Of a DNA stretch of 64,000 nucleotides, positions 1-64,000 are shown piece by piece (position 1 is the stretch's first letter; every line of letters starts with the position of its first letter). Location of the stretch: positions 4,118,869-4,182,868 of the forward strand of contig NZ_KV917378.1 in assembly GCF_002019735.1 (NCBI RefSeq), given 5' to 3'. The translations under genes and the position numbers were made by a program. The notes under the pieces were generated by a model, which saw nothing but the letters and a program-made list of their open reading frames with translations, did not search any database and was not told where the DNA came from. The stretch is from Salipaludibacillus agaradhaerens (lineage in GTDB: Bacteria > Bacillota > Bacilli > Bacillales > Salisediminibacteriaceae).

Positions 1-1
1 G

Positions 2-646
2 AAGCTACCTGTTACCTATATTTTCACACATGACAGCATTGCTGTTGGCGAAGATGGACCGACCCATGAACCGATTGAGCAATTACCGGCTTTAAGAATG
101 GTGCCAAATTTATCAGTGATCCGGCCAGCGGATGGAAACGAAGTAGCCGCTGCATGGAAGGTGACATTGGAATCAAAGCAACCGACTGCACTTGTACTAA
201 CACGCCAAGGTGTACCAACTCTAACAGGAACAGATAAGCATGCTTATGAAGGCGTTCGAAAAGGTGCTTATATAATTTCCAAGGCCGCAGGGAAAGTTGA
301 AGGCTTACTCCTTGCCAGCGGATCCGAAGTAGCGCTGGCTATAGGTGCTCAAGAAAAACTTGCTGAGGAGGGCGTTTTTGTGTCTGTCGTAAGTATGCCG
401 AGCTGGGATCGATTTGAAAAGCAATCAAATGCATATAAAGAAACCGTATTACCGAAAAAAGTAACAAAACGCTTAAGTATTGAAATGGCTTCGACCTTTG
501 GGTGGGAACGCTATATTGGCCAATGTGGTGAGGCACTGGGAATTGATAGATTTGGAGCCTCAGCTCCTGGAGATCATTTAATGAAGGAATTTGGCTTTAC
601 AGTTAAAAATGTTGTAACACGATTTAAGCAACTAATGAAAAGATAA
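2..646 (+). CDS. tkt: Transketolase, C-terminal part (5' end outside window)
   Basis: Frame 2 is open from the first base, so the gene starts before the window; 214 residues are visible. It transfers two-carbon units between sugar phosphates in the non-oxidative pentose phosphate pathway and uses thiamine diphosphate. The visible part starts in the pyrimidine-binding domain: the motif HDSIAVGEDGPTHEPIEQ is the transketolase signature, followed by SVIRPADGNE. The C-terminal transketolase domain follows (LLASGSEVALA, PSWDRFEKQ) and ends KQLMKR. A hairpin terminator lies about 80 bp after the stop. In B. subtilis tkt is not next to ysoA, so the left edge is a rearrangement relative to that species. 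Confidence 0.96.
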   Translation, partial: KLPVTYIFTHDSIAVGEDGPTHEPIEQLPALRMVPNLSVIRPADGNEVAAAWKVTLESKQPTALVLTRQGVPTLTGTDKHAYEGVRKGAYIISKAAGKVEGLLLASGSEVALAIGAQEKLAEEGVFVSVVSMPSWDRFEKQSNAYKETVLPKKVTKRLSIEMASTFGWERYIGQCGEALGIDRFGASAPGDHLMKEFGFTVKNVVTRFKQLMKR

Positions 647-725
647 AGGGATATGGCTACCACCTTTGGATAGATGTTTGGCAGTTTCCAATAGTGGGAA
701 TAACGTTAGGTAAAGTTGCCGGTTT

Positions 726-765
726 AGAGAGTCGAAAAATATTTTTCGGCTCTCTGTCATTTTAA
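726..765 (+). terminator. Rho-independent terminator after tkt
   Basis: Arms AGAGAG-CGAAAAAT and ATTTTTCG-CTCTCT form a long hairpin, followed by a short T-rich stretch. The position after the tkt stop fits transcription termination. Confidence 0.75.
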
Positions 766-1094
766 TTTAAGAAGTTCGTAATTTGTGAAGATGGGTCTAT
801 TTTGGACATGGAGGGTCAAGTTATAAACTAACATCGTGAAAAACGACTTCATCATGCAAGAAAGGGAATAACAATACATACCTATAAGAAATAAACGGTA
901 TTGAGTATGATAAAGGTCAGCTAGTTGTGTCATTTAAAGCTTACTTGTAAGAGGGTTACTATTTTACAGCCGTGATAAATAGCAAACTTTTGGACGTGAA
1001 TTGGTACTTTAGTCATTAATTCCATTTGTTTTTCTATTTCTTAATTGATAAACTAAATGAAAAGAATATCCAACTGTAAAGGTGGTTAGCTGAT
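766..1094. other. Intergenic region without a recognised gene
   Basis: AT-rich spacer between the tkt terminator and ysoA. Only short open stretches are present, including one near 893-949 of about 18 codons with a stop just upstream. No start signal, RNA motif or repeat copy was recognised. The 3' end must carry the ysoA promoter, but no convincing -35/-10 pair was picked out. Confidence 0.5.
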
Positions 1095-2153
1095 ATGGGG
1101 AAGCAGGCAAACGGTCACGATGATAATGTTATTCTTTTTCCTGGACTGGTGCCGAGACTTGTAGATAAAGGAATGATCTCGTTAAAGGAAAAAAAATATT
1201 ACGATGCTTTAACCTATTTTAAGCAATCGATAGAACTAGAGCCAGAGCACCCCCAAGCCCGTTATGGGCTCGTCATTACAAACATTGAATTAAACAGGCT
1301 GGCAGAGGCTAGAATTCACTGTGAATCAATGTTGCATGAAGGAATTGGGGACTATTACGATGTCCTTCAAGTGTATGTGTCTTTGTTAGTCCAATTAGGG
1401 GATTATCAAGAAGTGGTAAAGTTATTAGAGGTGGTGATTGCGGAAGATAAATTACCTGCTAAAATGGCAGAATCATTTTATCATTTACTGGAATTCTCCC
1501 GTCAGATGACTGAAGGCTATGAGAGTGTTGAAGTGGAGGCAGAAAACGGGGGTGATGACTCATTGGAGCTCGTTCCCACAACGGAAGAACTGATTCAAAT
1601 ACTTGAGAAGGGGAACCTTGACCAGCAATGGGGAGCAATACAACAACTGAGCCAACACGATTCTTTAAAAGTAGAAAAAGCATACAGGTCTTTCCTTAAA
1701 GGAAGAGACAATAACCCAGTGTTAAAAAGCTATTTACTCCAAACACTCAAGGAAATGAACAGTCAGGGAACATTCGATGTACATAAGTTTGGTAAAGACT
1801 TTATTGTGACTATTGAAGACCTAGAGGATGTGTTTCATGAAAAATTTGGAAAGTCTGTCATATCAAAGTTAGAAATGACACTCGCCCAAAAAAATCCATC
1901 ACTGTTTGAAATGGTCCAACAAGTATGGTGGCATTATTTATTTGCCCTTTTTCCGGAATCACCAGAACCACTTGATATTAATATATGGGCCTGTGCATTG
2001 CATCATATGGGAAGGAACCTTTTGGAAGAGGACACTCATATTGAGGGAATCTTGACATTATATCAGGTTGAAGAAGAGGACGTAAAAAAAGCTGTTGATC
2101 ACTTGAAACAAATTGAAACATTACTTTTTTCAATGGACCATAATGAGAATTAG
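1095..2153 (+). CDS. ysoA: TPR-repeat protein, YsoA-like
   Basis: 352 residues. TPR-type helices are readable around residues 22-130 (KKYYDALTYFKQSIELEPEH, then a second unit with NRLAEARIHCESML), which suggests a protein-protein interaction scaffold. The C-terminal half is an unassigned helical region ending VDHLKQIETLLFSMDHNEN. No signal peptide or membrane segment is seen, so it is probably cytoplasmic. AAGGTGG lies just before the ATG. In B. subtilis the TPR protein YsoA sits immediately before tig, so position supports the name. Its function is unknown. Confidence 0.8.
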   Translation: MGKQANGHDDNVILFPGLVPRLVDKGMISLKEKKYYDALTYFKQSIELEPEHPQARYGLVITNIELNRLAEARIHCESMLHEGIGDYYDVLQVYVSLLVQLGDYQEVVKLLEVVIAEDKLPAKMAESFYHLLEFSRQMTEGYESVEVEAENGGDDSLELVPTTEELIQILEKGNLDQQWGAIQQLSQHDSLKVEKAYRSFLKGRDNNPVLKSYLLQTLKEMNSQGTFDVHKFGKDFIVTIEDLEDVFHEKFGKSVISKLEMTLAQKNPSLFEMVQQVWWHYLFALFPESPEPLDINIWACALHHMGRNLLEEDTHIEGILTLYQVEEEDVKKAVDHLKQIETLLFSMDHNEN

Positions 2154-2325
2154 GCTTTTGAATACATAATCTAATCAGAACTTAACTTACTTTAAATTGT
2201 ACATAATTAAATAATTAGCAGGATTCAGCAATACCATAAAACGGGAAGTATACACGTGAGATTAAACTAGCGTGACAGAATAGAGTTTTGAATAACTAAT
2301 AAACTTCAGCTTAAACCGTCAATTT

Positions 2326-2480
2326 AATTACAGATAACTATTTGTAAAACGCCAGCCACAAAATGGAGAGGAAAGATAATCTATTTAGGCGAGAGGTACC
2401 AGAGGTGAATATCCTGATTCACACTACCAAATCAATGGGGGAAAAACGAAAATACTCATTGATTGACGGTTCGTTTTATA
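2326..2480 (+). repeat. Dispersed element R1, copy A
   Basis: First of seven related intergenic segments in this window. Readable landmarks, in order: ACAGATAA, GTAAAACG near the 5' end, AAAATGGAGAGGAAAGATAA, TCTATTTAGGCG, ATCCTGATT, AATCAATGGGGGAAAAACGA, and the 3' end GGTTCGTTTTATAA. The ends carry the short inverted pair TAAAACG/CGTTTTA. This copy ends only 6 bp before the -35 box of the tig promoter. Confidence 0.8.
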
Positions 2481-2485
2481 AATCA

Positions 2486-2513
2486 TTGAAATGCATATGC
2501 CTTGTGTTATAAT
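2486..2513 (+). promoter_or_regulatory. Sigma-A promoter of tig
   Basis: TTGAAA at 2486-2491 and TATAAT at 2508-2513 with a 16-bp spacer, followed by a leader of about 55 nt and the ribosome binding site GGAGGG. Confidence 0.75.
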
Positions 2514-2575
2514 ATAAGGGTTGCAAAACAGTAGCGATAAAAATGATCTTTTTTTATGTTGGAGGGAAAGTATAT

Positions 2576-3865
2576 ATGTCAGCAAAATGGGAAAAAAAAG
2601 AAGGTAACTCAGGTGTCCTTACGGTTGAAGTAAGTAGCGACCGTGTAAACGATGCATTGGACCAAGCCTTTAAAAAAGTTGTTAAACAAGTGAACGTACC
2701 AGGCTTTCGTAAAGGTCGTGTACCACGTCCTCTTTTTGAACAGCGCTTTGGTGTGGAGTCTCTTTATCAAGATGCATTAGACGTACTATTACCACAAGCG
2801 TACTCAGAAGCAGTCGAAGAAACTGGCATTGAGCCTGTAGATCAACCAGATATTGATATTGAAGATATGGCTAAAGGAAAGCCATTAGTATTCACTGCTA
2901 CAGTCACTGTGAAACCGGAAGTTAAACTTGGTGATTATAAAGGGCTTGAAGTAGAAGTGGAAGATACGAGTGTCACTGATGAAGATGTAGACGCTGAAAT
3001 CTCTAATCTTCAAGAAAAACATGCAGATCTTGTGGCAGTTGAAGATGGCCAAATCGAAAAAGGCGATACCGTCGTTTTTGACTTTGAAGGATTTGTGGAT
3101 GATGAACCATTTGAAGGCGGAAAGTCAGAAAATTATTCCCTTGAAATCGGTTCTGGTCAATTTATTCCAGGCTTTGAAGATGAGATGATTGGTTTGAAAA
3201 CAGGCGAAGAAGCAGAGGTAAATGTGACATTTCCTCAAGACTACCATTCTGAAGCCCTTGCAGGAAAGCCAGCTAAGTTTAAAGTGAAGATTCATGACAT
3301 TAAACGTAAAGACTTACCTGAGCTCGACGATGAGTTTGCAAAAGATGTTAATGAAGAACATGAGTCATTTGCTGCTCTAAAAGAAGATGTCCGTAAAAAC
3401 CTTGAAGAAACAAAACAACAAGAAGCTGACGCTAAAATGAAAGACACTCTGGTTGAAAAAGCAAGTGAAAACAGCGACATTGATCTTCCAGAAGCGATGG
3501 TGGAAACTGAAGTGAAGCGGATGATGGATGAATTTGGTCAACGTTTACAATCACAAGGTATGTCTATGGATATGTATTATCAGTTTGCCCAAACAGATGA
3601 AGAAGGCATGAAAGCCCAATTCCAAGATGATGCTGAAAAAAGAGTACGTGTAAATTTAACATTAGAAGCTATTGCGGAAGCTGAAAAGTTAGAGGCAAGT
3701 GACGAAGATGTAGATGCAGAAATTGAAAAAATGGCTGATATGTATAAACGCTCAGCGGATGAAATTCGTCAAATCCTTGATATGCAAGGTGGCGTTGAGA
3801 CGTTAAAAGGTGATTTAAAAGTACGTAAAGCCATAGACTTTTTAGTAGAAAACAGAAAAAAATAA
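2576..3865 (+). CDS. tig: Trigger factor, ribosome-associated chaperone
   Basis: 429 residues. Binds near the peptide exit of the ribosome and shields nascent chains; also a peptidyl-prolyl isomerase. The start is placed at ATG 2576 ([10 protein letters not shown]), behind GGAGGG at 2561-2566, and not at the in-frame ATG 2543, which has no such site. The N-terminal ribosome-binding domain has the signature GFRKGRVP (FRK at residues 44-46). The FKBP-like isomerase domain is about residues 155-245 ([20 protein letters not shown]). The C-terminal helical chaperone arm is rich in E and K and ends DFLVENRKK. It has its own promoter and a terminator, so it is probably monocistronic. Position before clpX is the usual Bacillus order. 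Confidence 0.98.
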
Positions 3866-3976
3866 GTTAATCGTTAATCACATAACCATCTGTTTCGTAA
3901 AGATTTAATTGGGGAATATTCACTTATTGCGTTATAATTTCCTATATTTTCCGAAGCAAGTGTGGAAAGGTAGTGG

Positions 3977-4008
3977 CAAGGCGCGACGGAGAATCGTGCC
4001 TTGTTTTG
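3977..4008 (+). terminator. Terminator after tig
   Basis: CAAGGC-CGA and TCG-GCCTTG arms followed by TTTTG, about 110 bp after the tig stop codon. Confidence 0.7.
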
Positions 4009-4035
4009 TACATAACTTAGGCATATACATTTTTA

Positions 4036-4065
4036 TTGACAATTAAAAACTGTTTCATTTATTCT
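4036..4065 (+). promoter_or_regulatory. Possible clpX promoter
   Basis: TTGACA at 4036-4041, 18-bp spacer, TATTCT at 4060-4065. A second -10-like TACAAT at 4133-4138 has no clear -35. Between them the palindromic core AAAGCGCTTT (about 4099-4108) resembles a catabolite-control site but mismatches the outer positions, so it is not called. Confidence 0.4.
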
Positions 4066-4288
4066 AAATCGAACATAACTATAATCAGAGGTAGGAAAAG
4101 CGCTTTACTTATCATCTGTCAGATAATTATGGTACAATTCAGGAGAAAGGATGAATGAACAGGAAACGATGCAAATAATACCTGAATGACTAAAAAAAGA
4201 TATTCAGACGTACAATGTAAACATACAAATATCTAAAGGGCTTTTGAACATGCCTGAACGTTTAATCTTAATGTAAGGGGTGAATAGG

Positions 4289-5560
4289 ATGTTTAAATTC
4301 AATGAAGAAAAAGGACAATTAAAATGTTCTTTTTGTGGTAAAACACAGGACCAAGTGAGAAAATTAGTAGCCGGCCCAGGCGTGTATATATGCGATGAAT
4401 GTATTGAATTATGTACTGAAATCGTGGAAGAAGAGTTAGGTTCTGAAGAAGAAGTGGAAATGGAGGATATTCCTAAGCCTCAGGAAATTCGTGATATTCT
4501 AAATGACTATGTTATCGGTCAAGACCAAGCGAAGAAAACGTTATCAGTGGCGGTGTATAATCACTATAAACGAGTAAATTCCGCTTCTAAGAACGATGAA
4601 GTTGAGTTAGCTAAGAGTAATATCTGTCTGATCGGGCCCACAGGTAGTGGTAAAACCCTATTAGCACAAACCTTGGCACGCATTTTAAATGTCCCTTTCG
4701 CAATAGCAGATGCTACTTCTCTCACTGAAGCGGGTTATGTTGGTGAAGACGTAGAAAATATACTGTTAAAGCTTATTCAGGCTGCAGACTATGATGTAGA
4801 AAAAGCTGAAAGAGGCATTATCTACATTGATGAGATTGACAAAGTGGCTCGTAAGTCAGAGAATCCATCTATTACAAGAGATGTATCTGGTGAAGGGGTA
4901 CAACAAGCCCTATTGAAAATTTTAGAAGGTACTACTGCTAGTGTACCACCTCAAGGGGGCCGTAAGCACCCACACCAAGAATTTATTCAAATTGACACGA
5001 CGAATGTCTTGTTTATTTGTGGCGGTGCCTTTGATGGAATTGACCAAATTATTAAACGGAGATTAGGGAAGAAAGTGATAGGCTTTGGTTCTGATACAAA
5101 TGAGTCTGATTTAAAGGAAGATCAATACTTATCTAAAATTCTCCCTGAAGATTTGTTACGTTATGGCTTAATTCCTGAATTTATCGGTCGTCTTCCAGTC
5201 ATTGCAAGTCTTGAACATCTGGATGAGGCCGCTTTAGTAGAAATTTTAACAGAGCCAAAAAATGCGCTCGTTAAACAATACAAAAAACTCCTCGAGCTAG
5301 ATGAGGTGGAGTTAGAATTTTCTGAAGAGGCATTGCGTGAAGTGGCAAATCAAGCTATTGAACGTAAGACAGGGGCGCGTGGATTACGGTCAATTATTGA
5401 AACCATGATGTTAGATGTCATGTATGAGCTGCCTTCTCGTGAAGATATTGCTAAATGTATCATTACTGATGAAACAGTTAGGGATTTAAAGCGACCGACG
5501 CTTCTAGCTGAAAATGGCGAAGAAATTAAAGAACAAAAAGAGCCAAAAGAAAGTGCATAA
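4289..5560 (+). CDS. clpX: ATP-dependent Clp protease, ATP-binding subunit ClpX
   Basis: 423 residues. AAA+ unfoldase that feeds substrates to the ClpP peptidase. The start is set at ATG 4289 ([13 protein letters not shown]) with AAGGGGTGA just before; a GTG three codons upstream lies inside that ribosome binding site. The zinc-binding domain has cysteines at residues 13, 16, 35 and 38 (CSFC, CDEC). Walker A GPTGSGKT is near residue 117, and the pore loop GYVGED near residue 149. Walker B is IIYIDEIDK, and the sensor/R-finger region is RFIGRLP-like (PEFIGRLPV). The C-terminus is acidic and lysine-rich. A strong terminator follows. Length and motifs are typical. Confidence 0.98.
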
Positions 5561-5567
5561 AGACTTT

Positions 5568-5596
5568 ACCGTCTCCAATTTGGAGACGGTTTTTAA
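5568..5596 (+). terminator. Terminator after clpX
   Basis: Perfect hairpin ACCGTCTCC / GGAGACGGT with a short AATT-containing loop, followed by TTTTT, 8 bp after the clpX stop. Confidence 0.92.
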
Positions 5597-5752
5597 TTTA
5601 TCACAGATAAGCGTCCATAAAAACTCCCGGTTAACATAAAGTGAATAGCTAAATCTATTTAGGCGTGAGCTAACGAAAGTAATGTCCTGGTTAATTCAAC
5701 TATCAATGGGAGAAGAGCGAAAACGCCTATTGATTGAAGGTTCACTTTATCC
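5597..5752 (+). repeat. Dispersed element R1, copy B
   Basis: Starts TTATCACAGATAA directly behind the clpX terminator. It continues through ATCTATTTAGGCGTGAGCTA, AATGTCCTG, TCAACTATCAATGGG, AGCGAAAACGCC and TATTGATTGAAGGTTCACTT. A second copy of only the 3' part (CATTGATTGAAGCTTTACTT) follows at about 5778-5797, so the 3' end is duplicated here. The rest of the gap to lonB (5800-6047) shows nothing recognisable apart from the lonB ribosome binding site. Confidence 0.8.
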
Positions 5753-6047
5753 AATTCTTAAGGGGCAGTAAAATCCCCATTGATTGAAGCTTTACTTTGT
5801 ATCCTCCTCCGATATATCACGTTCAAATGTGTTTATGTAATGCTAATTTCTGCCTGCTTCAGAAATCAAGATTAAGTGTTAAGTCTTCGGTAAGACTATA
5901 CATACAGATCAAAAAGCAAAGCGAACATAAGAGGACCGTAAAAGACTTATTTGTCGTCGCATAGCTGAAATTTAGGATAAGGAAGGAGTATTTAACAAAC
6001 TTAATAAACACCTTTGTTAAGGCAGTCAAGGTCAGGAGGAGGATATA

Positions 6048-7733
6048 ATGACAATTACCGGTATGATGGTGCTAATACAACTTTTTTTCGGAGTTGTGAT
6101 AGGTCTGTACTTTTGGAACTTACTTAAAAGTCAGCATACGCAACGCCGTTCTGTAGATAAAGAATCTCAAAAGGAAATGGATCAACTTAGACGAATGAGA
6201 AAAATAAAATTAACAGAGCCATTGTCAGAAAGAGTAAGACCAAAAAATTTTGCTGATGTTGTAGGACAGTCTCATGGAATTAGGTCATTACAAGCAGCTA
6301 TTTGTGGGCCCAATCCTCAACATGTCATTATTTATGGCCCACCTGGTGTAGGGAAAACAGCGGCTGCTAGGCTCGTACTCGAAGAAGCAAAGGCAAATCC
6401 AAATTCTCCTTTTCGATTTGATTCAGTCTTTGTAGAATTGGATGGCGCTACGGCTAGATTTGATGAAAGAGGCATTGCTGATCCATTAATTGGGTCAGTA
6501 CATGATCCGATTTATCAAGGCGCTGGTGCAATGGGGCAGGCCGGGATTCCGCAACCAAAACAGGGGGCTGTGACAAAAGCACATGGAGGCATTCTTTTTA
6601 TCGATGAAATTGGCGAGTTGCATTCGATACAAATTAACAAGCTGTTAAAAGTATTGGAAGAACGAAGAGTATTTTTAGAAAGTGCCTACTACCATGAAGA
6701 AAATCCCCAGATCCCTGAACATATTCACGACATTTTTAAAAAGGGATTGCCTGCAGATTTTAGGCTAATAGCAGCTACTACAAGACACCCTGAAGAGATA
6801 CCGCCAGCGATACGGTCCAGGTGTGTTGAAGTCTTCTTTAGGGGTCTGACTCAAGAGGAGGTAAGAAAAGTAGCTGCAAAATCAGTAGACAAACTTGGGA
6901 TGGATGTAGAATCCGCAGTTTATGATCAAGTGGCAAGCTATGCAACTAATGGTAGAGAAGCTGTCAATATGATTCAGCTAGCTGCCGCCATGGCAATTAA
7001 TGAAGGAAGACAAAACGTGAGAATTGTTGATTTAGAGTGGGTTATTCATGCTGGACAAATGTCACCGAGAATGGAAAAGAGAATCTCCTCTATCGATAAA
7101 ATCGGAGCTGTAAATGGTTTAGCAGTGAGCGGTCCTGGTGCAGGAATGCTTTTAGAGGTGGAAGTGACAGCTTTAAAACGAGCAGCTGGTGGAGGCCTCA
7201 TTGTAACAGGTATTGCGGACGAAGAAAGCACGGGAAACCAAATGAGAAGTGTCAAACGAAAAAGTATGGCGAGAAGCTCAGTAGAAAATGTTGTCACTGT
7301 ACTAAAACATATGGGAATTAAAACGGATCAGTATGATTTGCATGTGAATTTTCCGGGAGGTGTTCCTGTTGATGGTCCTTCAGCAGGAATAGCGATCGCC
7401 ACTGCAATTTATTCAGCCATACACCGTATTCCCGTTTCTCATCACATCGCAATGACAGGAGAAATTAGTATATATGGCGATGTAAAACCTGTTGGGGGAG
7501 TCGTAACAAAAGTGGAGGCGGCAAAATATGCTGGTGTGTCAGAAGTTATCATCCCTAAAGAGAATAACCAAATGGTCTTACAGGACGTTGAAGGTATAAC
7601 GGTTTTTCCAGTAGAGAACTTAAAAGAAGTTTTTGATAAAGCATTAAAGGTAACAGAAATAAATAGGGAAGAAATACAAGACACACTTCTTAACTCGTTT
7701 TCATTGTTAGACAAAGAAGGCTCAATAGGATAA
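6048..7733 (+). CDS. lonB: Membrane-anchored ATP-dependent protease LonB
   Basis: 561 residues. Lon-type protease lacking the large N-terminal substrate domain; in B. subtilis it acts in the forespore under sigma-F. ATG 6048 follows AGGAGGAGGATATA. One hydrophobic N-terminal segment (residues 6-25, GMMVLIQLFFGVVIGLYF) would anchor it. Walker A GPPGVGKT is near residues 98-105, and Walker B GGILFIDEIGE follows. The proteolytic domain has the catalytic serine in DGPSAGIAIA (about residues 441-450) and the lysine in VVTKVEAAKYAG. It lies between clpX and lonA as in B. subtilis. No sigma-F promoter was identified with confidence. A hairpin terminator follows. Confidence 0.97.
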   Translation: MTITGMMVLIQLFFGVVIGLYFWNLLKSQHTQRRSVDKESQKEMDQLRRMRKIKLTEPLSERVRPKNFADVVGQSHGIRSLQAAICGPNPQHVIIYGPPGVGKTAAARLVLEEAKANPNSPFRFDSVFVELDGATARFDERGIADPLIGSVHDPIYQGAGAMGQAGIPQPKQGAVTKAHGGILFIDEIGELHSIQINKLLKVLEERRVFLESAYYHEENPQIPEHIHDIFKKGLPADFRLIAATTRHPEEIPPAIRSRCVEVFFRGLTQEEVRKVAAKSVDKLGMDVESAVYDQVASYATNGREAVNMIQLAAAMAINEGRQNVRIVDLEWVIHAGQMSPRMEKRISSIDKIGAVNGLAVSGPGAGMLLEVEVTALKRAAGGGLIVTGIADEESTGNQMRSVKRKSMARSSVENVVTVLKHMGIKTDQYDLHVNFPGGVPVDGPSAGIAIATAIYSAIHRIPVSHHIAMTGEISIYGDVKPVGGVVTKVEAAKYAGVSEVIIPKENNQMVLQDVEGITVFPVENLKEVFDKALKVTEINREEIQDTLLNSFSLLDKEGSIG

Positions 7734-7765
7734 AATTGAACAAGACTCATGTAGGGAAGCCCTAA

Positions 7766-7795
7766 GACGTGATCCGATGGGATGACGTCGTTTTT
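7766..7795 (+). terminator. Terminator after lonB
   Basis: GACGTGATCC / GGATGACGTC, one mismatch, GATG loop, followed by GTTTTT. Confidence 0.75.
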
Positions 7796-7865
7796 GTCTC
7801 AAGGAAGTGACAGGCAAATGATTGAAACAGGTTAAGTAAACGAGCCATTTTTACAACCAGTATGT

Positions 7866-7896
7866 GGATTGTAAAGAATAACAAGCTTTACAATCC
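7866..7896 (+). promoter_or_regulatory. Perfect 11-bp inverted repeat in the lonA 5' region
   Basis: GGATTGTAAAG at 7866-7876 and its exact reverse complement CTTTACAATCC at 7886-7896, with a 9-nt spacer. No T-run follows, so a terminator is unlikely. It could be an operator or an mRNA hairpin. The 9-nt spacing recalls the CIRCE operator, but the arm sequence is different. Confidence 0.6.
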
Positions 7897-7959
7897 TCAT
7901 TATCAGTTAAAAGCCTCATGTGTAGAAATGACATGAGATTTATGGAGGTGTATTTACAT

Positions 7960-10278
7960 ATGACTGAAAAAGGAATGAGAAAACTCCCATTACTACCACT
8001 AAGGGGATTACTTGTTTACCCTACGATGGTATTGCATTTAGACGTAGGGCGGAAAAAGTCTGTTCAAGCCCTTGAAAAAGCAATGGTGGAAGATCATGAA
8101 ATTTTCCTAACTACTCAGAAGGAAATTTCAACTGATGAACCGAATAAAAACGACATTTATAACGTGGGAACGTTAGCGAAAGTTAATCAAATGCTTAAGC
8201 TGCCTAATGGGACGATTAGAGTCCTTGTGGAAGGTATTCAGCGTGGTATGATTGAACGCTATAATGAACTTGAAGACTTTTCAGAAGTTGAAGTGACGCT
8301 TGTGGAGGAACGACAAGAAGCGACGGTTGAGGAACAAGCATTAATGCGTAACGTCTTGGAACAGTTTGAACAGTATATTCAGATGTCGAAAAAAATCTCT
8401 CAGGAAACATTTGCTTCTGTGTCAGATATCATAGAACCAGGGAGATTAGCTGATATTATTGCATCTCACTTGCCATTAAAAATGGTACAAAAGCAAGAAA
8501 TATTAGAAACGATGTCAGTAGAAGAGCGTTTAAGTCAGATTTTAGATATTTTAAGTAATGAAAAAGAAGTGCTTGGCCTGGAAAAAAAGATTGGTCAACG
8601 TGTAAAAAAATCCATGGAAAAAACTCAAAAGGAATACTATCTACGAGAACAAATGAAAGCTATTCAAAAAGAGCTTGGTGATCGAGAAGGTAAAGAGAGC
8701 GAGATAGAAGAGCTAACAGAAAAAATAACAAGTGCTCATATGCCTGAATCAGTAGAAGAAAAAGCGATGAAAGAATTAAAACGGTACGAAAAAATGCCGG
8801 CAAGTTCAGCAGAAAGCTCTGTGATTCGTAATTATATCGAATGGCTTGTTCAAATCCCCTGGACGCAAGAAACGGAAGATTTGTTAGACATTCACCGTTC
8901 GGAAAAGGTGTTAGATGAAGACCACTACGGATTAGAGAAAGTAAAAGAACGTGTTTTGGAATATTTAGCAGTCCAACAGTTAACACAGGAATTAAAAGGG
9001 CCTATTTTATGTTTGGCAGGTCCTCCGGGGGTAGGGAAAACATCGTTAGCCCGCTCTATTTCAAGATCATTGGACAGAAAGTTCGTCCGTATCTCACTTG
9101 GGGGTGTTCGAGATGAAGCGGAAATTCGTGGTCATCGTCGAACTTATGTAGGCTCTATGCCTGGACGAATCATTCAGGGGATGAAAAAAGCAGGTACGGT
9201 GAATCCTGTATTTTTACTGGATGAAGTAGATAAAATGGCAAATGATTTTAGAGGAGATCCATCCGCTGCATTGTTAGAGGTACTTGATCCAGAACAAAAT
9301 AGTACGTTTAGCGATCACTTTATAGAGGAACCATATGACCTTTCGAAAGTCATGTTTGTCACAACGGCAAATAACATTGGTGCCATCCCTGCTCCCTTGA
9401 AGGATAGAATGGAAGTTATTCATATTCCAGGTTATACAGAAGTAGAGAAAAGCCAGATCGCAAAGGAGTATTTGTTGCCAAAACAAGTGAAAGAACACGG
9501 TCTTTCCAAAGGGAAGATCCAAGTGCGGGATGACGCTATTTTAAAAGTAATTCGTTTTTATACGCGTGAGGCGGGTGTCCGTAATCTTGAGCGTCAGATG
9601 GCTACGATCTGCAGAAAAGCTGCCAAAATGATTGTCTCTGATGAACGGAAAAAAGTTGTCGTGACTGAGAAAACAATTGAAACCATGTTAGGTCAACCGA
9701 AGTTTCGCTACGGTAAAGCAGAATCTGAGGACCAAATCGGTGCAGCTACAGGTTTAGCTTATACGGTGGCGGGCGGAGACACTTTAACAATTGAAGTGTC
9801 TGTGGCTAAAGGAAAGGGAAAATTAACGCTCACTGGAAAGCTTGGAGATGTGATGAAAGAGTCCGCTCAAGCCGCCTTCAGCTACATCCGTTCTAAATCT
9901 GAAGAATTATCCATTGATCCGGCGTTTAATGAAAAAAATGATATCCATATTCACGTTCCAGAGGGGGCAGTACCAAAAGATGGCCCATCCGCTGGTATCA
10001 CAATGGCTACAGCTTTAATCTCAGCTTTAACGAATCGCCCTGTCCGAAGAGAAGTAGGAATGACTGGAGAAATAACTTTAAGAGGGCGCGTACTACCTAT
10101 CGGTGGCTTAAAGGAAAAAGCAATGAGTGCACATCGAGCGGGGTTAACGGACATTATTATGCCGAAAGATAATGAGAAAGATTTGGAGGACATACCTGAA
10201 AGTGTCAGGAAGGACCTCATCTTTATTCCCGTTTCCCATCTAGACGACGTTCTCAAACGCGCATTGAAAGAGGAGTAA
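7960..10278 (+). CDS. lonA: ATP-dependent protease La (LonA)
   Basis: 772 residues. Homo-hexameric AAA+ serine protease that degrades misfolded and regulatory proteins. The start is set at ATG 7960 ([16 protein letters not shown]), 9 bp after GGAGGTG, and not at the longer ATG 7918. The N-terminal Lon substrate domain covers about residues 10-205, followed by a coiled-coil region. Walker A GPPGVGKT is near residue 354 and Walker [10 protein letters not shown] follows. Catalytic Ser is S677 in DGPSAGIT and catalytic Lys is K720 in GLKEKAM, the same numbering as known for B. subtilis LonA. engB follows after 4 bp, so the two are co-transcribed. Confidence 0.98.
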
Positions 10279-10282
10279 AGAC

Positions 10283-10867
10283 ATGAAAATTACTAGCGCA
10301 GAATTAATTATTAGCGCCGCCAAAGATCACCAATTTCCTGGAGGGCCATTCCCAGAAGTGGCCCTCTCAGGACGTTCAAATGTTGGGAAATCGTCATTTA
10401 TTAATACGTTACTAGCTAGAAAAGGGTTAGCCCGGACGTCCCAAAAACCCGGTAAAACGCAAACGTTGAACTTTTATTTTTTAAATGACCGATTTCATTT
10501 TGTAGATGTTCCAGGCTACGGTTATGCCAAAGTATCAAAAAAAGAACGCGAGGCATGGGGCCGGGTGATGGAAAGTTATTTCACTCATCGTGAACAACTT
10601 AAAGGAGTTATCCAGCTGGTAGATGCTAGGCATAAGCCTACGGAAGATGATATTATGATGTATGATTGGTTAAAGTATCATGAACTTCCTGTCATTATTG
10701 TGGCAACAAAAGTAGACAAAATACCGAAAGGGAAATGGGATAAGCATGTGAGTAACATCAAGAAAGAGCTGAATCTCCATGATGAAGACCCTGTCATACT
10801 TTTTTCATCAGAGACAGCTTATGGTAAAGACCGTGCATGGAAAGAAATCACCCGTCTGTTGTTTTAA
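10283..10867 (+). CDS. ysxC: Ribosome biogenesis GTPase EngB/YsxC
   Basis: 194 residues. Essential GTPase of 50S subunit assembly. G1 motif GRSNVGKSS is at residues 30-38, G3 [12 protein letters not shown] follows, G4 is ATKVDK, and a G5-like SSETAYG is near the C-terminus. The start lies 4 bp behind the lonA stop with the ribosome binding site (GAGGAGTAAAG) inside the lonA end. Length and order lonA-ysxC are standard. A strong terminator closes the unit. Confidence 0.97.
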
Positions 10868-10967
10868 GAAAACCCCTTTCAGTCGTGTAAGAATGGTTTA
10901 TTAGTAAACTAAGTAACTAGTATTTGTATAAATGTTAAAAGTTAAGTCAGTATAAATAAACGATAGC

Positions 10968-11002
10968 AAGGACTTGTCTAGGGAGGACAAGTCCTTTTGT
11001 TT
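10968..11002 (+). terminator. Terminator after ysxC
   Basis: Perfect 11-bp arms AAGGACTTGTC and GACAAGTCCTT with a 7-nt loop, followed by TTGTTTT. Confidence 0.88.
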
Positions 11003-11184
11003 TGCTTAAGACTTAAAATAAACTAAAATGGGCCAAAACACTGATGCACGTGGAAAACCGAGCCAACATATGTGAGTTTTACTGAAAATGGTTAAAATAA
11101 GCCCTTTCATTACAGCGCAATTTTCGTTACTCTATATAATAGATGTACTCGTTATTGTTAAACGAAGTATAGAGAAAAAATCTA

Positions 11185-11670
11185 TTACTTTCTGCGAATA
11201 AATAAAAGATAGATGCCTATCACAATTAAGATAAAAGGTAGAAGGTTACTAAAGCCTCCATACAAAGTATTTAGCCATAATGTAATGGTGTCGTAAAAAA
11301 TAGCAACTACCGAAACAAGGAGTAAAATTAAACCGGGTGAGATGCCATCGCGTCTATGCACGCCATATTTTAGTAAAAAAGCAATTGCTACAATAAGGGT
11401 AATATAAGGCCATTCATACTCCCACGCGTTGAACGTATGGACGCCGTGAAAGAAGATACCTAAGCCGAGTGATACAACACCTGAAAAAAGTTTTGCCTCT
11501 TCTTTATTTGATAAACCTTGCCATGCTAGTATCAGTCCGATAAGGGTGAGAAACGACGGCCATTGAAACAAAATATCTTTATACGGAACGTCAATACTAA
11601 ACTGGTTAACTAATAAATAAATGCCCATGATAACAAGAATAATACCGGGTAGAACACGATGAGACTTCAT
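11185..11670 (-). CDS. Small integral membrane protein of unknown function
   Basis: 161 residues, four to five hydrophobic helices: GIILVIMGIYLLVNQF at the N-terminus, then PSFLTLIGLILAW, LFSGVVSLGLGIFFHGV, YITLIVAIAFLLKYGV, and a C-terminal ILIVIGIYLLFIRRK. The repeated GI.L...G.YLL pattern is that of the LiaI/LiaF-like membrane segment found in many Firmicutes proteins. The start has TTAGGAGTGA upstream. It is transcribed away from hemA, and the two share the 300-bp region 11671-11974. No function can be given. Confidence 0.75.
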   Translation of the reverse strand: MKSHRVLPGIILVIMGIYLLVNQFSIDVPYKDILFQWPSFLTLIGLILAWQGLSNKEEAKLFSGVVSLGLGIFFHGVHTFNAWEYEWPYITLIVAIAFLLKYGVHRRDGISPGLILLLVSVVAIFYDTITLWLNTLYGGFSNLLPFILIVIGIYLLFIRRK

Positions 11671-11974
11671 AGATAGTCACTCCTAAGCTAATGGATAAGA
11701 TCATACAAAATGATAAGATTAAAAATATTTTTATTGGAAATGCTAACAAAAATTACTTCTTTAGTTTAAGTAGAGAAGGTATAGTGTATATGTACGAGTG
11801 TTCACAGAAAATTCATAAATAGACAAAACAAGTTTTTATTATTCTTTGATTAAAAATGTTATAATCTAATATAGGTTATTATTAATAAGGATGAACAAGC
11901 ATGTAAAATATTTGTCATAATTCATTTTTCAATGTAAAATGGATGTCGGTTTGAAGTCAAGGGGGGATGACACG

Positions 11975-13366
11975 ATGCACATCCTAGTTATCAGTTTGAA
12001 TTATAAAACAACTCCAGTAGAAATACGAGAGAAATTTTCATTTCAAGATGATTTAGATGAAGCTTTAGTTAAGCTTCGTCAGTCTAAAAGCATCTTGGAG
12101 AATGTCGTGATCTCTACTTGTAATCGTACGGAACTTTATGTTGTTGCAGACCAATTGCACACGGGGCGCTATTATACAAAGGTATTTCTTTCTGAATGGT
12201 TTGGTATTCCTAAGGAAGAGTTCAGCCACTATTTACAGGTTCGTGAAGACGAGCATGCCATTGAACATCTCTTTCGTGTAGTTTGTGGGCTTGACTCGAT
12301 GATCCTTGGTGAAACACAAATTCTTGGTCAAGTAAGATCAAGCTTTTTAGCCGCACAGAAACAGGACACAACTGGAACTATTTTCAATCAGCTATTTAAG
12401 CAAGCCGTCACATTAGCAAAACGTGCCCATTCAGAAACAGCTATCGGTGAAAATGCTGTCTCCGTAAGTTATGCAGCAGTCGAATTGGGCAAGAAAATCT
12501 TTGGTGATTTCACTGATAAAAAAGTGCTTCTTATGGGAGCCGGAAAAATGGGTGAATTAACTGCGAAACATTTGTCCTCTAATGGGGTGAATGATATCAC
12601 AGTGATTAATAGAACAAAACAAAAGGCAGAAGAACTAGCAGAGAGATTTGTTGGTCGTGCAAAAGATATGAGTCAGCTCGATCAATCACTAGAAGCAACA
12701 GATATTATGATTAGTTCTACGGGATCAAAAAATTATGTAATTACAAAGAAAGACGTCCTTGACTTAGTTAAGAGGCGTAATGGACGACCACTATTTCTTG
12801 TGGATATAGCTGTTCCAAGAGACCTCGACCCCGAACTTGCTGATCTTGATAATGTGTATTTATACGATATCGATGACTTACAAGGCATTGTCGCTGCGAA
12901 CTTAGAAGAGCGAAAACGGGAAGCCGAAAAAATCGAACTCATGGTTGAAGAAGAGCTGATAGGCTTTAGTCAGTGGCTAGATACGTTAGGTGTGGTACCT
13001 ATTATAACGGCACTTCGTGAAAAAGCCACTTCTATTCAAGCTGACACAATGGAAAGTCTTGAGAGAAAACTGTCAAGCTTATCTGAACGTGAAAAGAAAG
13101 TGATTAGAAAGCATATGAAAAGTATTATAAATCAACTTCTTCGTGATCCTATTACAGCATTAAAAGAAGTACCAGGAGAAGAAAATTCAGATGAATTATT
13201 GTCTTATATGACGAAAGTGTTTGCTTTAGAAGATCATTTAACTGAACAGGAAGCAACGTTATCCTGTAATATCCAAATTAATAAACTTGAACGCGAGTGG
13301 AATATAGAAAAACGTAAGTCAAAATTGGCTGGTCAGCAAAGTCATACCGTTGCCCGCTCTTACTAG
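11975..13366 (+). CDS. hemA: Glutamyl-tRNA reductase
   Basis: 463 residues. First committed step of C5-pathway haem synthesis: NADPH reduction of glutamyl-tRNA to glutamate-1-semialdehyde. The start is ATG 11975 ([20 protein letters not shown]), with AAGGGGGGATGA before it; the upstream in-frame ATG 11939 lacks one. Catalytic cysteine is C49 in [11 protein letters not shown]. The NADPH-binding fold is near residues 185-200 ([17 protein letters not shown]). The C-terminal dimerisation helix region ends at SHTVARSY. A -10-like TATAAT lies at 11860-11865 without a good -35. It heads the hemAXCDBL operon, all in one direction with short gaps. Confidence 0.98.
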
Positions 13367-13384
13367 AGAGAGGGGGAATCATCG

Positions 13385-14206
13385 ATGCTAGGCTTGCATC
13401 TGTTATATATTTTTATTATTGTTTTTTATTGTATGAGCGTGTCCGGGTACTTTATTGATTTCATTCAAAACAACCAGAAGGTGAATCGGATTGCCTTCTG
13501 GTTGCTTTCTATTGTCTGGATTTTGCAACTCATATTTTTATTACTAAGAGCACTGGAATACAGCCGTTTACCAATCATGACCATTTTTGAGGGGATGTTT
13601 TTTTATTCTTGGATTCTTGTCACATTCTCACTCATTATAAATAAGGTTTACAAAATGGATTTTTTAGTCTTTGTCGTCAATCTTGTTGGTTTTTCTATTT
13701 TGACGATAAGTCTCTTCGCACCTGCTGGGGATGTTTCAGCTGAATTTGCTGATTTATTTATACTAGAACTCCTTATTATTCACGTTGTTATGTTACTTTT
13801 TGCATACGGCTTATTCACTCTTAGCTTTTCATTTGCAATGCTTTATTATTTTCAACATCATATGCTTAAGAAGAAACGATGGAGTGACAAAATGTCTAGA
13901 ATAGGAAATTTATCGCTATTAGAGAAACGGTCATTTCAGTCGGCATTGTTTGGCTTCCCATTTATGCTCGTTGGTTTAATTTTAGGCGTTATTTGGGGTT
14001 GGACTGAACTGGCTACTTTTCCATGGAATGATATTAAGGTGTTAAGTTCCTTTCTCTTGTTAGCGATGTATGGATTTTACCTTTTTCAATACAAAGTCAA
14101 GCAAAAAAGAGGTTATGGTCTTACACTTTTAAATATAGCCGCTTTCTTAGTATTATTAATTAATTATTTCCTTTCAAGTTCATTTTCACAATTTCACATT
14201 TGGTAA
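13385..14206 (+). CDS. hemX: HemX/CcsA-type membrane protein
   Basis: 273 residues, about eight transmembrane helices, related to cytochrome c assembly proteins of the CcsA/ResC type. In B. subtilis HemX lowers HemA levels. Visible features are an N-terminal helix (LLYIFIIVFYCMSVSGYF), the central LLRALEYSRLPIMTIFEGM and the tryptophan-rich LGVIWGWTELATFPWND typical of this family. It starts 18 bp after hemA with AGAGAGGGGGAAT upstream. Position between hemA and hemC gives the name; a direct role in haem synthesis is inferred from B. subtilis. Confidence 0.92.
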   Translation: MLGLHLLYIFIIVFYCMSVSGYFIDFIQNNQKVNRIAFWLLSIVWILQLIFLLLRALEYSRLPIMTIFEGMFFYSWILVTFSLIINKVYKMDFLVFVVNLVGFSILTISLFAPAGDVSAEFADLFILELLIIHVVMLLFAYGLFTLSFSFAMLYYFQHHMLKKKRWSDKMSRIGNLSLLEKRSFQSALFGFPFMLVGLILGVIWGWTELATFPWNDIKVLSSFLLLAMYGFYLFQYKVKQKRGYGLTLLNIAAFLVLLINYFLSSSFSQFHIW

Positions 14207-14274
14207 TCAAACGGTAATTTGTGATTAAATAGTATTATAAGAAACGATAGTTATGGCGTTAATGGAGGTCTATA

Positions 14275-15207
14275 ATGAGAAAAGTAGTCATAGGTTCAAG
14301 ACGAAGTAATTTAGCGATGACGCAAACAAAATGGGTAATTAATGAATTAAATCAATTACAGTTACCTTTTGAGTTTGAGATTAAAGAAATTGAGACAAAA
14401 GGGGATAAAATTCTTGATGTCACCTTATCTAAAGTAGGAGGAAAAGGACTTTTCGTTAAAGAAATAGAGAAGGCAATGTATGATGGTGAAATTGATATAG
14501 CTGTTCATAGCATGAAAGATCTACCATCTGAAATGGCGGAAGGTTTAACAATCGGAGCCATACCAAAACGAGTTGATCCAAGAGATGCCTTTATTTCAAA
14601 CAGTGGACAATCTTTAATGGAGCTCCCAGGCGGTTCTATTGTTGGCACTAGCAGTTTACGCCGAAGTGCTCAAGTGTTAGCTAAGCGACCAGATTTAAAC
14701 ATTCAGTGGATTAGGGGAAATATAGATACACGTTTAAGAAAGTGTCGTGAAGAAGAGTTTGATGCTATTATTTTAGCCGCAGCTGGTTTAGAAAGAGTTG
14801 GTTGGACAGAAGAGATCGTCACTGAATTTCTTGACCCAAGCATTTCTCTTCCGGCAGTGGGCCAAGGGGCATTAGGTATTGAATGCCGTGAGGATGATAA
14901 AGAGCTTATTGAATTGTTAAATAAAATCAATGATCCCGATACTGAGCGGACAGTGACAGCTGAAAGGGCGTTTCTTCATACGGTTGAAGGAGGCTGCCAA
15001 GTCCCTGTAGCAGGTTATGCTACTCTGGAAGAGGATGGTCAAGTAAAGTTAACTGCACTAGTTGCTTCTCCAGATGGCAAAACGGTATTTAAGGAAACAA
15101 TTGTAGGACATGATCCTGAGAAAATTGGTAAACAAGTAGCTGAAAAGATGATGAATGAAGGGGCAAAGGAATTGCTCGACCAAGTGAAAGCAGAATTAGA
15201 TCATTAG
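14275..15207 (+). CDS. hemC: Porphobilinogen deaminase (hydroxymethylbilane synthase)
   Basis: 310 residues. Joins four porphobilinogens into hydroxymethylbilane. The dipyrromethane cofactor attachment cysteine is C241 in [12 protein letters not shown]. Other family motifs are [12 protein letters not shown] at the N-terminus, [20 protein letters not shown] and [14 protein letters not shown] follows GGAGGTCTATA. A 68-bp gap separates it from hemX, and hemD follows after 17 bp. Confidence 0.98.
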
Positions 15208-15224
15208 TTGAGGGAGGAGGGCGT

Positions 15225-16007
15225 ATGCAGTCACTTGAAGGAATAACTGTGTTGAATACAAGGCCTCCTCATCAAGCGCAGGACCTTTCAAAGGCAATTG
15301 AACAGGAGGGAGGAAGAGTTTACGAACTCCCTCTTATTTTACTTAAACCACCAGAAGATAAATTGCGGTTACAGAAAGAATTGGAATATATACACAAGTG
15401 CAACTGGATCATTTTTACGAGTGTGAATAGCTTTACTTTTTTTCTACACGCAGTTCAAGAGGCTGGCTATTCCCCCGAGAGTATCATGCTAAATAAAAAG
15501 GTGGCGGTCGTAGGAAAAAAAACGGCCAAATGTGTCCAAGAAGCAGGTTACGGAGTAGATGTCATTCCCACTGTATTTAATGCAGAGTATTTAAGGGATG
15601 CATTGATTGCTAAAACAGACGAGACGGCTTCCTTTTTTTATCCGAGAAGCCAACAAGCACGCCCGGTTTTAAGTAGTGGGCTCCAAGTAGCAGGAAGACG
15701 TGTTTTTGAAATGATCGTCTACAGGACAATATCCAATAAAGCCCATATTGAGCAACTCCATCATCTTCTTAAATATAGGCAAATAGATGTTATTATACTT
15801 ACGAGTCCTTCAGCTGTTAAAGCCTTATTTGACCAAGTATCCTGCGATTTACATAAATTATTGAAAGAATCATTAATGTTTGCAGTGATTGGGAACATAA
15901 CGAAAAAAGCTCTCCAACGCTATGGTGTTAAAAAAATTATGATGCCAGAAACATTTACGTCAGAAGGATTGGTGGCAACGATTAAAAAAAATAGTAAGCA
16001 GTTTTAA
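15225..16007 (+). CDS. hemD: Uroporphyrinogen-III synthase
   Basis: 260 residues. Cyclises hydroxymethylbilane with inversion of ring D. As usual for the family, sequence conservation is low; readable pieces are [58 protein letters not shown] and the second-half [17 protein letters not shown]. Start preceded by GAGGGAGGAGGGCGT. Position between hemC and hemB makes the assignment firm. hemB follows after 16 bp. Confidence 0.94.
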
Positions 16008-16023
16008 AAGGAGGAATAGTGTC

Positions 16024-17007
16024 ATGGATGGTGTGACATTTCGTCGGCACCGGCGATTGAGAACGACGCCGACGATGCGGGCGATCGTTAGAGAAACGTA
16101 TGTATTAAAAGAAGATCTGATCTATCCGCTTTTCGTACTAGAAGGTGAAAATATTAAGAATAGCGTTTCTTCAATGCCAGGGGTTTACCAATGGTCTTTA
16201 GATCTCGTCACTGAAGAAGTACGCGATGCTGTTAGTAAGGGGATAAAAACGATCATTTTATTTGGTATACCTGATCATAAGGACAGTGTAGGGTCATGTG
16301 CTTATGATGCTAAAGGGATCGTTCAACGGGCTATACAAAAAATTAAAGCTGATTTTCCAGATCTAACGGTTATCGCTGATACGTGTCTATGTCAATTTAC
16401 GGATCATGGGCATTGTGGGGTTATAAAAGATGGCAATATATTAAACGATGAATCGTTAGAACTTTTAGTTAAAACAGCTGTGTCACAAGCAGAAGCCGGG
16501 GCAGATATTATTGCTCCGTCTAATATGATGGATGGTTTTGTGGCCGCAATTCGTCAAGGGTTAGATGTAGCAGGTTTTCATCACGTACCAGTCATGAGCT
16601 ATGCCGTAAAATATGCGTCGGCTTTTTATGGCCCATTTCGTGACGCAGCCCATAGTTCGCCTGCATCTGGAGACCGTAAAACGTATCAAATGGATCCAGC
16701 GAATCGACGTGAAGCATTTCGAGAAGCACAATCAGACGTTGATGAAGGAGCTGATTTTTTAATCGTGAAGCCAGCTCTTGCTTACTTAGATATTGTACGA
16801 GATATTAAAGAACGCCAACAAGTTCCGGTTGTGGCATATAATGTTAGTGGGGAGTATGCCATGATTAAAGCAGCAGCGCAAAATGGTTGGATTGATGAAA
16901 AGGCTGTTGTTATGGAGAAAATGACAAGTATGAAACGAGCGGGGGCAGACTTGATTTTGACTTACTTTGCAAAGGATGTCGCTAACTGGCTCGATGAAAG
17001 GGAATAG
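16024..17007 (+). CDS. hemB: Delta-aminolevulinic acid dehydratase (porphobilinogen synthase)
   Basis: 327 residues. Condenses two aminolevulinates to porphobilinogen. Cysteines of the zinc site lie in [14 protein letters not shown]. The two active-site lysines are K196 ([14 protein letters not shown]) and K249 ([12 protein letters not shown]), the latter the Schiff-base residue in the family. The N-terminal [19 protein letters not shown] is typical. AAAGGAGGAATAGTGTC precedes the start; hemL follows after 15 bp. Confidence 0.98.
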
Positions 17008-17022
17008 AAAGGTGGATGTAGG

Positions 17023-18315
17023 ATGACGTTTAATCGTTCTGTTGATGCGTTTAAGAAAGCCAAGAAACTAATGCCAGGAGGGGTAAATAGCCCGGTTCGT
17101 GCCTTTAAATCTGTCGATATGGATCCCGTCTATATGGAGAAAGGGAAAGGGGCTCACATTTGGGACCTTGATGGCAATAAATATATTGATTATGTTTTGT
17201 CATGGGGACCACTCGTCCATGGTCATGCAGATGATCAGGTTGTTAAAGCATTAAAAGAAACGGCTGAAAAAGGGACAAGCTTTGGTGCACCACATTTGAT
17301 GGAAACGAAGTTGGCAGAACTGGTGATTGAGCGTGTACCTTCCATTGAAGTTGTGAGAATGGTTAATTCTGGTACAGAGGCGACGATGAGTGCATTAAGA
17401 CTTGCCAGAGGGTTTACAGGCAGAAATAAAATAGTGAAATTTGAAGGTTGTTATCATGGACACGGAGATTCTCTGCTTATTAAAGCAGGTTCAGGGGTTG
17501 CCACTTTGGGATTGCCTGATAGCCCAGGTGTCCCTGAGTCTGTTGCTTCAAATACTTTAACGGTTCCGTATAATGACATAGAAAGCTTGAAACTGGCTTT
17601 TAAAAATTTTGGTGAAGACATTGCTGCTGTGATTTTAGAACCTGTAGCAGGAAATATGGGAGTAGTCAAACCTGAACCTGGCTTCTTAGAAGGTGTTCGC
17701 TCGGTAACGGAAGAGTACGGAAGTCTCATGATTTTTGATGAAGTCATGACAGGGTTCCGCGTAGGCTACAATTGTGCTCAAGGAGAACTGGGCGTCACGC
17801 CTGATCTAACGTGTTTAGGAAAAGTGATAGGTGGAGGATTGCCTGTGGGAGCGTTTGGTGGGAAAAGAGAGATCATGGAGCGGATTGCCCCGGCTGGTGA
17901 TATTTATCAAGCAGGCACATTATCAGGAAATCCATTAGCTATGACAGCTGGCTATGAAACGTTACGGCAGTTGACCCCCGAAAGTTACAAGCATTTTGAT
18001 AAAATTGGGGACCGGTTAGCTAAGGGGTTAGCGAATGCGGCTAAAACGTATAATATTCCTCATTATGTCACGAGAGCAGGCTCGATGGTTGGTTTCTTCT
18101 TGACCAACGAAAAAGTGCTCAATTTTGAAACGGCCTCATCGTCTGATTTAACAATGTTTAAACACTATTTTAAACTGATGTTGGAACACGGAATATCGTT
18201 ACCTCCGTCACAGTTTGAAGGCATGTTCCTCTCAACTAAACATACGAAGGAAGATATTGATAAAACGATTACTGCTGCTGAGAGAGCGTTTGCTACCATT
18301 CGACAAATGTCATAG
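17023..18315 (+). CDS. hemL: Glutamate-1-semialdehyde 2,1-aminomutase
   Basis: 430 residues. PLP enzyme that turns glutamate-1-semialdehyde into 5-aminolevulinate. PLP lysine is K267 in [17 protein letters not shown]. Other motifs are [38 protein letters not shown] and [10 protein letters not shown]. Last gene of the haem operon; a terminator begins 5 bp after the stop. Confidence 0.98.
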
Positions 18316-18319
18316 AATA

Positions 18320-18370
18320 AAGCGCCTTACCTGGCTGAAAGGCAATATATGGTAAGGCGCTTCTTTTATT
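18320..18370 (+). terminator. Terminator of the haem operon
   Basis: Perfect 12-bp arms AAGCGCCTTACC and GGTAAGGCGCTT with a 19-nt loop, followed by CTTTTATTT. Confidence 0.92.
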
Positions 18371-18598
18371 TAAGTATATGACGCGTCTCTCTTAACTCTA
18401 TGTTATCGCATTATATTAATAGTAGTGGATGAAATCGTCATTTTAAAAGGCTTGGCTATTGCTACAAATGTTAGGTTTTAGTGGACATTTGATATAACTT
18501 ATAATTGGTTTGAATATAAGAGAAATGATCAATCTCAAAAAGTTGGCTCAATTAATTTTAATAGAGATAAGATAATAATAAGGAGAGTGGCAAATTTT

Positions 18599-19054
18599 AT
18601 GAGTTATTATGAGATGTTACGAGCATATGTAGGTAAAGAGACACTTATCTTACCGGGAGCAGCGGTTATTATAAAAAAAGGAGATAAGGTATTGCTGCAA
18701 AAACGGGTTGAAGGTGAATGGGGCCTTCCTGGTGGTTTGATGGAAATAGGAGAAAGCTTCGAAGAGACGGCTCAGAGAGAAGTTAAGGAAGAAACAGGAT
18801 TACTAATCGAACTAGAGCATTTACATAAGTATGATATCTATTCTGGAAAAGAGTATTATGTGGAAGCTCCGAATGGTGATCCTTATTTTGCAGTGACAGT
18901 CCTTTTTTATACGTCGAATTTTGTCGGGGAATTATCCATAGAAGATGAGGAGACGTTAGATTTACAGTTTTTTTCGTTTTTATCACTCCCGGAAAAAATA
19001 AGACCTTCCCATAAAAGATTTTTAAATTTATTTTATACAAATAACCGTCCGTAA
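18599..19054 (+). CDS. NUDIX hydrolase
   Basis: 151 residues. The Nudix box is complete: GLMEIGESFEETAQREVKEE then TG, matching GX5EX7REUXEEXGU, so the protein should hydrolyse a nucleoside diphosphate linked to another moiety; the substrate is not predictable. The start is ATG 18599 (MSYYEMLRAYVGKETLILPG) behind AGGAGAG; the upstream GTG 18587 overlaps that site. The reading frame ends inside dispersed element R1 copy C: the final residues NNRP and the stop codon are encoded by the element's 5' end. The native C-terminus may therefore have been altered. Confidence 0.9.
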   Translation: MSYYEMLRAYVGKETLILPGAAVIIKKGDKVLLQKRVEGEWGLPGGLMEIGESFEETAQREVKEETGLLIELEHLHKYDIYSGKEYYVEAPNGDPYFAVTVLFYTSNFVGELSIEDEETLDLQFFSFLSLPEKIRPSHKRFLNLFYTNNRP

Positions 19055-19190
19055 AACGCCCGCCTCAAAATAGAGACCAGAGATAAGTCTATTTGGTGGG
19101 AGACAACGGACTCTCATGTCCTGATTGACGCAACTATCAATCAGTGGGATTGGGAGGAAAGTGCCTACTGAATGATGATTCGTTTTATGA
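19041..19190 (+). repeat. Dispersed element R1, copy C
   Basis: Reads ATAACCGTCCGTAAAACG, CGCCTCAAAATAGAGA, CTATTTGGTGGGAGACAACG, CTCATGTCCTGATTGA, CAACTATCAATCAGTGGG, and ends GATTCGTTTTATGA. The first 14 bases are also the end of the NUDIX gene. It lies between that gene and spoVID. The remaining gap to 19366 holds only the spoVID ribosome binding site. Confidence 0.85.
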
Positions 19191-19366
19191 TAGTCACGTG
19201 AAGTAGAGTATATGTATTATATTTTGAAGAAACTGCTTAGGCATAATTCCTTCTCTATTTTCATAGAAGTGTATCGTATAGTCCCGGTGTTTTTTAGAAA
19301 TGGACAACAAGAGATTGTCTTATGACATCGATGGTCAATAGATCGCGGAGAAGAGGAGGAATTACA

Positions 19367-20530
19367 TTGACAAATGAAGGAACGTCATCGCTGTCTTTTT
19401 CCATGAAAGAAGGAATTTGGCTTGAGCGAGGGTATGAAGCAGACGGACTCATGTCATTGGAGCTTGAACCGGATATATCTATAAGTGAAAATGGTGAAGA
19501 AGTAAGCGTTCACGGGGTTCTTAACTTGACTGGTGAGTACAGAGTGAGTAAAGAAGCTGATAGTAATAGCTCTCATACTGAGGGGGAAGATCTCACGGGC
19601 ATGCCTTTCCGATCTGTAGAAGAGATTTCTTTTTCAGACGAAGGCACAGGACACATGCATCATCAGTTTCCACTAGATATCACGATTCCAAGAGAACGGA
19701 TTAAGGACTTATCGGAGTTGGCCGTGAAGGTAGATACATTTGATTATCATATACCTGAGCGAGGTTTTTTAGAAATTAGTGCGGAGCTATCGATTGAAGG
19801 CGTCAGATCGGAGGAAGAAGATCTTCCTGAAGAGGTGGAAACAGAAGAACTTCTTGATGAGCGGTCGTTTTCATTTGAACAGGTCGATGCTGAGCCAACA
19901 AATGATGAAAAGGAACACGACGTTCACGGTGAAGATAGGGGAGTAACGGAGGGAGAAGCTGGTGACGTTGAAAATGAGCGAGACTCTTTGGATGAAAATA
20001 ATGAAGAAGTAAATGAGTCCCCCCACTACACATTAAAAGCTGCTTCACCAAAAACAGAAAGTGACCGAATAACACAAGAAACAGTTAATCCAGAGAAAGT
20101 AGTTACAGATAGCGCCATACAAGCGAGTGAAGAGGAGTCTTCTTATAATTCCAAGGAAGCATATGAAAGTCAAACTTCTCCTTCTCGTGAAGACGTTACC
20201 GAGACTCAACAGCAGAAGGAGACAATAGAGCATCAAGAGCTTGAAAAGCCTGAAAAGGATGAAAAGACCGACGCAGTCGGTAGAGATGAAATAGAAGAGC
20301 CTGAAAAAGAAAATGCCCTTTATTTAACGAAAATGTTAGCAGGCGATCAGGAAGCCTATTCGAAGTTAAGAATGTGTATTGTCCAAAGTGGTGAATCTTT
20401 AGAAACGATAGCAGACCGTTACAGAATACAGCCTAGTCAGTTAATAAGAATGAATCGCCTAAAAGATGAAGACGTTAGTGAGGGACAAATTCTATACATT
20501 CCTGTAAAGCAATCATCCTCATTAGAATAG
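19367..20530 (+). CDS. spoVID: Stage VI sporulation protein D, spore coat encasement (LysM)
   Basis: 387 residues. Links coat proteins to the forespore surface during encasement. The start is a TTG at 19367 (reads MTNEGTSSLSFSMKEGIWLE), 7 bp after AGAGGAGG; the ATG at 19322 has no such site. The N-terminal domain (about residues 9-140) matches the SpoVID beta domain (LELEPDISI, VHGVLNLTGEYRV). A long low-complexity acidic Glu/Asp-Ser linker follows (about residues 145-325). The C-terminus is a LysM domain (SGESLETIADRYRIQPSQLI, then ILYIP). The next gene starts 17 bp later. Confidence 0.93.
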   Translation: MTNEGTSSLSFSMKEGIWLERGYEADGLMSLELEPDISISENGEEVSVHGVLNLTGEYRVSKEADSNSSHTEGEDLTGMPFRSVEEISFSDEGTGHMHHQFPLDITIPRERIKDLSELAVKVDTFDYHIPERGFLEISAELSIEGVRSEEEDLPEEVETEELLDERSFSFEQVDAEPTNDEKEHDVHGEDRGVTEGEAGDVENERDSLDENNEEVNESPHYTLKAASPKTESDRITQETVNPEKVVTDSAIQASEEESSYNSKEAYESQTSPSREDVTETQQQKETIEHQELEKPEKDEKTDAVGRDEIEEPEKENALYLTKMLAGDQEAYSKLRMCIVQSGESLETIADRYRIQPSQLIRMNRLKDEDVSEGQILYIPVKQSSSLE

Positions 20531-20547
20531 AGGGAGGAGGCAAAGGA

Positions 20548-21474
20548 ATGATTGAATTAGACCATATTGAAGAAAGCTATCCTTTTCAGCACTTACGCTG
20601 GGTAGATGAAGGCCGCATCATTGATACTAATAAAGGAAAGAAATGCCTAAAATTTTGGCCTGATGAGCATATGCTACAAGCTCAAATTACATGGCGGGAA
20701 GAACTGACTAAACAAACAGGTGTTTTAACAGATAGAATGATTCAGACTTCTAATGGCGAAAAAGCAATCTCCACGGGAGCTGGTTGGATTACACTACATG
20801 ATATGGTGGAGGACCTTTATCCAGTATGGAACCACCCAAATAAAATCGGTGCTTTTTTAGGTCACTATATCACTATGCCATACAGGTACACAATGAGCAG
20901 TGGATCCCTCCCTCTTAATGATGAAAATATCTCTTTAGACAGGGAGCGGCTTGTTCAATCGCTCCCTGTACGCTCTGTGTCATATAAACTAGTGGACAAA
21001 TTAAAAAAGGAGGCATTAACGCGGCTAGAAAGAGTTGCAAGCTTCCTAAAGCGTCACGAGTTAACTGACACACCTAATGAGGTTGTTTCAATTTATACTT
21101 TAGCACAAGCGAAATTGGTACATGGCGAATTATTCTGGGAAAATAATGAGAAAAAAAGTACTTCACCCTATAAAGTATTGCGGCGGTGCTTGGGAGAATG
21201 GGAAAATCGAGGGGACTCACTTTATTTACTTTTGAATGGTTTGAACAGGACTTTCCCATTGAATAAGGACAGAGGCACCTTATTATTAGCACATATCGTC
21301 TATCCTTACGAAATGATTAAATTTATTAATCGGTTAATGCAAGAAACGGATATAACACCCGGTCAGGAAAAGGCCCAATTGAATGATTTAGTGACAGAGT
21401 GGGATACAAATAAACGAGTATGTGAAACGATGGTAGATTGGTTACAAGATGTTAGAGAGAAGGTTGTACAATGA
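20548..21474 (+). CDS. Unnamed CotS/YsxE-like protein between spoVID and ysxE
   Basis: 308 residues, no signal peptide. The N-terminus has an open beta-rich stretch (HLRWVDEGRIIDTNKGKKCL) like the CotS/YsxE coat kinase-like fold. A single LVHGELFWEN resembles a degenerate HGDLxxxN catalytic loop, with E for D. No DFD/DFE-type metal motif was seen, so kinase activity is unlikely. It overlaps the start of ysxE by 4 bp, and spoVID lies 17 bp upstream, so a co-transcribed sporulation gene is the best inference. B. subtilis has no gene at this position. It could be a diverged duplicate of ysxE. Confidence 0.7.
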   Translation: MIELDHIEESYPFQHLRWVDEGRIIDTNKGKKCLKFWPDEHMLQAQITWREELTKQTGVLTDRMIQTSNGEKAISTGAGWITLHDMVEDLYPVWNHPNKIGAFLGHYITMPYRYTMSSGSLPLNDENISLDRERLVQSLPVRSVSYKLVDKLKKEALTRLERVASFLKRHELTDTPNEVVSIYTLAQAKLVHGELFWENNEKKSTSPYKVLRRCLGEWENRGDSLYLLLNGLNRTFPLNKDRGTLLLAHIVYPYEMIKFINRLMQETDITPGQEKAQLNDLVTEWDTNKRVCETMVDWLQDVREKVVQ

Positions 21475-22484
21475 ATAAGAATGAGTCACAATTTTTGAAA
21501 ACAATGGGGCCTGTTTTGTTTCACTATGATTTACAGCCTACTCACATCACATCTAAAGGTAATGTTCATAAACTGGTTACTCATTATGGAACATTCGCCT
21601 TAAAAAGGACAACTATGACACAAGAGCAGGCTGAATGGTTTGTACATGTTATGCGTAAGTTGGAAAGAATCGATTTTCCTTTTTTTGTACCTGTTTTACC
21701 GACTAAATATGGTGACTATACTGTATTTGACGGTCAATTTATCTATTATTTAATGCCATGGTATGAAGATCACCACACGTTTCGCCATGGCTCCGACCCT
21801 GAAGAAGCATTATTGGAAGAACTAGCAAAGCTTCATGGTTTAACAGAGAGGTCAAGGGACACAGAAGCACAACCTTTAGAGAAATCGTTTCAGCAATTGA
21901 AGGAAAGATGGGATTTACGAAAACTAGAAATGGAAAAGTATATAGATGAGATGGAAAAGCATACTTACTATTCCCCTTTTGAACTGACGCTATTAACACA
22001 TTTTGAACGAACGAAACAAGTGGCCGCTGAGGCTGAGAAGTATTTGGAGAAATGGCTTGATACTGCAAAAGATAAAAAACATCAACGAACCGTCTTGTGC
22101 CATGGACGACCAAATCGTTCTCATGCCTGTTTCGATGAATACGGAACAGCGTACTTCATTAATTTTGAGAGAGCCGTACAAGATACCCCTGCAAGAGACA
22201 CTGCCTTACTATTTCGCCATCTTTTTCAAGTTCGTCCTTGGGATGAGCACGATGGAAAACATTGGCTTAGCATATATGAAAAACATTTTGCGTTTTTTGA
22301 TGATGAGAAGTATTTGTTTATGAGCTATTTGCTTTTTCCAGAAAATATTTATCAAATGGTAGATCACTTTAAATCACCCTCAAGGCAAAAGTCTGAAATG
22401 CACCTCGTTATGCAACTGGAAAGGCGCTTGCTCACGATGAAACGCATTTTTCGATTTGTAAACTCGATATCTAAGCCGTCTTAA
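21471..22484 (+). CDS. ysxE: Spore coat-associated protein YsxE (CotS family)
   Basis: 337 residues. Aminoglycoside-phosphotransferase-like fold of the CotS family. Readable parts are VHKLVTHYGTFALKRT (nucleotide-lysine strand), IYYLMPWYED and the catalytic-loop region VLCHGRPNRSHACFDEYGTA, in which the usual Asp after HG is Arg, followed by FINFERA in place of the DFD metal motif. Catalysis is therefore doubtful and a structural coat role likely. It overlaps the upstream gene by 4 bp (ATGA). SpoVID-YsxE pairing is conserved in Bacillus, where YsxE helps encasement. A terminator follows. Confidence 0.88.
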   Translation: MNKNESQFLKTMGPVLFHYDLQPTHITSKGNVHKLVTHYGTFALKRTTMTQEQAEWFVHVMRKLERIDFPFFVPVLPTKYGDYTVFDGQFIYYLMPWYEDHHTFRHGSDPEEALLEELAKLHGLTERSRDTEAQPLEKSFQQLKERWDLRKLEMEKYIDEMEKHTYYSPFELTLLTHFERTKQVAAEAEKYLEKWLDTAKDKKHQRTVLCHGRPNRSHACFDEYGTAYFINFERAVQDTPARDTALLFRHLFQVRPWDEHDGKHWLSIYEKHFAFFDDEKYLFMSYLLFPENIYQMVDHFKSPSRQKSEMHLVMQLERRLLTMKRIFRFVNSISKPS

Positions 22485-22560
22485 GGTAAAACGAAGTATT
22501 AGTCAAGTTTCATCGTATATAAAAAAAGGACACGACGAGTGTATAACCCAGTGATTAGAA

Positions 22561-22592
22561 ATGGCTCTCACCTATGTGAGAGCTATTTTAAA
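22561..22592 (+). terminator. Terminator after ysxE
   Basis: Arms ATGGCTCTCAC and GTGAGAGCTAT with a CTAT loop, followed by TTTT. It lies between convergent genes and may serve both. Confidence 0.8.
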
Positions 22593-22829
22593 CATCTGAT
22601 GTTATGTTTACAGTAGGATTGCGTGCAAAAATTTATTAGGGGTTAATCGTCGTTAACTCCTTTAAGTTTTAAAAAAGGGCCAAAAGATGCATTTATATTA
22701 TCTTTACATTTAAAGATGAATCATCGTTACAAACTATAGAAGAAATGGTGGCACCTATTTCATAGTATAAAAACTTTGAGAAAGGCTTGTCTGTGTTTTT
22801 CTTGTTAAAAAGTGACTGAGAGAGGTTAG

Positions 22830-23051
22830 TTAAGGCATCCAGTAAATAATATAAAGTGCTACAAACACTGTTAATAAAATGACATCTAAGGTAGTTGGCA
22901 AAAAAAGTGTGCGAATGAGTTGAAAAATAATAAGGGGTAATAGCAATTGATGAAACATATCGATGATTTTTCTTAAACGCCAATGAAGTTTTGATTTTTC
23001 AGCTCGCCGTTTCATAGATTTGGCTATTTTATGATGAGTAAACCGCCTCAT
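22830..23051 (-). CDS. Small membrane protein of unknown function
   Basis: 73 residues if started at the ATG behind AAAGAGGTG (MRRFTHHKIAKSMKRRAEKS). A strongly basic N-terminus is followed by two adjacent hydrophobic stretches (LLLPLIIFQLIRTLFLP and LDVILLTVFVALYIIYWMP). This suggests a two-helix membrane hairpin with the N-terminus inside. It is the only minus-strand gene between ysxE and valS. No family recognised; the good ribosome binding site and composition favour a real gene. Confidence 0.55.
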   Translation of the reverse strand: MRRFTHHKIAKSMKRRAEKSKLHWRLRKIIDMFHQLLLPLIIFQLIRTLFLPTTLDVILLTVFVALYIIYWMP

Positions 23052-23570
23052 ACATACACCTCTTTCACACGAGTTAAGATAATCTATGCACATGGTTAGG
23101 AAACAGTGTCTAGGTTAATTAGGATAAAATTGACGTTATGATTAAATGGTAGGAAAAAGGGGGACGATACTAAACGTTATCGCTCAATAAACTCTACATA
23201 AGTCCCTTCTCTAGCCTATTGTTTAAAAAACGTTGTCATGCTGCTAAGTTACAGCCATTTTTAGTTGGAGAAGTCAAAATACCTCTCAACTGATGCTACT
23301 CTTTCTATAATTAAGGCTTATGCTGCTGGCTTTGTCTTATTGACAAATGAAATGACAACGCAAGGTCAAACCAATATTATAACTATTGAGCCGCAACATT
23401 TGCTGCTATAAAAATGTTATATATCCTTAAGCACTTCAATATAATAAGCAATAGGCGCAAGAGTGGATTACCATTATGAAGGATGAAAGTGAAGAAGAGA
23501 ACTTTGCTATTGATTATGATTCAAAGTCAAGGTAAAATACGGATATACAAGATAATTAATTAAAATGTTG
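23052..23570. other. Intergenic region upstream of the valS leader
   Basis: AT-rich, with no coding stretch or repeat recognised. A -10-like TATAAT at 23440-23445 is placed suitably for the T-box transcript, but its -35 region is poor. Confidence 0.4.
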
Positions 23571-23849
23571 AGAGGGAAGAGTACGTCTTGAACCCGCCAG
23601 AGAGGAATATCAGCATTTGTTGCTGCTGAAAGGTATTCCCGGATGTAAAGATGGAAGGTCGCCCTGGAGTTGTGATGATGAAAGGTAGAACGATTTACTC
23701 ACTAGTTATCACCGGCAAGCGCCGTTAACGCATTTAAGTGTACAGAAAGCATATGCACTAGTTTAAGCATGTGTTTCCTGTAAACAAAGGTGGTACCGCG
23801 AGGAATTTAACTCCCTTCGTCCTTTGACGAGTGGGGGTTTTTTGTGATT
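23571..23849 (+). ncRNA. T-box leader controlling valS
   Basis: Conserved T-box sequence AGGTGGTACCGCG at 23788-23800 is followed by a terminator hairpin. The Stem I base pairs GAGTA (about 23579) with TACTC (23696-23700). A candidate specifier codon GTA (Val) sits at 23685-23687 in AAAGGTAGAACGA, just inside that stem. CCAGAGAGG and CCCTGGAG in the upper Stem I are also typical. Uncharged tRNA-Val should bind and allow read-through into valS. Confidence 0.92.
23811..23847 (+). terminator. T-box regulated terminator
   Basis: CTCCCTTCGTC / GACGAGTGGGGG hairpin and TTTTTT directly after the T-box motif; the competing antiterminator uses the GGTACC-side sequence. Confidence 0.85.
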
Positions 23850-23963
23850 TCTTAAATGGTGAATAAAAACAACACTTAAAGTTAAATACCATGTTTGTTT
23901 AACGGTTTGAAGCAACTAAGTAATAATGCATGCAACTAACAATAAATTAAGGAAGGTGTTAAC

Positions 23964-26609
23964 ATGTCAGAAAAACCTAACACGACGATGCCACCGAAAT
24001 ACGATCCACAGGCAACAGAGGCTAAATGGTACCCATACTGGGTCAATGGTAAATTTTTTGAAGCAACAGGGGATGAGACAAAACAACCGTATACGATTGT
24101 GATTCCGCCACCAAATGTGACAGGGCGACTTCATTTAGGGCATGCGTGGGATACAACACTACAGGACATTTTAATTCGTGTGAAACGTATGCAAGGCTAC
24201 GATGCACTTTGGCTCCCTGGAATGGATCATGCAGGAATTGCGACTCAAGCTAAGGTAGAAGGGAAGCTAAGAGAACAAGGACTATCTCGACACGACCTCG
24301 GCCGTGAAAAATTCCTTGAAAAATCATGGGAATGGAAGGAAGAGTATGCGGATTTTATTAGAGAACAATGGGCTAAGCTTGGTCTATCTCTCGATTACTC
24401 TCGTGAACGGTTTACGTTAGACGATGGTTTGTCACAAGCTGTTCGAGAAGTGTTTGTACGCTTGTATGAAGAAGGGCTTATCTACCGAGGAGAGTATATC
24501 ATTAACTGGGACCCTCAAACGAAAACAGCTTTATCTGATATTGAAGTCATTTATAAGGATGTTCAAGGGGCATTCTATCATATGAAATATCCATTAGCAG
24601 ACGGAGATGGTCATATTGAAGTAGCTACGACAAGACCGGAAACGATGCTAGGAGATACAGCAGTTGCTGTCCATCCAAATGATGAAAGATATCGTCACTT
24701 AATTGGCAAAAAAGCCATCTTACCTATCGTTGGCCGTGAAATAGAGATCGTAGCAGATGATTACGTGGATATGGAATTTGGCTCGGGAGCTGTTAAAATT
24801 ACACCTGCCCATGATCCAAATGACTTTGAAATTGGGAATCGCCATAATTTAGAGCGGATCTTGGTGATGGATGAATCAGGAACAATGAATGAGAATGCAG
24901 GAAAGTATAAGGGGCTTGATCGTTTTCAATGCCGTAAGCAAATCGTAAAAGATCTTCAAGACGAAGGCATACTATTTAAAATTGAAGAACATACTCATAG
25001 TGTTGGACACTCTGAACGGAGTGATGCTGTGGTAGAACCTTATTTGTCTACTCAATGGTTTGTCAAGATGGGACCATTAGCAGAAGAAGCTATCAAACTT
25101 CAGCAGAAAGATGGGAAAGTTAATTTTGTTCCGGACAGGTTTGAAAAAACCTATATGCATTGGATTGAAAATATTAGAGATTGGTGTATCTCAAGACAAC
25201 TATGGTGGGGACATCGTATCCCAGCTTGGTTTCATAAAGAAACGGGAGAAATTTATGTGGGAAGGAAAGAACCGGACGACATTGAGAATTGGCAGCAAGA
25301 CGAAGATGTACTTGATACGTGGTTCAGTTCTGCCTTATGGCCTTTTTCTACAATGGGATGGCCGGATAACGAAGCAGCTGACTACAAGCGATACTATTCA
25401 ACGGATGCTCTTGTTACAGGGTATGACATTATTTATTTTTGGGTAGCTCGCATGATTTTTCAAGGACAGCATTTTACAGGTCAACGTCCGTTCAAAGACG
25501 TCTTGATCCATGGACTTGTGCGAGATGCGGAAGGGCGAAAGATGAGCAAGTCACTAGGGAATGGCGTCGATCCTATGGACGTTATTGATAAGTATGGTGC
25601 TGATGCTCTTAGATTTTTCTTAAGTACAGGAAGTTCGCCAGGTAATGACTTACGATTTTATTGGGAAAAAGTGGAGGCTAACTGGAACTTCGGGAATAAA
25701 ATTTGGAATGCCTCACGTTTTGCTCTGATGAATATGGATGGGCTAAAATATGAGAATATAGATTTAACAGGTAAAAAATCGATTGCTGATCAATGGATAT
25801 TAACAAAGCTACAGATGACGATTGAACATGTGACGAAATTTATTGACACTTATGAATTTGGTGAAGTTGGACGAGCACTCTATAATTTCATTTGGGATGA
25901 TTTTTGTGACTGGTATATAGAAATGGCTAAATTACCATTGAACGGGGAAGATGGAGAAGCTAAACAGATGACTCGTTCTGTATTAGCATATGTGCTTGAC
26001 CAAACAATGCGTTTACTTCATCCATTTATGCCATTCATTACAGAAGAGGTGTGGCAACATTTACCACATGAAGGAGAATCCATCACTGTGGCATCATGGC
26101 CGGTAAAAGACGATACTTTAATGAATGAACAAGGTATGAAGGATATGCAGCTTCTTCAAGATATTATTCGTTCAATTAGAAATACGCGATCAGAGCTAAA
26201 TGTCCCTATGAGTAAAGAAATCACGCTATACATTAAGGCCGATTCAGAGGAAGTTCTGAAGCAGCTTGAACGTGGGAAAGCTTATATTGATCGATTCTGT
26301 AACCCATCAGAGTTAAAATTAGCTACGAACTTGATAGCTCCTGAAAAATCTATGAGTTCAGTTCTTTCAGGTGTTGAGCTTTATATGCCTTTGGCAGATC
26401 TATTGGACTTAGATGCGGAAATCACCCGTTTAAATAATGAATTAAAGCGACTTGATGGTGAAGTGGTGCGTGTGCAAAAAAAGCTTGCTAATGAAGGGTT
26501 TATTAGTAAAGCTCCTGAAAAAGTAGTTGCTGAAGAGAAAGCGAAAGAAAAAGATTACATTGAGCAACGAGAAAAAGTGCAATTAAGATTGAACGAATTA
26601 AAAAATTGA
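23964..26609 (+). CDS. valS: Valyl-tRNA synthetase
   Basis: 881 residues, class Ia synthetase charging tRNA-Val. The HIGH-type motif is HLGH at residues 57-60 in [15 protein letters not shown], and KMSKS is at residues 526-530. The editing domain lies between them ([19 protein letters not shown]). The anticodon-binding domain and a C-terminal coiled coil ([20 protein letters not shown]) complete it. Start behind GGAAGGTG. Controlled by the T-box leader. In B. subtilis folC follows; here dat and others intervene. Confidence 0.99.
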
Positions 26610-26638
26610 TAATATGAGGATGGAAGAGGTGAAGGAGA

Positions 26639-27469
26639 ATGGCGGAAATTGCGTTTTATAAAGACTCATTTATTGCTATTGATGCTGAAGTTGTGCCAAT
26701 TCAAGAGAGGGCTCATCAGTTTGGTGATGGTGTATATGAAGTTATTCGTGTTTATAACGGAAAACCATTTTATTTGGAAGCTCATTTAGAACGTCTAGAA
26801 AACAGTGCTGCAGCTATTCAACTCAGTTTGCCATACACTCTAGACGAAATCGCTGACATTTGCCATGAAGCAGTAGCACGATCGGCCATTGATGAAGCAG
26901 AAATATACCTTCAAATTAGCCGTGGCATCCATAGTAGGCAACATCATTTTCCTGAACCAACCTCTCCAGTTTTAGCCCTTACAGTAAAGGAAGCTAGGTT
27001 GGTTTCCTTTAAAAAGAGAATGGAAGGGTTTCGTGTGCTAACGACAGAAGATGATAGATGGAAAAATTGCTATATTAAATCATTAAACCTACTGCCAAAT
27101 GTTCTCGCTAAACAAAAAGCAAAGGAGTTCGGGTGTGATGAAGCAATCTATCATGAGAATGACACGGTTAAAGAAGGATCCAGCAGTAACATTTTTGTTG
27201 TAAAAAAAGGTTTACTATTTACGTATCCACCGTTAAAAGGTATTCTTCACGGGGTTACTCGAAAAATCGTACTCAATTTGGCTGGAGAGTTAGATATTGA
27301 AACAAAGGAAGAACCCTTTAGTCTCGATTTCTTATATGAAGCAGATGAAGTATTTCTATCGAGTACAAGTTTAGAAATAATGCCTGTAAAGCAGGTGGAT
27401 AATCAATTATTACCTACAGAGCGCCCTATAACAGCGAAGCTACAGGAACATTTTCAAAAATTAAAATAA
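26639..27469 (+). CDS. dat: D-amino acid aminotransferase (D-alanine aminotransferase)
   Basis: 276 residues, fold-type IV PLP transaminase. Interconverts D-alanine and D-glutamate, linking to peptidoglycan precursors. PLP lysine is K147 in CYIKSLNLLPNVLAKQKA; other family motifs are AHQFGDGVYEVIRVYNG, EGSSSNIFVV and FLSSTSLEIMPV. A branched-chain aminotransferase is less likely because of the short length and the RGIHSRQHHFPE stretch typical of Dat. Starts 29 bp after valS behind GAAGGAGA; a terminator follows. Confidence 0.93.
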   Translation: MAEIAFYKDSFIAIDAEVVPIQERAHQFGDGVYEVIRVYNGKPFYLEAHLERLENSAAAIQLSLPYTLDEIADICHEAVARSAIDEAEIYLQISRGIHSRQHHFPEPTSPVLALTVKEARLVSFKKRMEGFRVLTTEDDRWKNCYIKSLNLLPNVLAKQKAKEFGCDEAIYHENDTVKEGSSSNIFVVKKGLLFTYPPLKGILHGVTRKIVLNLAGELDIETKEEPFSLDFLYEADEVFLSSTSLEIMPVKQVDNQLLPTERPITAKLQEHFQKLK

Positions 27470-27478
27470 TAATGTTTT

Positions 27479-27507
27479 AAGCTCCCTTAGTGGGGGCTTT
27501 TTTTAGA
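27479..27507 (+). terminator. Terminator after dat
   Basis: AAGCTCCC / GGGGGCTT hairpin followed by TTTTTT. The 360 bp to liaI show no gene; they must hold the lia promoter, but no LiaR site was assigned. Confidence 0.88.
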
Positions 27508-27873
27508 TTCTGTCATATAACTTAAAAAGTTACGGTTATACAAGGAAGTACCTAACCAAATAATTGAAGCCAATTGTGACTCAAAAAGAGGACTGAGCAA
27601 TTGTCAGAGTATCTGTTTTTAGAAAGTATATTGTAGCATACTAGAATTTTGGATGATCAGAGGGGGGCTACGTGAGTTCTTGTTTTTAGACACTTCATTG
27701 ATTGACATCGCCTCCTACTATCCAACCAATAAGGTAATAAGAATAAGTACAAAAAGGGGACATTATAACAGATATACGCCTCCAGTCTTATAAAAGATAA
27801 ATCTGTAGGACGTTATACAGAAATCGGATACCAGCTAAGATAGAAATAAGAGATGTGAGAGGAGGAAATGATA

Positions 27874-28215
27874 ATGAAAACTTTTTTATTATTTATTGCG
27901 GCGATTATTGCTCTAGGTATTTTATTAATTAATATAGGGCCGTTAATCATGTTTGTTGTAGGTGGTTTTCTACTTTATATTATCTTTAAAAAATTTGTAA
28001 AGGCGCAATCAACAGGCGCGAAAGTGATGTGGGTTGTCCTTGGGCTTATCGTTTTGAGTATGACCATTTCTAATGTTTTTGGCTTAATAGGTCTAGTTGC
28101 ATTGTATGTCTTGTATCAGTTGTTTAAAAAGGAGAAAGCTCCTGACCACTCTGCAAATCATGATGACCCATTTACAAACTTTGAAAACCAATGGGCTAAT
28201 ATTACTAAATCTTAA
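27874..28215 (+). CDS. liaI: LiaI-like membrane protein
   Basis: 113 residues if started at ATG 27874 (MKTFLLFIAAIIALG), 8 bp after GGAGG; the ATG two codons earlier is too close. Three hydrophobic helices occupy residues 2-32 and 48-82. A charged tail follows (KKEKAPDHSANHDDP). In B. subtilis LiaI anchors the PspA-like LiaH at the membrane under envelope stress. The gene lies 13 bp before liaH. The name rests on topology and on operon order. Confidence 0.8.
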   Translation: MKTFLLFIAAIIALGILLINIGPLIMFVVGGFLLYIIFKKFVKAQSTGAKVMWVVLGLIVLSMTISNVFGLIGLVALYVLYQLFKKEKAPDHSANHDDPFTNFENQWANITKS

Positions 28216-28228
28216 GGAGATGATTAAA

Positions 28229-28885
28229 ATGGCAAATATCTTTACCAGAATTTTTGATAGCATTGAGAGTGACATACATTCACTCTTAGATAAAAAAGAG
28301 GAAAATAATCCAATTCAAGCATTAAATCACTATTTACGACAAAGTGAAAAAGAGACTGAGAAGGTGAGAAAGCTCATTGAACGTCAACGCCAATTAAAAG
28401 AAGAATTTACAGTGGAACGTAAAGAGGCTGACGAGATGGCTGATAAACGAAAGCACCAAGCTGAAGTTGCTGAAAAAGCTGGAGAAAAAGAGCTAGCTGA
28501 ATTTGCTCTAAACGAATATGAAGAATATGCTGCCAGAGCAGAACGGCTGACATTAAATGAGGTCGAAGCGATGAAGCAACTTGAGTCGTTAGAAAAACGA
28601 TATGAAGAAATGCAACATAAATTAAAGGATATGCGCTTAAAGCGGATGGAATTAATGGGGAAAGAAAATGTAGCTCGAGCTAGATACGAAATGAATAAAC
28701 TAACAGGTTCATCAGCTGATAAATCTTATCTGAAATTTTCTGAAATGGAACGTTATATTGAAAACTTGGAGTCCAAAGTGACGAATGATTATCATCATCA
28801 CACATTAGATAGTAAAATTGCCCGATTAGAAAAAGAAATGGCTGATAACAAAAACAAAGACGAGAAGAATGAAAAAGTGATATGA
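28229..28885 (+). CDS. liaH: PspA/IM30-family protein LiaH
   Basis: 218 residues, almost entirely alpha-helical coiled coil, PspA/Vipp1 family. Starts MANIFTRIFDSIESDIHSLL, the membrane-contact helix; then NPIQALNHYLRQSEKETEKV and long charged coils. The ATG follows AAGGAGATGATTAAA. Forms oligomers that protect the membrane during antibiotic and envelope stress. A strong hairpin follows the stop. Confidence 0.93.
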   Translation: MANIFTRIFDSIESDIHSLLDKKEENNPIQALNHYLRQSEKETEKVRKLIERQRQLKEEFTVERKEADEMADKRKHQAEVAEKAGEKELAEFALNEYEEYAARAERLTLNEVEAMKQLESLEKRYEEMQHKLKDMRLKRMELMGKENVARARYEMNKLTGSSADKSYLKFSEMERYIENLESKVTNDYHHHTLDSKIARLEKEMADNKNKDEKNEKVI

Positions 28886-28891
28886 TAAATG

Positions 28892-28912
28892 AGGGAGCGC
28901 ATAGCGCTCCCT
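28892..28912 (+). terminator. Hairpin between liaH and liaF (partial terminator or mRNA processing)
   Basis: Perfect 8-bp arms GGGAGCGC and GCGCTCCC with a 3-nt loop, but no T-run. It probably limits read-through, so liaIH is made in excess over liaFSR, as is known for B. subtilis. Confidence 0.65.
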
Positions 28913-28989
28913 TGTCCTAATAAACAATTATTAACGATAAACCGGTAAAGACGACTTATCGGACCAACTAGAGGAAAGGGGAGAGTCTT

Positions 28990-29715
28990 ATGTTAAAAAG
29001 AATTCCAACAAGATCAATGAATTGGATTCTTATGATAACGTTGGCTATCCTCTTTTTCGAGTTGATGTTTTTCGGTGGGGGCCTCTTTTTCAGTGCACTA
29101 TTTCTAGGTTTTTTGACATTTATAGGATGGAAAAACTACAGAACTTTTCTTGGAAAACTCCTTTTTTGGATAGGGATAGTAAGCCTTGCCTTAAATATTC
29201 TAACGATGTATTCTGTTCGATTTTTATTTATCGGGTTACTCGTACTATTCTTTCGAGAATATCGACGATCCAGCCATGACCCGGATTATATAAAACCAAG
29301 AATGACAAAAGGTGATCGAGAAAAAGGAGAAATTGTCACATCTAAGCCATTATTTCAACATCGATTTCTTGGAGATCAGCAAACTGAGGACATGCCTTAC
29401 CAATGGCGAGATATAAACATCCATGGAGGCATCGGAGATCGAATTATAGATTTAAGCAATACTGTCATTCAAGACGACGCTATTATTTCCATTAGACATC
29501 TCTTTGGTAATATAAAAATTTATGTTCCTTACGAGATAGAAGTATCTGTTCATCACAGCACCATGTTTGGTAATGTGTCCATTTTTCATAAAGTAAATAA
29601 AAAAATGTTAAATGAAACGATGATATATGAAACAGAGAATTTTCAACAAGTCAAGCCAGGGGTAAAAATTGTCACGTCTGTTTTTTCAGGCGATGTTGAG
29701 GTGAGACGAATATGA
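28990..29715 (+). CDS. liaF: LiaF, inhibitor of the LiaSR two-component system
   Basis: 241 residues. Three to four N-terminal membrane helices (about residues 10-88) are followed by a soluble LiaF C-terminal domain. That domain shows the family pattern VIQDDAIISIRHLFGNIKIY then VSVHHSTMFGNVSIF and ends VFSGDVEVRRI. It keeps LiaS silent without stress. Start behind GGAAAGGGGAGA. It overlaps liaS by 4 bp. The B. subtilis gene liaG, which lies between liaH and liaF, is absent. Confidence 0.92.
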   Translation: MLKRIPTRSMNWILMITLAILFFELMFFGGGLFFSALFLGFLTFIGWKNYRTFLGKLLFWIGIVSLALNILTMYSVRFLFIGLLVLFFREYRRSSHDPDYIKPRMTKGDREKGEIVTSKPLFQHRFLGDQQTEDMPYQWRDINIHGGIGDRIIDLSNTVIQDDAIISIRHLFGNIKIYVPYEIEVSVHHSTMFGNVSIFHKVNKKMLNETMIYETENFQQVKPGVKIVTSVFSGDVEVRRI

Positions 29716-30761
29716 GTAGTCTCATTCGGCAAATATTACTCGCTATTCTTATAACAAGCTTATTTTCATGTCTCATACTAGCTGCTACGTTTTCTGTCTT
29801 TCCGCTGGTGAGGTGGTCTGATTTATGGCAAAGCCGGATATATAATGTGCCATATATCTACTTTATTCTAATGTTAACAGTGGTAACGGGAACGATGATT
29901 GGAGCTTTATCGAGACTAGTCAGTCGAAAAAAAGTGATAGCCATTAGTCAATCGTTAGAAAATTTAATTAAAGGGAGAAAATTAAAGCTGGAAGAAAATG
30001 AAGGAAGCTCTGACTTAGGCTCTATTCAAAAAAAATTAAATGAGATTGAAGAAAAAATGACGAAGCAGGCAGAAGTAGCTCAAAAATTAGCAACTGAAAG
30101 AGCAAATGATCGTGAAAAAAGCCTTCAAGAAGTGGTTGTTCAAGAACGAAACCGACTGGCTCGAGAATTACATGATTCTGTAAGTCAGCAGCTGTTTGCA
30201 GCATCCATGATGATGGCAACGATAAATGAGACGAATCCTCCGTCAGACGAAGGGATGAAAAAGCAGCTTACAATGGTAGAGAAGATGATAGATCAGTCTC
30301 AACTGGAAATGCGCGCCTTGCTTTTACACTTGCGTCCTGCTGCGTTAAAGGACAAGTCTCTTAAAGAAGGTATTGAGGACTTACTAGCTGAATTAACGGA
30401 GAAAGTATCTCTCAAAATTGAAGTTAAACTGGAAGAACTGTCAGTTGATAAAGGGGTAGAAGACCATTTATTTAGAATTTTACAGGAATCTGTGTCAAAC
30501 ACCCTGAGACATGCTAAAGCCGCCAAACTTAACGTGATTCTAATAGAACGTGACCAAACAGTTATTTTAAGAATTTCTGATGATGGGAAAGGATTTAATG
30601 TGCAGGAAGTGCAAAATCATGGTTCATACGGCCTGCAAAATATGCACGAGCGAGCAGTTGAAGTAGGGGGAGTTTTAAAAGTAGTTAGTGTGGAAAATGA
30701 AGGGACAAAGTTGGAAGTAAAAGTGCCAACATTAAAAAAGGATGGTGAAACAGATGATTAA
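29712..30761 (+). CDS. liaS: Envelope-stress sensor histidine kinase LiaS
   Basis: 349 residues, NarL-type kinase. Two N-terminal membrane helices (about residues 8-30 and 45-68) with only a short external loop make an intramembrane-sensing kinase. The phosphoacceptor is H154 in RNRLARELHDSVSQQLF (HisKA_3). The ATPase has LQESVSNTLRHAKA and DDGKGF. It overlaps liaF (ATGA) and liaR. Confidence 0.95.
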   Translation: MSSLIRQILLAILITSLFSCLILAATFSVFPLVRWSDLWQSRIYNVPYIYFILMLTVVTGTMIGALSRLVSRKKVIAISQSLENLIKGRKLKLEENEGSSDLGSIQKKLNEIEEKMTKQAEVAQKLATERANDREKSLQEVVVQERNRLARELHDSVSQQLFAASMMMATINETNPPSDEGMKKQLTMVEKMIDQSQLEMRALLLHLRPAALKDKSLKEGIEDLLAELTEKVSLKIEVKLEELSVDKGVEDHLFRILQESVSNTLRHAKAAKLNVILIERDQTVILRISDDGKGFNVQEVQNHGSYGLQNMHERAVEVGGVLKVVSVENEGTKLEVKVPTLKKDGETDD

Positions 30762-31389
30762 AGTCTTATTTGCAGATGATCATGAGATGGTTAGAATTGG
30801 TGTCTCTTCTTACTTATCTGCTCAGCCTGACATTGATGTTATAGCGGAAGCTGACGATGGGACAAAGGCGGTAGCATTAGCGCTAGAATTAAAGCCTGAT
30901 ATCATTTTAATGGATCTCGTTATGCGTGAAATGGATGGGATTGAAGCAACGAAAAAAATTACCACTGAATGGCCTGAAGCTAAAATTATCATCGTCACGA
31001 GTTTTCTAGATGATGAAAAAGTATATCCTGCACTAGAAGCAGGCGCTACGAGCTATATGCTAAAAACGTCAAAAGCAAGTGAGATTGCAAAAGCGATCAG
31101 AGCGACCTATAGTGGTCAATCCATTTTGGAACCTGAAGTGACTGGGAAAATTATGTCTAAAATGCGACAACCGTCATCTCCTCAGCTCCATGAACAATTG
31201 ACTGAAAGAGAAAGTGAAGTCCTTCGTTTAATGACTGAAGGAAAGAATAATCAGCAAATTGCTGACGAATTATTTATTGCGTTAAAAACAGTAAAAGTTC
31301 ATGTAAGTAACATTTTAAGTAAGCTAGACGTGCAGGATCGTACCCAAGCAGTTATTTACGCTTTTAATCAAAAATTATACGAAAAGTAA
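30754..31389 (+). CDS. liaR: Response regulator LiaR
   Basis: 211 residues. Receiver with phospho-acceptor D54 (IILMDLVMREMDG) and the T/K switch residues in IVTSF and MLKTSKA. NarL/LuxR DNA-binding domain at the C-terminus (LTERESEVLRLMTEGKNNQQ, then KTVKVHVSNILSKL). Start preferred at ATG 30754 behind GGATGGTG; the ATG 30742 would add MVKQ. It overlaps the end of liaS by 8 bp. Expected to activate the lia promoter upstream of liaI. Confidence 0.95.
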   Translation: MIKVLFADDHEMVRIGVSSYLSAQPDIDVIAEADDGTKAVALALELKPDIILMDLVMREMDGIEATKKITTEWPEAKIIIVTSFLDDEKVYPALEAGATSYMLKTSKASEIAKAIRATYSGQSILEPEVTGKIMSKMRQPSSPQLHEQLTERESEVLRLMTEGKNNQQIADELFIALKTVKVHVSNILSKLDVQDRTQAVIYAFNQKLYEK

Positions 31390-31412
31390 AGAAGTAGTGG
31401 CCGATAGTTCTT

Positions 31413-32294
31413 TTACGCTTTCCTAGTGTCTTCTTTTTCCAGTTCTTTAGCGATATAGGCAACAAAGATCTCTGCAATGTCGATAGCGCTGTGGATATAA
31501 AGGCTGCGGCAACCGACGGCGTCCTCCATCTCGTTGAATAAAAGATTGCCATCGTTATCAATGAGAAAATCAATGCCAACAAAGTCGAGGTGAATGGCAT
31601 CTGTAATAAATGATATAAGACGTTTCTCAGACTGATTGAGCTCATAAAAACGTGCACTTCCTCCCATAGATACATTCGCTCTGAAGTCCGTTGCTGACTC
31701 ACGTAGAATAGCACCGATAATATGATTACCGACGATGTATACGCGTAGATCTTTACCTTTTTGACCACCTACCGGTTGAACTAGTAAATTATCATTTAAA
31801 GACGTGACTAGCTCATGTATTTCCTCTGAATCATCAGCTAATTTAACACCGGTACCGCCTTTTCCAAGAGGATCTTTTATGATCATTCTCTCTTTTGATA
31901 TCTTATTGTCATTGAGAAAAAAATGTTTGTGAACAGCAGTGCTTGATAACATTGGGATGCCAATATTTGATAAAACGGCATGTGAAAGTCGTTTGTCATT
32001 AGCGATTCTTGCTACATAGGCCGTATTAAAGCAACGAATACCTGCTAACTCGAGCACCTCATTCAACCAGGGTGTAGCCGATCTATTAATCACAAAATGG
32101 TAATGTAGCTCGTCGTCAATTAAAGGACCTACTAAATATTTTGGATTTGATAAGTGAATACATAACTGTTCGTATGCCATTACTTCTAGGTGCAGCTCCA
32201 TATTCAGACAATGCTGTTGAAGCATATTAATAAATTTTATATTTCGAGTGATTTCATGTTGTTTATAAATGACTAAGCCTCGTTTTTTTTCCAC
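31413..32294 (-). CDS. RimK-type ATP-grasp protein, second of a tandem pair
   Basis: 293 residues, GTG start behind AAAGGAGTGGAT. The central and C-terminal parts are ATP-grasp: MIIKDPLGKGGTGVKL (nucleotide lysine and glycine loop), DLRVYIVGNHIIGAIL, SATDFRANVSMGG, DFVGIDFLID. The C-terminal metal site, normally ExN, here reads FNEMEDAVGCRSLY, so the Asn ligand is Glu. Activity may be changed or lost. It lies 15 bp after its paralogue at 32310-33212, so both are in one transcript. The family forms amide bonds such as glutamate tails; the substrate is unknown. Convergent with liaR. Confidence 0.78.
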   Translation of the reverse strand: MEKKRGLVIYKQHEITRNIKFINMLQQHCLNMELHLEVMAYEQLCIHLSNPKYLVGPLIDDELHYHFVINRSATPWLNEVLELAGIRCFNTAYVARIANDKRLSHAVLSNIGIPMLSSTAVHKHFFLNDNKISKERMIIKDPLGKGGTGVKLADDSEEIHELVTSLNDNLLVQPVGGQKGKDLRVYIVGNHIIGAILRESATDFRANVSMGGSARFYELNQSEKRLISFITDAIHLDFVGIDFLIDNDGNLLFNEMEDAVGCRSLYIHSAIDIAEIFVAYIAKELEKEDTRKA

Positions 32295-32309
32295 TGTGTA
32301 TCCACTCCT

Positions 32310-33212
32310 TTAATGAGTTGTAACAGTATGCTTAATATAATCGACCATATGATCTGCGACATTAATACCTGTACAATCGTAAATACTTCGCAGGTGTGGG
32401 TTGGAGTTTACTTCACATATAAGCGGACCATCTTCTCCAATTAAGAGGTCAACCCCCGCAAAATCAGCACCTACTGCCTTGGCAGCTGCTATAGCTAATT
32501 GACATTCCGTTTTAGTAGGGTGATAAGGATGTGTCGTGCCTCCGGCTGTTACATTAGCACGAAAGTCACTCTGCGAGTTCCGCTTCATAGCAGCAACGAC
32601 AGAATCCCCTATCACATTGAGTCGAAGATCTGTGCCTAAACTGCTGAAAATAGGCTGTTGATAAAGATGATCAATACCTGTGAGACGATGGGCAACTTCT
32701 TCTAATTCAGTGCGCGTTTCGACCCAATAAACTTGTTCACCAAAGGAACCATAAGCTTCTTTAACAATCAATGGTAAACCGAGCTTTGCTTCCACTATTT
32801 TTAGATAATTTTTAACTTTCAACGGCATACCTGGATAGATCATGGGGGCGATGATCGTTTTAGGCATAGGGAGATGTCGGTCATTTAAAATACCATGCAT
32901 GATAGATTTATTATCACAAATGTGAATTGACGATGAGCGGTTAAAAAGACGCACTCCTTGTTTTTCTAATTGTCTTGCTAAATGGAGGTCTTTATCGGCA
33001 AAGTGAATAAAGTCGGGTTTTGAGTGAGTACGCTGATCTTCAGAAACTATAAGGCCCTTTTCTCCTGTCATAACTAGAAGTTCATCATTTGTCATTTTTT
33101 TAATAGAGACTCGTTGTTTTTCACACGATTCAACGAACCAATCTACGTATTCTAGGAATTTTGGTGTTTTTAAATGGCCATTAAAAACAATCCATCCTTT
33201 TAATTCACTCAT
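32310..33212 (-). CDS. RimK-type ATP-grasp ligase, first of a tandem pair
   Basis: 300 residues. ATP-grasp ligase of the RimK/LysX type, which joins an amino acid to a carboxylate using ATP. Motifs are LIVKEAYGSFGEQVYWV, DLRLNVIGDSVVAAMKRNSQ, SDFRANVTAGG, ADFAGVDLLIGEDGPLICEV, and a full metal site EVNSNPHLRSIYDC. The N-terminus (MSELKGWIVFNGHL) resembles the pre-ATP-grasp domain. Ribosome binding site GAAAGGACGA. It is transcribed divergently from folC with about 160 bp between the genes and is followed closely by the paralogue. No signal or membrane segment. Target unknown; YheC/YheD-like coat proteins are another ATP-grasp possibility. Confidence 0.82.
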   Translation of the reverse strand: MSELKGWIVFNGHLKTPKFLEYVDWFVESCEKQRVSIKKMTNDELLVMTGEKGLIVSEDQRTHSKPDFIHFADKDLHLARQLEKQGVRLFNRSSSIHICDNKSIMHGILNDRHLPMPKTIIAPMIYPGMPLKVKNYLKIVEAKLGLPLIVKEAYGSFGEQVYWVETRTELEEVAHRLTGIDHLYQQPIFSSLGTDLRLNVIGDSVVAAMKRNSQSDFRANVTAGGTTHPYHPTKTECQLAIAAAKAVGADFAGVDLLIGEDGPLICEVNSNPHLRSIYDCTGINVADHMVDYIKHTVTTH

Positions 33213-33372
33213 TAAGTCAATCGTCCTTTCAAGAAAGAATTACCGTATGTTAGTATTAATGTGTTCTATTACTTGATACTTGCTATACTAATTGATGATG
33301 GCATGTTTACATCCTAAAATCAACTAGCATGATGCTAGTAAGACTATCAAATTGATAACTAAGGAGAAGATC

Positions 33373-34677
33373 ATGAAACTGACCTATTCTGAAGCGATTG
33401 CTTTATTGGCAGAAAAGAAGGCAGCAGGAATTGTCTATTCACTAGAACGTATGGAAGAACTTATGGGCTATTTAAATCATCCTGAAAAAGAAATACGGTC
33501 TTTGCATGTAGCTGGGACAAATGGCAAAGGATCTGTCTGTGCTTTTCTCTCCTCTATATTAAATGAGGCTGGTTTTACAGTAGGGGCTTTTAATACCCCT
33601 GTTTTCGGTGAGGAAAAAGATCAATTAACCGTCAACCGCGAGCCTATTTCAAAAGAAGAGTTTGCAAGAGCTTTTAGTGACATTCTGCCATCTGTGGAAA
33701 AAGTGGAAAGGGAGCGTCATGAGATTGTTAGTGAATTTGAATGTATAACAGCACTCGCTTTTTATTACTTTTCTCGTTTGAAGCCTATGGATATTGTTCT
33801 TATTGAAGCTGGAATGGGTGGACGCCTAGATGCTACAAACGTTTTACCATCGCCAATCGCCACAGTTATTACGAATGTTGGTTATGATCATCAAACTTTT
33901 CTAGGGGATACCATTGAAAAGATTGCAATGGAAAAAGCGGGTATTATAAAATCATCTTCACCTCATTTTACTGGTGCAGATGGAAGTGCTCTTCAAGTGA
34001 TAAAAAAGGTAGCAAATAAAAGAAAGACGCCCATTTATTCGTTGCAAGATAACACCCATATCAAACAGTTAAACAGCGATACATTTGAGTTTAAAATGGT
34101 AGGTATGTCATCGGCGAAATCATACACACTTGCATTAAAAGGGCAACATCAAGTAATGAATGCAGCGTTAGCCTTGATGACGATAACTGTGCTAGCTGAA
34201 CAATTACAGTGGACCATGACACAAAAGGACTTAAGACAAGGTCTTTTTCGAGCAGCCTTAGAAGGAAGGTGGGAGACTATCAGTTATGCACCAGAAATTA
34301 TCATTGATACGGCACATAATGATGATGCAATGATAACTGTTTGTAATAATATCACGGACTTATCTCATAACAAGCAAATGACAGTTCTCTTTGCTGCCAT
34401 GAAGGATAAAGCAGTAGGAAACATGCTTAAACGTTTACGTTCTCTAAATATTAAGGTTTATGTGACAGAGATTTCAACGCCCCGCTCTATGACAAAAGAA
34501 GATTATCTACAAGTGACAGGTGTGACTGAGCAAGATATAATTATTGATTGGAAAAAATGGGTGAATGATTGGTTTAACAAGAAGGAGCAAAACCACATTC
34601 TACTTGTGACAGGTTCACATTATTTTGCAGGGATATGTCGAAGTTATATGATTGATGAGATCAAAAATAGCAATTAG
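33373..34677 (+). CDS. folC: Folylpolyglutamate synthase / dihydrofolate synthase
   Basis: 434 residues. Adds glutamates to folates (Mur-ligase family). Start at ATG 33373 (MKLTYSEAIALL) behind AAGGAGA. The P-loop is in LHVAGTNGKGSVCAFLSSIL; other motifs are GMGGRLDATNV, TNVGYDHQTFLGDT and IDTAHNDDA. Length is typical. In B. subtilis folC follows valS directly and precedes comC; here a GGDEF gene is inserted before comC. Confidence 0.96.
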   Translation: MKLTYSEAIALLAEKKAAGIVYSLERMEELMGYLNHPEKEIRSLHVAGTNGKGSVCAFLSSILNEAGFTVGAFNTPVFGEEKDQLTVNREPISKEEFARAFSDILPSVEKVERERHEIVSEFECITALAFYYFSRLKPMDIVLIEAGMGGRLDATNVLPSPIATVITNVGYDHQTFLGDTIEKIAMEKAGIIKSSSPHFTGADGSALQVIKKVANKRKTPIYSLQDNTHIKQLNSDTFEFKMVGMSSAKSYTLALKGQHQVMNAALALMTITVLAEQLQWTMTQKDLRQGLFRAALEGRWETISYAPEIIIDTAHNDDAMITVCNNITDLSHNKQMTVLFAAMKDKAVGNMLKRLRSLNIKVYVTEISTPRSMTKEDYLQVTGVTEQDIIIDWKKWVNDWFNKKEQNHILLVTGSHYFAGICRSYMIDEIKNSN

Positions 34678-34825
34678 GTAGTTTGTCTAAGTAGGGATGA
34701 AACAAGTGAGTCATTTGACTTAACAAATTATACAAACTATGGTAATGTAAAAGATAATTACTACAGTATTGTATTAAATCGGTGTCGTGTGAACCCTTTG
34801 AAATTCATTAAGGATGTGACCAAAC

Positions 34826-36502
34826 GTGTCAGAAAGAAAACAGCTTTCCCTCTGGATAACATGGTTAGTCATTGTCCCGCCATTTATTTATTATATTATA
34901 GAAAACACGCTCCACTTATGGCAGACCTCTTGGCTGGCCATTCTTTCTTTTACAGCCCTTATTATGGTGGCATCTTTATTTCCTATTCAAATTAGATATA
35001 CGTCTGTTATTCCTTTTCATGGTATATCTTTAGCTATTTTTCTCCACTTTGGTCTATTAATTGAAATCCTCGTGACACAAATTGCAATTCTAACCACTCT
35101 TTTCAGATTAAAAATCTCCACTCATGATCTTCATCGTATACCCATAAACGGATTAATATTTCTAGCTACTTCGTTAGGTTCAGCAGCTTTATTTTACTTA
35201 GTAGGTGGTACAACCGGTCATTTTACAGTAGGTATGATGGTGGAGATGGCGGTGCCAATTTTAGTGTATACGTTGACTTTTTTTGTATTAAATAACCTCT
35301 TGCTCTATCTCTGTCATTATTATTTGTTAGGTATGCGTGAGGTGTCTTTTTTTGATGAGGCTTTTAAGTGGCAGGCTATCAGTTGTTTGCTAATTGTTTT
35401 AGTGGGACTGGCTCTCGCTATGCTTTATGAGGAAGTTGGATATATTGCTGTCCTTATAACGGGAATACCGATAGTCTCAGTTTTTTTAATTCTTAAAATC
35501 TACAATGAAGATAAGAAAACGACAGAATTACTTAAACAGGTTAGCTCTTTTGGACATGAGGTAAATGATAGCTTAGAGGTTAACACTATAATTGAATTAT
35601 TCATATCAACGTGCTCGAAGATTTTTCCTGCTCAAAGTATTTTATTATTCGAACAAGAAGATTATTATGATTTACGGCCGATCTATATGAGCCAATCTCT
35701 TGATAAGGGGGCGTTATCAGAAGGGGATGGGGTAAGTAAGCACGTTTTACAAACTGGGGCATCCGTACTCTTTACATCGAGAAAACAGTGGGAGCATTTA
35801 GATTCAGAAAATGTCCTTTCAGGTAATCAATCCATTATAGCGGCCCCATGTATACGAAATCATAACATTGTAGCCGTCATTACACTGACGAATCAACGAA
35901 AAAATGCTTTTCAAAGAAGTGATCAAAAAGTATTAGAGATAATTGCTAATTATTTGTCTGTAGCTGTGCAAAATGCGAGATATATTGCTCAAACTAAGAA
36001 GGATAGTGAATGCTGCGGCTTAACAGGATTGTATAATTTCACCTACTTTAAAAAGATTTTAAGAGATTATGAAAAAATAGAAACGTATGCGATTGTGGTA
36101 ATTGACTTAGACCATTTTAAATCAGTCAATGATACATATGGTCATCAAAGTGGAAATGATGTTCTCATTCAAGTGGCAGAAATACTCACACAGACGGTAA
36201 AAGATGACGGAATCGTGGGTAGATACGGAGGAGAAGAGTTTGTTATTTTACTAGATAATGTTCAGTTGTTTAAAGCGTTCGAACTGGGAGAGCGGGTTAG
36301 ACGTGCCATTGAATCAAAGTTCTTTATTGTTTCTGATGATCTAGTTAAAGGGGAGAAAAAATTAATTAACATTACTGCTAGTATCGGTGTGGCTTCAAAA
36401 TTGTCAGAAGAAACACCCATTGAAGTTTTGAGACATGCTGATAGAGCAATGTACACTGGTGCAAAGCAAAAAGGTCGCAATAAAGTAGCGCAATACTTAT
36501 GA
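34826..36502 (+). CDS. Membrane diguanylate cyclase (GAF-GGDEF)
   Basis: 558 residues. Makes cyclic di-GMP. GTG 34826 lies behind AAGGATGTGA. About seven hydrophobic helices fill residues 8-225 (a membrane sensor module). A GAF-like domain covers about residues 240-380 (SILLFEQEDYYDLRPIYMSQ, AAPCIRNHNIVAVITLTNQ). The C-terminal cyclase domain has the active site GGEEF at residues 468-472 and VVIDLDHFKSVNDTYGHQ. The usual inhibitory RxxD site is replaced by KDDG, so product inhibition is probably absent. It lies between folC and comC, 148 bp after folC. The stimulus is unknown. Confidence 0.93.
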   Translation: MSERKQLSLWITWLVIVPPFIYYIIENTLHLWQTSWLAILSFTALIMVASLFPIQIRYTSVIPFHGISLAIFLHFGLLIEILVTQIAILTTLFRLKISTHDLHRIPINGLIFLATSLGSAALFYLVGGTTGHFTVGMMVEMAVPILVYTLTFFVLNNLLLYLCHYYLLGMREVSFFDEAFKWQAISCLLIVLVGLALAMLYEEVGYIAVLITGIPIVSVFLILKIYNEDKKTTELLKQVSSFGHEVNDSLEVNTIIELFISTCSKIFPAQSILLFEQEDYYDLRPIYMSQSLDKGALSEGDGVSKHVLQTGASVLFTSRKQWEHLDSENVLSGNQSIIAAPCIRNHNIVAVITLTNQRKNAFQRSDQKVLEIIANYLSVAVQNARYIAQTKKDSECCGLTGLYNFTYFKKILRDYEKIETYAIVVIDLDHFKSVNDTYGHQSGNDVLIQVAEILTQTVKDDGIVGRYGGEEFVILLDNVQLFKAFELGERVRRAIESKFFIVSDDLVKGEKKLINITASIGVASKLSEETPIEVLRHADRAMYTGAKQKGRNKVAQYL

Positions 36503-36584
36503 CATTTAGCACTTCTAAAATTGTGCGAGTTAAATATTTGTTATATTTCATAACATCCATAAAAGGTTAGTCAGGGGAGTGATT

Positions 36585-37367
36585 ATGGAATTCACTATGT
36601 TAATGTATCTAATCATTTTTTTAATTGGTGCTATTTTCGGCTCGTTTTTTAATGTGGTGGGTCTTAGGCTTCCGGAGAAAGAATCTTTGATACTGCCAAG
36701 GTCTCATTGTCGTAGCTGTAAAGTAAGTTTAAGAGCATTAGAATTAGTACCAATTATCTCCTTCATCATCTTTAAGGGACGGTGCCGTACGTGTCAAACA
36801 AAAATCTCCCTTCTTTATCCTCTCATGGAGATAATGACGGGCGCATTATTTGTATTAGCAGTAATGGGAATTGGATTAAATTGGGAACTTCTCATAGCAC
36901 TTTCATTTATCTCCCTATTGATCATTATTACTGTCAGCGATTTGATGTATAAAGTGATTCTAAATAATGTGCTCTTATTATTTCTTATTTTCTTCATTCT
37001 ACTTCGTCATACACTCGTGCCATTAGCTCCATGGTGGGATGCCTCGGTAGCTTCGATTACAGGATTTGTATTGTTGTTACTACTGGCTGTTTTATCTAAA
37101 GGAGGGATGGGGGGCGGAGATATAAAATTGTATGGCGTACTCGGCTTTGTTCTTGGCACTTCTAATCTCTTCTTATCACTTTTAATAGCTTCCATAATTG
37201 GTACTGTAGTTGCTTTAATTGGCATGTTAATAAAAAAATGGGATCGAAAAACGATTGTTCCCTTTGGACCATTTATCGCGATTGGCAGTATAAGTGCTTA
37301 CTTTTTTGGAGAAGAATTAATTACATTTTATTATCAGTGGATCCTTAGTGTTTATTATTGGTTGTAG
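36585..37367 (+). CDS. comC: Type IV prepilin peptidase ComC
   Basis: 260 residues. Cleaves and N-methylates competence pseudopilins (ComG proteins). Start ATG 36585 behind AGGGGAGTGAT; the GTG six bases upstream overlaps that site. The cytoplasmic loop carries two CxxC pairs (HCRSCK and RCRTCQ), and the N-terminus has IGAIFGSFFNVVGLRLP. Catalytic aspartates are in TVSDLMYKVI and GGMGGGDIKLYG. Seven to eight membrane helices. Position before spoIIB is the usual order. Confidence 0.95.
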   Translation: MEFTMLMYLIIFLIGAIFGSFFNVVGLRLPEKESLILPRSHCRSCKVSLRALELVPIISFIIFKGRCRTCQTKISLLYPLMEIMTGALFVLAVMGIGLNWELLIALSFISLLIIITVSDLMYKVILNNVLLLFLIFFILLRHTLVPLAPWWDASVASITGFVLLLLLAVLSKGGMGGGDIKLYGVLGFVLGTSNLFLSLLIASIIGTVVALIGMLIKKWDRKTIVPFGPFIAIGSISAYFFGEELITFYYQWILSVYYWL

Positions 37368-37399
37368 CTCTTAATTTTTAAAAAATGAAAGCTGATGTC

Positions 37400-37650
37400 C
37401 GCGAGACATTTCTACCTAAATGAATGTCATGATGCAATATCTCGCTCATTTTACCGAGTAATATTGAAACTAATAATAAAATGTTCGTCATTATAAACGG
37501 AGAATTGGAACGAAATATGACGATTCCTATGGGAGGAATAGAAGGCTTGAAATTCATTCTGACTGAACTTTGCAAAAGCAGAATAAGTTGCAACCGAGCC
37601 CTACGGAAAGCGACGACCTGTAGTGGAAATGAGTCTTAACTTTCGGAAAA
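37400..37650. repeat. Degenerate extragenic repeat (R2-like) between comC and spoIIB
   Basis: At 37417-37433 AAATGAATGTCATG matches the start of the R2 segments at 40583 and 42515. At about 37595-37640 the text GAGCCCTACGGAAAGCGACG and CTGTAGTGGAAATGAG looks like a worn copy of GC-rich extragenic repeats common in Bacillaceae. No gene is seen in 37368-37990. Confidence 0.35.
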
Positions 37651-37990
37651 AAACGATACGACATATTTATGAAATCGATCCATCTGTATAATTTTAATTT
37701 TTCTGTTTATGCTGACTATAAACAGGTGAGCCGTTAGTGTGTCAATGTGGAGATCTATCTATTAAACGAAAATTCATAATGCAACTAGGTAGCTAACGGT
37801 ACGCCTTGAGTGTGTTTTCTCAAAACTTAAGCATGGTCAATTAGAAGTGAAATCTAGTAGTGTACTATTTTGGTCTCTATAAAAATGGGCGAATTCCTTA
37901 AACGCATGCACATGTTTTCAGTTCTATCAACTTAGCTTAGATAATAGACTTGTATAGAGAGCTGTGAGACAGAAAGGAGTGCATAACGAC

Positions 37991-39040
37991 GTGAATCGAA
38001 AAAAAGATGTTACTGTTAAATTAGATGGTAAATATAAGGAAGTAGAAACGTGGACAATTCCAGTAAATGAACGGACTAATAATAAAAGCATAAAGTCAAC
38101 GGAAACGAATGATATGTTTCAATGGAAGACAGATCACTCTCATTCATCTAATAAGGAGAAAATTGTTGACCTTCATAAGAGGCGTCGCACAATGGAAGAA
38201 TTAAGAAAGCCTTTTTGGGATGATGGTAAAAGTGACCATAGCCCAAAACTCCCCCCTTCTCATCGGAAAAAAACGAAGCGCAGTCCGAGAACGTTTGCCT
38301 TAAGCTTATTAAAAAATGCTGTGTTTCTTGCTGTGTCGTCTGCTGTCGTCATTGGCGGCGTGTTCGGCATGTTGTTGCTCTCCATGCTTTCTGCAAATGG
38401 TACAAGCTCTGGAGCAGACAGTGGATCGGAACCAGCCCCCCCTATAACTTCTATCACAGAAGAAGAAGCGATTAAACAAGCGGCAGAGCTTCCAAGTCTA
38501 CACGTCTACGTTGTTCAAGCTGGTGCTTTCTCTACGATAGATAAAGCTAAAGACATGCAAAGGGAATTAAGTGAAAAAGATATCCCTTTCATGATTGTGG
38601 AGGAGAAGAGTAACCATTACTTGTTTATTGGCGCGGCCGAGAATAAAGAGAGAGCAGAATCTTTGGCTAAACATTATGAGTCAAAAGGGGTGGAAACATA
38701 TGTCAAACCATTTAATATCGAATCAAGGGATCTTCAAATGAGTGAAGAAACGGCACAGTTTTTTTTCTTAGGGGCTACTTGGATAGGACAGCTGGCTGAA
38801 GTAACTGAGGAAGGTATATCAGGGGAAGAGACGGAAATTTTAACGGAGACACTAGCAAAATGGGAAGAAATAAGCACGCATTCTTTGCTGGAAAATAATG
38901 AGGCTGAGGCACTTGTAAGTGAGTGGATGGCTTACAGCAAGCAATTAAATACTGAAGAAGCTTCTTATAAAGAAATTCAAGAGATATTACTTAAAAGTCT
39001 GCAAATTTATGATACATTAATAATGTTGATAGAAGGGTAA
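37991..39040 (+). CDS. spoIIB: Stage II sporulation protein B (SPOR domain)
   Basis: 349 residues. Needed for timely septal peptidoglycan remodelling at engulfment. GTG 37991 lies 9 bp after AAAGGAGTG; earlier ATG 37964 lacks a site. The N-terminal cytoplasmic part is charged (residues 1-110), followed by one membrane helix (about 112-138, NAVFLAVSSAVVIGGVFGML). The SPOR domain covers about residues 165-245 (LHVYVVQAGAFSTIDKAKDM, HYLFIGAAENKERAESLAKH). A helical C-terminal region follows. Position after comC supports the name. Confidence 0.9.
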   Translation: MNRKKDVTVKLDGKYKEVETWTIPVNERTNNKSIKSTETNDMFQWKTDHSHSSNKEKIVDLHKRRRTMEELRKPFWDDGKSDHSPKLPPSHRKKTKRSPRTFALSLLKNAVFLAVSSAVVIGGVFGMLLLSMLSANGTSSGADSGSEPAPPITSITEEEAIKQAAELPSLHVYVVQAGAFSTIDKAKDMQRELSEKDIPFMIVEEKSNHYLFIGAAENKERAESLAKHYESKGVETYVKPFNIESRDLQMSEETAQFFFLGATWIGQLAEVTEEGISGEETEILTETLAKWEEISTHSLLENNEAEALVSEWMAYSKQLNTEEASYKEIQEILLKSLQIYDTLIMLIEG

Positions 39041-39080
39041 GGGACCTAAATTATATATTATCGAAGGGAGATTGCTGATA

Positions 39081-40505
39081 ATGACAGCTATGAGAACGGA
39101 AAGAGACTTAATGGGAGAACGTCAAATTCCTGCGCATGCCTATTACGGTATACAGACAGTGAGAGCAAAAGAGAATTTCCCTATTACAGGCTATCCGCCA
39201 CACGAGGAATTAATTAAAGCATTTGGGTATGTTAAGAAAGCAGCAGCGAAAGCTAATTCCCAGGTAGGAGCTTTAAACAAAACGATTGCTGAAGTAGTGA
39301 TGAAAGCAGCTGATGAGGTGATTGAAGGAAAATTTAATGACGAATTTATAGTTGACAGTATTCAAGGGGGCGCTGGTACGTCATTTAACATGAATGCAAA
39401 CGAAGTCATCGCCAATAGGGCTATTGAATTATTAGGGGGAGAAAAAGGAGATTATCTAAAAGTGAGCCCTAACACCCATGTAAACATGGCTCAATCAACA
39501 AATGATACTTTTCCGACTGCTATTCATATCGCATGTCTGAACTTATCACATGGCCTCATTCATATGTTAAATGAATTAATTGAAACGATGACAAAAAAAG
39601 AAGATGAATTTGATCATGTTATAAAAATGGGGAGAACTCATCTTCAAGATGCTGTTCCCATTCGTCTTGGTCAAGAATTTGGTTCATATCGCAGATTACT
39701 TGCGAGAGATCTCGCGAGAATTAAGCAATCAGTGGATCATTTGTATGAAGTGAACATGGGAGCGACAGCAGTTGGAACAGGCTTAAATGCGTTACCAGAA
39801 TACATAGAGAAAGTAACGAAAAATTTAGCAGAAATGACGGGGATGCCTTTCCATAGAGCAGAAAACCTCGTGGATGCTACTCAAAACACAGATGCTTATA
39901 CACAGCTGTCTGGGGCGATGAAAATATTAGCTATTAACTTGTCTAAGATTGCGAATGATTTGCGTCTTATGAGTTCAGGGCCACGTACTGGATTTAATGA
40001 AATCAACCTTCCTCCAAGGCAGGCAGGCTCCTCCATTATGCCTGGAAAGGTCAACCCTGTTATGTGTGAAGTTATTAACCAAATATCTTTTCAGGTTATT
40101 GGGAATGATCATACTATCAGTCTTGCTTCAGAAGCAGGGCAACTTGAATTAAATGTGATGGAGCCAGTTCTTGTATTTAATTTATTGCAATCATTTTCTA
40201 TTCTAAAAAATGGTATCCACGTTTTTAAAGAGTTTGCAGTAGATGGCATTGAAGCAAATATTGAACGTTGCGGAGAGCTTGTAGAAAATAGTGTCGGTAT
40301 TATCACAGCGATTAATCCACATGTCGGTTATGAAACAGCTGCCCGTATTGCTAAAGAAGCGATTACCTCAAAGCGGCCAGTTAGGGAAATATGTCTTGAA
40401 AAGGGCATATTAACTGAAGAAGAGCTAAACAGAATTCTAGAGCCGAAAGAAATGACAAATCCAGGAATTGCAGCTCCTGACTTGATTTTTGGCCAGGATA
40501 TTTAA
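39081..40505 (+). CDS. aspA: Aspartate ammonia-lyase
   Basis: 474 residues. Deaminates L-aspartate to fumarate (fumarase/aspartase superfamily). ATG 39081 follows GAAGGGAGATTGCTGATA; other in-frame starts are TTG 39072 and ATG 39090. Signature GSSIMPGKVNPVMCE with the catalytic loop; also SPNTHVNMAQSTNDTFPTAI and KMGRTHLQDAVPIRLGQEF. Strong overall similarity to B. subtilis AnsB, including YYGIQTVRAKENFPITGY, separates it from fumarase C. It sits between spoIIB and maf, which are adjacent in B. subtilis, so it is an insertion. No asparaginase gene is nearby. Confidence 0.95.
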   Translation: MTAMRTERDLMGERQIPAHAYYGIQTVRAKENFPITGYPPHEELIKAFGYVKKAAAKANSQVGALNKTIAEVVMKAADEVIEGKFNDEFIVDSIQGGAGTSFNMNANEVIANRAIELLGGEKGDYLKVSPNTHVNMAQSTNDTFPTAIHIACLNLSHGLIHMLNELIETMTKKEDEFDHVIKMGRTHLQDAVPIRLGQEFGSYRRLLARDLARIKQSVDHLYEVNMGATAVGTGLNALPEYIEKVTKNLAEMTGMPFHRAENLVDATQNTDAYTQLSGAMKILAINLSKIANDLRLMSSGPRTGFNEINLPPRQAGSSIMPGKVNPVMCEVINQISFQVIGNDHTISLASEAGQLELNVMEPVLVFNLLQSFSILKNGIHVFKEFAVDGIEANIERCGELVENSVGIITAINPHVGYETAARIAKEAITSKRPVREICLEKGILTEEELNRILEPKEMTNPGIAAPDLIFGQDI

Positions 40506-40582
40506 GTTTTAAATCGTGCTTTTGGGAGGAAGTTATAAGACCTGAGGTTTAATCTTCCTCTTAATCTTGTCTTTTTTATAGT

Positions 40583-40770
40583 TGAATGAATGTCATGTTT
40601 CAAAATGATATTAAAGTTCGAATAATGATTGTGGCCTTCACTTCAGAACGATGCTTTCCCGAGAGCTTGTCTTCAGCTAACGTTTGCTCGGTAAATTTTA
40701 GCAACAGTGAATCTTTAGACTGTGCTTCATCCTCAGGGAGTCACCATCTTACGCTTCAGCCATAAATATA
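40583..40770 (+). repeat. Extragenic repeat R2, copy 1
   Basis: Shares GAATGAATGTCAT, an AAAAT-rich stretch ending TTCGAATA, and GCTTCATCCTCAGGGAGTC with copy 2 at 42515-42610. The internal part CTTTCCCGAGAGCTTGTC and TTGCTCGGTAAA recalls a worn GC-rich Bacillaceae extragenic repeat. Confidence 0.6.
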
Positions 40771-40797
40771 ATTCAATAGATATTAGTCGTTTATTGT

Positions 40798-40940
40798 TTA
40801 TAAATCCAACCTTCAATCAGTGGGCGTTTTCGGACTTCTTCCCACTGATTAGTAGTTGAGTGGAGCAGGACATGAGCGCCCGCTATCTCTCTTCTCTATT
40901 TCAGGCGCGGGTTTTACGGACGGTTATCTGTGATAAATTC
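40798..40940 (-). repeat. Dispersed element R1, copy D (inverted)
   Basis: Read on the minus strand it starts TTATCACAGATAACCGTCCG and TAAAACC, then CGCCTGAAATAGAGAAGAGA, GCTCATGTCCTG and CTCAACTACTAATCAGTGGG. It ends CGCCCACTGATTGAAGG then TTGGATTTATA. The pair AATCAGTGGG / CCCACTGATT forms a perfect 10-bp stem. Only copy in this orientation. The remaining gap to maf (40941-41139) holds nothing recognised. Confidence 0.85.
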
Positions 40941-41139
40941 TCATTATGAAATTGATTCATTTAGATTATTTTTTATGTGAAGGACGTATGAATCTTATAT
41001 CACATTAAGTAAGTGACATAAAAACGAATTGGTAGTTAAGCGATCGCCGCCACCCTGTATTATAGGATTCAATACTCCACCCTTCACATAAATGAATGTT
41101 TGTATGAGATTGATTTATAAAAGAAAGGGATCATTGACT

Positions 41140-41718
41140 ATGAAATCAGTTATTTTAGCTTCACAATCACCTCGAAGACGTCAGCTTTTAGAACAAGTAA
41201 ATATTCCCTTCTCTGTCGTACCAAGCTCCGTAGAAGAAATAGTTGATAATACCCTTTCTCCTGCTGATATTGCTATGTCTTTAGCAAAGCAAAAAGCTGA
41301 TGAGGTTTTTAAACGGTACCCTGAAAGTGTCGTTATCGGTGCAGATACCATTGTTGTTGCTCAGGGTAGAATTCTTGAGAAGCCGTCTGATGTGCAGGAA
41401 GCTTATAATATGCTTCAGGTTCTTTCAGATGTTAGCCACTCTGTTGTGACAGGTGTGACGATAAACTCTCATGAAAAGACCGTCACTTTTTATGAGGAAA
41501 CTATCGTGCATTTTTATCCTTTAACACATGAGGAAATAGAAAGGTATGTAAGTAGTGGTGAGCCGTTTGATAAAGCAGGTGCGTATGGTATTCAAGGTTT
41601 GGGGGCTGCTTTGGTAAAAAAAATTGAAGGGGATTATTTTACGGTAGTTGGGTTGCCGATTGCTCAAGTCGTTCGTACATTAAAGAAATTTGACATTTAC
41701 CAAACCTCATCAAATTGA
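41140..41718 (+). CDS. maf: Maf-family nucleoside triphosphate pyrophosphatase
   Basis: 192 residues. Hydrolyses non-canonical or modified nucleotides (dTTP/UTP type in Bacillus). Start at ATG 41140 (MKSVILASQSPRRRQLLEQ) behind AAAGGGATCA; the upstream ATG 41092 is not supported. Motifs are ASQSPRR, IGADTIVV, EKPSDVQEAYNML and GAYGIQGLGA. It precedes radC and the mre genes, the conserved Bacillus order. Confidence 0.96.
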   Translation: MKSVILASQSPRRRQLLEQVNIPFSVVPSSVEEIVDNTLSPADIAMSLAKQKADEVFKRYPESVVIGADTIVVAQGRILEKPSDVQEAYNMLQVLSDVSHSVVTGVTINSHEKTVTFYEETIVHFYPLTHEEIERYVSSGEPFDKAGAYGIQGLGAALVKKIEGDYFTVVGLPIAQVVRTLKKFDIYQTSSN

Positions 41719-41757
41719 GGAGCATGTTATAGTGTCACAAATTTAAGGAGGTAATTT

Positions 41758-42444
41758 ATGACGTCATCATTTATGATAAGAGATGTTCCAAAAAGTGAAA
41801 GGCCGAGGGAAAGAATGTTGCGAGATGGAGCAGAAGCATTATCTAATCAGGAGCTGATCGCACTGCTTCTGCGATCAGGGACAAAATCTGAGTCTGTCCT
41901 TCAATTATCTACACGGGTTATTCAGCATTTTAATGGATTAACCCTTTTTAAAGAAGCACAAGTAAAAGAGTTAACAGCTATTAAAGGAATAGGAGAAGCT
42001 AAAGCGATCCAACTATTAGCCGCTCTTGAATTAGGAAAACGAGTCTATCATTTTTCATCTGAAGAGCGCTATGTGATTCGATCTCCTGAAGATGTGGCAC
42101 AATATATGATGGATGAAATGCGACAGCTTAATCAAGAGCATTTTATCGTTCTTTACTTAAATACAAAGAATCAAGTTCTCCATAAAGAAACAATCTTTAT
42201 TGGCAGTTTGAATGCCTCGATTGTTCATCCGCGGGAAATTTTTAGAGAAGCTTTTCGCTATTCCGCCGCTTCGATCGTTTGCCTTCATAATCATCCCTCT
42301 GGAGACCCTGAGCCAAGCCAACAAGACATTGAAGTAACGCAGCGATTAGTTGAGTCTGGGAAAATGCTTGGAATTGCGTTGCTCGATCATGTCATTATCG
42401 GTGATAGACGTTTTTCTTCTTTAAAAGAAAAAGGGTATGTCTAA
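41758..42444 (+). CDS. radC: RadC/YsxA-like JAB1/MPN-domain protein
   Basis: 228 residues. The N-terminal helix-hairpin-helix region (LTAIKGIGEAKAIQLLAALE) is followed by an MPN domain with the metal motif HNHPSGDPEPSQQD. Historically linked to DNA repair, but the function is unclear. ATG behind AAGGAGGTAATTT. 39 bp after maf. Confidence 0.95.
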   Translation: MTSSFMIRDVPKSERPRERMLRDGAEALSNQELIALLLRSGTKSESVLQLSTRVIQHFNGLTLFKEAQVKELTAIKGIGEAKAIQLLAALELGKRVYHFSSEERYVIRSPEDVAQYMMDEMRQLNQEHFIVLYLNTKNQVLHKETIFIGSLNASIVHPREIFREAFRYSAASIVCLHNHPSGDPEPSQQDIEVTQRLVESGKMLGIALLDHVIIGDRRFSSLKEKGYV

Positions 42445-42514
42445 TCAAAAAAACTAATTAGGAAGCCTCTAATTTGACCTCTTTAATTACACTTTCACTT
42501 TCCCCACTACGCCA

Positions 42515-42610
42515 TAATGAATGTCATCCTTTAAAAATAAGATGTTATAATTCGAATACTTCAGATTACGCTTCATCCTCAGGGAGTCGCTGCCTTATGT
42601 GACAGTCACT
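42515..42610 (+). repeat. Extragenic repeat R2, copy 2
   Basis: Reads AATGAATGTCAT, AAGATGTTATAATTCGAATA, TTACGCTTCATCCTCAGGGA and GTCGCTGCCTTATG. Shorter than copy 1 at 40583, lacking the middle part. R1 copy E follows within 12 bp, as R1 copy D follows R2 copy 1. Confidence 0.6.
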
Positions 42611-42621
42611 TTTTATCATAG

Positions 42622-42766
42622 TTAAATGTCCGTAAACCTTCCGACTCAAAATAGAGAGGAGAGCTAATCATTCTATTTAGGCGGGAGCTAACGGCCGCTA
42701 ATGTTCTGATTGACTCAATTAACAATCAGTGGGAAAGCGCCCCTACATTGAAGGTTCGTTTTATCA
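42622..42766 (+). repeat. Dispersed element R1, copy E
   Basis: GTTAAATGTCCGTAAACC, then CGACTCAAAATAGAGAGGAG, TTCTATTTAGGCGGGAGCTA, TAATGTTCTGATTGACTCAA, AACAATCAGTGGGAAAGCG, ending ATTGAAGGTTCGTTTTATCA. It lies between radC and mreB. The rest of the gap (42767-43051) shows only a -10-like TATAAT at 42952-42957 before mreB. Confidence 0.85.
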
Positions 42767-43051
42767 TTGTCATTGAATGAATATTATTTGTCTGTCTTCC
42801 CTTCATTTTGAGAGATCATTTTCCTTCTCTTTTTAAAAGGTCATGGATCGAGCATTTGTCTTATGTACATGCCGCCCTTGTTATGTTAGGATAAAATGAG
42901 GTTTTTTATGTGAAGTATTTTAAAAAGCTACTCATTATTGTAAAGATTGAGTATAATTAAATTTATGAGCTTTACATGAATGATAACAAGTGGAAGCATC
43001 ATATCATAAAGAGAATGTTTCAGTTTCATAAGATGAAGGGAGATTACATAG

Positions 43052-44092
43052 ATGTTTGCAGGATTTTCTAAAGATTTAGGGATTGATTTAGGAACAGCTA
43101 ATACGCTTGTATATGTTAAAGGAAAAGGTGTTATTTTACGTGAACCGTCCGTGGTGGCGATTCGTTCAGATACAGGTTCGATAGAAGCAGTTGGAAATGA
43201 CGCTAAAAATATGATTGGTAGAACGCCTGGAAATATAGTGGCGATTAGACCGATGAAAGATGGTGTTATTGCTGATTTTGACACCACGGCAACAATGATG
43301 AAATATTTTATTCAACAAGCCCTTAGAAACCGTTCTATTTTCACGAAGAAACCTAATGTAATGGTTTGTGTGCCATCAGGTATTACTGCTGTAGAAAAAC
43401 GTGCAGTAGAAGATGCTACAAAGCAAGCTGGCGCGAAAGAGGCTTATACAATTGAAGAGCCATTTGCTGCAGCAATCGGTGCTAATTTACCTGTTTGGGA
43501 GCCGACAGGGAGTATGATTGTGGATATCGGCGGTGGTACGACGGAAGTGGCCATTATTTCTCTTGGCGGAATTGTGACAAGTCAATCTGTTCGTGTAGCC
43601 GGAGATGAAATGGATGATGCAATCGTTCAATATATTAAAAAAACGTATAGTCTTATGATCGGTGAACGAACTGCTGAAGCTATTAAATTTGAAGTAGGAG
43701 CTGCCGGTTCTCCAGAAGTTCACGATGAAATGGATATACGTGGACGTGATCTCGTCTCAGGGTTGCCAAAAACAATCTCTGTAAATGCTCAAGAGATTAC
43801 GGCTGCTCTAGAAGATACAGTGACACAAATCATTCAGGCTGTAAAGGATACGCTTGAGCAGTCACCACCGGAACTTGCAGCTGACATCATGGATAGAGGT
43901 ATTGTGTTAACTGGTGGAGGGGCACTATTGAGTAATCTTGATAAAGTGCTGTCAGAAGAAACAAATATGCCAGTACTCGTTTCAGAGGATCCATTAGATT
44001 GTGTTGCTATAGGTACTGGTAAAGCATTAGAGAACCTTCATTTATTCCGTTCAAAAGCTGGAATTTCTGTCCGTTCAAACCGAAAAGGATAG
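43052..44092 (+). CDS. mreB: Rod-shape actin homologue MreB
   Basis: 346 residues. Actin-like ATPase that guides lateral wall synthesis. Phosphate-1 loop [20 protein letters not shown] (the start of the protein), phosphate-2 motif [19 protein letters not shown] and adenosine motif [19 protein letters not shown] behind GAAGGGAGATTACATAG. First gene of mreBCD-min. Confidence 0.98.
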
Positions 44093-44104
44093 TAGGTGTC
44101 GCAC

Positions 44105-44995
44105 ATGTCTTCTTTTTTTTCTAATAAGCGACTCATTGTATTATTAGTTTGCATGATCATACTAGTAGCATTAATCGGTTACTCTATGAGTGATCGTAGG
44201 AGTCTGTCATGGCCAGAGCAGTTTGTAGCCGATACAGTCGGTTCTCTCCAGTCTGCCTTCTCTAGACCCGCTCATTTTGCAGCGGGTTTCTTTGACAACG
44301 TGCGTGACATGAGAAACTTGTACGAAGAAAACCAACTATTAAAATCGCATTTAGATGAATATGCGTCATTGCAAGTAGAGTTAAGCCAGCTTCAACGTCG
44401 AAATGAAGAATTAGAGGCAGCTGTTGACTTACAGGATGATCCTGATTTAATGAGCTACACTGTTCGATCAGCAATTGTTATTCACCGTTCTCCAGACCGT
44501 TGGAATGAGCAGGTTGGCATTAATAAAGGGGCTCAGGATGGTTTAGAGGAGAACATGGCGGTTATTACTTCTGAAGGTTTGATTGGTAAAATCGATCAGG
44601 TATCGCAATTTTCTTCAACAATTCGTCTTCTGAGTGATCAAGATATCACAAATCGGATTTCAGCCATGGTCGATACAGATGATGAGACCGTGTATGGGTT
44701 CATTGAAGGTATGGATGAGGAAACTGGTTATTTACGATTTACAAAGATTGATATGGAAGCTGAACTGGAAAATGGACAGATAGTGTCCACTTCTGGATTA
44801 GGGGGGGTTTTTCCTCAAGGCCTCCAAGTCGGTGAGATCGTAGAGTATGATACAGATGAATTTGGCTTAACACAAATAGCATATGTAAAACCCTCAGCAA
44901 ATTTCTCACATTTGGATTATGTTATGGTAGTGGAACGAGGCGCAGATACATTGGATGAAAAGATTAATCCGGATTTAGAGGACGATGACTCATGA
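44105..44995 (+). CDS. mreC: Rod-shape protein MreC
   Basis: 296 residues with start ATG 44105 (MSSFFSNKRLIVLLVC) behind AGGTG; GTG 44096 overlaps that site. One N-terminal membrane helix (about residues 8-27). An extracytoplasmic coiled coil covers about residues 65-110 (NQLLKSHLDEYASLQVELSQ). The beta-barrel MreC domain follows. The acidic tail LDEKINPDLEDDDS overlaps mreD by 4 bp. Confidence 0.96.
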   Translation: MSSFFSNKRLIVLLVCMIILVALIGYSMSDRRSLSWPEQFVADTVGSLQSAFSRPAHFAAGFFDNVRDMRNLYEENQLLKSHLDEYASLQVELSQLQRRNEELEAAVDLQDDPDLMSYTVRSAIVIHRSPDRWNEQVGINKGAQDGLEENMAVITSEGLIGKIDQVSQFSSTIRLLSDQDITNRISAMVDTDDETVYGFIEGMDEETGYLRFTKIDMEAELENGQIVSTSGLGGVFPQGLQVGEIVEYDTDEFGLTQIAYVKPSANFSHLDYVMVVERGADTLDEKINPDLEDDDS

Positions 44996-45507
44996 TCGTT
45001 AGATATTCTTTATTTATATCATTGTTCATTCTATTCATATTTGAAGGTACTATTTATCAAGTCTTCGCTCCAGATTTTTATGGTTTTCCTTATGAATTGA
45101 TCCCACGCTGGATGTTTATGCTTATATTGTTAATGGGGATCTATCGAGGCCGAGGATATGGACTATTACACGGGATTATATTTGGCATCTTGTATGATAT
45201 TGTTTACTCACCTGTACTGGGTGTTTATGCGTTTGGGATGGGGTTAATTGCGTATGTCTTATCCATTTCTCTTCCTTTTGTTAAAAATAATTTAGCAATT
45301 ACAATTTTAATGGTCATTTCAGGTGTGGCTTTATTAGAGTATTATGTGTTTGGTATGATGACTCTTTTAGGGATTACTGACTTGTCAAACGATATTTTTC
45401 TAACTGTTCGTTTTATTCCTACACTTATTATGAATTTAATCATATTAACCATCGTGGCTTATCCGGTAAAGCTATGGTGTCAGAAGGTTGATTCGGAAAT
45501 TCAATAA
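44992..45507 (+). CDS. mreD: Rod-shape membrane protein MreD
   Basis: 171 residues, five to six membrane helices (YSLFISLFILFIFEGTIYQV at the N-terminus; MFMLILLMGIYRGRGYGLLH; GVYAFGMGLIAYVLSISL). Partner of MreC in elongation. ATGA overlap with mreC. A 177-bp gap with a -10-like TATAAT at 45652-45657 separates it from minC. Confidence 0.94.
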   Translation: MIVRYSLFISLFILFIFEGTIYQVFAPDFYGFPYELIPRWMFMLILLMGIYRGRGYGLLHGIIFGILYDIVYSPVLGVYAFGMGLIAYVLSISLPFVKNNLAITILMVISGVALLEYYVFGMMTLLGITDLSNDIFLTVRFIPTLIMNLIILTIVAYPVKLWCQKVDSEIQ

Positions 45508-45684
45508 TCGATTGATCCAAAGGCTTTTGAAACTGATTGAGTTTTTAAGATAAAGCAAAACAGTCTATGATATTGGTATTCATGGAAGAGTGTTTCTATA
45601 TAGTCAATGTGATAAAAATCTCTTCTAAAAAAAGATAGGCTTTTCTTTTGTTATAATCGCCTATGTGAGGTGAGGGTTTAAGTC

Positions 45685-46377
45685 ATGAAAACAAATCAAA
45701 AAAAAAACCAATATGTCATTATCAAGGGGACTAAAGATGGCCTGACATTTATTCTGGATGACCAATGCTCGATGGACACGTTAAAGAGTGCTTTGAAAGA
45801 AACGTTGTCTGATCGCCCGCAACCCTCTAAAGAATCACAAGGGCCTGTTAAAGCGAAGCTTGCTATTGGGAAGCGTTATTTGGAGAACATAGAGCGTCAA
45901 GAGCTGGCGTCTTTATTCTCAGAAGAAATGAATATTAAGGTAGAAGATATAGAATCAGATGTAATTTCAAAAACAGAAGCTGAGCTCCTTGTAAAAGAAA
46001 AGCAAATGACTCAAGTAGCCAGAATTATTCGATCTGGACAAGTTATAGAGTTGCAGGGAGATCTTCTTATTATTGGTGATGTAAACCCTGGGGCGACAGT
46101 TAAGGCAACAGGGAATATCTACATATTGGGTAAATTAAAAGGGATTGCTCACGCTGGAAGTAATGGGAATAAAGAAGCGGTTATTTGTGCTTCTGTAATG
46201 ACACCTTCACAGCTCCGGATAGCATCTGTTGTTAGACGTTCACCTGAGGAGCCAGACCAGCTGATTGAACAACAAATGATGGAATGTGCTTATCTCAATG
46301 AAAATGAAGAGATAATTCTTGAAAAACTTCATAAATTGTCGAAAATCAGGCCGCAGCTAGCAACAGAATTATGTTAA
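45685..46377 (+). CDS. minC: Septum-site inhibitor MinC
   Basis: 230 residues. Blocks FtsZ assembly away from midcell. The N-terminal FtsZ-inhibiting domain spans about residues 1-100. The C-terminal beta-helix covers about 110-215 (QVIELQGDLLIIGDVNPGAT, VKATGNIYILGKLKGIAHAG). ATG behind GAGGTGAGGG. minD starts 66 bp later. Confidence 0.96.
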   Translation: MKTNQKKNQYVIIKGTKDGLTFILDDQCSMDTLKSALKETLSDRPQPSKESQGPVKAKLAIGKRYLENIERQELASLFSEEMNIKVEDIESDVISKTEAELLVKEKQMTQVARIIRSGQVIELQGDLLIIGDVNPGATVKATGNIYILGKLKGIAHAGSNGNKEAVICASVMTPSQLRIASVVRRSPEEPDQLIEQQMMECAYLNENEEIILEKLHKLSKIRPQLATELC

Positions 46378-46443
46378 AGCACTTTACTAAAAGGGTGTTA
46401 ATTATACAGTTGTTAAACCGGGTGTTAGAAAGGGGAGAATAAT

Positions 46444-47244
46444 GTGGGAGAAGCCATAGTTGTAACGTCAGGTAAAGGCGGTGTTGGAAAAACGACGACC
46501 ACTGCAAATATCGGGACAGCATTAGCTTTGTCAGGTAAAAAAGTATGTTTAGTTGACACAGATATTGGTTTAAGAAATCTTGATGTCGTGATGGGGCTGG
46601 AAAACAGAATAATATATGACCTCGTCGATGTCATTGACGGTAATTGCCGACTTCAACAGGCGTTAATAAAGGACAAGCGTTTTGATTGTTTATTTCTCCT
46701 TCCAGCTGCTCAAACAAAAGATAAATCAGCAGTGGAACCAGAACAAATGAAAGAATTAATTGATGAATTAAAGCAAGATTATGATTATATTTTGATTGAT
46801 TGCCCAGCGGGGATTGAACAAGGGTATAAAAATGCTGTAGCTGGAGCAGATAAAGCAATTGTAGTCACGACTCCTGAAATATCTTCTGTTCGAGATGCAG
46901 ATCGAATTATTGGTTTACTTGAAAAAGAAGAAAATATTTCTCCACCAAAACTCGTAATTAATCGGATTAGGAATCATATGATGAAAAATGGGGAAGCCAT
47001 GGATGTAGAAGAGCTAGTCTCCATATTAGCGATTGATTTATTAGGCATTGTTGTTGATGACGATGATGTTATTAAATCCTCTAATAGTGGAGAGCCTATT
47101 GCATTAGACCCGAAAAGTAAGGCATCAATAGCTTATCGAAATATTGGACGGCGAATTACTGGAGAAACGGTCCCTCTCATGTCTCTCGAAGATGATAAAG
47201 GAATGCTGACCCGAGTGAAGAAATTCCTTGGCATCCGAGGATAA
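46444..47244 (+). CDS. minD: Septum-site ATPase MinD
   Basis: 266 residues, GTG start behind AAAGGGGAGAAT. Deviant Walker A motif GKGGVGKTTT at residues 10-19; LVDTDIGLRNLDVVMGLENR follows; C-terminal amphipathic membrane helix (TRVKKFLGIRG). Recruits MinC to the membrane. A terminator follows. Confidence 0.97.
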   Translation: MGEAIVVTSGKGGVGKTTTTANIGTALALSGKKVCLVDTDIGLRNLDVVMGLENRIIYDLVDVIDGNCRLQQALIKDKRFDCLFLLPAAQTKDKSAVEPEQMKELIDELKQDYDYILIDCPAGIEQGYKNAVAGADKAIVVTTPEISSVRDADRIIGLLEKEENISPPKLVINRIRNHMMKNGEAMDVEELVSILAIDLLGIVVDDDDVIKSSNSGEPIALDPKSKASIAYRNIGRRITGETVPLMSLEDDKGMLTRVKKFLGIRG

Positions 47245-47380
47245 ATTAGAAGAACTTTGCTTTCACTGTAAAGTGAATTGTGGAAGATAATTTTCTTAAG
47301 AGATAACTTATAATAACAGTGTGTCACATGTTATAGTCATTTGAATATGTTAGTTAGCACCCCTTATAAATAATTTTTAC

Positions 47381-47412
47381 CTCCTTCTTTTATAGAGAAG
47401 GGGGCTTTTTTC
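47381..47412 (+). terminator. Terminator after minD
   Basis: CTCCTTCT / AGAAGGGGG hairpin followed by TTTTTT. Confidence 0.75.
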
Positions 47413-47570
47413 ATTAGCGAATTTATTAAGACATAAAGACTTATAAATGCTAGGCTCTTATTCAAACCACGCATTCAAAAGCAAGAACTAGGGAAGCTGA
47501 TTACGGTGAAATAATCTAAGGTTTTATAATGTACATACAAAACTATATGTTGAGATCGCCTTTCCGTTTG

Positions 47571-47622
47571 TTTTATCACAGATAAAGGACGCTCATGTCC
47601 TGATTGGAGGTTCGTTTTATAA
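47571..47622 (+). repeat. Dispersed element R1, copy F (internally deleted)
   Basis: TTTTATCACAGATAA joins directly to GGACGCTCATGTCCTGATTG and then GGAGGTTCGTTTTATAA. The 5' and 3' ends are intact but the central and 3' hairpin parts are missing, leaving about 52 bp of the usual 150. The gap 47245-47812 holds no gene. Confidence 0.8.
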
Positions 47623-47812
47623 AAGTATATATATTGTGGGACTACCATATAAATATGACAGGACTCTATGAATTCCTAAATATAGGTTGGTAAAAGCGGA
47701 TTAAACATATAAATGTATATTTTGAGATGTTAGTAATTGAGAAAGTTCTATCTATAGTTGGACGAGCATAAGATAAACTATGACGATACCATTGGACAAG
47801 GATGGGGAGTAT

Positions 47813-48643
47813 ATGAATGATAGAGTTGCAAAGTTAAAGCGAAAGATGGATGCTAGGAGACGCAAACGACAAGATAAAAAGCGTCCTAACAAGTCTGTAC
47901 AGAGAATGCGGAGTGAAGGTCAGTCATTGTGGGACATGAAACATGATGAAGAACGAGAGGACACTATCTATTCATTTGATACGGTAAAAGATAAATCACT
48001 TCAAAAGCCAAATACAGAACCTTATTTCAATAGGGATACTTTCATAATGCAATTACTTGCTGGTATTTGTTTTTTTCTTATAATCGGGATTCTTATGCAA
48101 ACGAGTACACCAGCTTTAGATCAAGTAAGACATTTTGTGGAACGGCAATTTAAAGAAGAATTTGAATTTGATCGTGTTGCTCTTTGGTACGAAGATTTAT
48201 TTGGACGACCAGTAGCTCTCTTTCCTAGCCAAATGGAAGCAGTAGCTCCAGGTGATTTGGAAGAACAGGTGCCCAATCAATATGCTTTGCCAGCATCAGG
48301 GACGATAAAAGAGACATTTGAGCAAAATGGCAGAGGGATTTATGTAGAAACAGATTTAGAAGAGGCCGTCGAAGCTGTAAGAAGTGGTGTGGTTCGATAT
48401 ATCGGTGAAGATGAAGAACATGAATGGGGACAGGTAGTTGTTATAAGTCATTATGACGGGGGAGAATCATGGTATGGCATGCTTGAAGACATTTATGTGA
48501 ATCTATATGATCATGTAGATAGTGGAGATGTCTTAGCTAGCGTCTCTTCTCACGCTGAAGATGAAGAGACAGGGATTTATTATTTCGCATTAAAAGAAGG
48601 GGATGTTTTTATAGATCCGGTTGACGTGATTTCCGTTGATTAA
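47813..48643 (+). CDS. spoIVFA: Stage IV sporulation protein FA
   Basis: 276 residues with start ATG 47813 (MNDRVAKLKRKMDARRRKRQ) behind GGGGAG. Basic cytoplasmic N-terminus, one membrane helix (about residues 80-98, FIMQLLAGICFFLIIGILMQ), then an M23/LytM-like domain (residues 155-265) without the zinc ligands. It inhibits and stabilises SpoIVFB in the outer forespore membrane until the sigma-K checkpoint. Its stop overlaps the spoIVFB start. Confidence 0.92.
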   Translation: MNDRVAKLKRKMDARRRKRQDKKRPNKSVQRMRSEGQSLWDMKHDEEREDTIYSFDTVKDKSLQKPNTEPYFNRDTFIMQLLAGICFFLIIGILMQTSTPALDQVRHFVERQFKEEFEFDRVALWYEDLFGRPVALFPSQMEAVAPGDLEEQVPNQYALPASGTIKETFEQNGRGIYVETDLEEAVEAVRSGVVRYIGEDEEHEWGQVVVISHYDGGESWYGMLEDIYVNLYDHVDSGDVLASVSSHAEDEETGIYYFALKEGDVFIDPVDVISVD

Positions 48644-49475
48644 TTTATTACGTTTAATAAAAATTCACCCTTTACTATGGGTTATTTTAGGTATTGGTGG
48701 AATGGCGGGATTATTTAAAGAGATTCTCATGCTTTTATTTATTATCATGGTCCATGAATTAGGTCATGCTTGTACAGCAAACTATTACGGCTGGCGTATT
48801 CGTAAAATTGAGCTAATGCCGTTCGGCGGCGTGGCTGAAATGGAGGAGTATGGCAATCGTCCCGTTAAAGAAGAATTTTTCGTCACTCTAAATGGGCCTT
48901 TGCAGCATCTATGGATGATTTGTGCTAGTATGTATTTATCAGGTACACCTATTTGGTCTGAGGCAGATCATCAAATATTTTTATTTCATAATATCTCAAT
49001 TTTGATATTTAACTTACTGCCAATTTTACCGTTAGATGGTGGAAAACTACTTTTTACATTACAGAGCTATTTTCTTCCTTTTCAAAAGTCGTATTACTTA
49101 ACGACTATTCTTTCCTTAATTATGCTCACGATTATGACGTTTATAGCTTTTATGATCTTACCATTTCATCTAAATTTAGTGGTCATTGTATGTTTTTTAT
49201 GGCTGCATCAATACTTAGAATGGCGGCAACGGCATTATCATTTTCTACGTTTCTTATTAGAAAGGCAGCGGCTGCAACTGAATAAAGAGAAGAAAAAGAT
49301 TCCTGTTCCTCCTGATATCACAGTGTCTCAAGCCGTAAAAGAAATTTATCGAGAAAAAAAAGGAATTTTTTTAGTGGGAACCGAGAACGGTGAAAAATAT
49401 GTGAATGAAACACTCGTCCTTCAAGCTTTCTTTGACCGACAGCATAAAACCCTCCCATTAGCCCTTCTTATATAG
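48636..49475 (+). CDS. spoIVFB: Intramembrane metalloprotease SpoIVFB
   Basis: 279 residues, site-2 protease family; cleaves pro-sigma-K. The frame starts at TTG 48636, overlapping spoIVFA by 8 bp; the ribosome binding site is weak, so translational coupling is likely. Zinc motif HELGH is in IIMVHELGHACTANYYGW. The third ligand is the Asp in NLLPILPLDGGKLL. FGGVAEMEEYGNRPVKEEFF is family-typical. Five to six helices, then a C-terminal CBS-like domain (residues 215-279). Confidence 0.95.
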   Translation: MINLLRLIKIHPLLWVILGIGGMAGLFKEILMLLFIIMVHELGHACTANYYGWRIRKIELMPFGGVAEMEEYGNRPVKEEFFVTLNGPLQHLWMICASMYLSGTPIWSEADHQIFLFHNISILIFNLLPILPLDGGKLLFTLQSYFLPFQKSYYLTTILSLIMLTIMTFIAFMILPFHLNLVVIVCFLWLHQYLEWRQRHYHFLRFLLERQRLQLNKEKKKIPVPPDITVSQAVKEIYREKKGIFLVGTENGEKYVNETLVLQAFFDRQHKTLPLALLI

Positions 49476-49486
49476 TAAGGGCTAAT
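49457..49486 (+). terminator. Hairpin at the end of spoIVFB
   Basis: Perfect 10-bp arms ATTAGCCCTT and AAGGGCTAAT, loop 10 nt, spanning the spoIVFB stop codon. No T-run follows, so it may be a weak terminator or an mRNA 3'-end structure. Confidence 0.5.
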
Positions 49487-49644
49487 GTTATTGGCAATAA
49501 CTTATATGAGGATTTATAATAAAGAGATCTAATGACTAATAGTGTGAAGGTACATGAAACTCTTTAAGAACAAAGAATGAACTTCCTAAGAGTTCATAAA
49601 ATATGTGAATGATACAGGGATGAAAAAGATTGGAGTAATGAATT

Positions 49645-51108
49645 GTGAGACAAATTGTGTTGCACCGACGGTTTGAAGACATTAGAGGTGCCGTGATTGA
49701 GAATGGGACCGTCGTCGAGTGGCTTTTTGAAGGGAAGATGGATTTACTGAAGCCTGGCATTATTATAAAAGGGAAGGTCGAAACGATTTTACCAGGGATG
49801 GATGCGGCTTTTGTTAATATTGGATCGGAAAAAAACGGCTTCCTATTAAAAAAAGAATTAATTGTTTCTCAGCATGAAGAACATAAATCTAAACCAATCA
49901 CGTCTTTACTAAAGCAGGGCCAATCCATTATTGTTCAAGTAAAGAAAGAAGAGTTCGGAACAAAAGGGGCGAAACTCACTGAACAATTATCATTTCCTGG
50001 GAAATACCTTGTTTATTTACCGTTTGGTAATTACATTGCAATCTCTAAGAAAATTAGTCATGATGAGGACCGTGAACAGTTACGAGTAATAGCTCAAAGT
50101 AATCTTGAAAATAAAGAAGGTATTATTTTTCGGACAAGTGCTGCAAAAACATCTACTGTCAAATTAAAAGCAGAACTGGCGTTTTTGAGAGAACAATTTA
50201 CTACCACTATGAGAAAAGCGCAAGTGCATGAAGGAATAACAATTTTGTATAATAGCACATCGGTTACAAGACGTGTGATTAGAGACTTTATCGATCATGA
50301 AGAGACCCAATTTGTTGTTGATGATATAGATGATTATAAAGAACTGACAGCTAGCTTAACTTCTGATGAAAAGGATAAAGTCACTCTATATCAAGGAAAA
50401 GAAAACCTTTTTTCTTATTTCGATCTGGATAAAGTACTAGATAAAACACTTTCTTCATTTTTATGGTTGAAAAACGGTGGCTCGCTTCACATTGATTACA
50501 CTGAGGCCATGACAATTATTGATGTGAACTCTGCAAAATTTACTAGTAAACAAGGACTGAGTGATACTGCCAAAAAAACCAATCTCGAAGCTGTCACAAC
50601 AATTGCGCAACAACTTAGATTGAGAGATATCGGTGGCATAATTTTGATCGATTTTATCGATATGCCATTAGAAAAAGATAGACAGGACGTTATGTACGCA
50701 TTAAAAAATGCACTTAAACCTGATCGTACGATAACAAATGTGCTTGGATTTACTCAATTAGGGCTATTAGAAATGACGCGAAAAAAAACACGTAAAGCGA
50801 TACATGAAATCATCTATTCGAATTGTAATGTATGTGGAGGGACAGGCTTGGTAAAAAGCGAAGCTGAAGTAGCAGCAGAATTAGAGGAAGCACTTTTTGC
50901 CTTCCGTACTTCTGAGGCTGCTGCCTTTGTAGTAGATGTTCATAAAGGGACGTTAGCATTATTCTTACATGAAGGTAAACGCCGTTTAAAGTGGTTGGAG
51001 AACGTTCTGTCTAAACGTATTTTTTTAAATGGTGTGACGGAAACAGGCTTTCAGATTAGATTTGAAGGGGATGAGCAAGAAGCTCGGAACTTTTGGAACA
51101 AAGTCTAG
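49645..51108 (+). CDS. rng: Ribonuclease G (RNase E/G family)
   Basis: 487 residues, GTG start behind GGAG at 49632. Endonuclease for rRNA and mRNA. An S1 domain is inserted near residues 35-120 (IIKGKVETILPGMDAAFVNI). Catalytic Asp-containing motifs are MTIIDVNSAKF and GGIILIDFIDM. The zinc-link motif is CNVCGGTG. B. subtilis lacks this enzyme, but other Bacillaceae such as B. halodurans carry it in the spoIVFB-rplU gap. It has no close operon partner upstream. Confidence 0.95.
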   Translation: MRQIVLHRRFEDIRGAVIENGTVVEWLFEGKMDLLKPGIIIKGKVETILPGMDAAFVNIGSEKNGFLLKKELIVSQHEEHKSKPITSLLKQGQSIIVQVKKEEFGTKGAKLTEQLSFPGKYLVYLPFGNYIAISKKISHDEDREQLRVIAQSNLENKEGIIFRTSAAKTSTVKLKAELAFLREQFTTTMRKAQVHEGITILYNSTSVTRRVIRDFIDHEETQFVVDDIDDYKELTASLTSDEKDKVTLYQGKENLFSYFDLDKVLDKTLSSFLWLKNGGSLHIDYTEAMTIIDVNSAKFTSKQGLSDTAKKTNLEAVTTIAQQLRLRDIGGIILIDFIDMPLEKDRQDVMYALKNALKPDRTITNVLGFTQLGLLEMTRKKTRKAIHEIIYSNCNVCGGTGLVKSEAEVAAELEEALFAFRTSEAAAFVVDVHKGTLALFLHEGKRRLKWLENVLSKRIFLNGVTETGFQIRFEGDEQEARNFWNKV

Positions 51109-51136
51109 GGAGATATAATGGTTCATAATGGGAGTA

Positions 51137-51166
51137 TTGACATGCCATTTTACATTATGGTATGAT
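51137..51166 (+). promoter_or_regulatory. Promoter of the rplU operon
   Basis: TTGACA at 51137-51142, 18-bp spacer, TGG then TATGAT at 51161-51166 (extended -10). It lies just after rng and directly upstream of the L21 leader. Confidence 0.8.
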
Positions 51167-51172
51167 TTCCTT

Positions 51173-51270
51173 TGTTAGTTGTTTGGTTGCGCCCAAAGAA
51201 CTGCAACCGCACAGATCAGGTTTGAAGCACTCAAGTGCACCTGTGATGGCGAGTCTGAGTATTGAAGGAG
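51173..51270 (+). ncRNA. L21 leader RNA (ribosomal protein autoregulation)
   Basis: Hairpin GGTTGC (51185-51190) / GCAACC (51203-51208), then a nested stem CACAG / CTGTG enclosing GCACT / AGTGC. It sits directly before rplU behind a good promoter. This is the arrangement known as the L21 leader in Firmicutes. Presumably bound by L21. Confidence 0.85.
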
Positions 51271-51278
51271 GTGCGCAT

Positions 51279-51587
51279 ATGTACGCAATTATTGAAACTG
51301 GTGGAAAGCAAGTAAAAGTAACTGAAGGACAAGAAGTTTACGTTGAAAAGATTGATGTAGCTGAAGGTGATACAGTAACTTTTGACCGTGTTCTTCTCGT
51401 TGGAGGAGATGACACGAAGGTAGGAGCTCCCCTTGTTGATGGAGCTACAGTGACTGCAAAGGTAGAGAAACATGACCGTGCGAAAAAAATCACTGTCTTT
51501 AAATATAAAGCTAAAAAGAACTACCGTCGTAAGCAGGGTCACCGTCAGCCATACACAAAAGTGATTATCGATAAGATTAATGCTTAA
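51279..51587 (+). CDS. rplU: 50S ribosomal protein L21
   Basis: 102 residues. Start at ATG 51279 ([17 protein letters not shown]) behind GGAGGTG; the upstream in-frame ATG lies in the leader RNA. The C-terminus ([20 protein letters not shown]) has the L21 signature. First of rplU-prp-rpmA. Confidence 0.98.
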
Positions 51588-51598
51588 GGTGTAGGCCG

Positions 51599-51928
51599 AT
51601 GATTCATGTAACATTCAACCGGAATGACGATGGAACGATCCATACATTTACGATGAAAGGCCATGCGGAATCAGGTCCTTATGGATATGATCTCGTCTGT
51701 GCAGGGGTGTCCGCTGTTTCTTTTGGAGCAGTGAATGCTATTGCCGATCTTTGTGATACAAAGATGATGGTTGAAACGAAAGATGACGGAGGCTTTCTCC
51801 GCTGTCGTGTTCCTAATGGGTTAAATCATGACACGTTTGAGAAAGTGCAATTACTGTTAAATGGTATGCTTGTCTCCCTGAAAACAATTGAGGACCAGTA
51901 TAGCCAATTTATACGTATCGATTCATAA
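51599..51928 (+). CDS. ysxB: Ribosomal-processing cysteine protease Prp
   Basis: 109 residues. Removes the N-terminal extension of L27. Catalytic pair His in MKGHAESGPYGYDLVCAGVS and Cys in the same motif. The protein ends DQYSQFIRIDS. It lies between rplU and rpmA, 11 bp after the former, as in all L27-extending Firmicutes. Confidence 0.95.
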   Translation: MIHVTFNRNDDGTIHTFTMKGHAESGPYGYDLVCAGVSAVSFGAVNAIADLCDTKMMVETKDDGGFLRCRVPNGLNHDTFEKVQLLLNGMLVSLKTIEDQYSQFIRIDS

Positions 51929-51946
51929 ATACAGGAGGTGAAGACC

Positions 51947-52240
51947 ATGTTCTTAAAATTAGACCTTCAATTTTTTGCCCAGAAAAAAGGGGTAGGTAGT
52001 ACAAAAAACGGTCGTGACTCTATTTCCAAACGTTTAGGCACAAAACGTGGTGACGGACAATCTGTTACCGGTGGATCCATTTTAGTACGTCAACGCGGCA
52101 CTAAAATTTATCCAGGTGTGAACGTTGGAAAAGGTGGAGACGACACATTGTTTGCGAAAGTTGATGGCGTTGTTAAATTTGAACGCGTTGGCCGTGATCG
52201 TAAACGTGTAAGTGTGTATCCAGAAGTTCAAGAAGCATAA
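51947..52240 (+). CDS. rpmA: 50S ribosomal protein L27
   Basis: 97 residues with ATG 51947 behind AGGAGGTGA. N-terminal extension [18 protein letters not shown] holds the Prp cleavage site (after FF or FFA). Mature L27 reaches the peptidyl-transferase centre. Signature [17 protein letters not shown] strong terminator follows instead of spo0B-obg. Confidence 0.98.
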
Positions 52241-52244
52241 AGTT

Positions 52245-52287
52245 AAAGCTCTGACGATTATTTAGACATAATCGTCAGAGCTTTTTT
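52245..52287 (+). terminator. Terminator after rpmA
   Basis: 17-bp arms AAGCTCTGACGATTAT and ATAATCGTCAGAGCTT, 6-nt loop, TTTTTT tail. Confidence 0.95.
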
Positions 52288-52402
52288 GTTTGTAATGGAG
52301 AACAAGATTTCAGGATAATAGTAGAAAAGCAAAAAATATGGTAAGTTTTATACGTTATATTTGTGAGTAATAATGAGAGTTATATGTCAACGGAGGTACC
52401 GA

Positions 52403-52900
52403 ATGGGACAAGATATAACAGAGATGACTTTTGAACATTGGACACAAGTAAAGGCGATCTATGAAGAAGGGATCACTTCAAAAATAGCTACCTTTGAAAC
52501 TAAAGCACCTACATGGGAAGAATGGGACTCTTCCCATTTGTCTCACTGTCGTTTAGTAATGGTCACTGGTAAGATAGTTATAGGTTGGGCAGCTTTAACG
52601 CTCGTGTCTAGTCGATGTGTGTATGCGGGAGTGGCGGAAGTGAGTATATATGTGAAAGGGAGTGAAAGAGGACAAGGTATTGGTTCAGTCCTTTTGAACG
52701 AACTCATTAAGCAAAGTGAAAAGGAACGTATATGGACACTACAAGCGGGGATATTTCCAGAAAATAAAGCAAGTCTGCAACTTCATTATAACAATGGTTT
52801 TCGTTTAGTTGGTAGGCGTGAAAGAATTGCTAAACTTAATGGTAATTGGAAAGACGTATTGTTATTGGAACGCCGTAGCTTAATAACAGGGGTAATATAG
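52403..52900 (+). CDS. GNAT N-acetyltransferase, phosphinothricin-acetyltransferase-like
   Basis: 165 residues with start ATG 52403 (MGQDITEMTFEHWTQVKAIY) behind GGAGGT. The acetyl-CoA loop is in GSERGQGIGSVLLNELIKQS; YEEGITSKIATFE and IFPENKASLQLHYNNGFRLV are typical of the PAT/MddA subfamily, which acetylates glutamate analogues or methionine derivatives. The substrate is not certain. The next gene starts 19 bp later. Confidence 0.87.
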   Translation: MGQDITEMTFEHWTQVKAIYEEGITSKIATFETKAPTWEEWDSSHLSHCRLVMVTGKIVIGWAALTLVSSRCVYAGVAEVSIYVKGSERGQGIGSVLLNELIKQSEKERIWTLQAGIFPENKASLQLHYNNGFRLVGRRERIAKLNGNWKDVLLLERRSLITGVI

Positions 52901-52919
52901 AAATAAGGAGGTAAATGAG

Positions 52920-53660
52920 ATGAAGGTAACTGTTATAGGGTATTGGGGAGCTTATCCTGAAGCCAATGAAGCAACGAGCTCTTTTCTTGTAGAAGAGGGA
53001 GAGACTAAAGTATTACTTGATTGTGGTAGTGGGGCGGTGGCTAAATTACAAAACAAGATTGAATTAAAAGAGTTAGATGCTGTCATTTTAAGTCATTACC
53101 ATCATGATCATATGGCAGATTTAGGTGTGTTAACCTACAGTCGCATCGTTGACATAAACTTAGAAAAAACAGATAGACCACTCCAAATTTTTGCTCACAA
53201 CTATGATAAGGAAGCATTTGATTCATTAGGGAATGATACTTATACATCAGTAATCGCCTATAATGAATCTACACCTTTAATCATAGGTCCCCTCAAGGTG
53301 AGTTTTCAAAAAACTGCCCATCCTGTAACCTGTTATGCGATGAAGGTAGAAAGTCAACTTACAAATAAAGTGCTTGTTTATACAGCTGATACGGCATTTG
53401 AAGAATCACTTATTCCTTTCGCTGAGAAGGCTAATTTATTAATTGCTGAAACAAGCTTTTACGCTGGTCAAGATGGCCGGAAATTTGGGCATATGACGAG
53501 CGAAGAAGTAGCTAAATTAGCGACTGCTTCTCAAGCTAAGTCTGTACTTCTAAGTCATTTACCCCACTTTGGCTTCCATCATCAGCTTAAGTCAGAAGTT
53601 CAAAGAGGGTATAGTAGGGAGGTTAATCTGGCCTCATCAGGAGCTATTTTTCACTTGTAA
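52920..53660 (+). CDS. yhfI: Metallo-beta-lactamase-fold hydrolase, YhfI-like
   Basis: 246 residues. Metal-binding motif HYHHDHMADLG, later ADTAFEE and the C-terminal VLLSHLPHFGFH. MKVTVIGYWGAYPEANEATS closely resembles B. subtilis YhfI. Related folds include RNase Z and phosphodiesterases; the role is unknown. Preceded by AAGGAGG. A terminator follows. Confidence 0.88.
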   Translation: MKVTVIGYWGAYPEANEATSSFLVEEGETKVLLDCGSGAVAKLQNKIELKELDAVILSHYHHDHMADLGVLTYSRIVDINLEKTDRPLQIFAHNYDKEAFDSLGNDTYTSVIAYNESTPLIIGPLKVSFQKTAHPVTCYAMKVESQLTNKVLVYTADTAFEESLIPFAEKANLLIAETSFYAGQDGRKFGHMTSEEVAKLATASQAKSVLLSHLPHFGFHHQLKSEVQRGYSREVNLASSGAIFHL

Positions 53661-53716
53661 TCCAATGTGGTGAAATAGATAGAACTCATATTTCCCTAAT
53701 CAAATCTTATGCAGTT

Positions 53717-53762
53717 AAAGAAGCACCACTAGTGTCCGAAGCGACGCTAGTGGTGCTTCTTT
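53717..53762 (+). terminator. Terminator after yhfI
   Basis: 16-bp arms AAAGAAGCACCACTAG and CTAGTGGTGCTTCTTT, 14-nt loop. Symmetric A/T flanks could make it bidirectional. Confidence 0.85.
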
Positions 53763-53837
53763 AACCACAACCTTTACAAACACTTTACAAAGCATTTACT
53801 TACTATTCAATCTTCCTTAATATATGAAACTTATACT
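53761..53837 (+). promoter_or_regulatory. PhoP-box direct repeats and promoter of pstS
   Basis: TTTACA at 53773, TTTACA at 53784, TTTACT at 53795 and a weaker TTCAAT at 53806, each exactly 11 bp apart; TTAACC at 53761 may be a further half-site. This matches PhoP sites (TTAACA-like repeats). -10 candidate TATACT at 53832-53837. It indicates induction at low phosphate. Confidence 0.8.
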
Positions 53838-53894
53838 TTAAGTGTGGTCAAGCGATCATAACATACTAGTCTCGTTAAGAGGAGGAAGTTGAAA

Positions 53895-54893
53895 TTGAAA
53901 AAGTACAGCTTATCATTTTTAATGGCAGGGCTTATGGTAGTCACTGCGGCCTGCGGTGGTAACGAAAATACGGCAGGGGGAGACAGCAACACTAATTCAA
54001 GTAAAACTAATAACAATGATTCGTCATCTGAAGAGTTGTCTGGAACAGTTATTATTGACGGTTCTGGGACGGTATATCCTTTAATGTCTAGAATAGCAGA
54101 AGAGTATATGGTAGAAGAACAAGAAGGCGTCAGTGTGGAAGTGAGTCGCGGCGGAACAAGTGCTGGAATGAGCCGATTTGTAGCTGGCGAAACAGACTTA
54201 TCGAATGCCTCTCGGGAAATTAGAGAAGAAGAGCTTGCTGAACTTGAAGAGAACGGGATTGAAACACAGGAATTCAAAGTGGCATTAGATGGGTTAACAA
54301 TCGTCATACATCCTGATAATGATTGGGCTTCTGACATGACGGAAGAAGAAATTAAAACTATGTTCGTTACAGGAAATTATGCAGATGATGATAATGTAAT
54401 GTGGTCTGATATTCGTTCCGATTGGCCGAATGAGCCAGTAAACTTTTACGGACCAAATGAAAATCATGGTACACATGAATTTTTTGTAGAAGAAATTATT
54501 GAAGAGCAAGACTTAGTAGACACGATTAATTTACAACAAGAGTACTCAACACTTGTTAATTTAATTTCTGAAGATGAGCATGGTATCGGTTTTTTTGGAT
54601 ATGGCTATTATGCGAACAATACAGATGACCTACAAGCGGTAGCTATTGATTTTGGTGACGGTCCTGTTGCACCTTCACTTGAAACTATTGCAGAAGATGG
54701 TGATTATGCGCCGTTTACTCGCCCAGTTTTTACAAACTTGAGCTATAACTCAGCACGTGAAAAAGCTGAAGTAAAAGATTTTGCTGAGTATGTGTTCACA
54801 GTAACGAATCAATTTGCTGAAGAAACAGGCTTTGCCCCTCTTCCGGAGGATGAGCTAGAAGGCTATATTAACGACATTCAAGCAATCAACTAA
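53895..54893 (+). CDS. pstS: Phosphate ABC transporter, substrate-binding lipoprotein PstS
   Basis: 332 residues from TTG 53895 (reads MKKYSLSFLMAGLM), 9 bp after GGAGG; TTG 53889 is closer and less likely. Lipobox VTAACGG near residue 20, then an Asn/Ser/Gly-rich linker. Phosphate-binding patterns are IDGSGTVYPLMSRIAEEY, SRGGTSAGMSRF and LSNASREI. The mature protein is very acidic, as common for extracellular proteins of halo- or alkaliphiles. Under a PhoP-type promoter; hairpin before pstC. Confidence 0.96.
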   Translation: MKKYSLSFLMAGLMVVTAACGGNENTAGGDSNTNSSKTNNNDSSSEELSGTVIIDGSGTVYPLMSRIAEEYMVEEQEGVSVEVSRGGTSAGMSRFVAGETDLSNASREIREEELAELEENGIETQEFKVALDGLTIVIHPDNDWASDMTEEEIKTMFVTGNYADDDNVMWSDIRSDWPNEPVNFYGPNENHGTHEFFVEEIIEEQDLVDTINLQQEYSTLVNLISEDEHGIGFFGYGYYANNTDDLQAVAIDFGDGPVAPSLETIAEDGDYAPFTRPVFTNLSYNSAREKAEVKDFAEYVFTVTNQFAEETGFAPLPEDELEGYINDIQAIN

Positions 54894-54903
54894 TATGTTT
54901 AAT

Positions 54904-54934
54904 AGAGATGAGAGTAGAAAACACTCTCATCTCT
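54904..54934 (+). terminator. Hairpin between pstS and pstC
   Basis: AGAGATGAGAGT / ACTCTCATCTCT perfect 12-bp stem with a 7-nt loop and no T-run. Likely a partial terminator or RNA stabiliser giving more PstS than transporter. Confidence 0.75.
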
Positions 54935-55006
54935 ATCCTTAAATGAACGCATTGTTTAACATGAATGAAAGATTAGAAGCACGATGTGAGTGAAAGGGGC
55001 ATTAAC

Positions 55007-55942
55007 ATGGCTCAGCATGAGAGCGTAAAAGAGATCATTCAATATAAAAAAAAACGTACAAAAACAACGTCAATCATTGAAAAAATCATTCCCTCTTTGT
55101 TATTTTTAGCAGCATTCATTTCTGTTCTAACAACGGTGGGAATTGTGTTCACACTCATCTTTGAAACAGTTTTATTTTTTAGAGAAGTGTCATTCATCGA
55201 ATTTTTCTCAGGGACAGTGTTAAAACCTTTAAGTCCTGTAGATCCTCAATTCAGTATTTTACCATTAGTCATGGGGACTTTTATGACAACACTCATTGCA
55301 ATGTTAGTAGCCATTCCAATAGGGTTGACGACTGCTGTATATTTGAGTGAATATGCATCAGGGACAACGAGAAAAGTGTTAAAGCCCCTCATTGAAGTTT
55401 TAGCAGGAATACCAACAATTGTGTATGGTTTTTTTGCATTTACATTTGTTACACCAGTATTGAGAGAAATCATCCCAGGTTTATCTGCTACAAATGCGCT
55501 CAGTCCTGGTATAGTCATGGGAATTATGATTATTCCAATGGTAGCTTCTCTCTCAGAAGATGCGATGAATTCAGTGCCTAATGCTATGAGAGAAGGTGCT
55601 AAAGCACTTGGAGCTACACAGCTCGAAGTCACTTTCCGTGTTGTTATTCCTGCTGCAATTTCCGGAATTATTGCGTCATTCGTGTTAGGGATTTCCAGAG
55701 CTATTGGAGAAACGATGATCGTGACAATAGCCAGTGGTAGCTCTAAAAATTTCACATTCGATGTGACGCAGTCAATGCAAACGATGACAGCTTATATTGT
55801 AGAAATCACGAGTGGCGATGCAGCCGCTGGGACCACCATATATTATAGTCTTTATGCAGTGGCCATGACGCTATTTGTATTCACACTACTTATGAACATG
55901 CTAGCAAGATATATTAGCAGCAGGTTTAGGGAGGTCTATTAA
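55007..55942 (+). CDS. pstC: Phosphate ABC transporter permease PstC
   Basis: 311 residues from ATG 55007 (MAQHESVKEIIQYKKKRTK) behind GAAAGGGGC. Six membrane helices. The EAA-type loop is near EGAKALGATQLEVTFRVVIP; GIPTIVYGFFAFTFVTP and SRAIGETMIVTIASG are typical. Three bp before pstA. Confidence 0.96.
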   Translation: MAQHESVKEIIQYKKKRTKTTSIIEKIIPSLLFLAAFISVLTTVGIVFTLIFETVLFFREVSFIEFFSGTVLKPLSPVDPQFSILPLVMGTFMTTLIAMLVAIPIGLTTAVYLSEYASGTTRKVLKPLIEVLAGIPTIVYGFFAFTFVTPVLREIIPGLSATNALSPGIVMGIMIIPMVASLSEDAMNSVPNAMREGAKALGATQLEVTFRVVIPAAISGIIASFVLGISRAIGETMIVTIASGSSKNFTFDVTQSMQTMTAYIVEITSGDAAAGTTIYYSLYAVAMTLFVFTLLMNMLARYISSRFREVY

Positions 55943-55945
55943 TTC

Positions 55946-56830
55946 ATGAAATACATCGATTTATCAGCAGTCGAAAAAAAAATGTCCAAACGTTTGCTCA
56001 TGAATAAGGCTGTTAAATATATCTTTCTATCAGCAACATTGTTTGGGCTCGTCATATTAGCGATTCTTGTTTACCGAGTAGCTATAGATAGTATTGGGTG
56101 GATAAATTTAGACTTTCTAACTAATAAACTATCAACGGCACCAGAGCGAGCAGGGATTAAAGGAGCTATTGTAGGGACATTGTGGCTTATGCTTATTGTT
56201 GGACCTGTGACGATGATATTAGGAGTGGGAACAGCCATTTATTTAGAAGAGTATGCAAAACGAGGGAAATTACATTCATTTATTCAAACCAATATTAGTA
56301 ATTTGGCTGGTGTTCCTTCAATTGTGTTTGGAATCTTAGGCTTAACTATTTTCGTGCGGTTATTTGGTTTCGGTACCAGTATAATCGCAGGTGGCTTGAC
56401 AATGGCGCTCCTTGTCCTCCCGATCGTTGTAGTATCAGCCCAAGAAGCGATTCGATCAGTTCCGAGCTTTTTGAGAGAAGCCTCTTACGGCATGGGGGCA
56501 ACAAAGTGGCAGACCGTAAAAAATGTGGTATTACCAGCCTCATTACCAGGTATTTTAACAGGCGTTATTTTAGCCCTCTCTCGAGCAATTGGAGAAACAG
56601 CTCCACTTGTGGTTATCGGTATTCCTGCATTGCTTATACCAATTCCATCCAGTATCGGTGATAACTTCACTGCTTTACCAATGCAAATTTATTATTGGAC
56701 GCTAGATTCAGTTATGGTGGATGAATATGCTAACCTTGCTGCAGCCACCATTGTTGTTTTGTTAATTGTACTTATCTTATTGAATTCGACGGCAATCATT
56801 ATAAGAAATAAATTTCAAAAAAGATATTAA
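55946..56830 (+). CDS. pstA: Phosphate ABC transporter permease PstA
   Basis: 294 residues, six membrane helices. EAA-type loop EASYGMGATKWQTVKNVVLP; LAGVPSIVFGILGLTIFV; ALSRAIGETAPLVVIG. ATG behind GGGAGGT. 17 bp before pstB. Confidence 0.96.
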   Translation: MKYIDLSAVEKKMSKRLLMNKAVKYIFLSATLFGLVILAILVYRVAIDSIGWINLDFLTNKLSTAPERAGIKGAIVGTLWLMLIVGPVTMILGVGTAIYLEEYAKRGKLHSFIQTNISNLAGVPSIVFGILGLTIFVRLFGFGTSIIAGGLTMALLVLPIVVVSAQEAIRSVPSFLREASYGMGATKWQTVKNVVLPASLPGILTGVILALSRAIGETAPLVVIGIPALLIPIPSSIGDNFTALPMQIYYWTLDSVMVDEYANLAAATIVVLLIVLILLNSTAIIIRNKFQKRY

Positions 56831-56847
56831 AAGGAGGATAACCTAGT

Positions 56848-57675
56848 ATGGGATTAAACCAAGTGATAGATGAGCGTGCAGAGACAGACGAGCGTGTGAA
56901 AGATGAATTTTCCATGGACAAAAAGCTTGTTTTTAATACAAGAGGACTTAATTTATGGTATGGAGAGACACATGCACTAAAAAATATAAACCTTCCAATT
57001 AGGGAGAATGATATTACAGCGATTATTGGTCCATCAGGCTGTGGAAAGTCCACATATATTAAAACGTTGAACAGAATGGTAGAACTAGTTTCAAGTGTAA
57101 AAGTGTCAGGAGAGATTCTCTATAGAGGAGACAATATCTTTCAACACTCATACCGAGTAGAGCAACTGAGAACAAGAGTGGGGATGGTTTTTCAAAAACC
57201 GAATCCCTTTCCAAAATCTATCTTTGACAATGTGGCATACGGCCCACGCATTCATGGGATTCGAGACAAAAAATTACTTAAACAGATTGTCGAACAAAGT
57301 TTAAAAGGTGCAGCCATTTGGGAGGAAGTTAAAGATCGTTTAAATGAGAACGCCTATGGACTTTCTGGAGGACAACAGCAACGTTTGTGTATTGCCAGGT
57401 GTCTTGCAATTGAGCCAGATGTTATATTAATGGATGAACCAACATCAGCACTTGATCCTAAGTCCACCTTAAAAGTAGAAGAACTGGTACAAGATTTAAA
57501 GAAAAACTATTCTATCATTATAGTCACGCATAATATGCAGCAAGCGGCAAGAATTTCTGATAGAACGGCATTTTTTCTTAATGGTGAAGTGATTGAATAT
57601 GACGAAACAGATCTCATTTTTTCAACACCAAATGACAAACGCACTGAAGATTACATTACAGGGCGATTCGGTTAA
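56848..57675 (+). CDS. pstB: Phosphate ABC transporter ATPase PstB
   Basis: 275 residues. Walker [10 protein letters not shown], signature [16 protein letters not shown], Walker [14 protein letters not shown]. The N-terminus (first 25 residues) is a charged extension before [23 protein letters not shown] behind AAAGGAGGATAA. phoU follows after 15 bp. Confidence 0.97.
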
Positions 57676-57690
57676 GGAGGAACGGGAAAT

Positions 57691-58350
57691 ATGCCTACAC
57701 GAGAGACGTTTGAAACAAACTTAGCGGAGTTAAAAGAAGACATCATGTTTTTAGGTACAATGGTTGAAAAAGCTTTCGAAGCGACACTTGATGCTGTCGT
57801 ACATGCTGATGAAGTTAAATTTGATGATATCATTTCTAATGACAAATACATTAATGAATTGGAATTGGAGATAAATGAAAAAGCGACACTTCTTATTGCC
57901 AAGCAACAACCCGTAGCTTCTGATCTACGTAAAATCATTGTAACACTGAAAGTATCCAGTGATTTAGAACGAATGGGGGATCTAACCGTTGATATGGCCA
58001 AAGCGGCAAAACGGATAGAGGATCGTGAGAAAGTGGATAACTACATGGAAGACTTGCTGGCTATGGCTGAAAAAGCACAAGATATGTTAAGAAAAGTACT
58101 TGCTGCCTATCGTGCTTCAGACGTTATAAAGGCTCAGCTCATTGCATCACTAGATGATGAAATAGACGCGGCTTATGGAGACTTTGTTCAATCGATTTTT
58201 AAAATGGCTATTGCCGGTCATGATTCTCCAGAGTATATTACCCAGATGGCATTTATATCAAGATATATTGAACGAATAGCTGATTACTCTACGAATATCG
58301 CTGAATGGATTGTTTATGAAGTTAATGGACAACGATTTGATCTAAACTAA
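57691..58350 (+). CDS. phoU: Phosphate-signalling regulator PhoU
   Basis: 219 residues, all-helical, two PhoU repeats. Metal-binding ELEINEKATLLIAKQQPVAS and SSDLERMGDLTVDMA; second repeat ISRYIERIADYSTNIAEWIV. Negatively tunes Pst and PhoR signalling. ATG behind AAGGAGG. 25 bp before a response regulator. Confidence 0.96.
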   Translation: MPTRETFETNLAELKEDIMFLGTMVEKAFEATLDAVVHADEVKFDDIISNDKYINELELEINEKATLLIAKQQPVASDLRKIIVTLKVSSDLERMGDLTVDMAKAAKRIEDREKVDNYMEDLLAMAEKAQDMLRKVLAAYRASDVIKAQLIASLDDEIDAAYGDFVQSIFKMAIAGHDSPEYITQMAFISRYIERIADYSTNIAEWIVYEVNGQRFDLN

Positions 58351-58375
58351 GACTAGTGAGAAAGTTGTTGATTCT

Positions 58376-59140
58376 ATGAGTGAGGCTAAGGTAGTACCTC
58401 GCATTTTAATAGCAGAAAAAGATCGATCAGTGCGAGGTGAAATACAACAGATTTTTCGATCATATGGCTATGAAACATGGGTAGTGGCAAATGGAAAAGA
58501 CGCGTTAAAAATCATTAACAGTCTTAAGCCAGATGCTGTTATTTTAGACATGGATTTACCTGAACTAAGTGGACTTGATGTGTGTCGGGAATTGAGACAA
58601 ACACTAAATAATTGGTTGCCTGTGGTACTTATTTCAACTCAATCTGATGAAATAGAAGCTGTACTCGGAATGGAATTAGGTGCTGATGATTACATGGTAA
58701 AACCGCTTCGCTTTAAAGAACTTGTTGCAAGAGTAAAGGCGGTGTTGCGACGAGGACAGCTTTGCTGCTTAGAAAATGAAACAAAAGAAGAGGTGGTTTC
58801 TGCATTAAAACAAGGAAAATATAGGAGCGGTGAATTAGTCCTTGATCCTGTTCATTTGACACTTTATAAAGGAAAAAAACCTGTTGAATTAACAAGAAAA
58901 GAGTTTGAGCTTATGTTTTTCCTGATGAAAAATAAAGGAAAAGCTTTTACTAGACAGCACTTGATTACGGCATTGACAGTTAACGATCAAACGTATGATG
59001 AACGAATTATAGATGTGTTCGTAAGTCGTATAAGGCGACAAATTGAGCCCAATCGGAGGAATCCATTGTATATAAAGACTGTCAGAAATGTGGGATATAT
59101 GCTGAAAGATGTTCCCATAAAGCATAAAAGCTATCAATAA
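58376..59140 (+). CDS. OmpR-family response regulator, orphan, in the pst-phoU operon
   Basis: 254 residues. Receiver domain with phospho-acceptor D58 (VILDMDLPELSGLDVCRELR) and conserved K in YMVKP. A winged-helix DNA-binding domain is in the C-terminal half (LTRKEFELMFFLMKNKGKAF, then VFVSRIRRQIEP). A 25-residue interdomain segment with CC is unusual. No histidine kinase lies nearby. A PhoP/WalR-like role in phosphate control is inferred from position only. Followed by a strong terminator. Confidence 0.9.
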   Translation: MSEAKVVPRILIAEKDRSVRGEIQQIFRSYGYETWVVANGKDALKIINSLKPDAVILDMDLPELSGLDVCRELRQTLNNWLPVVLISTQSDEIEAVLGMELGADDYMVKPLRFKELVARVKAVLRRGQLCCLENETKEEVVSALKQGKYRSGELVLDPVHLTLYKGKKPVELTRKEFELMFFLMKNKGKAFTRQHLITALTVNDQTYDERIIDVFVSRIRRQIEPNRRNPLYIKTVRNVGYMLKDVPIKHKSYQ

Positions 59141-59154
59141 GGAGTATTACGAAG

Positions 59155-59182
59155 CGGTGAATCATTATTCACCGTTTTTTTT
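59155..59182 (+). terminator. Terminator of the pst operon
   Basis: CGGTGAAT / ATTCACCG with a CATT loop and TTTTTTTT. Confidence 0.92.
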
Positions 59183-59242
59183 ATCACAGATAATCGTCTG
59201 AAAAATTCTCGCCTCAAAATAGAGAATCTATATAGGTGCACT
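59178..59242 (+). repeat. Dispersed element R1, copy G, 5' part
   Basis: TTATCACAGATAA, CGCCTCAAAATAGAGA and ATCTATATAGGTG match the 5' part of R1. Beyond 59242 the similarity stops. A matching 3' end lies at about 59999-60017, so this copy appears to be split. Confidence 0.75.
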
Positions 59243-59530
59243 AGCATTGCATAAAAATGTCAATAGTTCAAGTTGTTTAAAGCCAATAAAGATAATACCC
59301 GATTAATGGTGGGGGATATCACCTGAATTAAAGGACTTTTTCTTTGCGTAACATAACTTTAATGAACATTATAACTAGATAACGTTAATTAGTGACGAGA
59401 AGGACACGTGAAATCCTAATAATCATTAATAAAAACCTCGTTTACTCACTTTTTTAATAAAACTGTTCACCTCTATACCTTTAGATTAAGGAGTCTTGTC
59501 AATAATCGAGTCATTAGTGAGAGTAAAAAT

Positions 59531-59736
59531 AAGCGAATATTTTCCGGTTAAATGCAGAAGAGAGCTCATTTTTGGGGATATAGGGGGAAATTTTCCGACT
59601 ATGCAAAGCAAAACGAGACATTTTCAGATTATCGGAGTCAATAGGCGGAAACTCTCCGTCTATTTCTCAGATTGGGTTCTTAACCTTAGCCACGATAAGA
59701 GCGAATCTTCACGATCCCAGAGGCGGGAATCCGCAT
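59531..59736. repeat. Cluster of short imperfect palindromes (R3)
   Basis: Four related motifs built on GCGGAAA / TTTCCGC: 59531-59551, 59580-59602 (ATAGGGGG, TTTCC, CTAT), 59641-59663 (ATAGGCGGAAA, CTCCGTCTAT) and 59719-59736. Spacing is about 50 to 80 bp. A small open frame across it (59496-59774) has no gene signal and is judged spurious. Confidence 0.5.
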
Positions 59737-59773
59737 ATTTTTATCAAAGATTTTTTTATCCTCTTGTCACTTA

Positions 59774-59998
59774 GCTTTAAAAGAACGCGTATATGTGTTT
59801 GATCGCGGTTATTTGGCTTATAAGCGCTTTTATCGCATGACGGACGATAGCTCTTTACGGAAAAACGCTGTTTACGATTTTAAATTATCGGAAGAATCAG
59901 TTGTGTTGGACGATCAAATAATTGTTATCGGCACGACTCAAAAACGTGCTGAAAACGACTTCAGACTGTTAAAAGTGATTGATTCAGTTAATCACTAA
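59774..59998 (+). pseudogene. IS4-family transposase remnant
   Basis: Frame reads LKERVYVFDRGYLAYKRFYR, then KNAVYDFKLSEESVVLDDQI and IVIGTTQKRAENDFRLLKVI, typical of IS4/IS231 transposases around the second catalytic Asp (DRGY). Only about 75 codons remain; the first Asp region, the YREK-like end and terminal repeats are missing. It is a decayed fragment. Confidence 0.8.
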
Positions 59999-60017
59999 TT
60001 GATTTGGTTCGTTTTAT
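59999..60017 (+). repeat. Dispersed element R1, 3' end fragment (rest of copy G)
   Basis: TTGATTTGGTTCGTTTTATG matches the R1 3' end ATTGAAGGTTCGTTTTATAA. With 59178-59242 it flanks the palindrome cluster and the transposase remnant. Confidence 0.6.
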
Positions 60018-60138
60018 GTCGAAAGTAGGTGTAATCAACTTCTGTCCTTAAATAAGTACAGATAGTGATATTTACAATTATTTCTATGTTATATAGCTTG
60101 TTTATCATAAAAAGGTGTGACTAAAATCACATTTCTAA

Positions 60139-60167
60139 TTGACAATGATTATCACTTGGGATAATAT
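60139..60167 (+). promoter_or_regulatory. Promoter overlapped by a Fur box (distal)
   Basis: TTGACAATGATTATCACTT (60139-60157) is a Fur-type site (7-1-7 TGANAAT-ATTNTCA). It overlaps the -35 TTGACA; -10 TAATAT at 60162-60167 after a 17-bp spacer. Iron-repressed expression is expected. Confidence 0.78.
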
Positions 60168-60259
60168 AAATTCGTGGAAACAATCTATTATTCTTTCTAA
60201 CATTGGGATTTAGGGGGGATTGCCTATTCAAACAGATAGGATTTTATTTTTCATTTTAA

Positions 60260-60278
60260 TTGAGAATGATAATCAATG
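60260..60278 (+). promoter_or_regulatory. Fur box 2
   Basis: TTGAGAATGATAATCAATG, a close match to the Fur consensus; 121 bp after box 1. Confidence 0.78.
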
Positions 60279-60383
60279 AGTTGATTATGAAGCATATGAG
60301 ATAGGAAGAAATTATCAATTCATTGTTCAAATGTTGAATCGTTTAGTAGAAAAAAGCATGAGGTCTTTATTTTTTAATCAACA

Positions 60384-60404
60384 TTGAGAATGATTATCAC
60401 TATC
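60384..60404 (+). promoter_or_regulatory. Fur box 3
   Basis: TTGAGAATGATTATCACTAT at 60384-60403, about 50 bp upstream of the NEAT gene start. Confidence 0.8.
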
Positions 60405-60450
60405 GATATCATTGTTGCTATCACTATTGTAAGGATGGAGGAGAGGAATT

Positions 60451-61134
60451 TTGAAAAATAAAAAAACAGTTATGTATTATTTTACGTTGTTAGTTATGAT
60501 CACAAGTATCCTGTCTTGGTCGTTATTGCCCAATAAAACGATGGCTGATGAACAGCTTGCTGACGGTACATACACCATTCAATACACAGTGTTACACGCA
60601 GAAAATGATTCCGCTTCAATGGCTAACGACTACTGGGAGAAGCCAGCTACAATTACTGTCGCTAATGGTCAGATGAAAGCACAAATGACAATTAACCATA
60701 GTTCATGGGTGACTGAGTTTAAAGTCCCTAACAATGGTGGTTTACAAGATGTTACAGTTATTAGCGCAGATGAAGCAGCGGATAAAAGAGTGGTAGAATT
60801 TCCGATTTCTAGCTTGTCAACACCTCTTGAATCAAAGATCCATGTGACGGTAGAGGACATTGATTATGACCACGATTATACAATAAGACTTTCTTTTGAT
60901 TTAGATAGTTTACAAACTGTAAGTTTAGCAGAATCAGCTAGCAATGAAACTGAAGTGACAACGGATAATACCACATCAACTAATGGTGAAACATCTAATA
61001 ATACAGAGAGTGGCTCTACGGAAAACCCTGAAACGAGTGATAATCATGTCATCATGTGGGGAGCATTAATGTTGGCTGCACTAACGGTACTAGCCTTTAC
61101 ACGCTTTAATAAAGCGAGTTCAAGTACAAATTAA
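60451..61134 (+). CDS. IsdC-like single-NEAT haem-binding surface protein
   Basis: 227 residues, TTG start behind GGAGGAGAGG. Signal peptide (residues 1-32, ending PNKTMA). NEAT domain about residues 38-155: DGTYTIQYTVLHAENDSASM, then SMANDYWEKPATITVANGQ; haem-ligand motif YDHDY at 139-143. An Asn/Thr/Ser/Glu-rich linker (158-197) follows. The end is a wall-anchor type: NPETSDN near residue 192, a hydrophobic helix and the basic tail RFNKASSSTN. The NPETS motif resembles sortase-B signals (NPQTN, NPKTG) of IsdC. Under three Fur boxes. The following multi-NEAT gene starts 17 bp later. Confidence 0.88.
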   Translation: MKNKKTVMYYFTLLVMITSILSWSLLPNKTMADEQLADGTYTIQYTVLHAENDSASMANDYWEKPATITVANGQMKAQMTINHSSWVTEFKVPNNGGLQDVTVISADEAADKRVVEFPISSLSTPLESKIHVTVEDIDYDHDYTIRLSFDLDSLQTVSLAESASNETEVTTDNTTSTNGETSNNTESGSTENPETSDNHVIMWGALMLAALTVLAFTRFNKASSSTN

Positions 61135-61151
61135 AAGAGGGGTTGAATGCT

Positions 61152-64000
61152 TTGAATAAAACATGGCGAAAATTAGTAAGTATTCTATCAATATGGATGA
61201 TACTTTTTGCTTCCCTACTGCCATCAGTAGCAGGAGCAACAACTGACTCTTCATTGCTAAACGGTGAATATAGTATTAATTTCACTGTATTAAAAGATGG
61301 AACAGAAGATGCATCTGCGATGGATGGCTATACACAAAAGCCAGCTAAAATTATTGTGACAGACGATGGAATATTTGCTGAAGTAACGCTAACGAATAGT
61401 GATTGGATCAAAGTATTTCAAACAAAAGTTAATGACGACTTTGTAGATGCAGAAGTCATTTCTGAAGATGTTGACGCTGATACACGTGTCGTGCGTTTTC
61501 CAGTAGGGGATCTGTCAGAAAAACTAGATGCTTATACGCATGTCGTTATACCAATGATTAATTATGATAATTGGTATAACGTGCAGTTTCAATTTCATAC
61601 TGATAGTTTAACAGAAGTGAATGTTGAAACCCCAAAGGAGGAGCCAGAAGCTGAAATACCTACATCTCCAGATGAGGAGTCTGAGGAGAACGATGGAACC
61701 GTTCCAGAAGATAATGACGCGATAGAAGAAGAGCCAGATCATGGTGAAGAAGTCCCGGCTCCAGAAGAAGATAAAGAAGTTGAAGAACCATCTGTGGAAG
61801 TACCAGAAGAAGAGCAAGATCAAGATACGGCTTTGGCTAATGGCACATACACGATTGAATTTGAAGCTCTTCATGCTACGGAAGAACGTTCATCAGCGAT
61901 GGCTAACTATCTTGGTAATCCCGCCAAACTTATAGTTGAAGATGGTCAATCATCATTGCTCTTAACGGTAATAGAACAACCTGGTCAATTAATAACTGAT
62001 TTACGATTTGATATTGAGGACGAATTAGTTAGCGGGGCTGTTATTAGTGAAGATGAAGCGACTCTTTCACGTGTCGTCCAGTTTGAAAATGTAGACTTGG
62101 ACACAATGGTAAATGCAGAGGTAGATATGTATGTCCCAGCAGCTAACTACTGCAATACACAAAAATTCCGGTTAGATTTTAACTTAGACTCATTAACGGT
62201 TGTGGATGACGATCAGCCTGAGGAAGAAGAGTCAAGTAATGATCATGACTTAGAAGTAGGCGACTATACAGTAGATTTTAATGTTCTAAAAGATGGAACA
62301 ACTGATGTTTCTGTGATGGATGGTTACACAGAGAAACCCGCCGTTGTTAGTGTAACTAACTCTGGAATATATGTTGAATTAACGTTAACAAGCAGCGATT
62401 GGATAACGTTGTTTCAGACAAAACAAGATGGGGAGTTTATCGATGCTGACGTCGTATCTGAAGATGCAGCCGCTAATACAAGAGTAGTGAAATTTCCTGT
62501 AACTGACTTAGAGGCGTCTTTAGATGCCTATACACATGTCGTCATTCCAATGTTAAATTATGATAATTATTATACGGTTCAACTATCTTTTGATAAAGAT
62601 AGTTTGACATCTATAGATGAGGCACCAGAGGAACCTACAACACCTGAGATTATTCCGCCAGAGATTGTAACTGGAGAGAATGGAAAGCTTTCACTTGCTA
62701 TTCGCGATAGGCGGAATTTTACCTATGACGAAGGTAACAACACCTATCACATTGTCCACAGTGCCGTCTCATCATTTGAACTGAGCTTGGATATTTTAGC
62801 ATCACTAGATTCTAATAGTTATATCTCTTTTTCAATCGGAAACGATGTAACCGCTATTTTCTCTATTGATAACGTATTATCGGAATTTAATAATGAAGAA
62901 CAAGTTATCTTCGGATTTGAGAAAATAGTAGATAGCAACTTAAATGAGGAAGCCGTTAGTAATTTATATGACTTTTCTGTTAGAGCTGGCGACCGAGAAA
63001 TGACAGAATTCGCTGATGGTGTCACCTTAACATTTGCAGTAGACACTAATAAGGTGGCGAAATGGAACGACTTATATGTTGTCTATGTGAATGATAAAGG
63101 TGAAAAAGAAGATATGATTGAGCCATTATCAGTTGATTCATCCGGTTCTACTGTTACGGCAAATGTCACCCATTTCAGTACGTACGGTGTGTTTGAATTA
63201 TCCAATGAAGAAGATGGAGAGAACACACCACCTTCAAATGGGTTAGATGATGGCACATATATGATTGATTTTACTGTATTAAAAAATAATACAAATGACG
63301 TATCAGTTATGGATCAATATACAGATAAACCTGCTTCGCTTATTGTAGAAAATGGTGAGCAAGCAATTGAACTGACTCTCAACCACAGTAACTGGATTGA
63401 AACTTTTCAAGTGAATGAAAACGGGACTTATGTAGATGCGGAAGTTATAGACATAGATACAAACAATGATAAACGGACAGTTAGGTTTGATGTTGATGAT
63501 TTATCACAAGCGACATCGGCATACACCCACATAGTTATACCAGATATTAACTATGATAATGATTATGAAGTGCAAATCGCTTTTGACTTATCAAGTATCA
63601 CTGACAGTGACGGGAATGTGGTCACACCGACTAATCCATCACCAGTCATTCCTACACCAGTGACTCCTTCCACTCCTAATGGTCCAAATCAGGGTGTGAC
63701 TATAGAAGAAGGACTATCAGACGGTGAGTATACAATTGATTTCACTGTATTAAAAAATAATACAAATGACGTGTCAGTCATGGATGATTACACGCTTAAA
63801 CCTGCAAGATTATCAGTTGAAGACGGAGACACCTATGTCACGGTTACCTTAACACACAGTGATTGGGTTAAAGTATTCCAAACAAGCCAAAACGGGACTT
63901 TCACTGATGCACAAGTTGTAGGTGTTGATGAAGCAGCTAATACACGTGATGTTAGATTCCTAGTTTCTGACTTAAATGAGTTACTAGATGCTTATACAGA
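61152..64000 (+). CDS. Large multi-NEAT haem-binding surface protein (3' end outside window)
   Basis: Open from TTG 61152 (MNKTWRKLVSILSIWMILF) to the window edge: 949 codons visible. AGAGGGG is 9 bp before the start. Signal peptide residues 1-32 (ends SVAGA). Four complete NEAT domains and one partial one are visible: about residues 36-150, 229-352, 369-485, 700-817 and 857 onward. Haem motifs are YDNWY (138-142), YDNYY (470-474) and YDNDY (801-805). NEAT2 reads YCNTQ (333-337), so its second Tyr is missing. Linkers are acidic and Pro-rich (160-227), later Pro/Thr-rich. Between NEAT3 and NEAT4 lies a non-NEAT beta-rich domain (about 497-686), ending THFSTYGVFEL. Likely shuttles haem to the IsdC-like neighbour. 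Confidence 0.9.
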   Translation, partial: MNKTWRKLVSILSIWMILFASLLPSVAGATTDSSLLNGEYSINFTVLKDGTEDASAMDGYTQKPAKIIVTDDGIFAEVTLTNSDWIKVFQTKVNDDFVDAEVISEDVDADTRVVRFPVGDLSEKLDAYTHVVIPMINYDNWYNVQFQFHTDSLTEVNVETPKEEPEAEIPTSPDEESEENDGTVPEDNDAIEEEPDHGEEVPAPEEDKEVEEPSVEVPEEEQDQDTALANGTYTIEFEALHATEERSSAMANYLGNPAKLIVEDGQSSLLLTVIEQPGQLITDLRFDIEDELVSGAVISEDEATLSRVVQFENVDLDTMVNAEVDMYVPAANYCNTQKFRLDFNLDSLTVVDDDQPEEEESSNDHDLEVGDYTVDFNVLKDGTTDVSVMDGYTEKPAVVSVTNSGIYVELTLTSSDWITLFQTKQDGEFIDADVVSEDAAANTRVVKFPVTDLEASLDAYTHVVIPMLNYDNYYTVQLSFDKDSLTSIDEAPEEPTTPEIIPPEIVTGENGKLSLAIRDRRNFTYDEGNNTYHIVHSAVSSFELSLDILASLDSNSYISFSIGNDVTAIFSIDNVLSEFNNEEQVIFGFEKIVDSNLNEEAVSNLYDFSVRAGDREMTEFADGVTLTFAVDTNKVAKWNDLYVVYVNDKGEKEDMIEPLSVDSSGSTVTANVTHFSTYGVFELSNEEDGENTPPSNGLDDGTYMIDFTVLKNNTNDVSVMDQYTDKPASLIVENGEQAIELTLNHSNWIETFQVNENGTYVDAEVIDIDTNNDKRTVRFDVDDLSQATSAYTHIVIPDINYDNDYEVQIAFDLSSITDSDGNVVTPTNPSPVIPTPVTPSTPNGPNQGVTIEEGLSDGEYTIDFTVLKNNTNDVSVMDDYTLKPARLSVEDGDTYVTVTLTHSDWVKVFQTSQNGTFTDAQVVGVDEAANTRDVRFLVSDLNELLDAYT

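Follow-up and report, generated by a model that had tools for sequence, protein, structure and literature searches.

Short two-hairpin non-coding elements occur in large numbers in many Bacillus-like bacteria, with features that suggest movement as single-stranded DNA

R1 copies in the window and their spread

The window, which is the whole stretch of 64,000 nt of Salipaludibacillus agaradhaerens DNA that was analysed, carries five full copies, two remnants and one minimal copy of a short repeat, R1 (Table 1). They were located with a covariance model (CM R1) based on 29 copies, of which this window contributed five, and with an HMM built from the same alignment (A1, formed by L001–L030 minus L017, L018, L024, L026 and L027, plus four window copies). 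A preliminary description had listed eight related segments. Seven of them are recognised by CM R1 or the HMM, with three starts shifted 2–10 nt to the left. The eighth, 59999–60017, had been taken for an R1 right end, but it is marked by neither profile and adjoins a degraded transposase fragment of the IS4 family. In tblastn this fragment is 67, 62, 59 and 48% identical to four annotated IS4-family transposases; its match to the NCBIfam IS4 model is weak (E 0.064), and Pfam gives none. Two IS4 genes compared near this place read CGTTTTGAT and CGATTTGAT, respectively, the place being approximate and the alignment made by eye.

Table 1. R1 elements and an empty target site in the window, with the evidence for each
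Feature	Position	Strand	Evidence
R1 copy, full length	2324..2479	+	CM R1 130.5 bits; HMM 1e-34
R1 copy, full length	5597..5750	+	CM R1 118.3 bits
Minimal copy of about 55 nt, second subfamily	5746..5800	+	HMM right module 5762-5798, E 1.3e-4
R1 copy, full length	19031..19188	+	CM R1 151.2 bits; empty site in G004 and G006
R1 copy with an internal deletion in hairpin 1	40800..40937	- (opposite orientation)	CM R1 114.5 bits; alignment
R1 copy, hairpin 2 shortened	42612..42764	+	CM R1 132.1 bits; alignment
R1 remnant keeping left tip, middle and right tip	47572..47620	+	CM R1 32.1 bits, E 1.3e-5
R1 left half (truncated copy)	59180..59238	+	HMM positions 1-69, E 1e-8
Empty TTTAT target	60013..60017	+	G004 has a complete second-subfamily element here; alignment blocks overlap by 5 bases

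The minimal copy had been missed at first. It stands in tandem directly behind a full copy, the TTTAT between them being common to both (its start and end were set by eye), and forms of 54–55 nt built in the same way occur in other species. The truncated left half of the window has a comparable left half at the same place in genome G004 (67154–67209 of the joined G004 stretch).

The host genome (G000) contains at least 150 copies, since all 150 scored candidates matched out of 2126 first-look candidates, and this number rules out chance. The intergenic location noticed in the window holds genome-wide, with only one of 134 copy clusters inside an ORF of at least 70 aa. Among 299 sampled Bacilli genomes, 38 contain relatives of R1, corresponding to 22 of 119 genera, with named matches in Paenibacillus, Niallia, Lysinibacillus, Evansella and others; within one genus the presence is patchy. 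Most elements measure 150–160 nt, the extremes seen being about 54 and about 490 nt, and tandem arrays occur in which neighbouring copies have one TTTAT in common. Phages and plasmids were considered as carriers and rejected: R1 has no match in phages and two stretches in viral_contigs, and a window-type query matched no plasmid record, two other queries matching five and two, none of them from the B. cereus group. In the incomplete collection of literature that was searched, no description of the R1 family outside the B. cereus group was found.

Hairpins and insertion sites

R1 is organized as follows: a TTTAT flank is followed by 8–11 nt, hairpin 1, a conserved linker, hairpin 2, 9 nt and a terminal TTTAT. 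An alignment (A2) has 35 hand-picked rows; named loci supplied 24 of these, and G000 together with sampled genomes the other 11, the choice being made after an 82% filter that had retained 13 of 73. The spacing from hairpin 2 to TTTAT is 9 nt in all 35 rows, and TAAC stands in front of hairpin 1 in 22 rows and of hairpin 2 in 27. With one hairpin near each end, the element has no terminal inverted repeats in the alignment; TAAAACG, first proposed with CGTTTTA as the sequence of its ends, is not an end, as it falls inside the hairpin 1 module. The claim that the hairpins are kept by paired changes is strongly borne out between genera (113 double-changed cells versus 35.3 in shuffles, at 27 of 32 pairs) and only marginally within the host genome (14 versus 9.0, with 14.7% of 1009 cells unpaired). 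The helix structure is selected in the spreading line, and single copies would decay once inserted.

At the site of the 19031–19188 copy, the close relatives G004 and G006 retain a clean empty site with one TTTAT, TTATTTTAT followed by GATAG. The reverse case is found at 60013–60017, where the window has only the empty TTTAT. These differences in insertion sites are found between genomes that are 93% identical at window 23964–26609. Clean one-TTTAT sites, the patchy presence within a genus and arrays with a common TTTAT all support the initial suggestion of a small non-autonomous mobile element.

The presence of TTTAT on both sides of R1, together with empty sites that hold just one, resembles a 5-bp target-site duplication, a feature that the preliminary description had proposed to look for. 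It would be expected if R1 were a MITE of the classical kind, with a DDE transposase duplicating its TTTAT target and happening to favour replication forks, and bcr1 repeats have indeed been termed MITE-like or MITE (PMC3446304, PMC3733652). Solo copies that extend to both ends number 189 (83 from G000, 71 named and 35 from G006). In 41 of them the left pentamer departs from TTTAT, although some of these cases may be alignment slips (e.g., TTTTA), and in none of the 41 does the altered pentamer recur on the right. Right-end variants, such as TATAT, occur next to a TTTAT left flank. The left flank has T at −1 in 51% of cases and otherwise no upstream preference, and the right side shows a conserved GTTTTAT. 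Since left and right pentamers vary independently, TTTAT is the left target plus the element's own right end and not a duplication. An ordinary duplication-making MITE is therefore rejected, also because the ends are not inverted, and we think that the MITE explanation in general is very unlikely.

Orientation with replication and the search for an enzyme

After merging tandem copies into clusters, 115 of the 134 clusters fetched from G000 (about 86%) run with replication, the origin being placed at dnaA, as do 35 of the 40 G004 clusters among those listed. When the direction of the fork was taken from local GC skew, setting aside copies in stretches of absolute skew below 0.05 (9 in G006, 4 in G019 and 28 in named loci), 64 of 78 copies in G006 and 20 of 26 in G019 follow replication; the agreement in named 8-kb loci is only 63/95, and a two-arm split of G006 (37/53) is no better than shuffling (mean 33.5, maximum 42). 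Transcription was separated from replication through copies with two flanking ORFs (128/134 in G000, 73/78 in G006, 24/26 in G019 and 81/94 in named loci). Where both flanking genes run against the fork, agreement with replication persists in 29 of 32 copies (13/15, 6/6, 4/4 and 6/7 in the same order). The bias is not explained by the supply of targets, as intergenic TTTAT sites number 368 on the leading and 440 on the lagging strand. Thus, R1 orientation tracks replication and not transcription.

This result also bears on two other explanations. R1 could be spread through RNA by a reverse transcriptase, or be a family of structured RNA genes retained for function, as the intergenus covariation and the Bacillaceae-1 RNA inserts of some copies might indicate. 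Of the bcr repeat copies, 18 families taken together, about half are expressed in B. cereus, with shares of 50.9% in one strain and 40.0% in another (PMC3446304). Against this stand the marginal compensation within the genome, the orientation blind to transcription, the R1 core without Rfam match and the lack of any RVT_1 (reverse transcriptase) match in R1-bearing G000, G004 and G346. A structured RNA, one of the two options first considered, is not needed and was rejected as the main reading; we judge the whole explanation highly improbable. Alternatively, a tyrosine recombinase could act on a folded single-stranded site, as in integron attC, with a circle and its target recombining within TTTAT. 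Compensatory changes in the hairpins, arrays with one TTTAT in common and replication-linked orientation would fit such a system, but R1 copies are dispersed and each hairpin is accompanied by a short linker and a TTTAT of its own, an arrangement like that at IS200/IS605 ends. This recombinase explanation is quite improbable in our opinion.

Profile searches for a moving enzyme gave no Y1_Tnp in G000, G004 or R1-bearing G346 and G349, and no TnpB (PF07282) in G000 or G004. Y1 genes are also present in R1-free relatives, R1 lies near only 1 of 60 Y1 loci, and where two copies of an IS200 element of a relative could be compared, their ends were unlike those of R1. A survey of 120 named 8-kb loci showed no gene-bearing element with R1 ends: pairing of ends gave 33 pairs, 32 of 54–492 nt and one, spurious, of 1239 nt, besides 93 left-only and 69 right-only pieces, many of them truncations. 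No coding sequence is apparent by eye in the 14 paired elements viewed. Named copies also went into two HMMs, 14 into the first and 73 into the second. As the host has no match to a Y1 transposase, a reverse transcriptase or TnpB, the enzyme moving R1 is either not recognised or lost from the host.

The latter case corresponds to relics, which IS200/IS605 transposases that have since disappeared from the host would have moved in the distant past and which are now static. The same absence of Y1, reverse transcriptase and TnpB from G000 speaks for it, and so does an identity of at most 95.6% between dispersed copies in a comparison of 30 from G000. On the other side, insertion sites differ between the similar genomes mentioned above, and copies L101 and L105 of Bacillaceae bacterium Marseille-Q3522, on separate contigs, are about one base apart by eye. 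Although relics are compatible with single-strand movement for this one genome, we consider them unlikely.

Comparison with known systems and a possible mechanism

The preliminary description recognised no named family. This stands for the R1 core, which matches no Rfam family, but not for its resemblance to bcr1 in size, TTTAT and copy number, nor for the inserts of Bacillaceae-1 RNA (RF01690) found in other species. bcr1 is said (by Klevan, in 2007) to adopt a double-hairpin fold. It is described as an intergenic, high-copy repeat of 147–167 nt with a TTTAT motif and mobile-element features (PMC6542083, PMC2267715). Compared by description, both are about 150 nt long, intergenic and numerous, with TTTAT on both sides. 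According to its descriptions, bcr1 (group A BCR) is confined to the B. cereus group, unlike R1, which occurs in 22 of 119 sampled Bacilli genera, and the available portions of the bcr1 papers do not state for it the replication-linked orientation or the asymmetry between target and element end seen in R1.

Bacillaceae-1 RNA is not the R1 core but a 67-nt insert of some copies, in either orientation, and has no match in the window. Within named loci, 19 of 20 matches lie inside an R1-type element, some nearly filling the linker, a proportion that cannot be extended to all members of the Rfam family because the loci were picked for inserts already seen. Its discoverers were unsure of its strand (PMC4333381). 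This RNA is classed among the sRNAs, and a role as a CsrA sponge has been suggested for it.

IS200/IS605 elements insert 3' of a T-rich pentanucleotide, TTTAT being among them, without target-site duplication or terminal inverted repeats (PMC4227781); they have hairpins with 5' guides and insert into the lagging strand (PMC6006769, PMC5934647), and their orientation recapitulates replication (PMC5371812), as also seen in other IS families (PMC5371812). R1 shares with them and with group A IStrons the fixed left T-rich target, the absence of duplications and inverted repeats, a conserved subterminal hairpin at each end, short 5' sequences that are candidate guides and orientation with replication, the latter not significant by the two-arm split in G006. 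The element end differs, being TTTAT again in R1, TCAG in group A IStrons and TCAA in IS608. Moreover, R1 encodes nothing, and no Y1 transposase with R1-like ends was found: the four genomes searched have no Y1_Tnp match, and R1 stands beside 1 of 60 Y1 loci. REP/BIME sequences are likewise non-coding and intergenic, with hairpins and a conserved 5' tetranucleotide, and are thought to be moved by the Y1 protein TnpA-REP (RAYT) (PMC6006769). R1 differs from them in its greater length, two different hairpins, fixed ends and fixed insertion target, and in its rarity near Y1 loci.

Insertion next to TTTAT and orientation aligned with replication suggest single-strand movement. We think it probable, by analogy, that R1 elements are non-coding and non-autonomous and move in the "peel and paste" manner of IS200/IS605. 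The replication fork would expose the R1 plus strand in the lagging-strand template, allowing both subterminal hairpins to fold. An enzyme supplied in trans, presumably HUH/Y1-like, would bind them and make two cuts, each on the 3' side of a TTTAT, namely the flanking one at the left and the element's terminal one at the right; TAAC ahead of both hairpins is a candidate guide. The element may then be released as a single-stranded circle and rejoined to a lagging-strand template, on the 3' side of a different TTTAT; if that TTTAT belongs to the end of a copy already present, head-to-tail arrays would result. Against this mechanism stand the lack of Y1_Tnp in G000 and G004 although their insertion sites differ, the Y1 genes of R1-free relatives, the rarity of R1 near Y1 loci and the replication-linked orientation of other IS families. 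It is conceivable, though rather doubtful, that R1 and bcr1-like repeats form a separate Bacilli-wide class of purely non-coding, replication-coupled, single-strand mobile DNA. Its mover would be neither a recognisable Y1 nor a reverse transcriptase; it may be a protein of the host or of a phage that processes single-stranded DNA. CCCG-n-TAAC plus hairpin and CCCGATTGGTTCAACTAAC plus hairpin would serve as recognition sites, and Bacillaceae-1 RNA would largely be cargo or a nested hairpin parasite.

If confirmed, these findings would turn a type of repeat held to be special to the B. cereus group into one branch of a Bacilli-wide family, which would gain a testable mechanism (single-strand, lagging-strand, TTTAT target) in place of the generic MITE label. 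A mobile-element explanation would be offered for at least some members of the Rfam Bacillaceae-1 "sRNA" family. Furthermore, the missing part would become a precise question, namely what protein mobilises hundreds of copies in genomes that have no detectable Y1 transposase.

R1 copies and their insertion sites

The covariance model of R1, the dispersed non-coding element of about 150 nt, was trained on 29 copies from the window's own genome (G000), five of them from the window, and recovered all five full-length window copies of the preliminary description, besides weaker matches at 59180-59307 and 47572-47620. A profile HMM trims the former to the left half of R1 (59180-59238) and finds in the window a minimal copy of a second subfamily, with a right module ending near 5800. 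Positions 59999-60017, formerly taken as the right end of a split copy, adjoin remains of an IS4-family transposase and were dropped from the count. The further copies expected elsewhere in the genome were found: all 150 candidates scored out of 2126 match (worst E 1.8e-19), so that the total in G000 exceeds 150. Some form head-to-tail arrays, in which neighbouring units have one TTTAT (or TATAT) in common; the units compared in the first array of the table are 98-100% identical, a similarity that points to probable amplification in place.

The mobility suggested earlier agrees with a clean empty site in two relatives, G004 and G006 (93% and 90% identical to the window, respectively, in the gene at 23964-26609), which have ..AAATTTATTTTAT|GATAG.. 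in place of the window's TTTAT-element-TTTAT at 19031-19188. At 60013-60017 the empty site is the window's, and a complete second-subfamily element (TTTATCCCACTCTTAAGGTGCAG.., ..GCTTAGCTTTAT) stands in G004. The remaining compared sites are less clean, their flanking intergenic DNA having diverged.

The left flank of R1 is TTTAT, upstream of which preference is limited to a T at -1 (51%), and at the right end GTTTTAT is conserved. Target-site duplication was checked in 189 solo copies aligned to both ends (83 from G000, 71 from named 8-kb loci of other species, 35 from G006): the left pentamer is altered in 41, some probably through alignment slips, and is repeated on the right in none of the 41. 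Right-end variants such as TATAT are found beside a TTTAT left flank. When tandem units are included, eight variants are common to left and right, all TATAT, which we read as junctions within arrays. Since the two pentamers vary independently, the left TTTAT is the insertion target and the right TTTAT is part of R1.

Features of the window, of G000 contig C1 and of named loci (L numbers)
Feature	Position	Remarks
Head-to-tail R1 arrays	G000:C1:1671549-1672431, 2265979-2267514, 2353944-2354250	period ~151-154 nt
50-nt repeat containing CTTCATCCTCAGGGAGTC	window 40713-40762, 42559-42608	two copies 74% identical, each at most ~40 nt from an R1 copy
IS4-family transposase fragment	window 59795-60020	degraded; also in G004
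T-box leader	window 23559-23827	Rfam
Ribosomal protein L21 leader	window 51195-51266	Rfam
Two 34-nt repeats with TTGAGAATGAT(A/T)ATCA	window 60242-60275, 60366-60399	upstream of 61263-63965; Fur-box-like
Region containing repeats of 77-243 nt	window 61263-63965	possibly a surface haem-uptake locus
RF01690 inside R1-type elements	L150:4129-4195, L154:4874-4940, L096:1462-1528, L184:4391-4457 and 15 others	either orientation
R1 variants with a hairpin module (~55 nt) repeated in tandem	L139:2771-3155, L170:1891-2382	module copies between the two R1 hairpins
R1 variants with longer structured insert starting GATTGGTGAGATACAGTGAAACTT	L164:4542-4929, L193:3420-3792	no Rfam name for this insert part in a scan at E 1

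Hairpin structure and its conservation

In the R1 consensus, TTTAT is followed by CACAGATAAC and hairpin 1 (CGTCCGT..ACGGACG, inner arm CTCCCGCCT..AGGCGGGAG); a linker, hairpin 2, which in good copies reads CAATCAGTGGGAG..CTCCCACTGATTG, and AAGGTTCG TTTTAT complete the element. Neither consensus nor alignment has terminal inverted repeats at the R1 ends. A good copy folded as single-stranded DNA gives -36.5 kcal/mol (z -8.3). The layout is constant across genera: in A2, an alignment of 35 copies from many genomes, hairpin 2 lies 9 nt from TTTAT in every row, the left TTTAT stands 8-11 nt from hairpin 1, and NTAAC precedes hairpin 1 in 22/35 rows and CTAAC hairpin 2 in 27/35. In the portions of PMC6006769 and PMC5934647 that describe IS200/IS605 ends, each hairpin has on its 5' side a short guide, which pairs with the cleavage site. 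The arrangement of R1 (hairpins, short 5' sequence, TTTAT) is the one reported there and, judging from sequence, the TAA before its hairpins could pair with the TTA of TTTAT.

That the stems are kept by paired changes, as proposed from the window, holds marginally within G000 and strongly between genomes. Among the 29 G000 copies, 85.3% of 1009 helix cells are paired, RNAalifold gives five pairs and no more, and pair-keeping double changes fill 14 cells against 9.0 in shuffles, a slight excess. A2, for which one of the 35 rows supplied the structure, giving it an advantage over slid versions, has double changes in 27 of 32 pairs, with 113 double-changed cells against 35.3 in shuffles (0/500 as high). 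Hairpin 1 swaps whole words among copies (CGTCCGT/ACGGACG, GGGCAGT/ACTGCCC, TGGCTGT/ACAGCCA). So the structure is preserved in the spreading line, while individual copies decay.

Distribution and size variants

Within the window's genus, G004 and G006 each have at least 74 matches to the R1 model, and at E 0.001 no match appears in G001, G002, G003, G005 or G007; in G019, of another genus, 108 of 150 candidates scored match. Run with filters that miss weak matches, a model from diverse copies has hits in 38/299 sampled Bacilli genomes (22/119 genera). A right-end pattern scan of named sequences returned at least 120 stretches; among the matches listed, 79 of 80 titled rows bear, by our reading, Bacilli names, and the genera include Paenibacillus, Niallia, Lysinibacillus, Oceanobacillus and Evansella. 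One listed match is a 4601-base Modestobacter contig, which may be contamination. The plasmid record CP079755.1, labelled Klebsiella grimontii, holds an IS4-like match as well as a partial R1-like one and is possibly a mixed assembly. In the parts of PMC6542083 and PMC2267715 that deal with bcr1, this element is 147-167 nt long, associated with TTTAT and described as confined to the B. cereus group; as the comparison is by description, R1 is termed bcr1-like here and is not assigned to bcr1 itself.

In other species, short forms measure 54 nt and look like deletions between CCCCCAC repeats that both hairpins contain; long forms, with additional hairpins inserted, reach 492 nt. Bacillaceae-1 RNA (Rfam RF01690, 67 nt) accounts for many of the inserts: 18 of the 120 named loci, picked for visible inserts, gave 19 matches at the gathering threshold, and six further loci scanned at E 1 gave one above the gathering score (L193) and, in L170, two weaker ones. 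Apart from L111:201-267, the matches above the gathering score (19/20) lie inside or directly beside R1 halves, between which the insert fits within 4 nt in three cases (L150, L154, L096); by our count, 10 have the orientation of R1 and 9 the opposite one. In the named loci, where R1 zones take up 51 of 937 kb, 30 of 38 five-pair hairpins with perfect pairing and the loop (A/G/T)TCCT fall within such zones; the corresponding counts are 0/7 in stretches of G006 and G019 and 0/3 in G000. As the loci were selected for inserts, the result says that R1 elements carry Bacillaceae-1, and not what share of Bacillaceae-1 is located in R1. The passages of PMC4333381 that concern this RNA propose its reverse complement as a CsrA-binding sRNA and report its strand as doubtful.

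Candidate enzymes and replication

Y1_Tnp matches at E 0.001 are absent from G000 and G004, and R1-free relatives carry Y1_Tnp genes; among named R1-bearing genomes they occur in 17/19 (none in G346 and G349), and R1 lies near one of 60 Y1 loci. No RVT_1 match was found in R1-bearing G000, G004 and G346, G006 has a single broken one, and TnpB domains are missing from 7 of 12 R1-bearing genomes, G000 and G004 included. The mobilising enzyme may have been lost from these hosts or may be present in them just transiently.

In G000, where dnaA lies at 2.876 Mb, 20 sampled stretches place the sign changes of GC skew at 0.43-0.65 Mb and 2.8-3.02 Mb, approximately where R1 orientation switches as well. 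The TTTAT...TTTAT strand is the leading strand in 115 of 134 fetched clusters (origin at dnaA, terminus 0.55 Mb; 114/134 with the terminus opposite the origin), and is thus exposed in the lagging-strand template. Replication is also followed in G004 (dnaA at base 346) by 35 of 40 clusters among those listed and, where local GC skew exceeds 0.05, by 64/78 copies in G006, 20/26 in G019, 7/7 in G004 and 63/95 in the named loci. A two-arm split beats 200 shuffles in G019 (75/106; shuffle maximum 71) and G004 (36/40; 32); in G006 it is within the range of 200 shuffles (37/53; 42), and we suspect that the chromosome arms there are rearranged.

Gene direction does not account for this orientation, since copies between two fork-opposed genes still follow replication (13/15 in G000, or 13/16 with the terminus opposite the origin; 6/6 in G006, 4/4 in G019 and 6/7 in named loci). 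Nor does TTTAT supply, the leading strand having 368 intergenic sites and the lagging strand 440. The sections of PMC5371812 on orientation report that IS200/IS605 elements recapitulate replication, with a similar bias in other IS families. Without amounting to proof, because those families are biased too, the replication-linked orientation of R1 favours an IS200/IS605-like mechanism.
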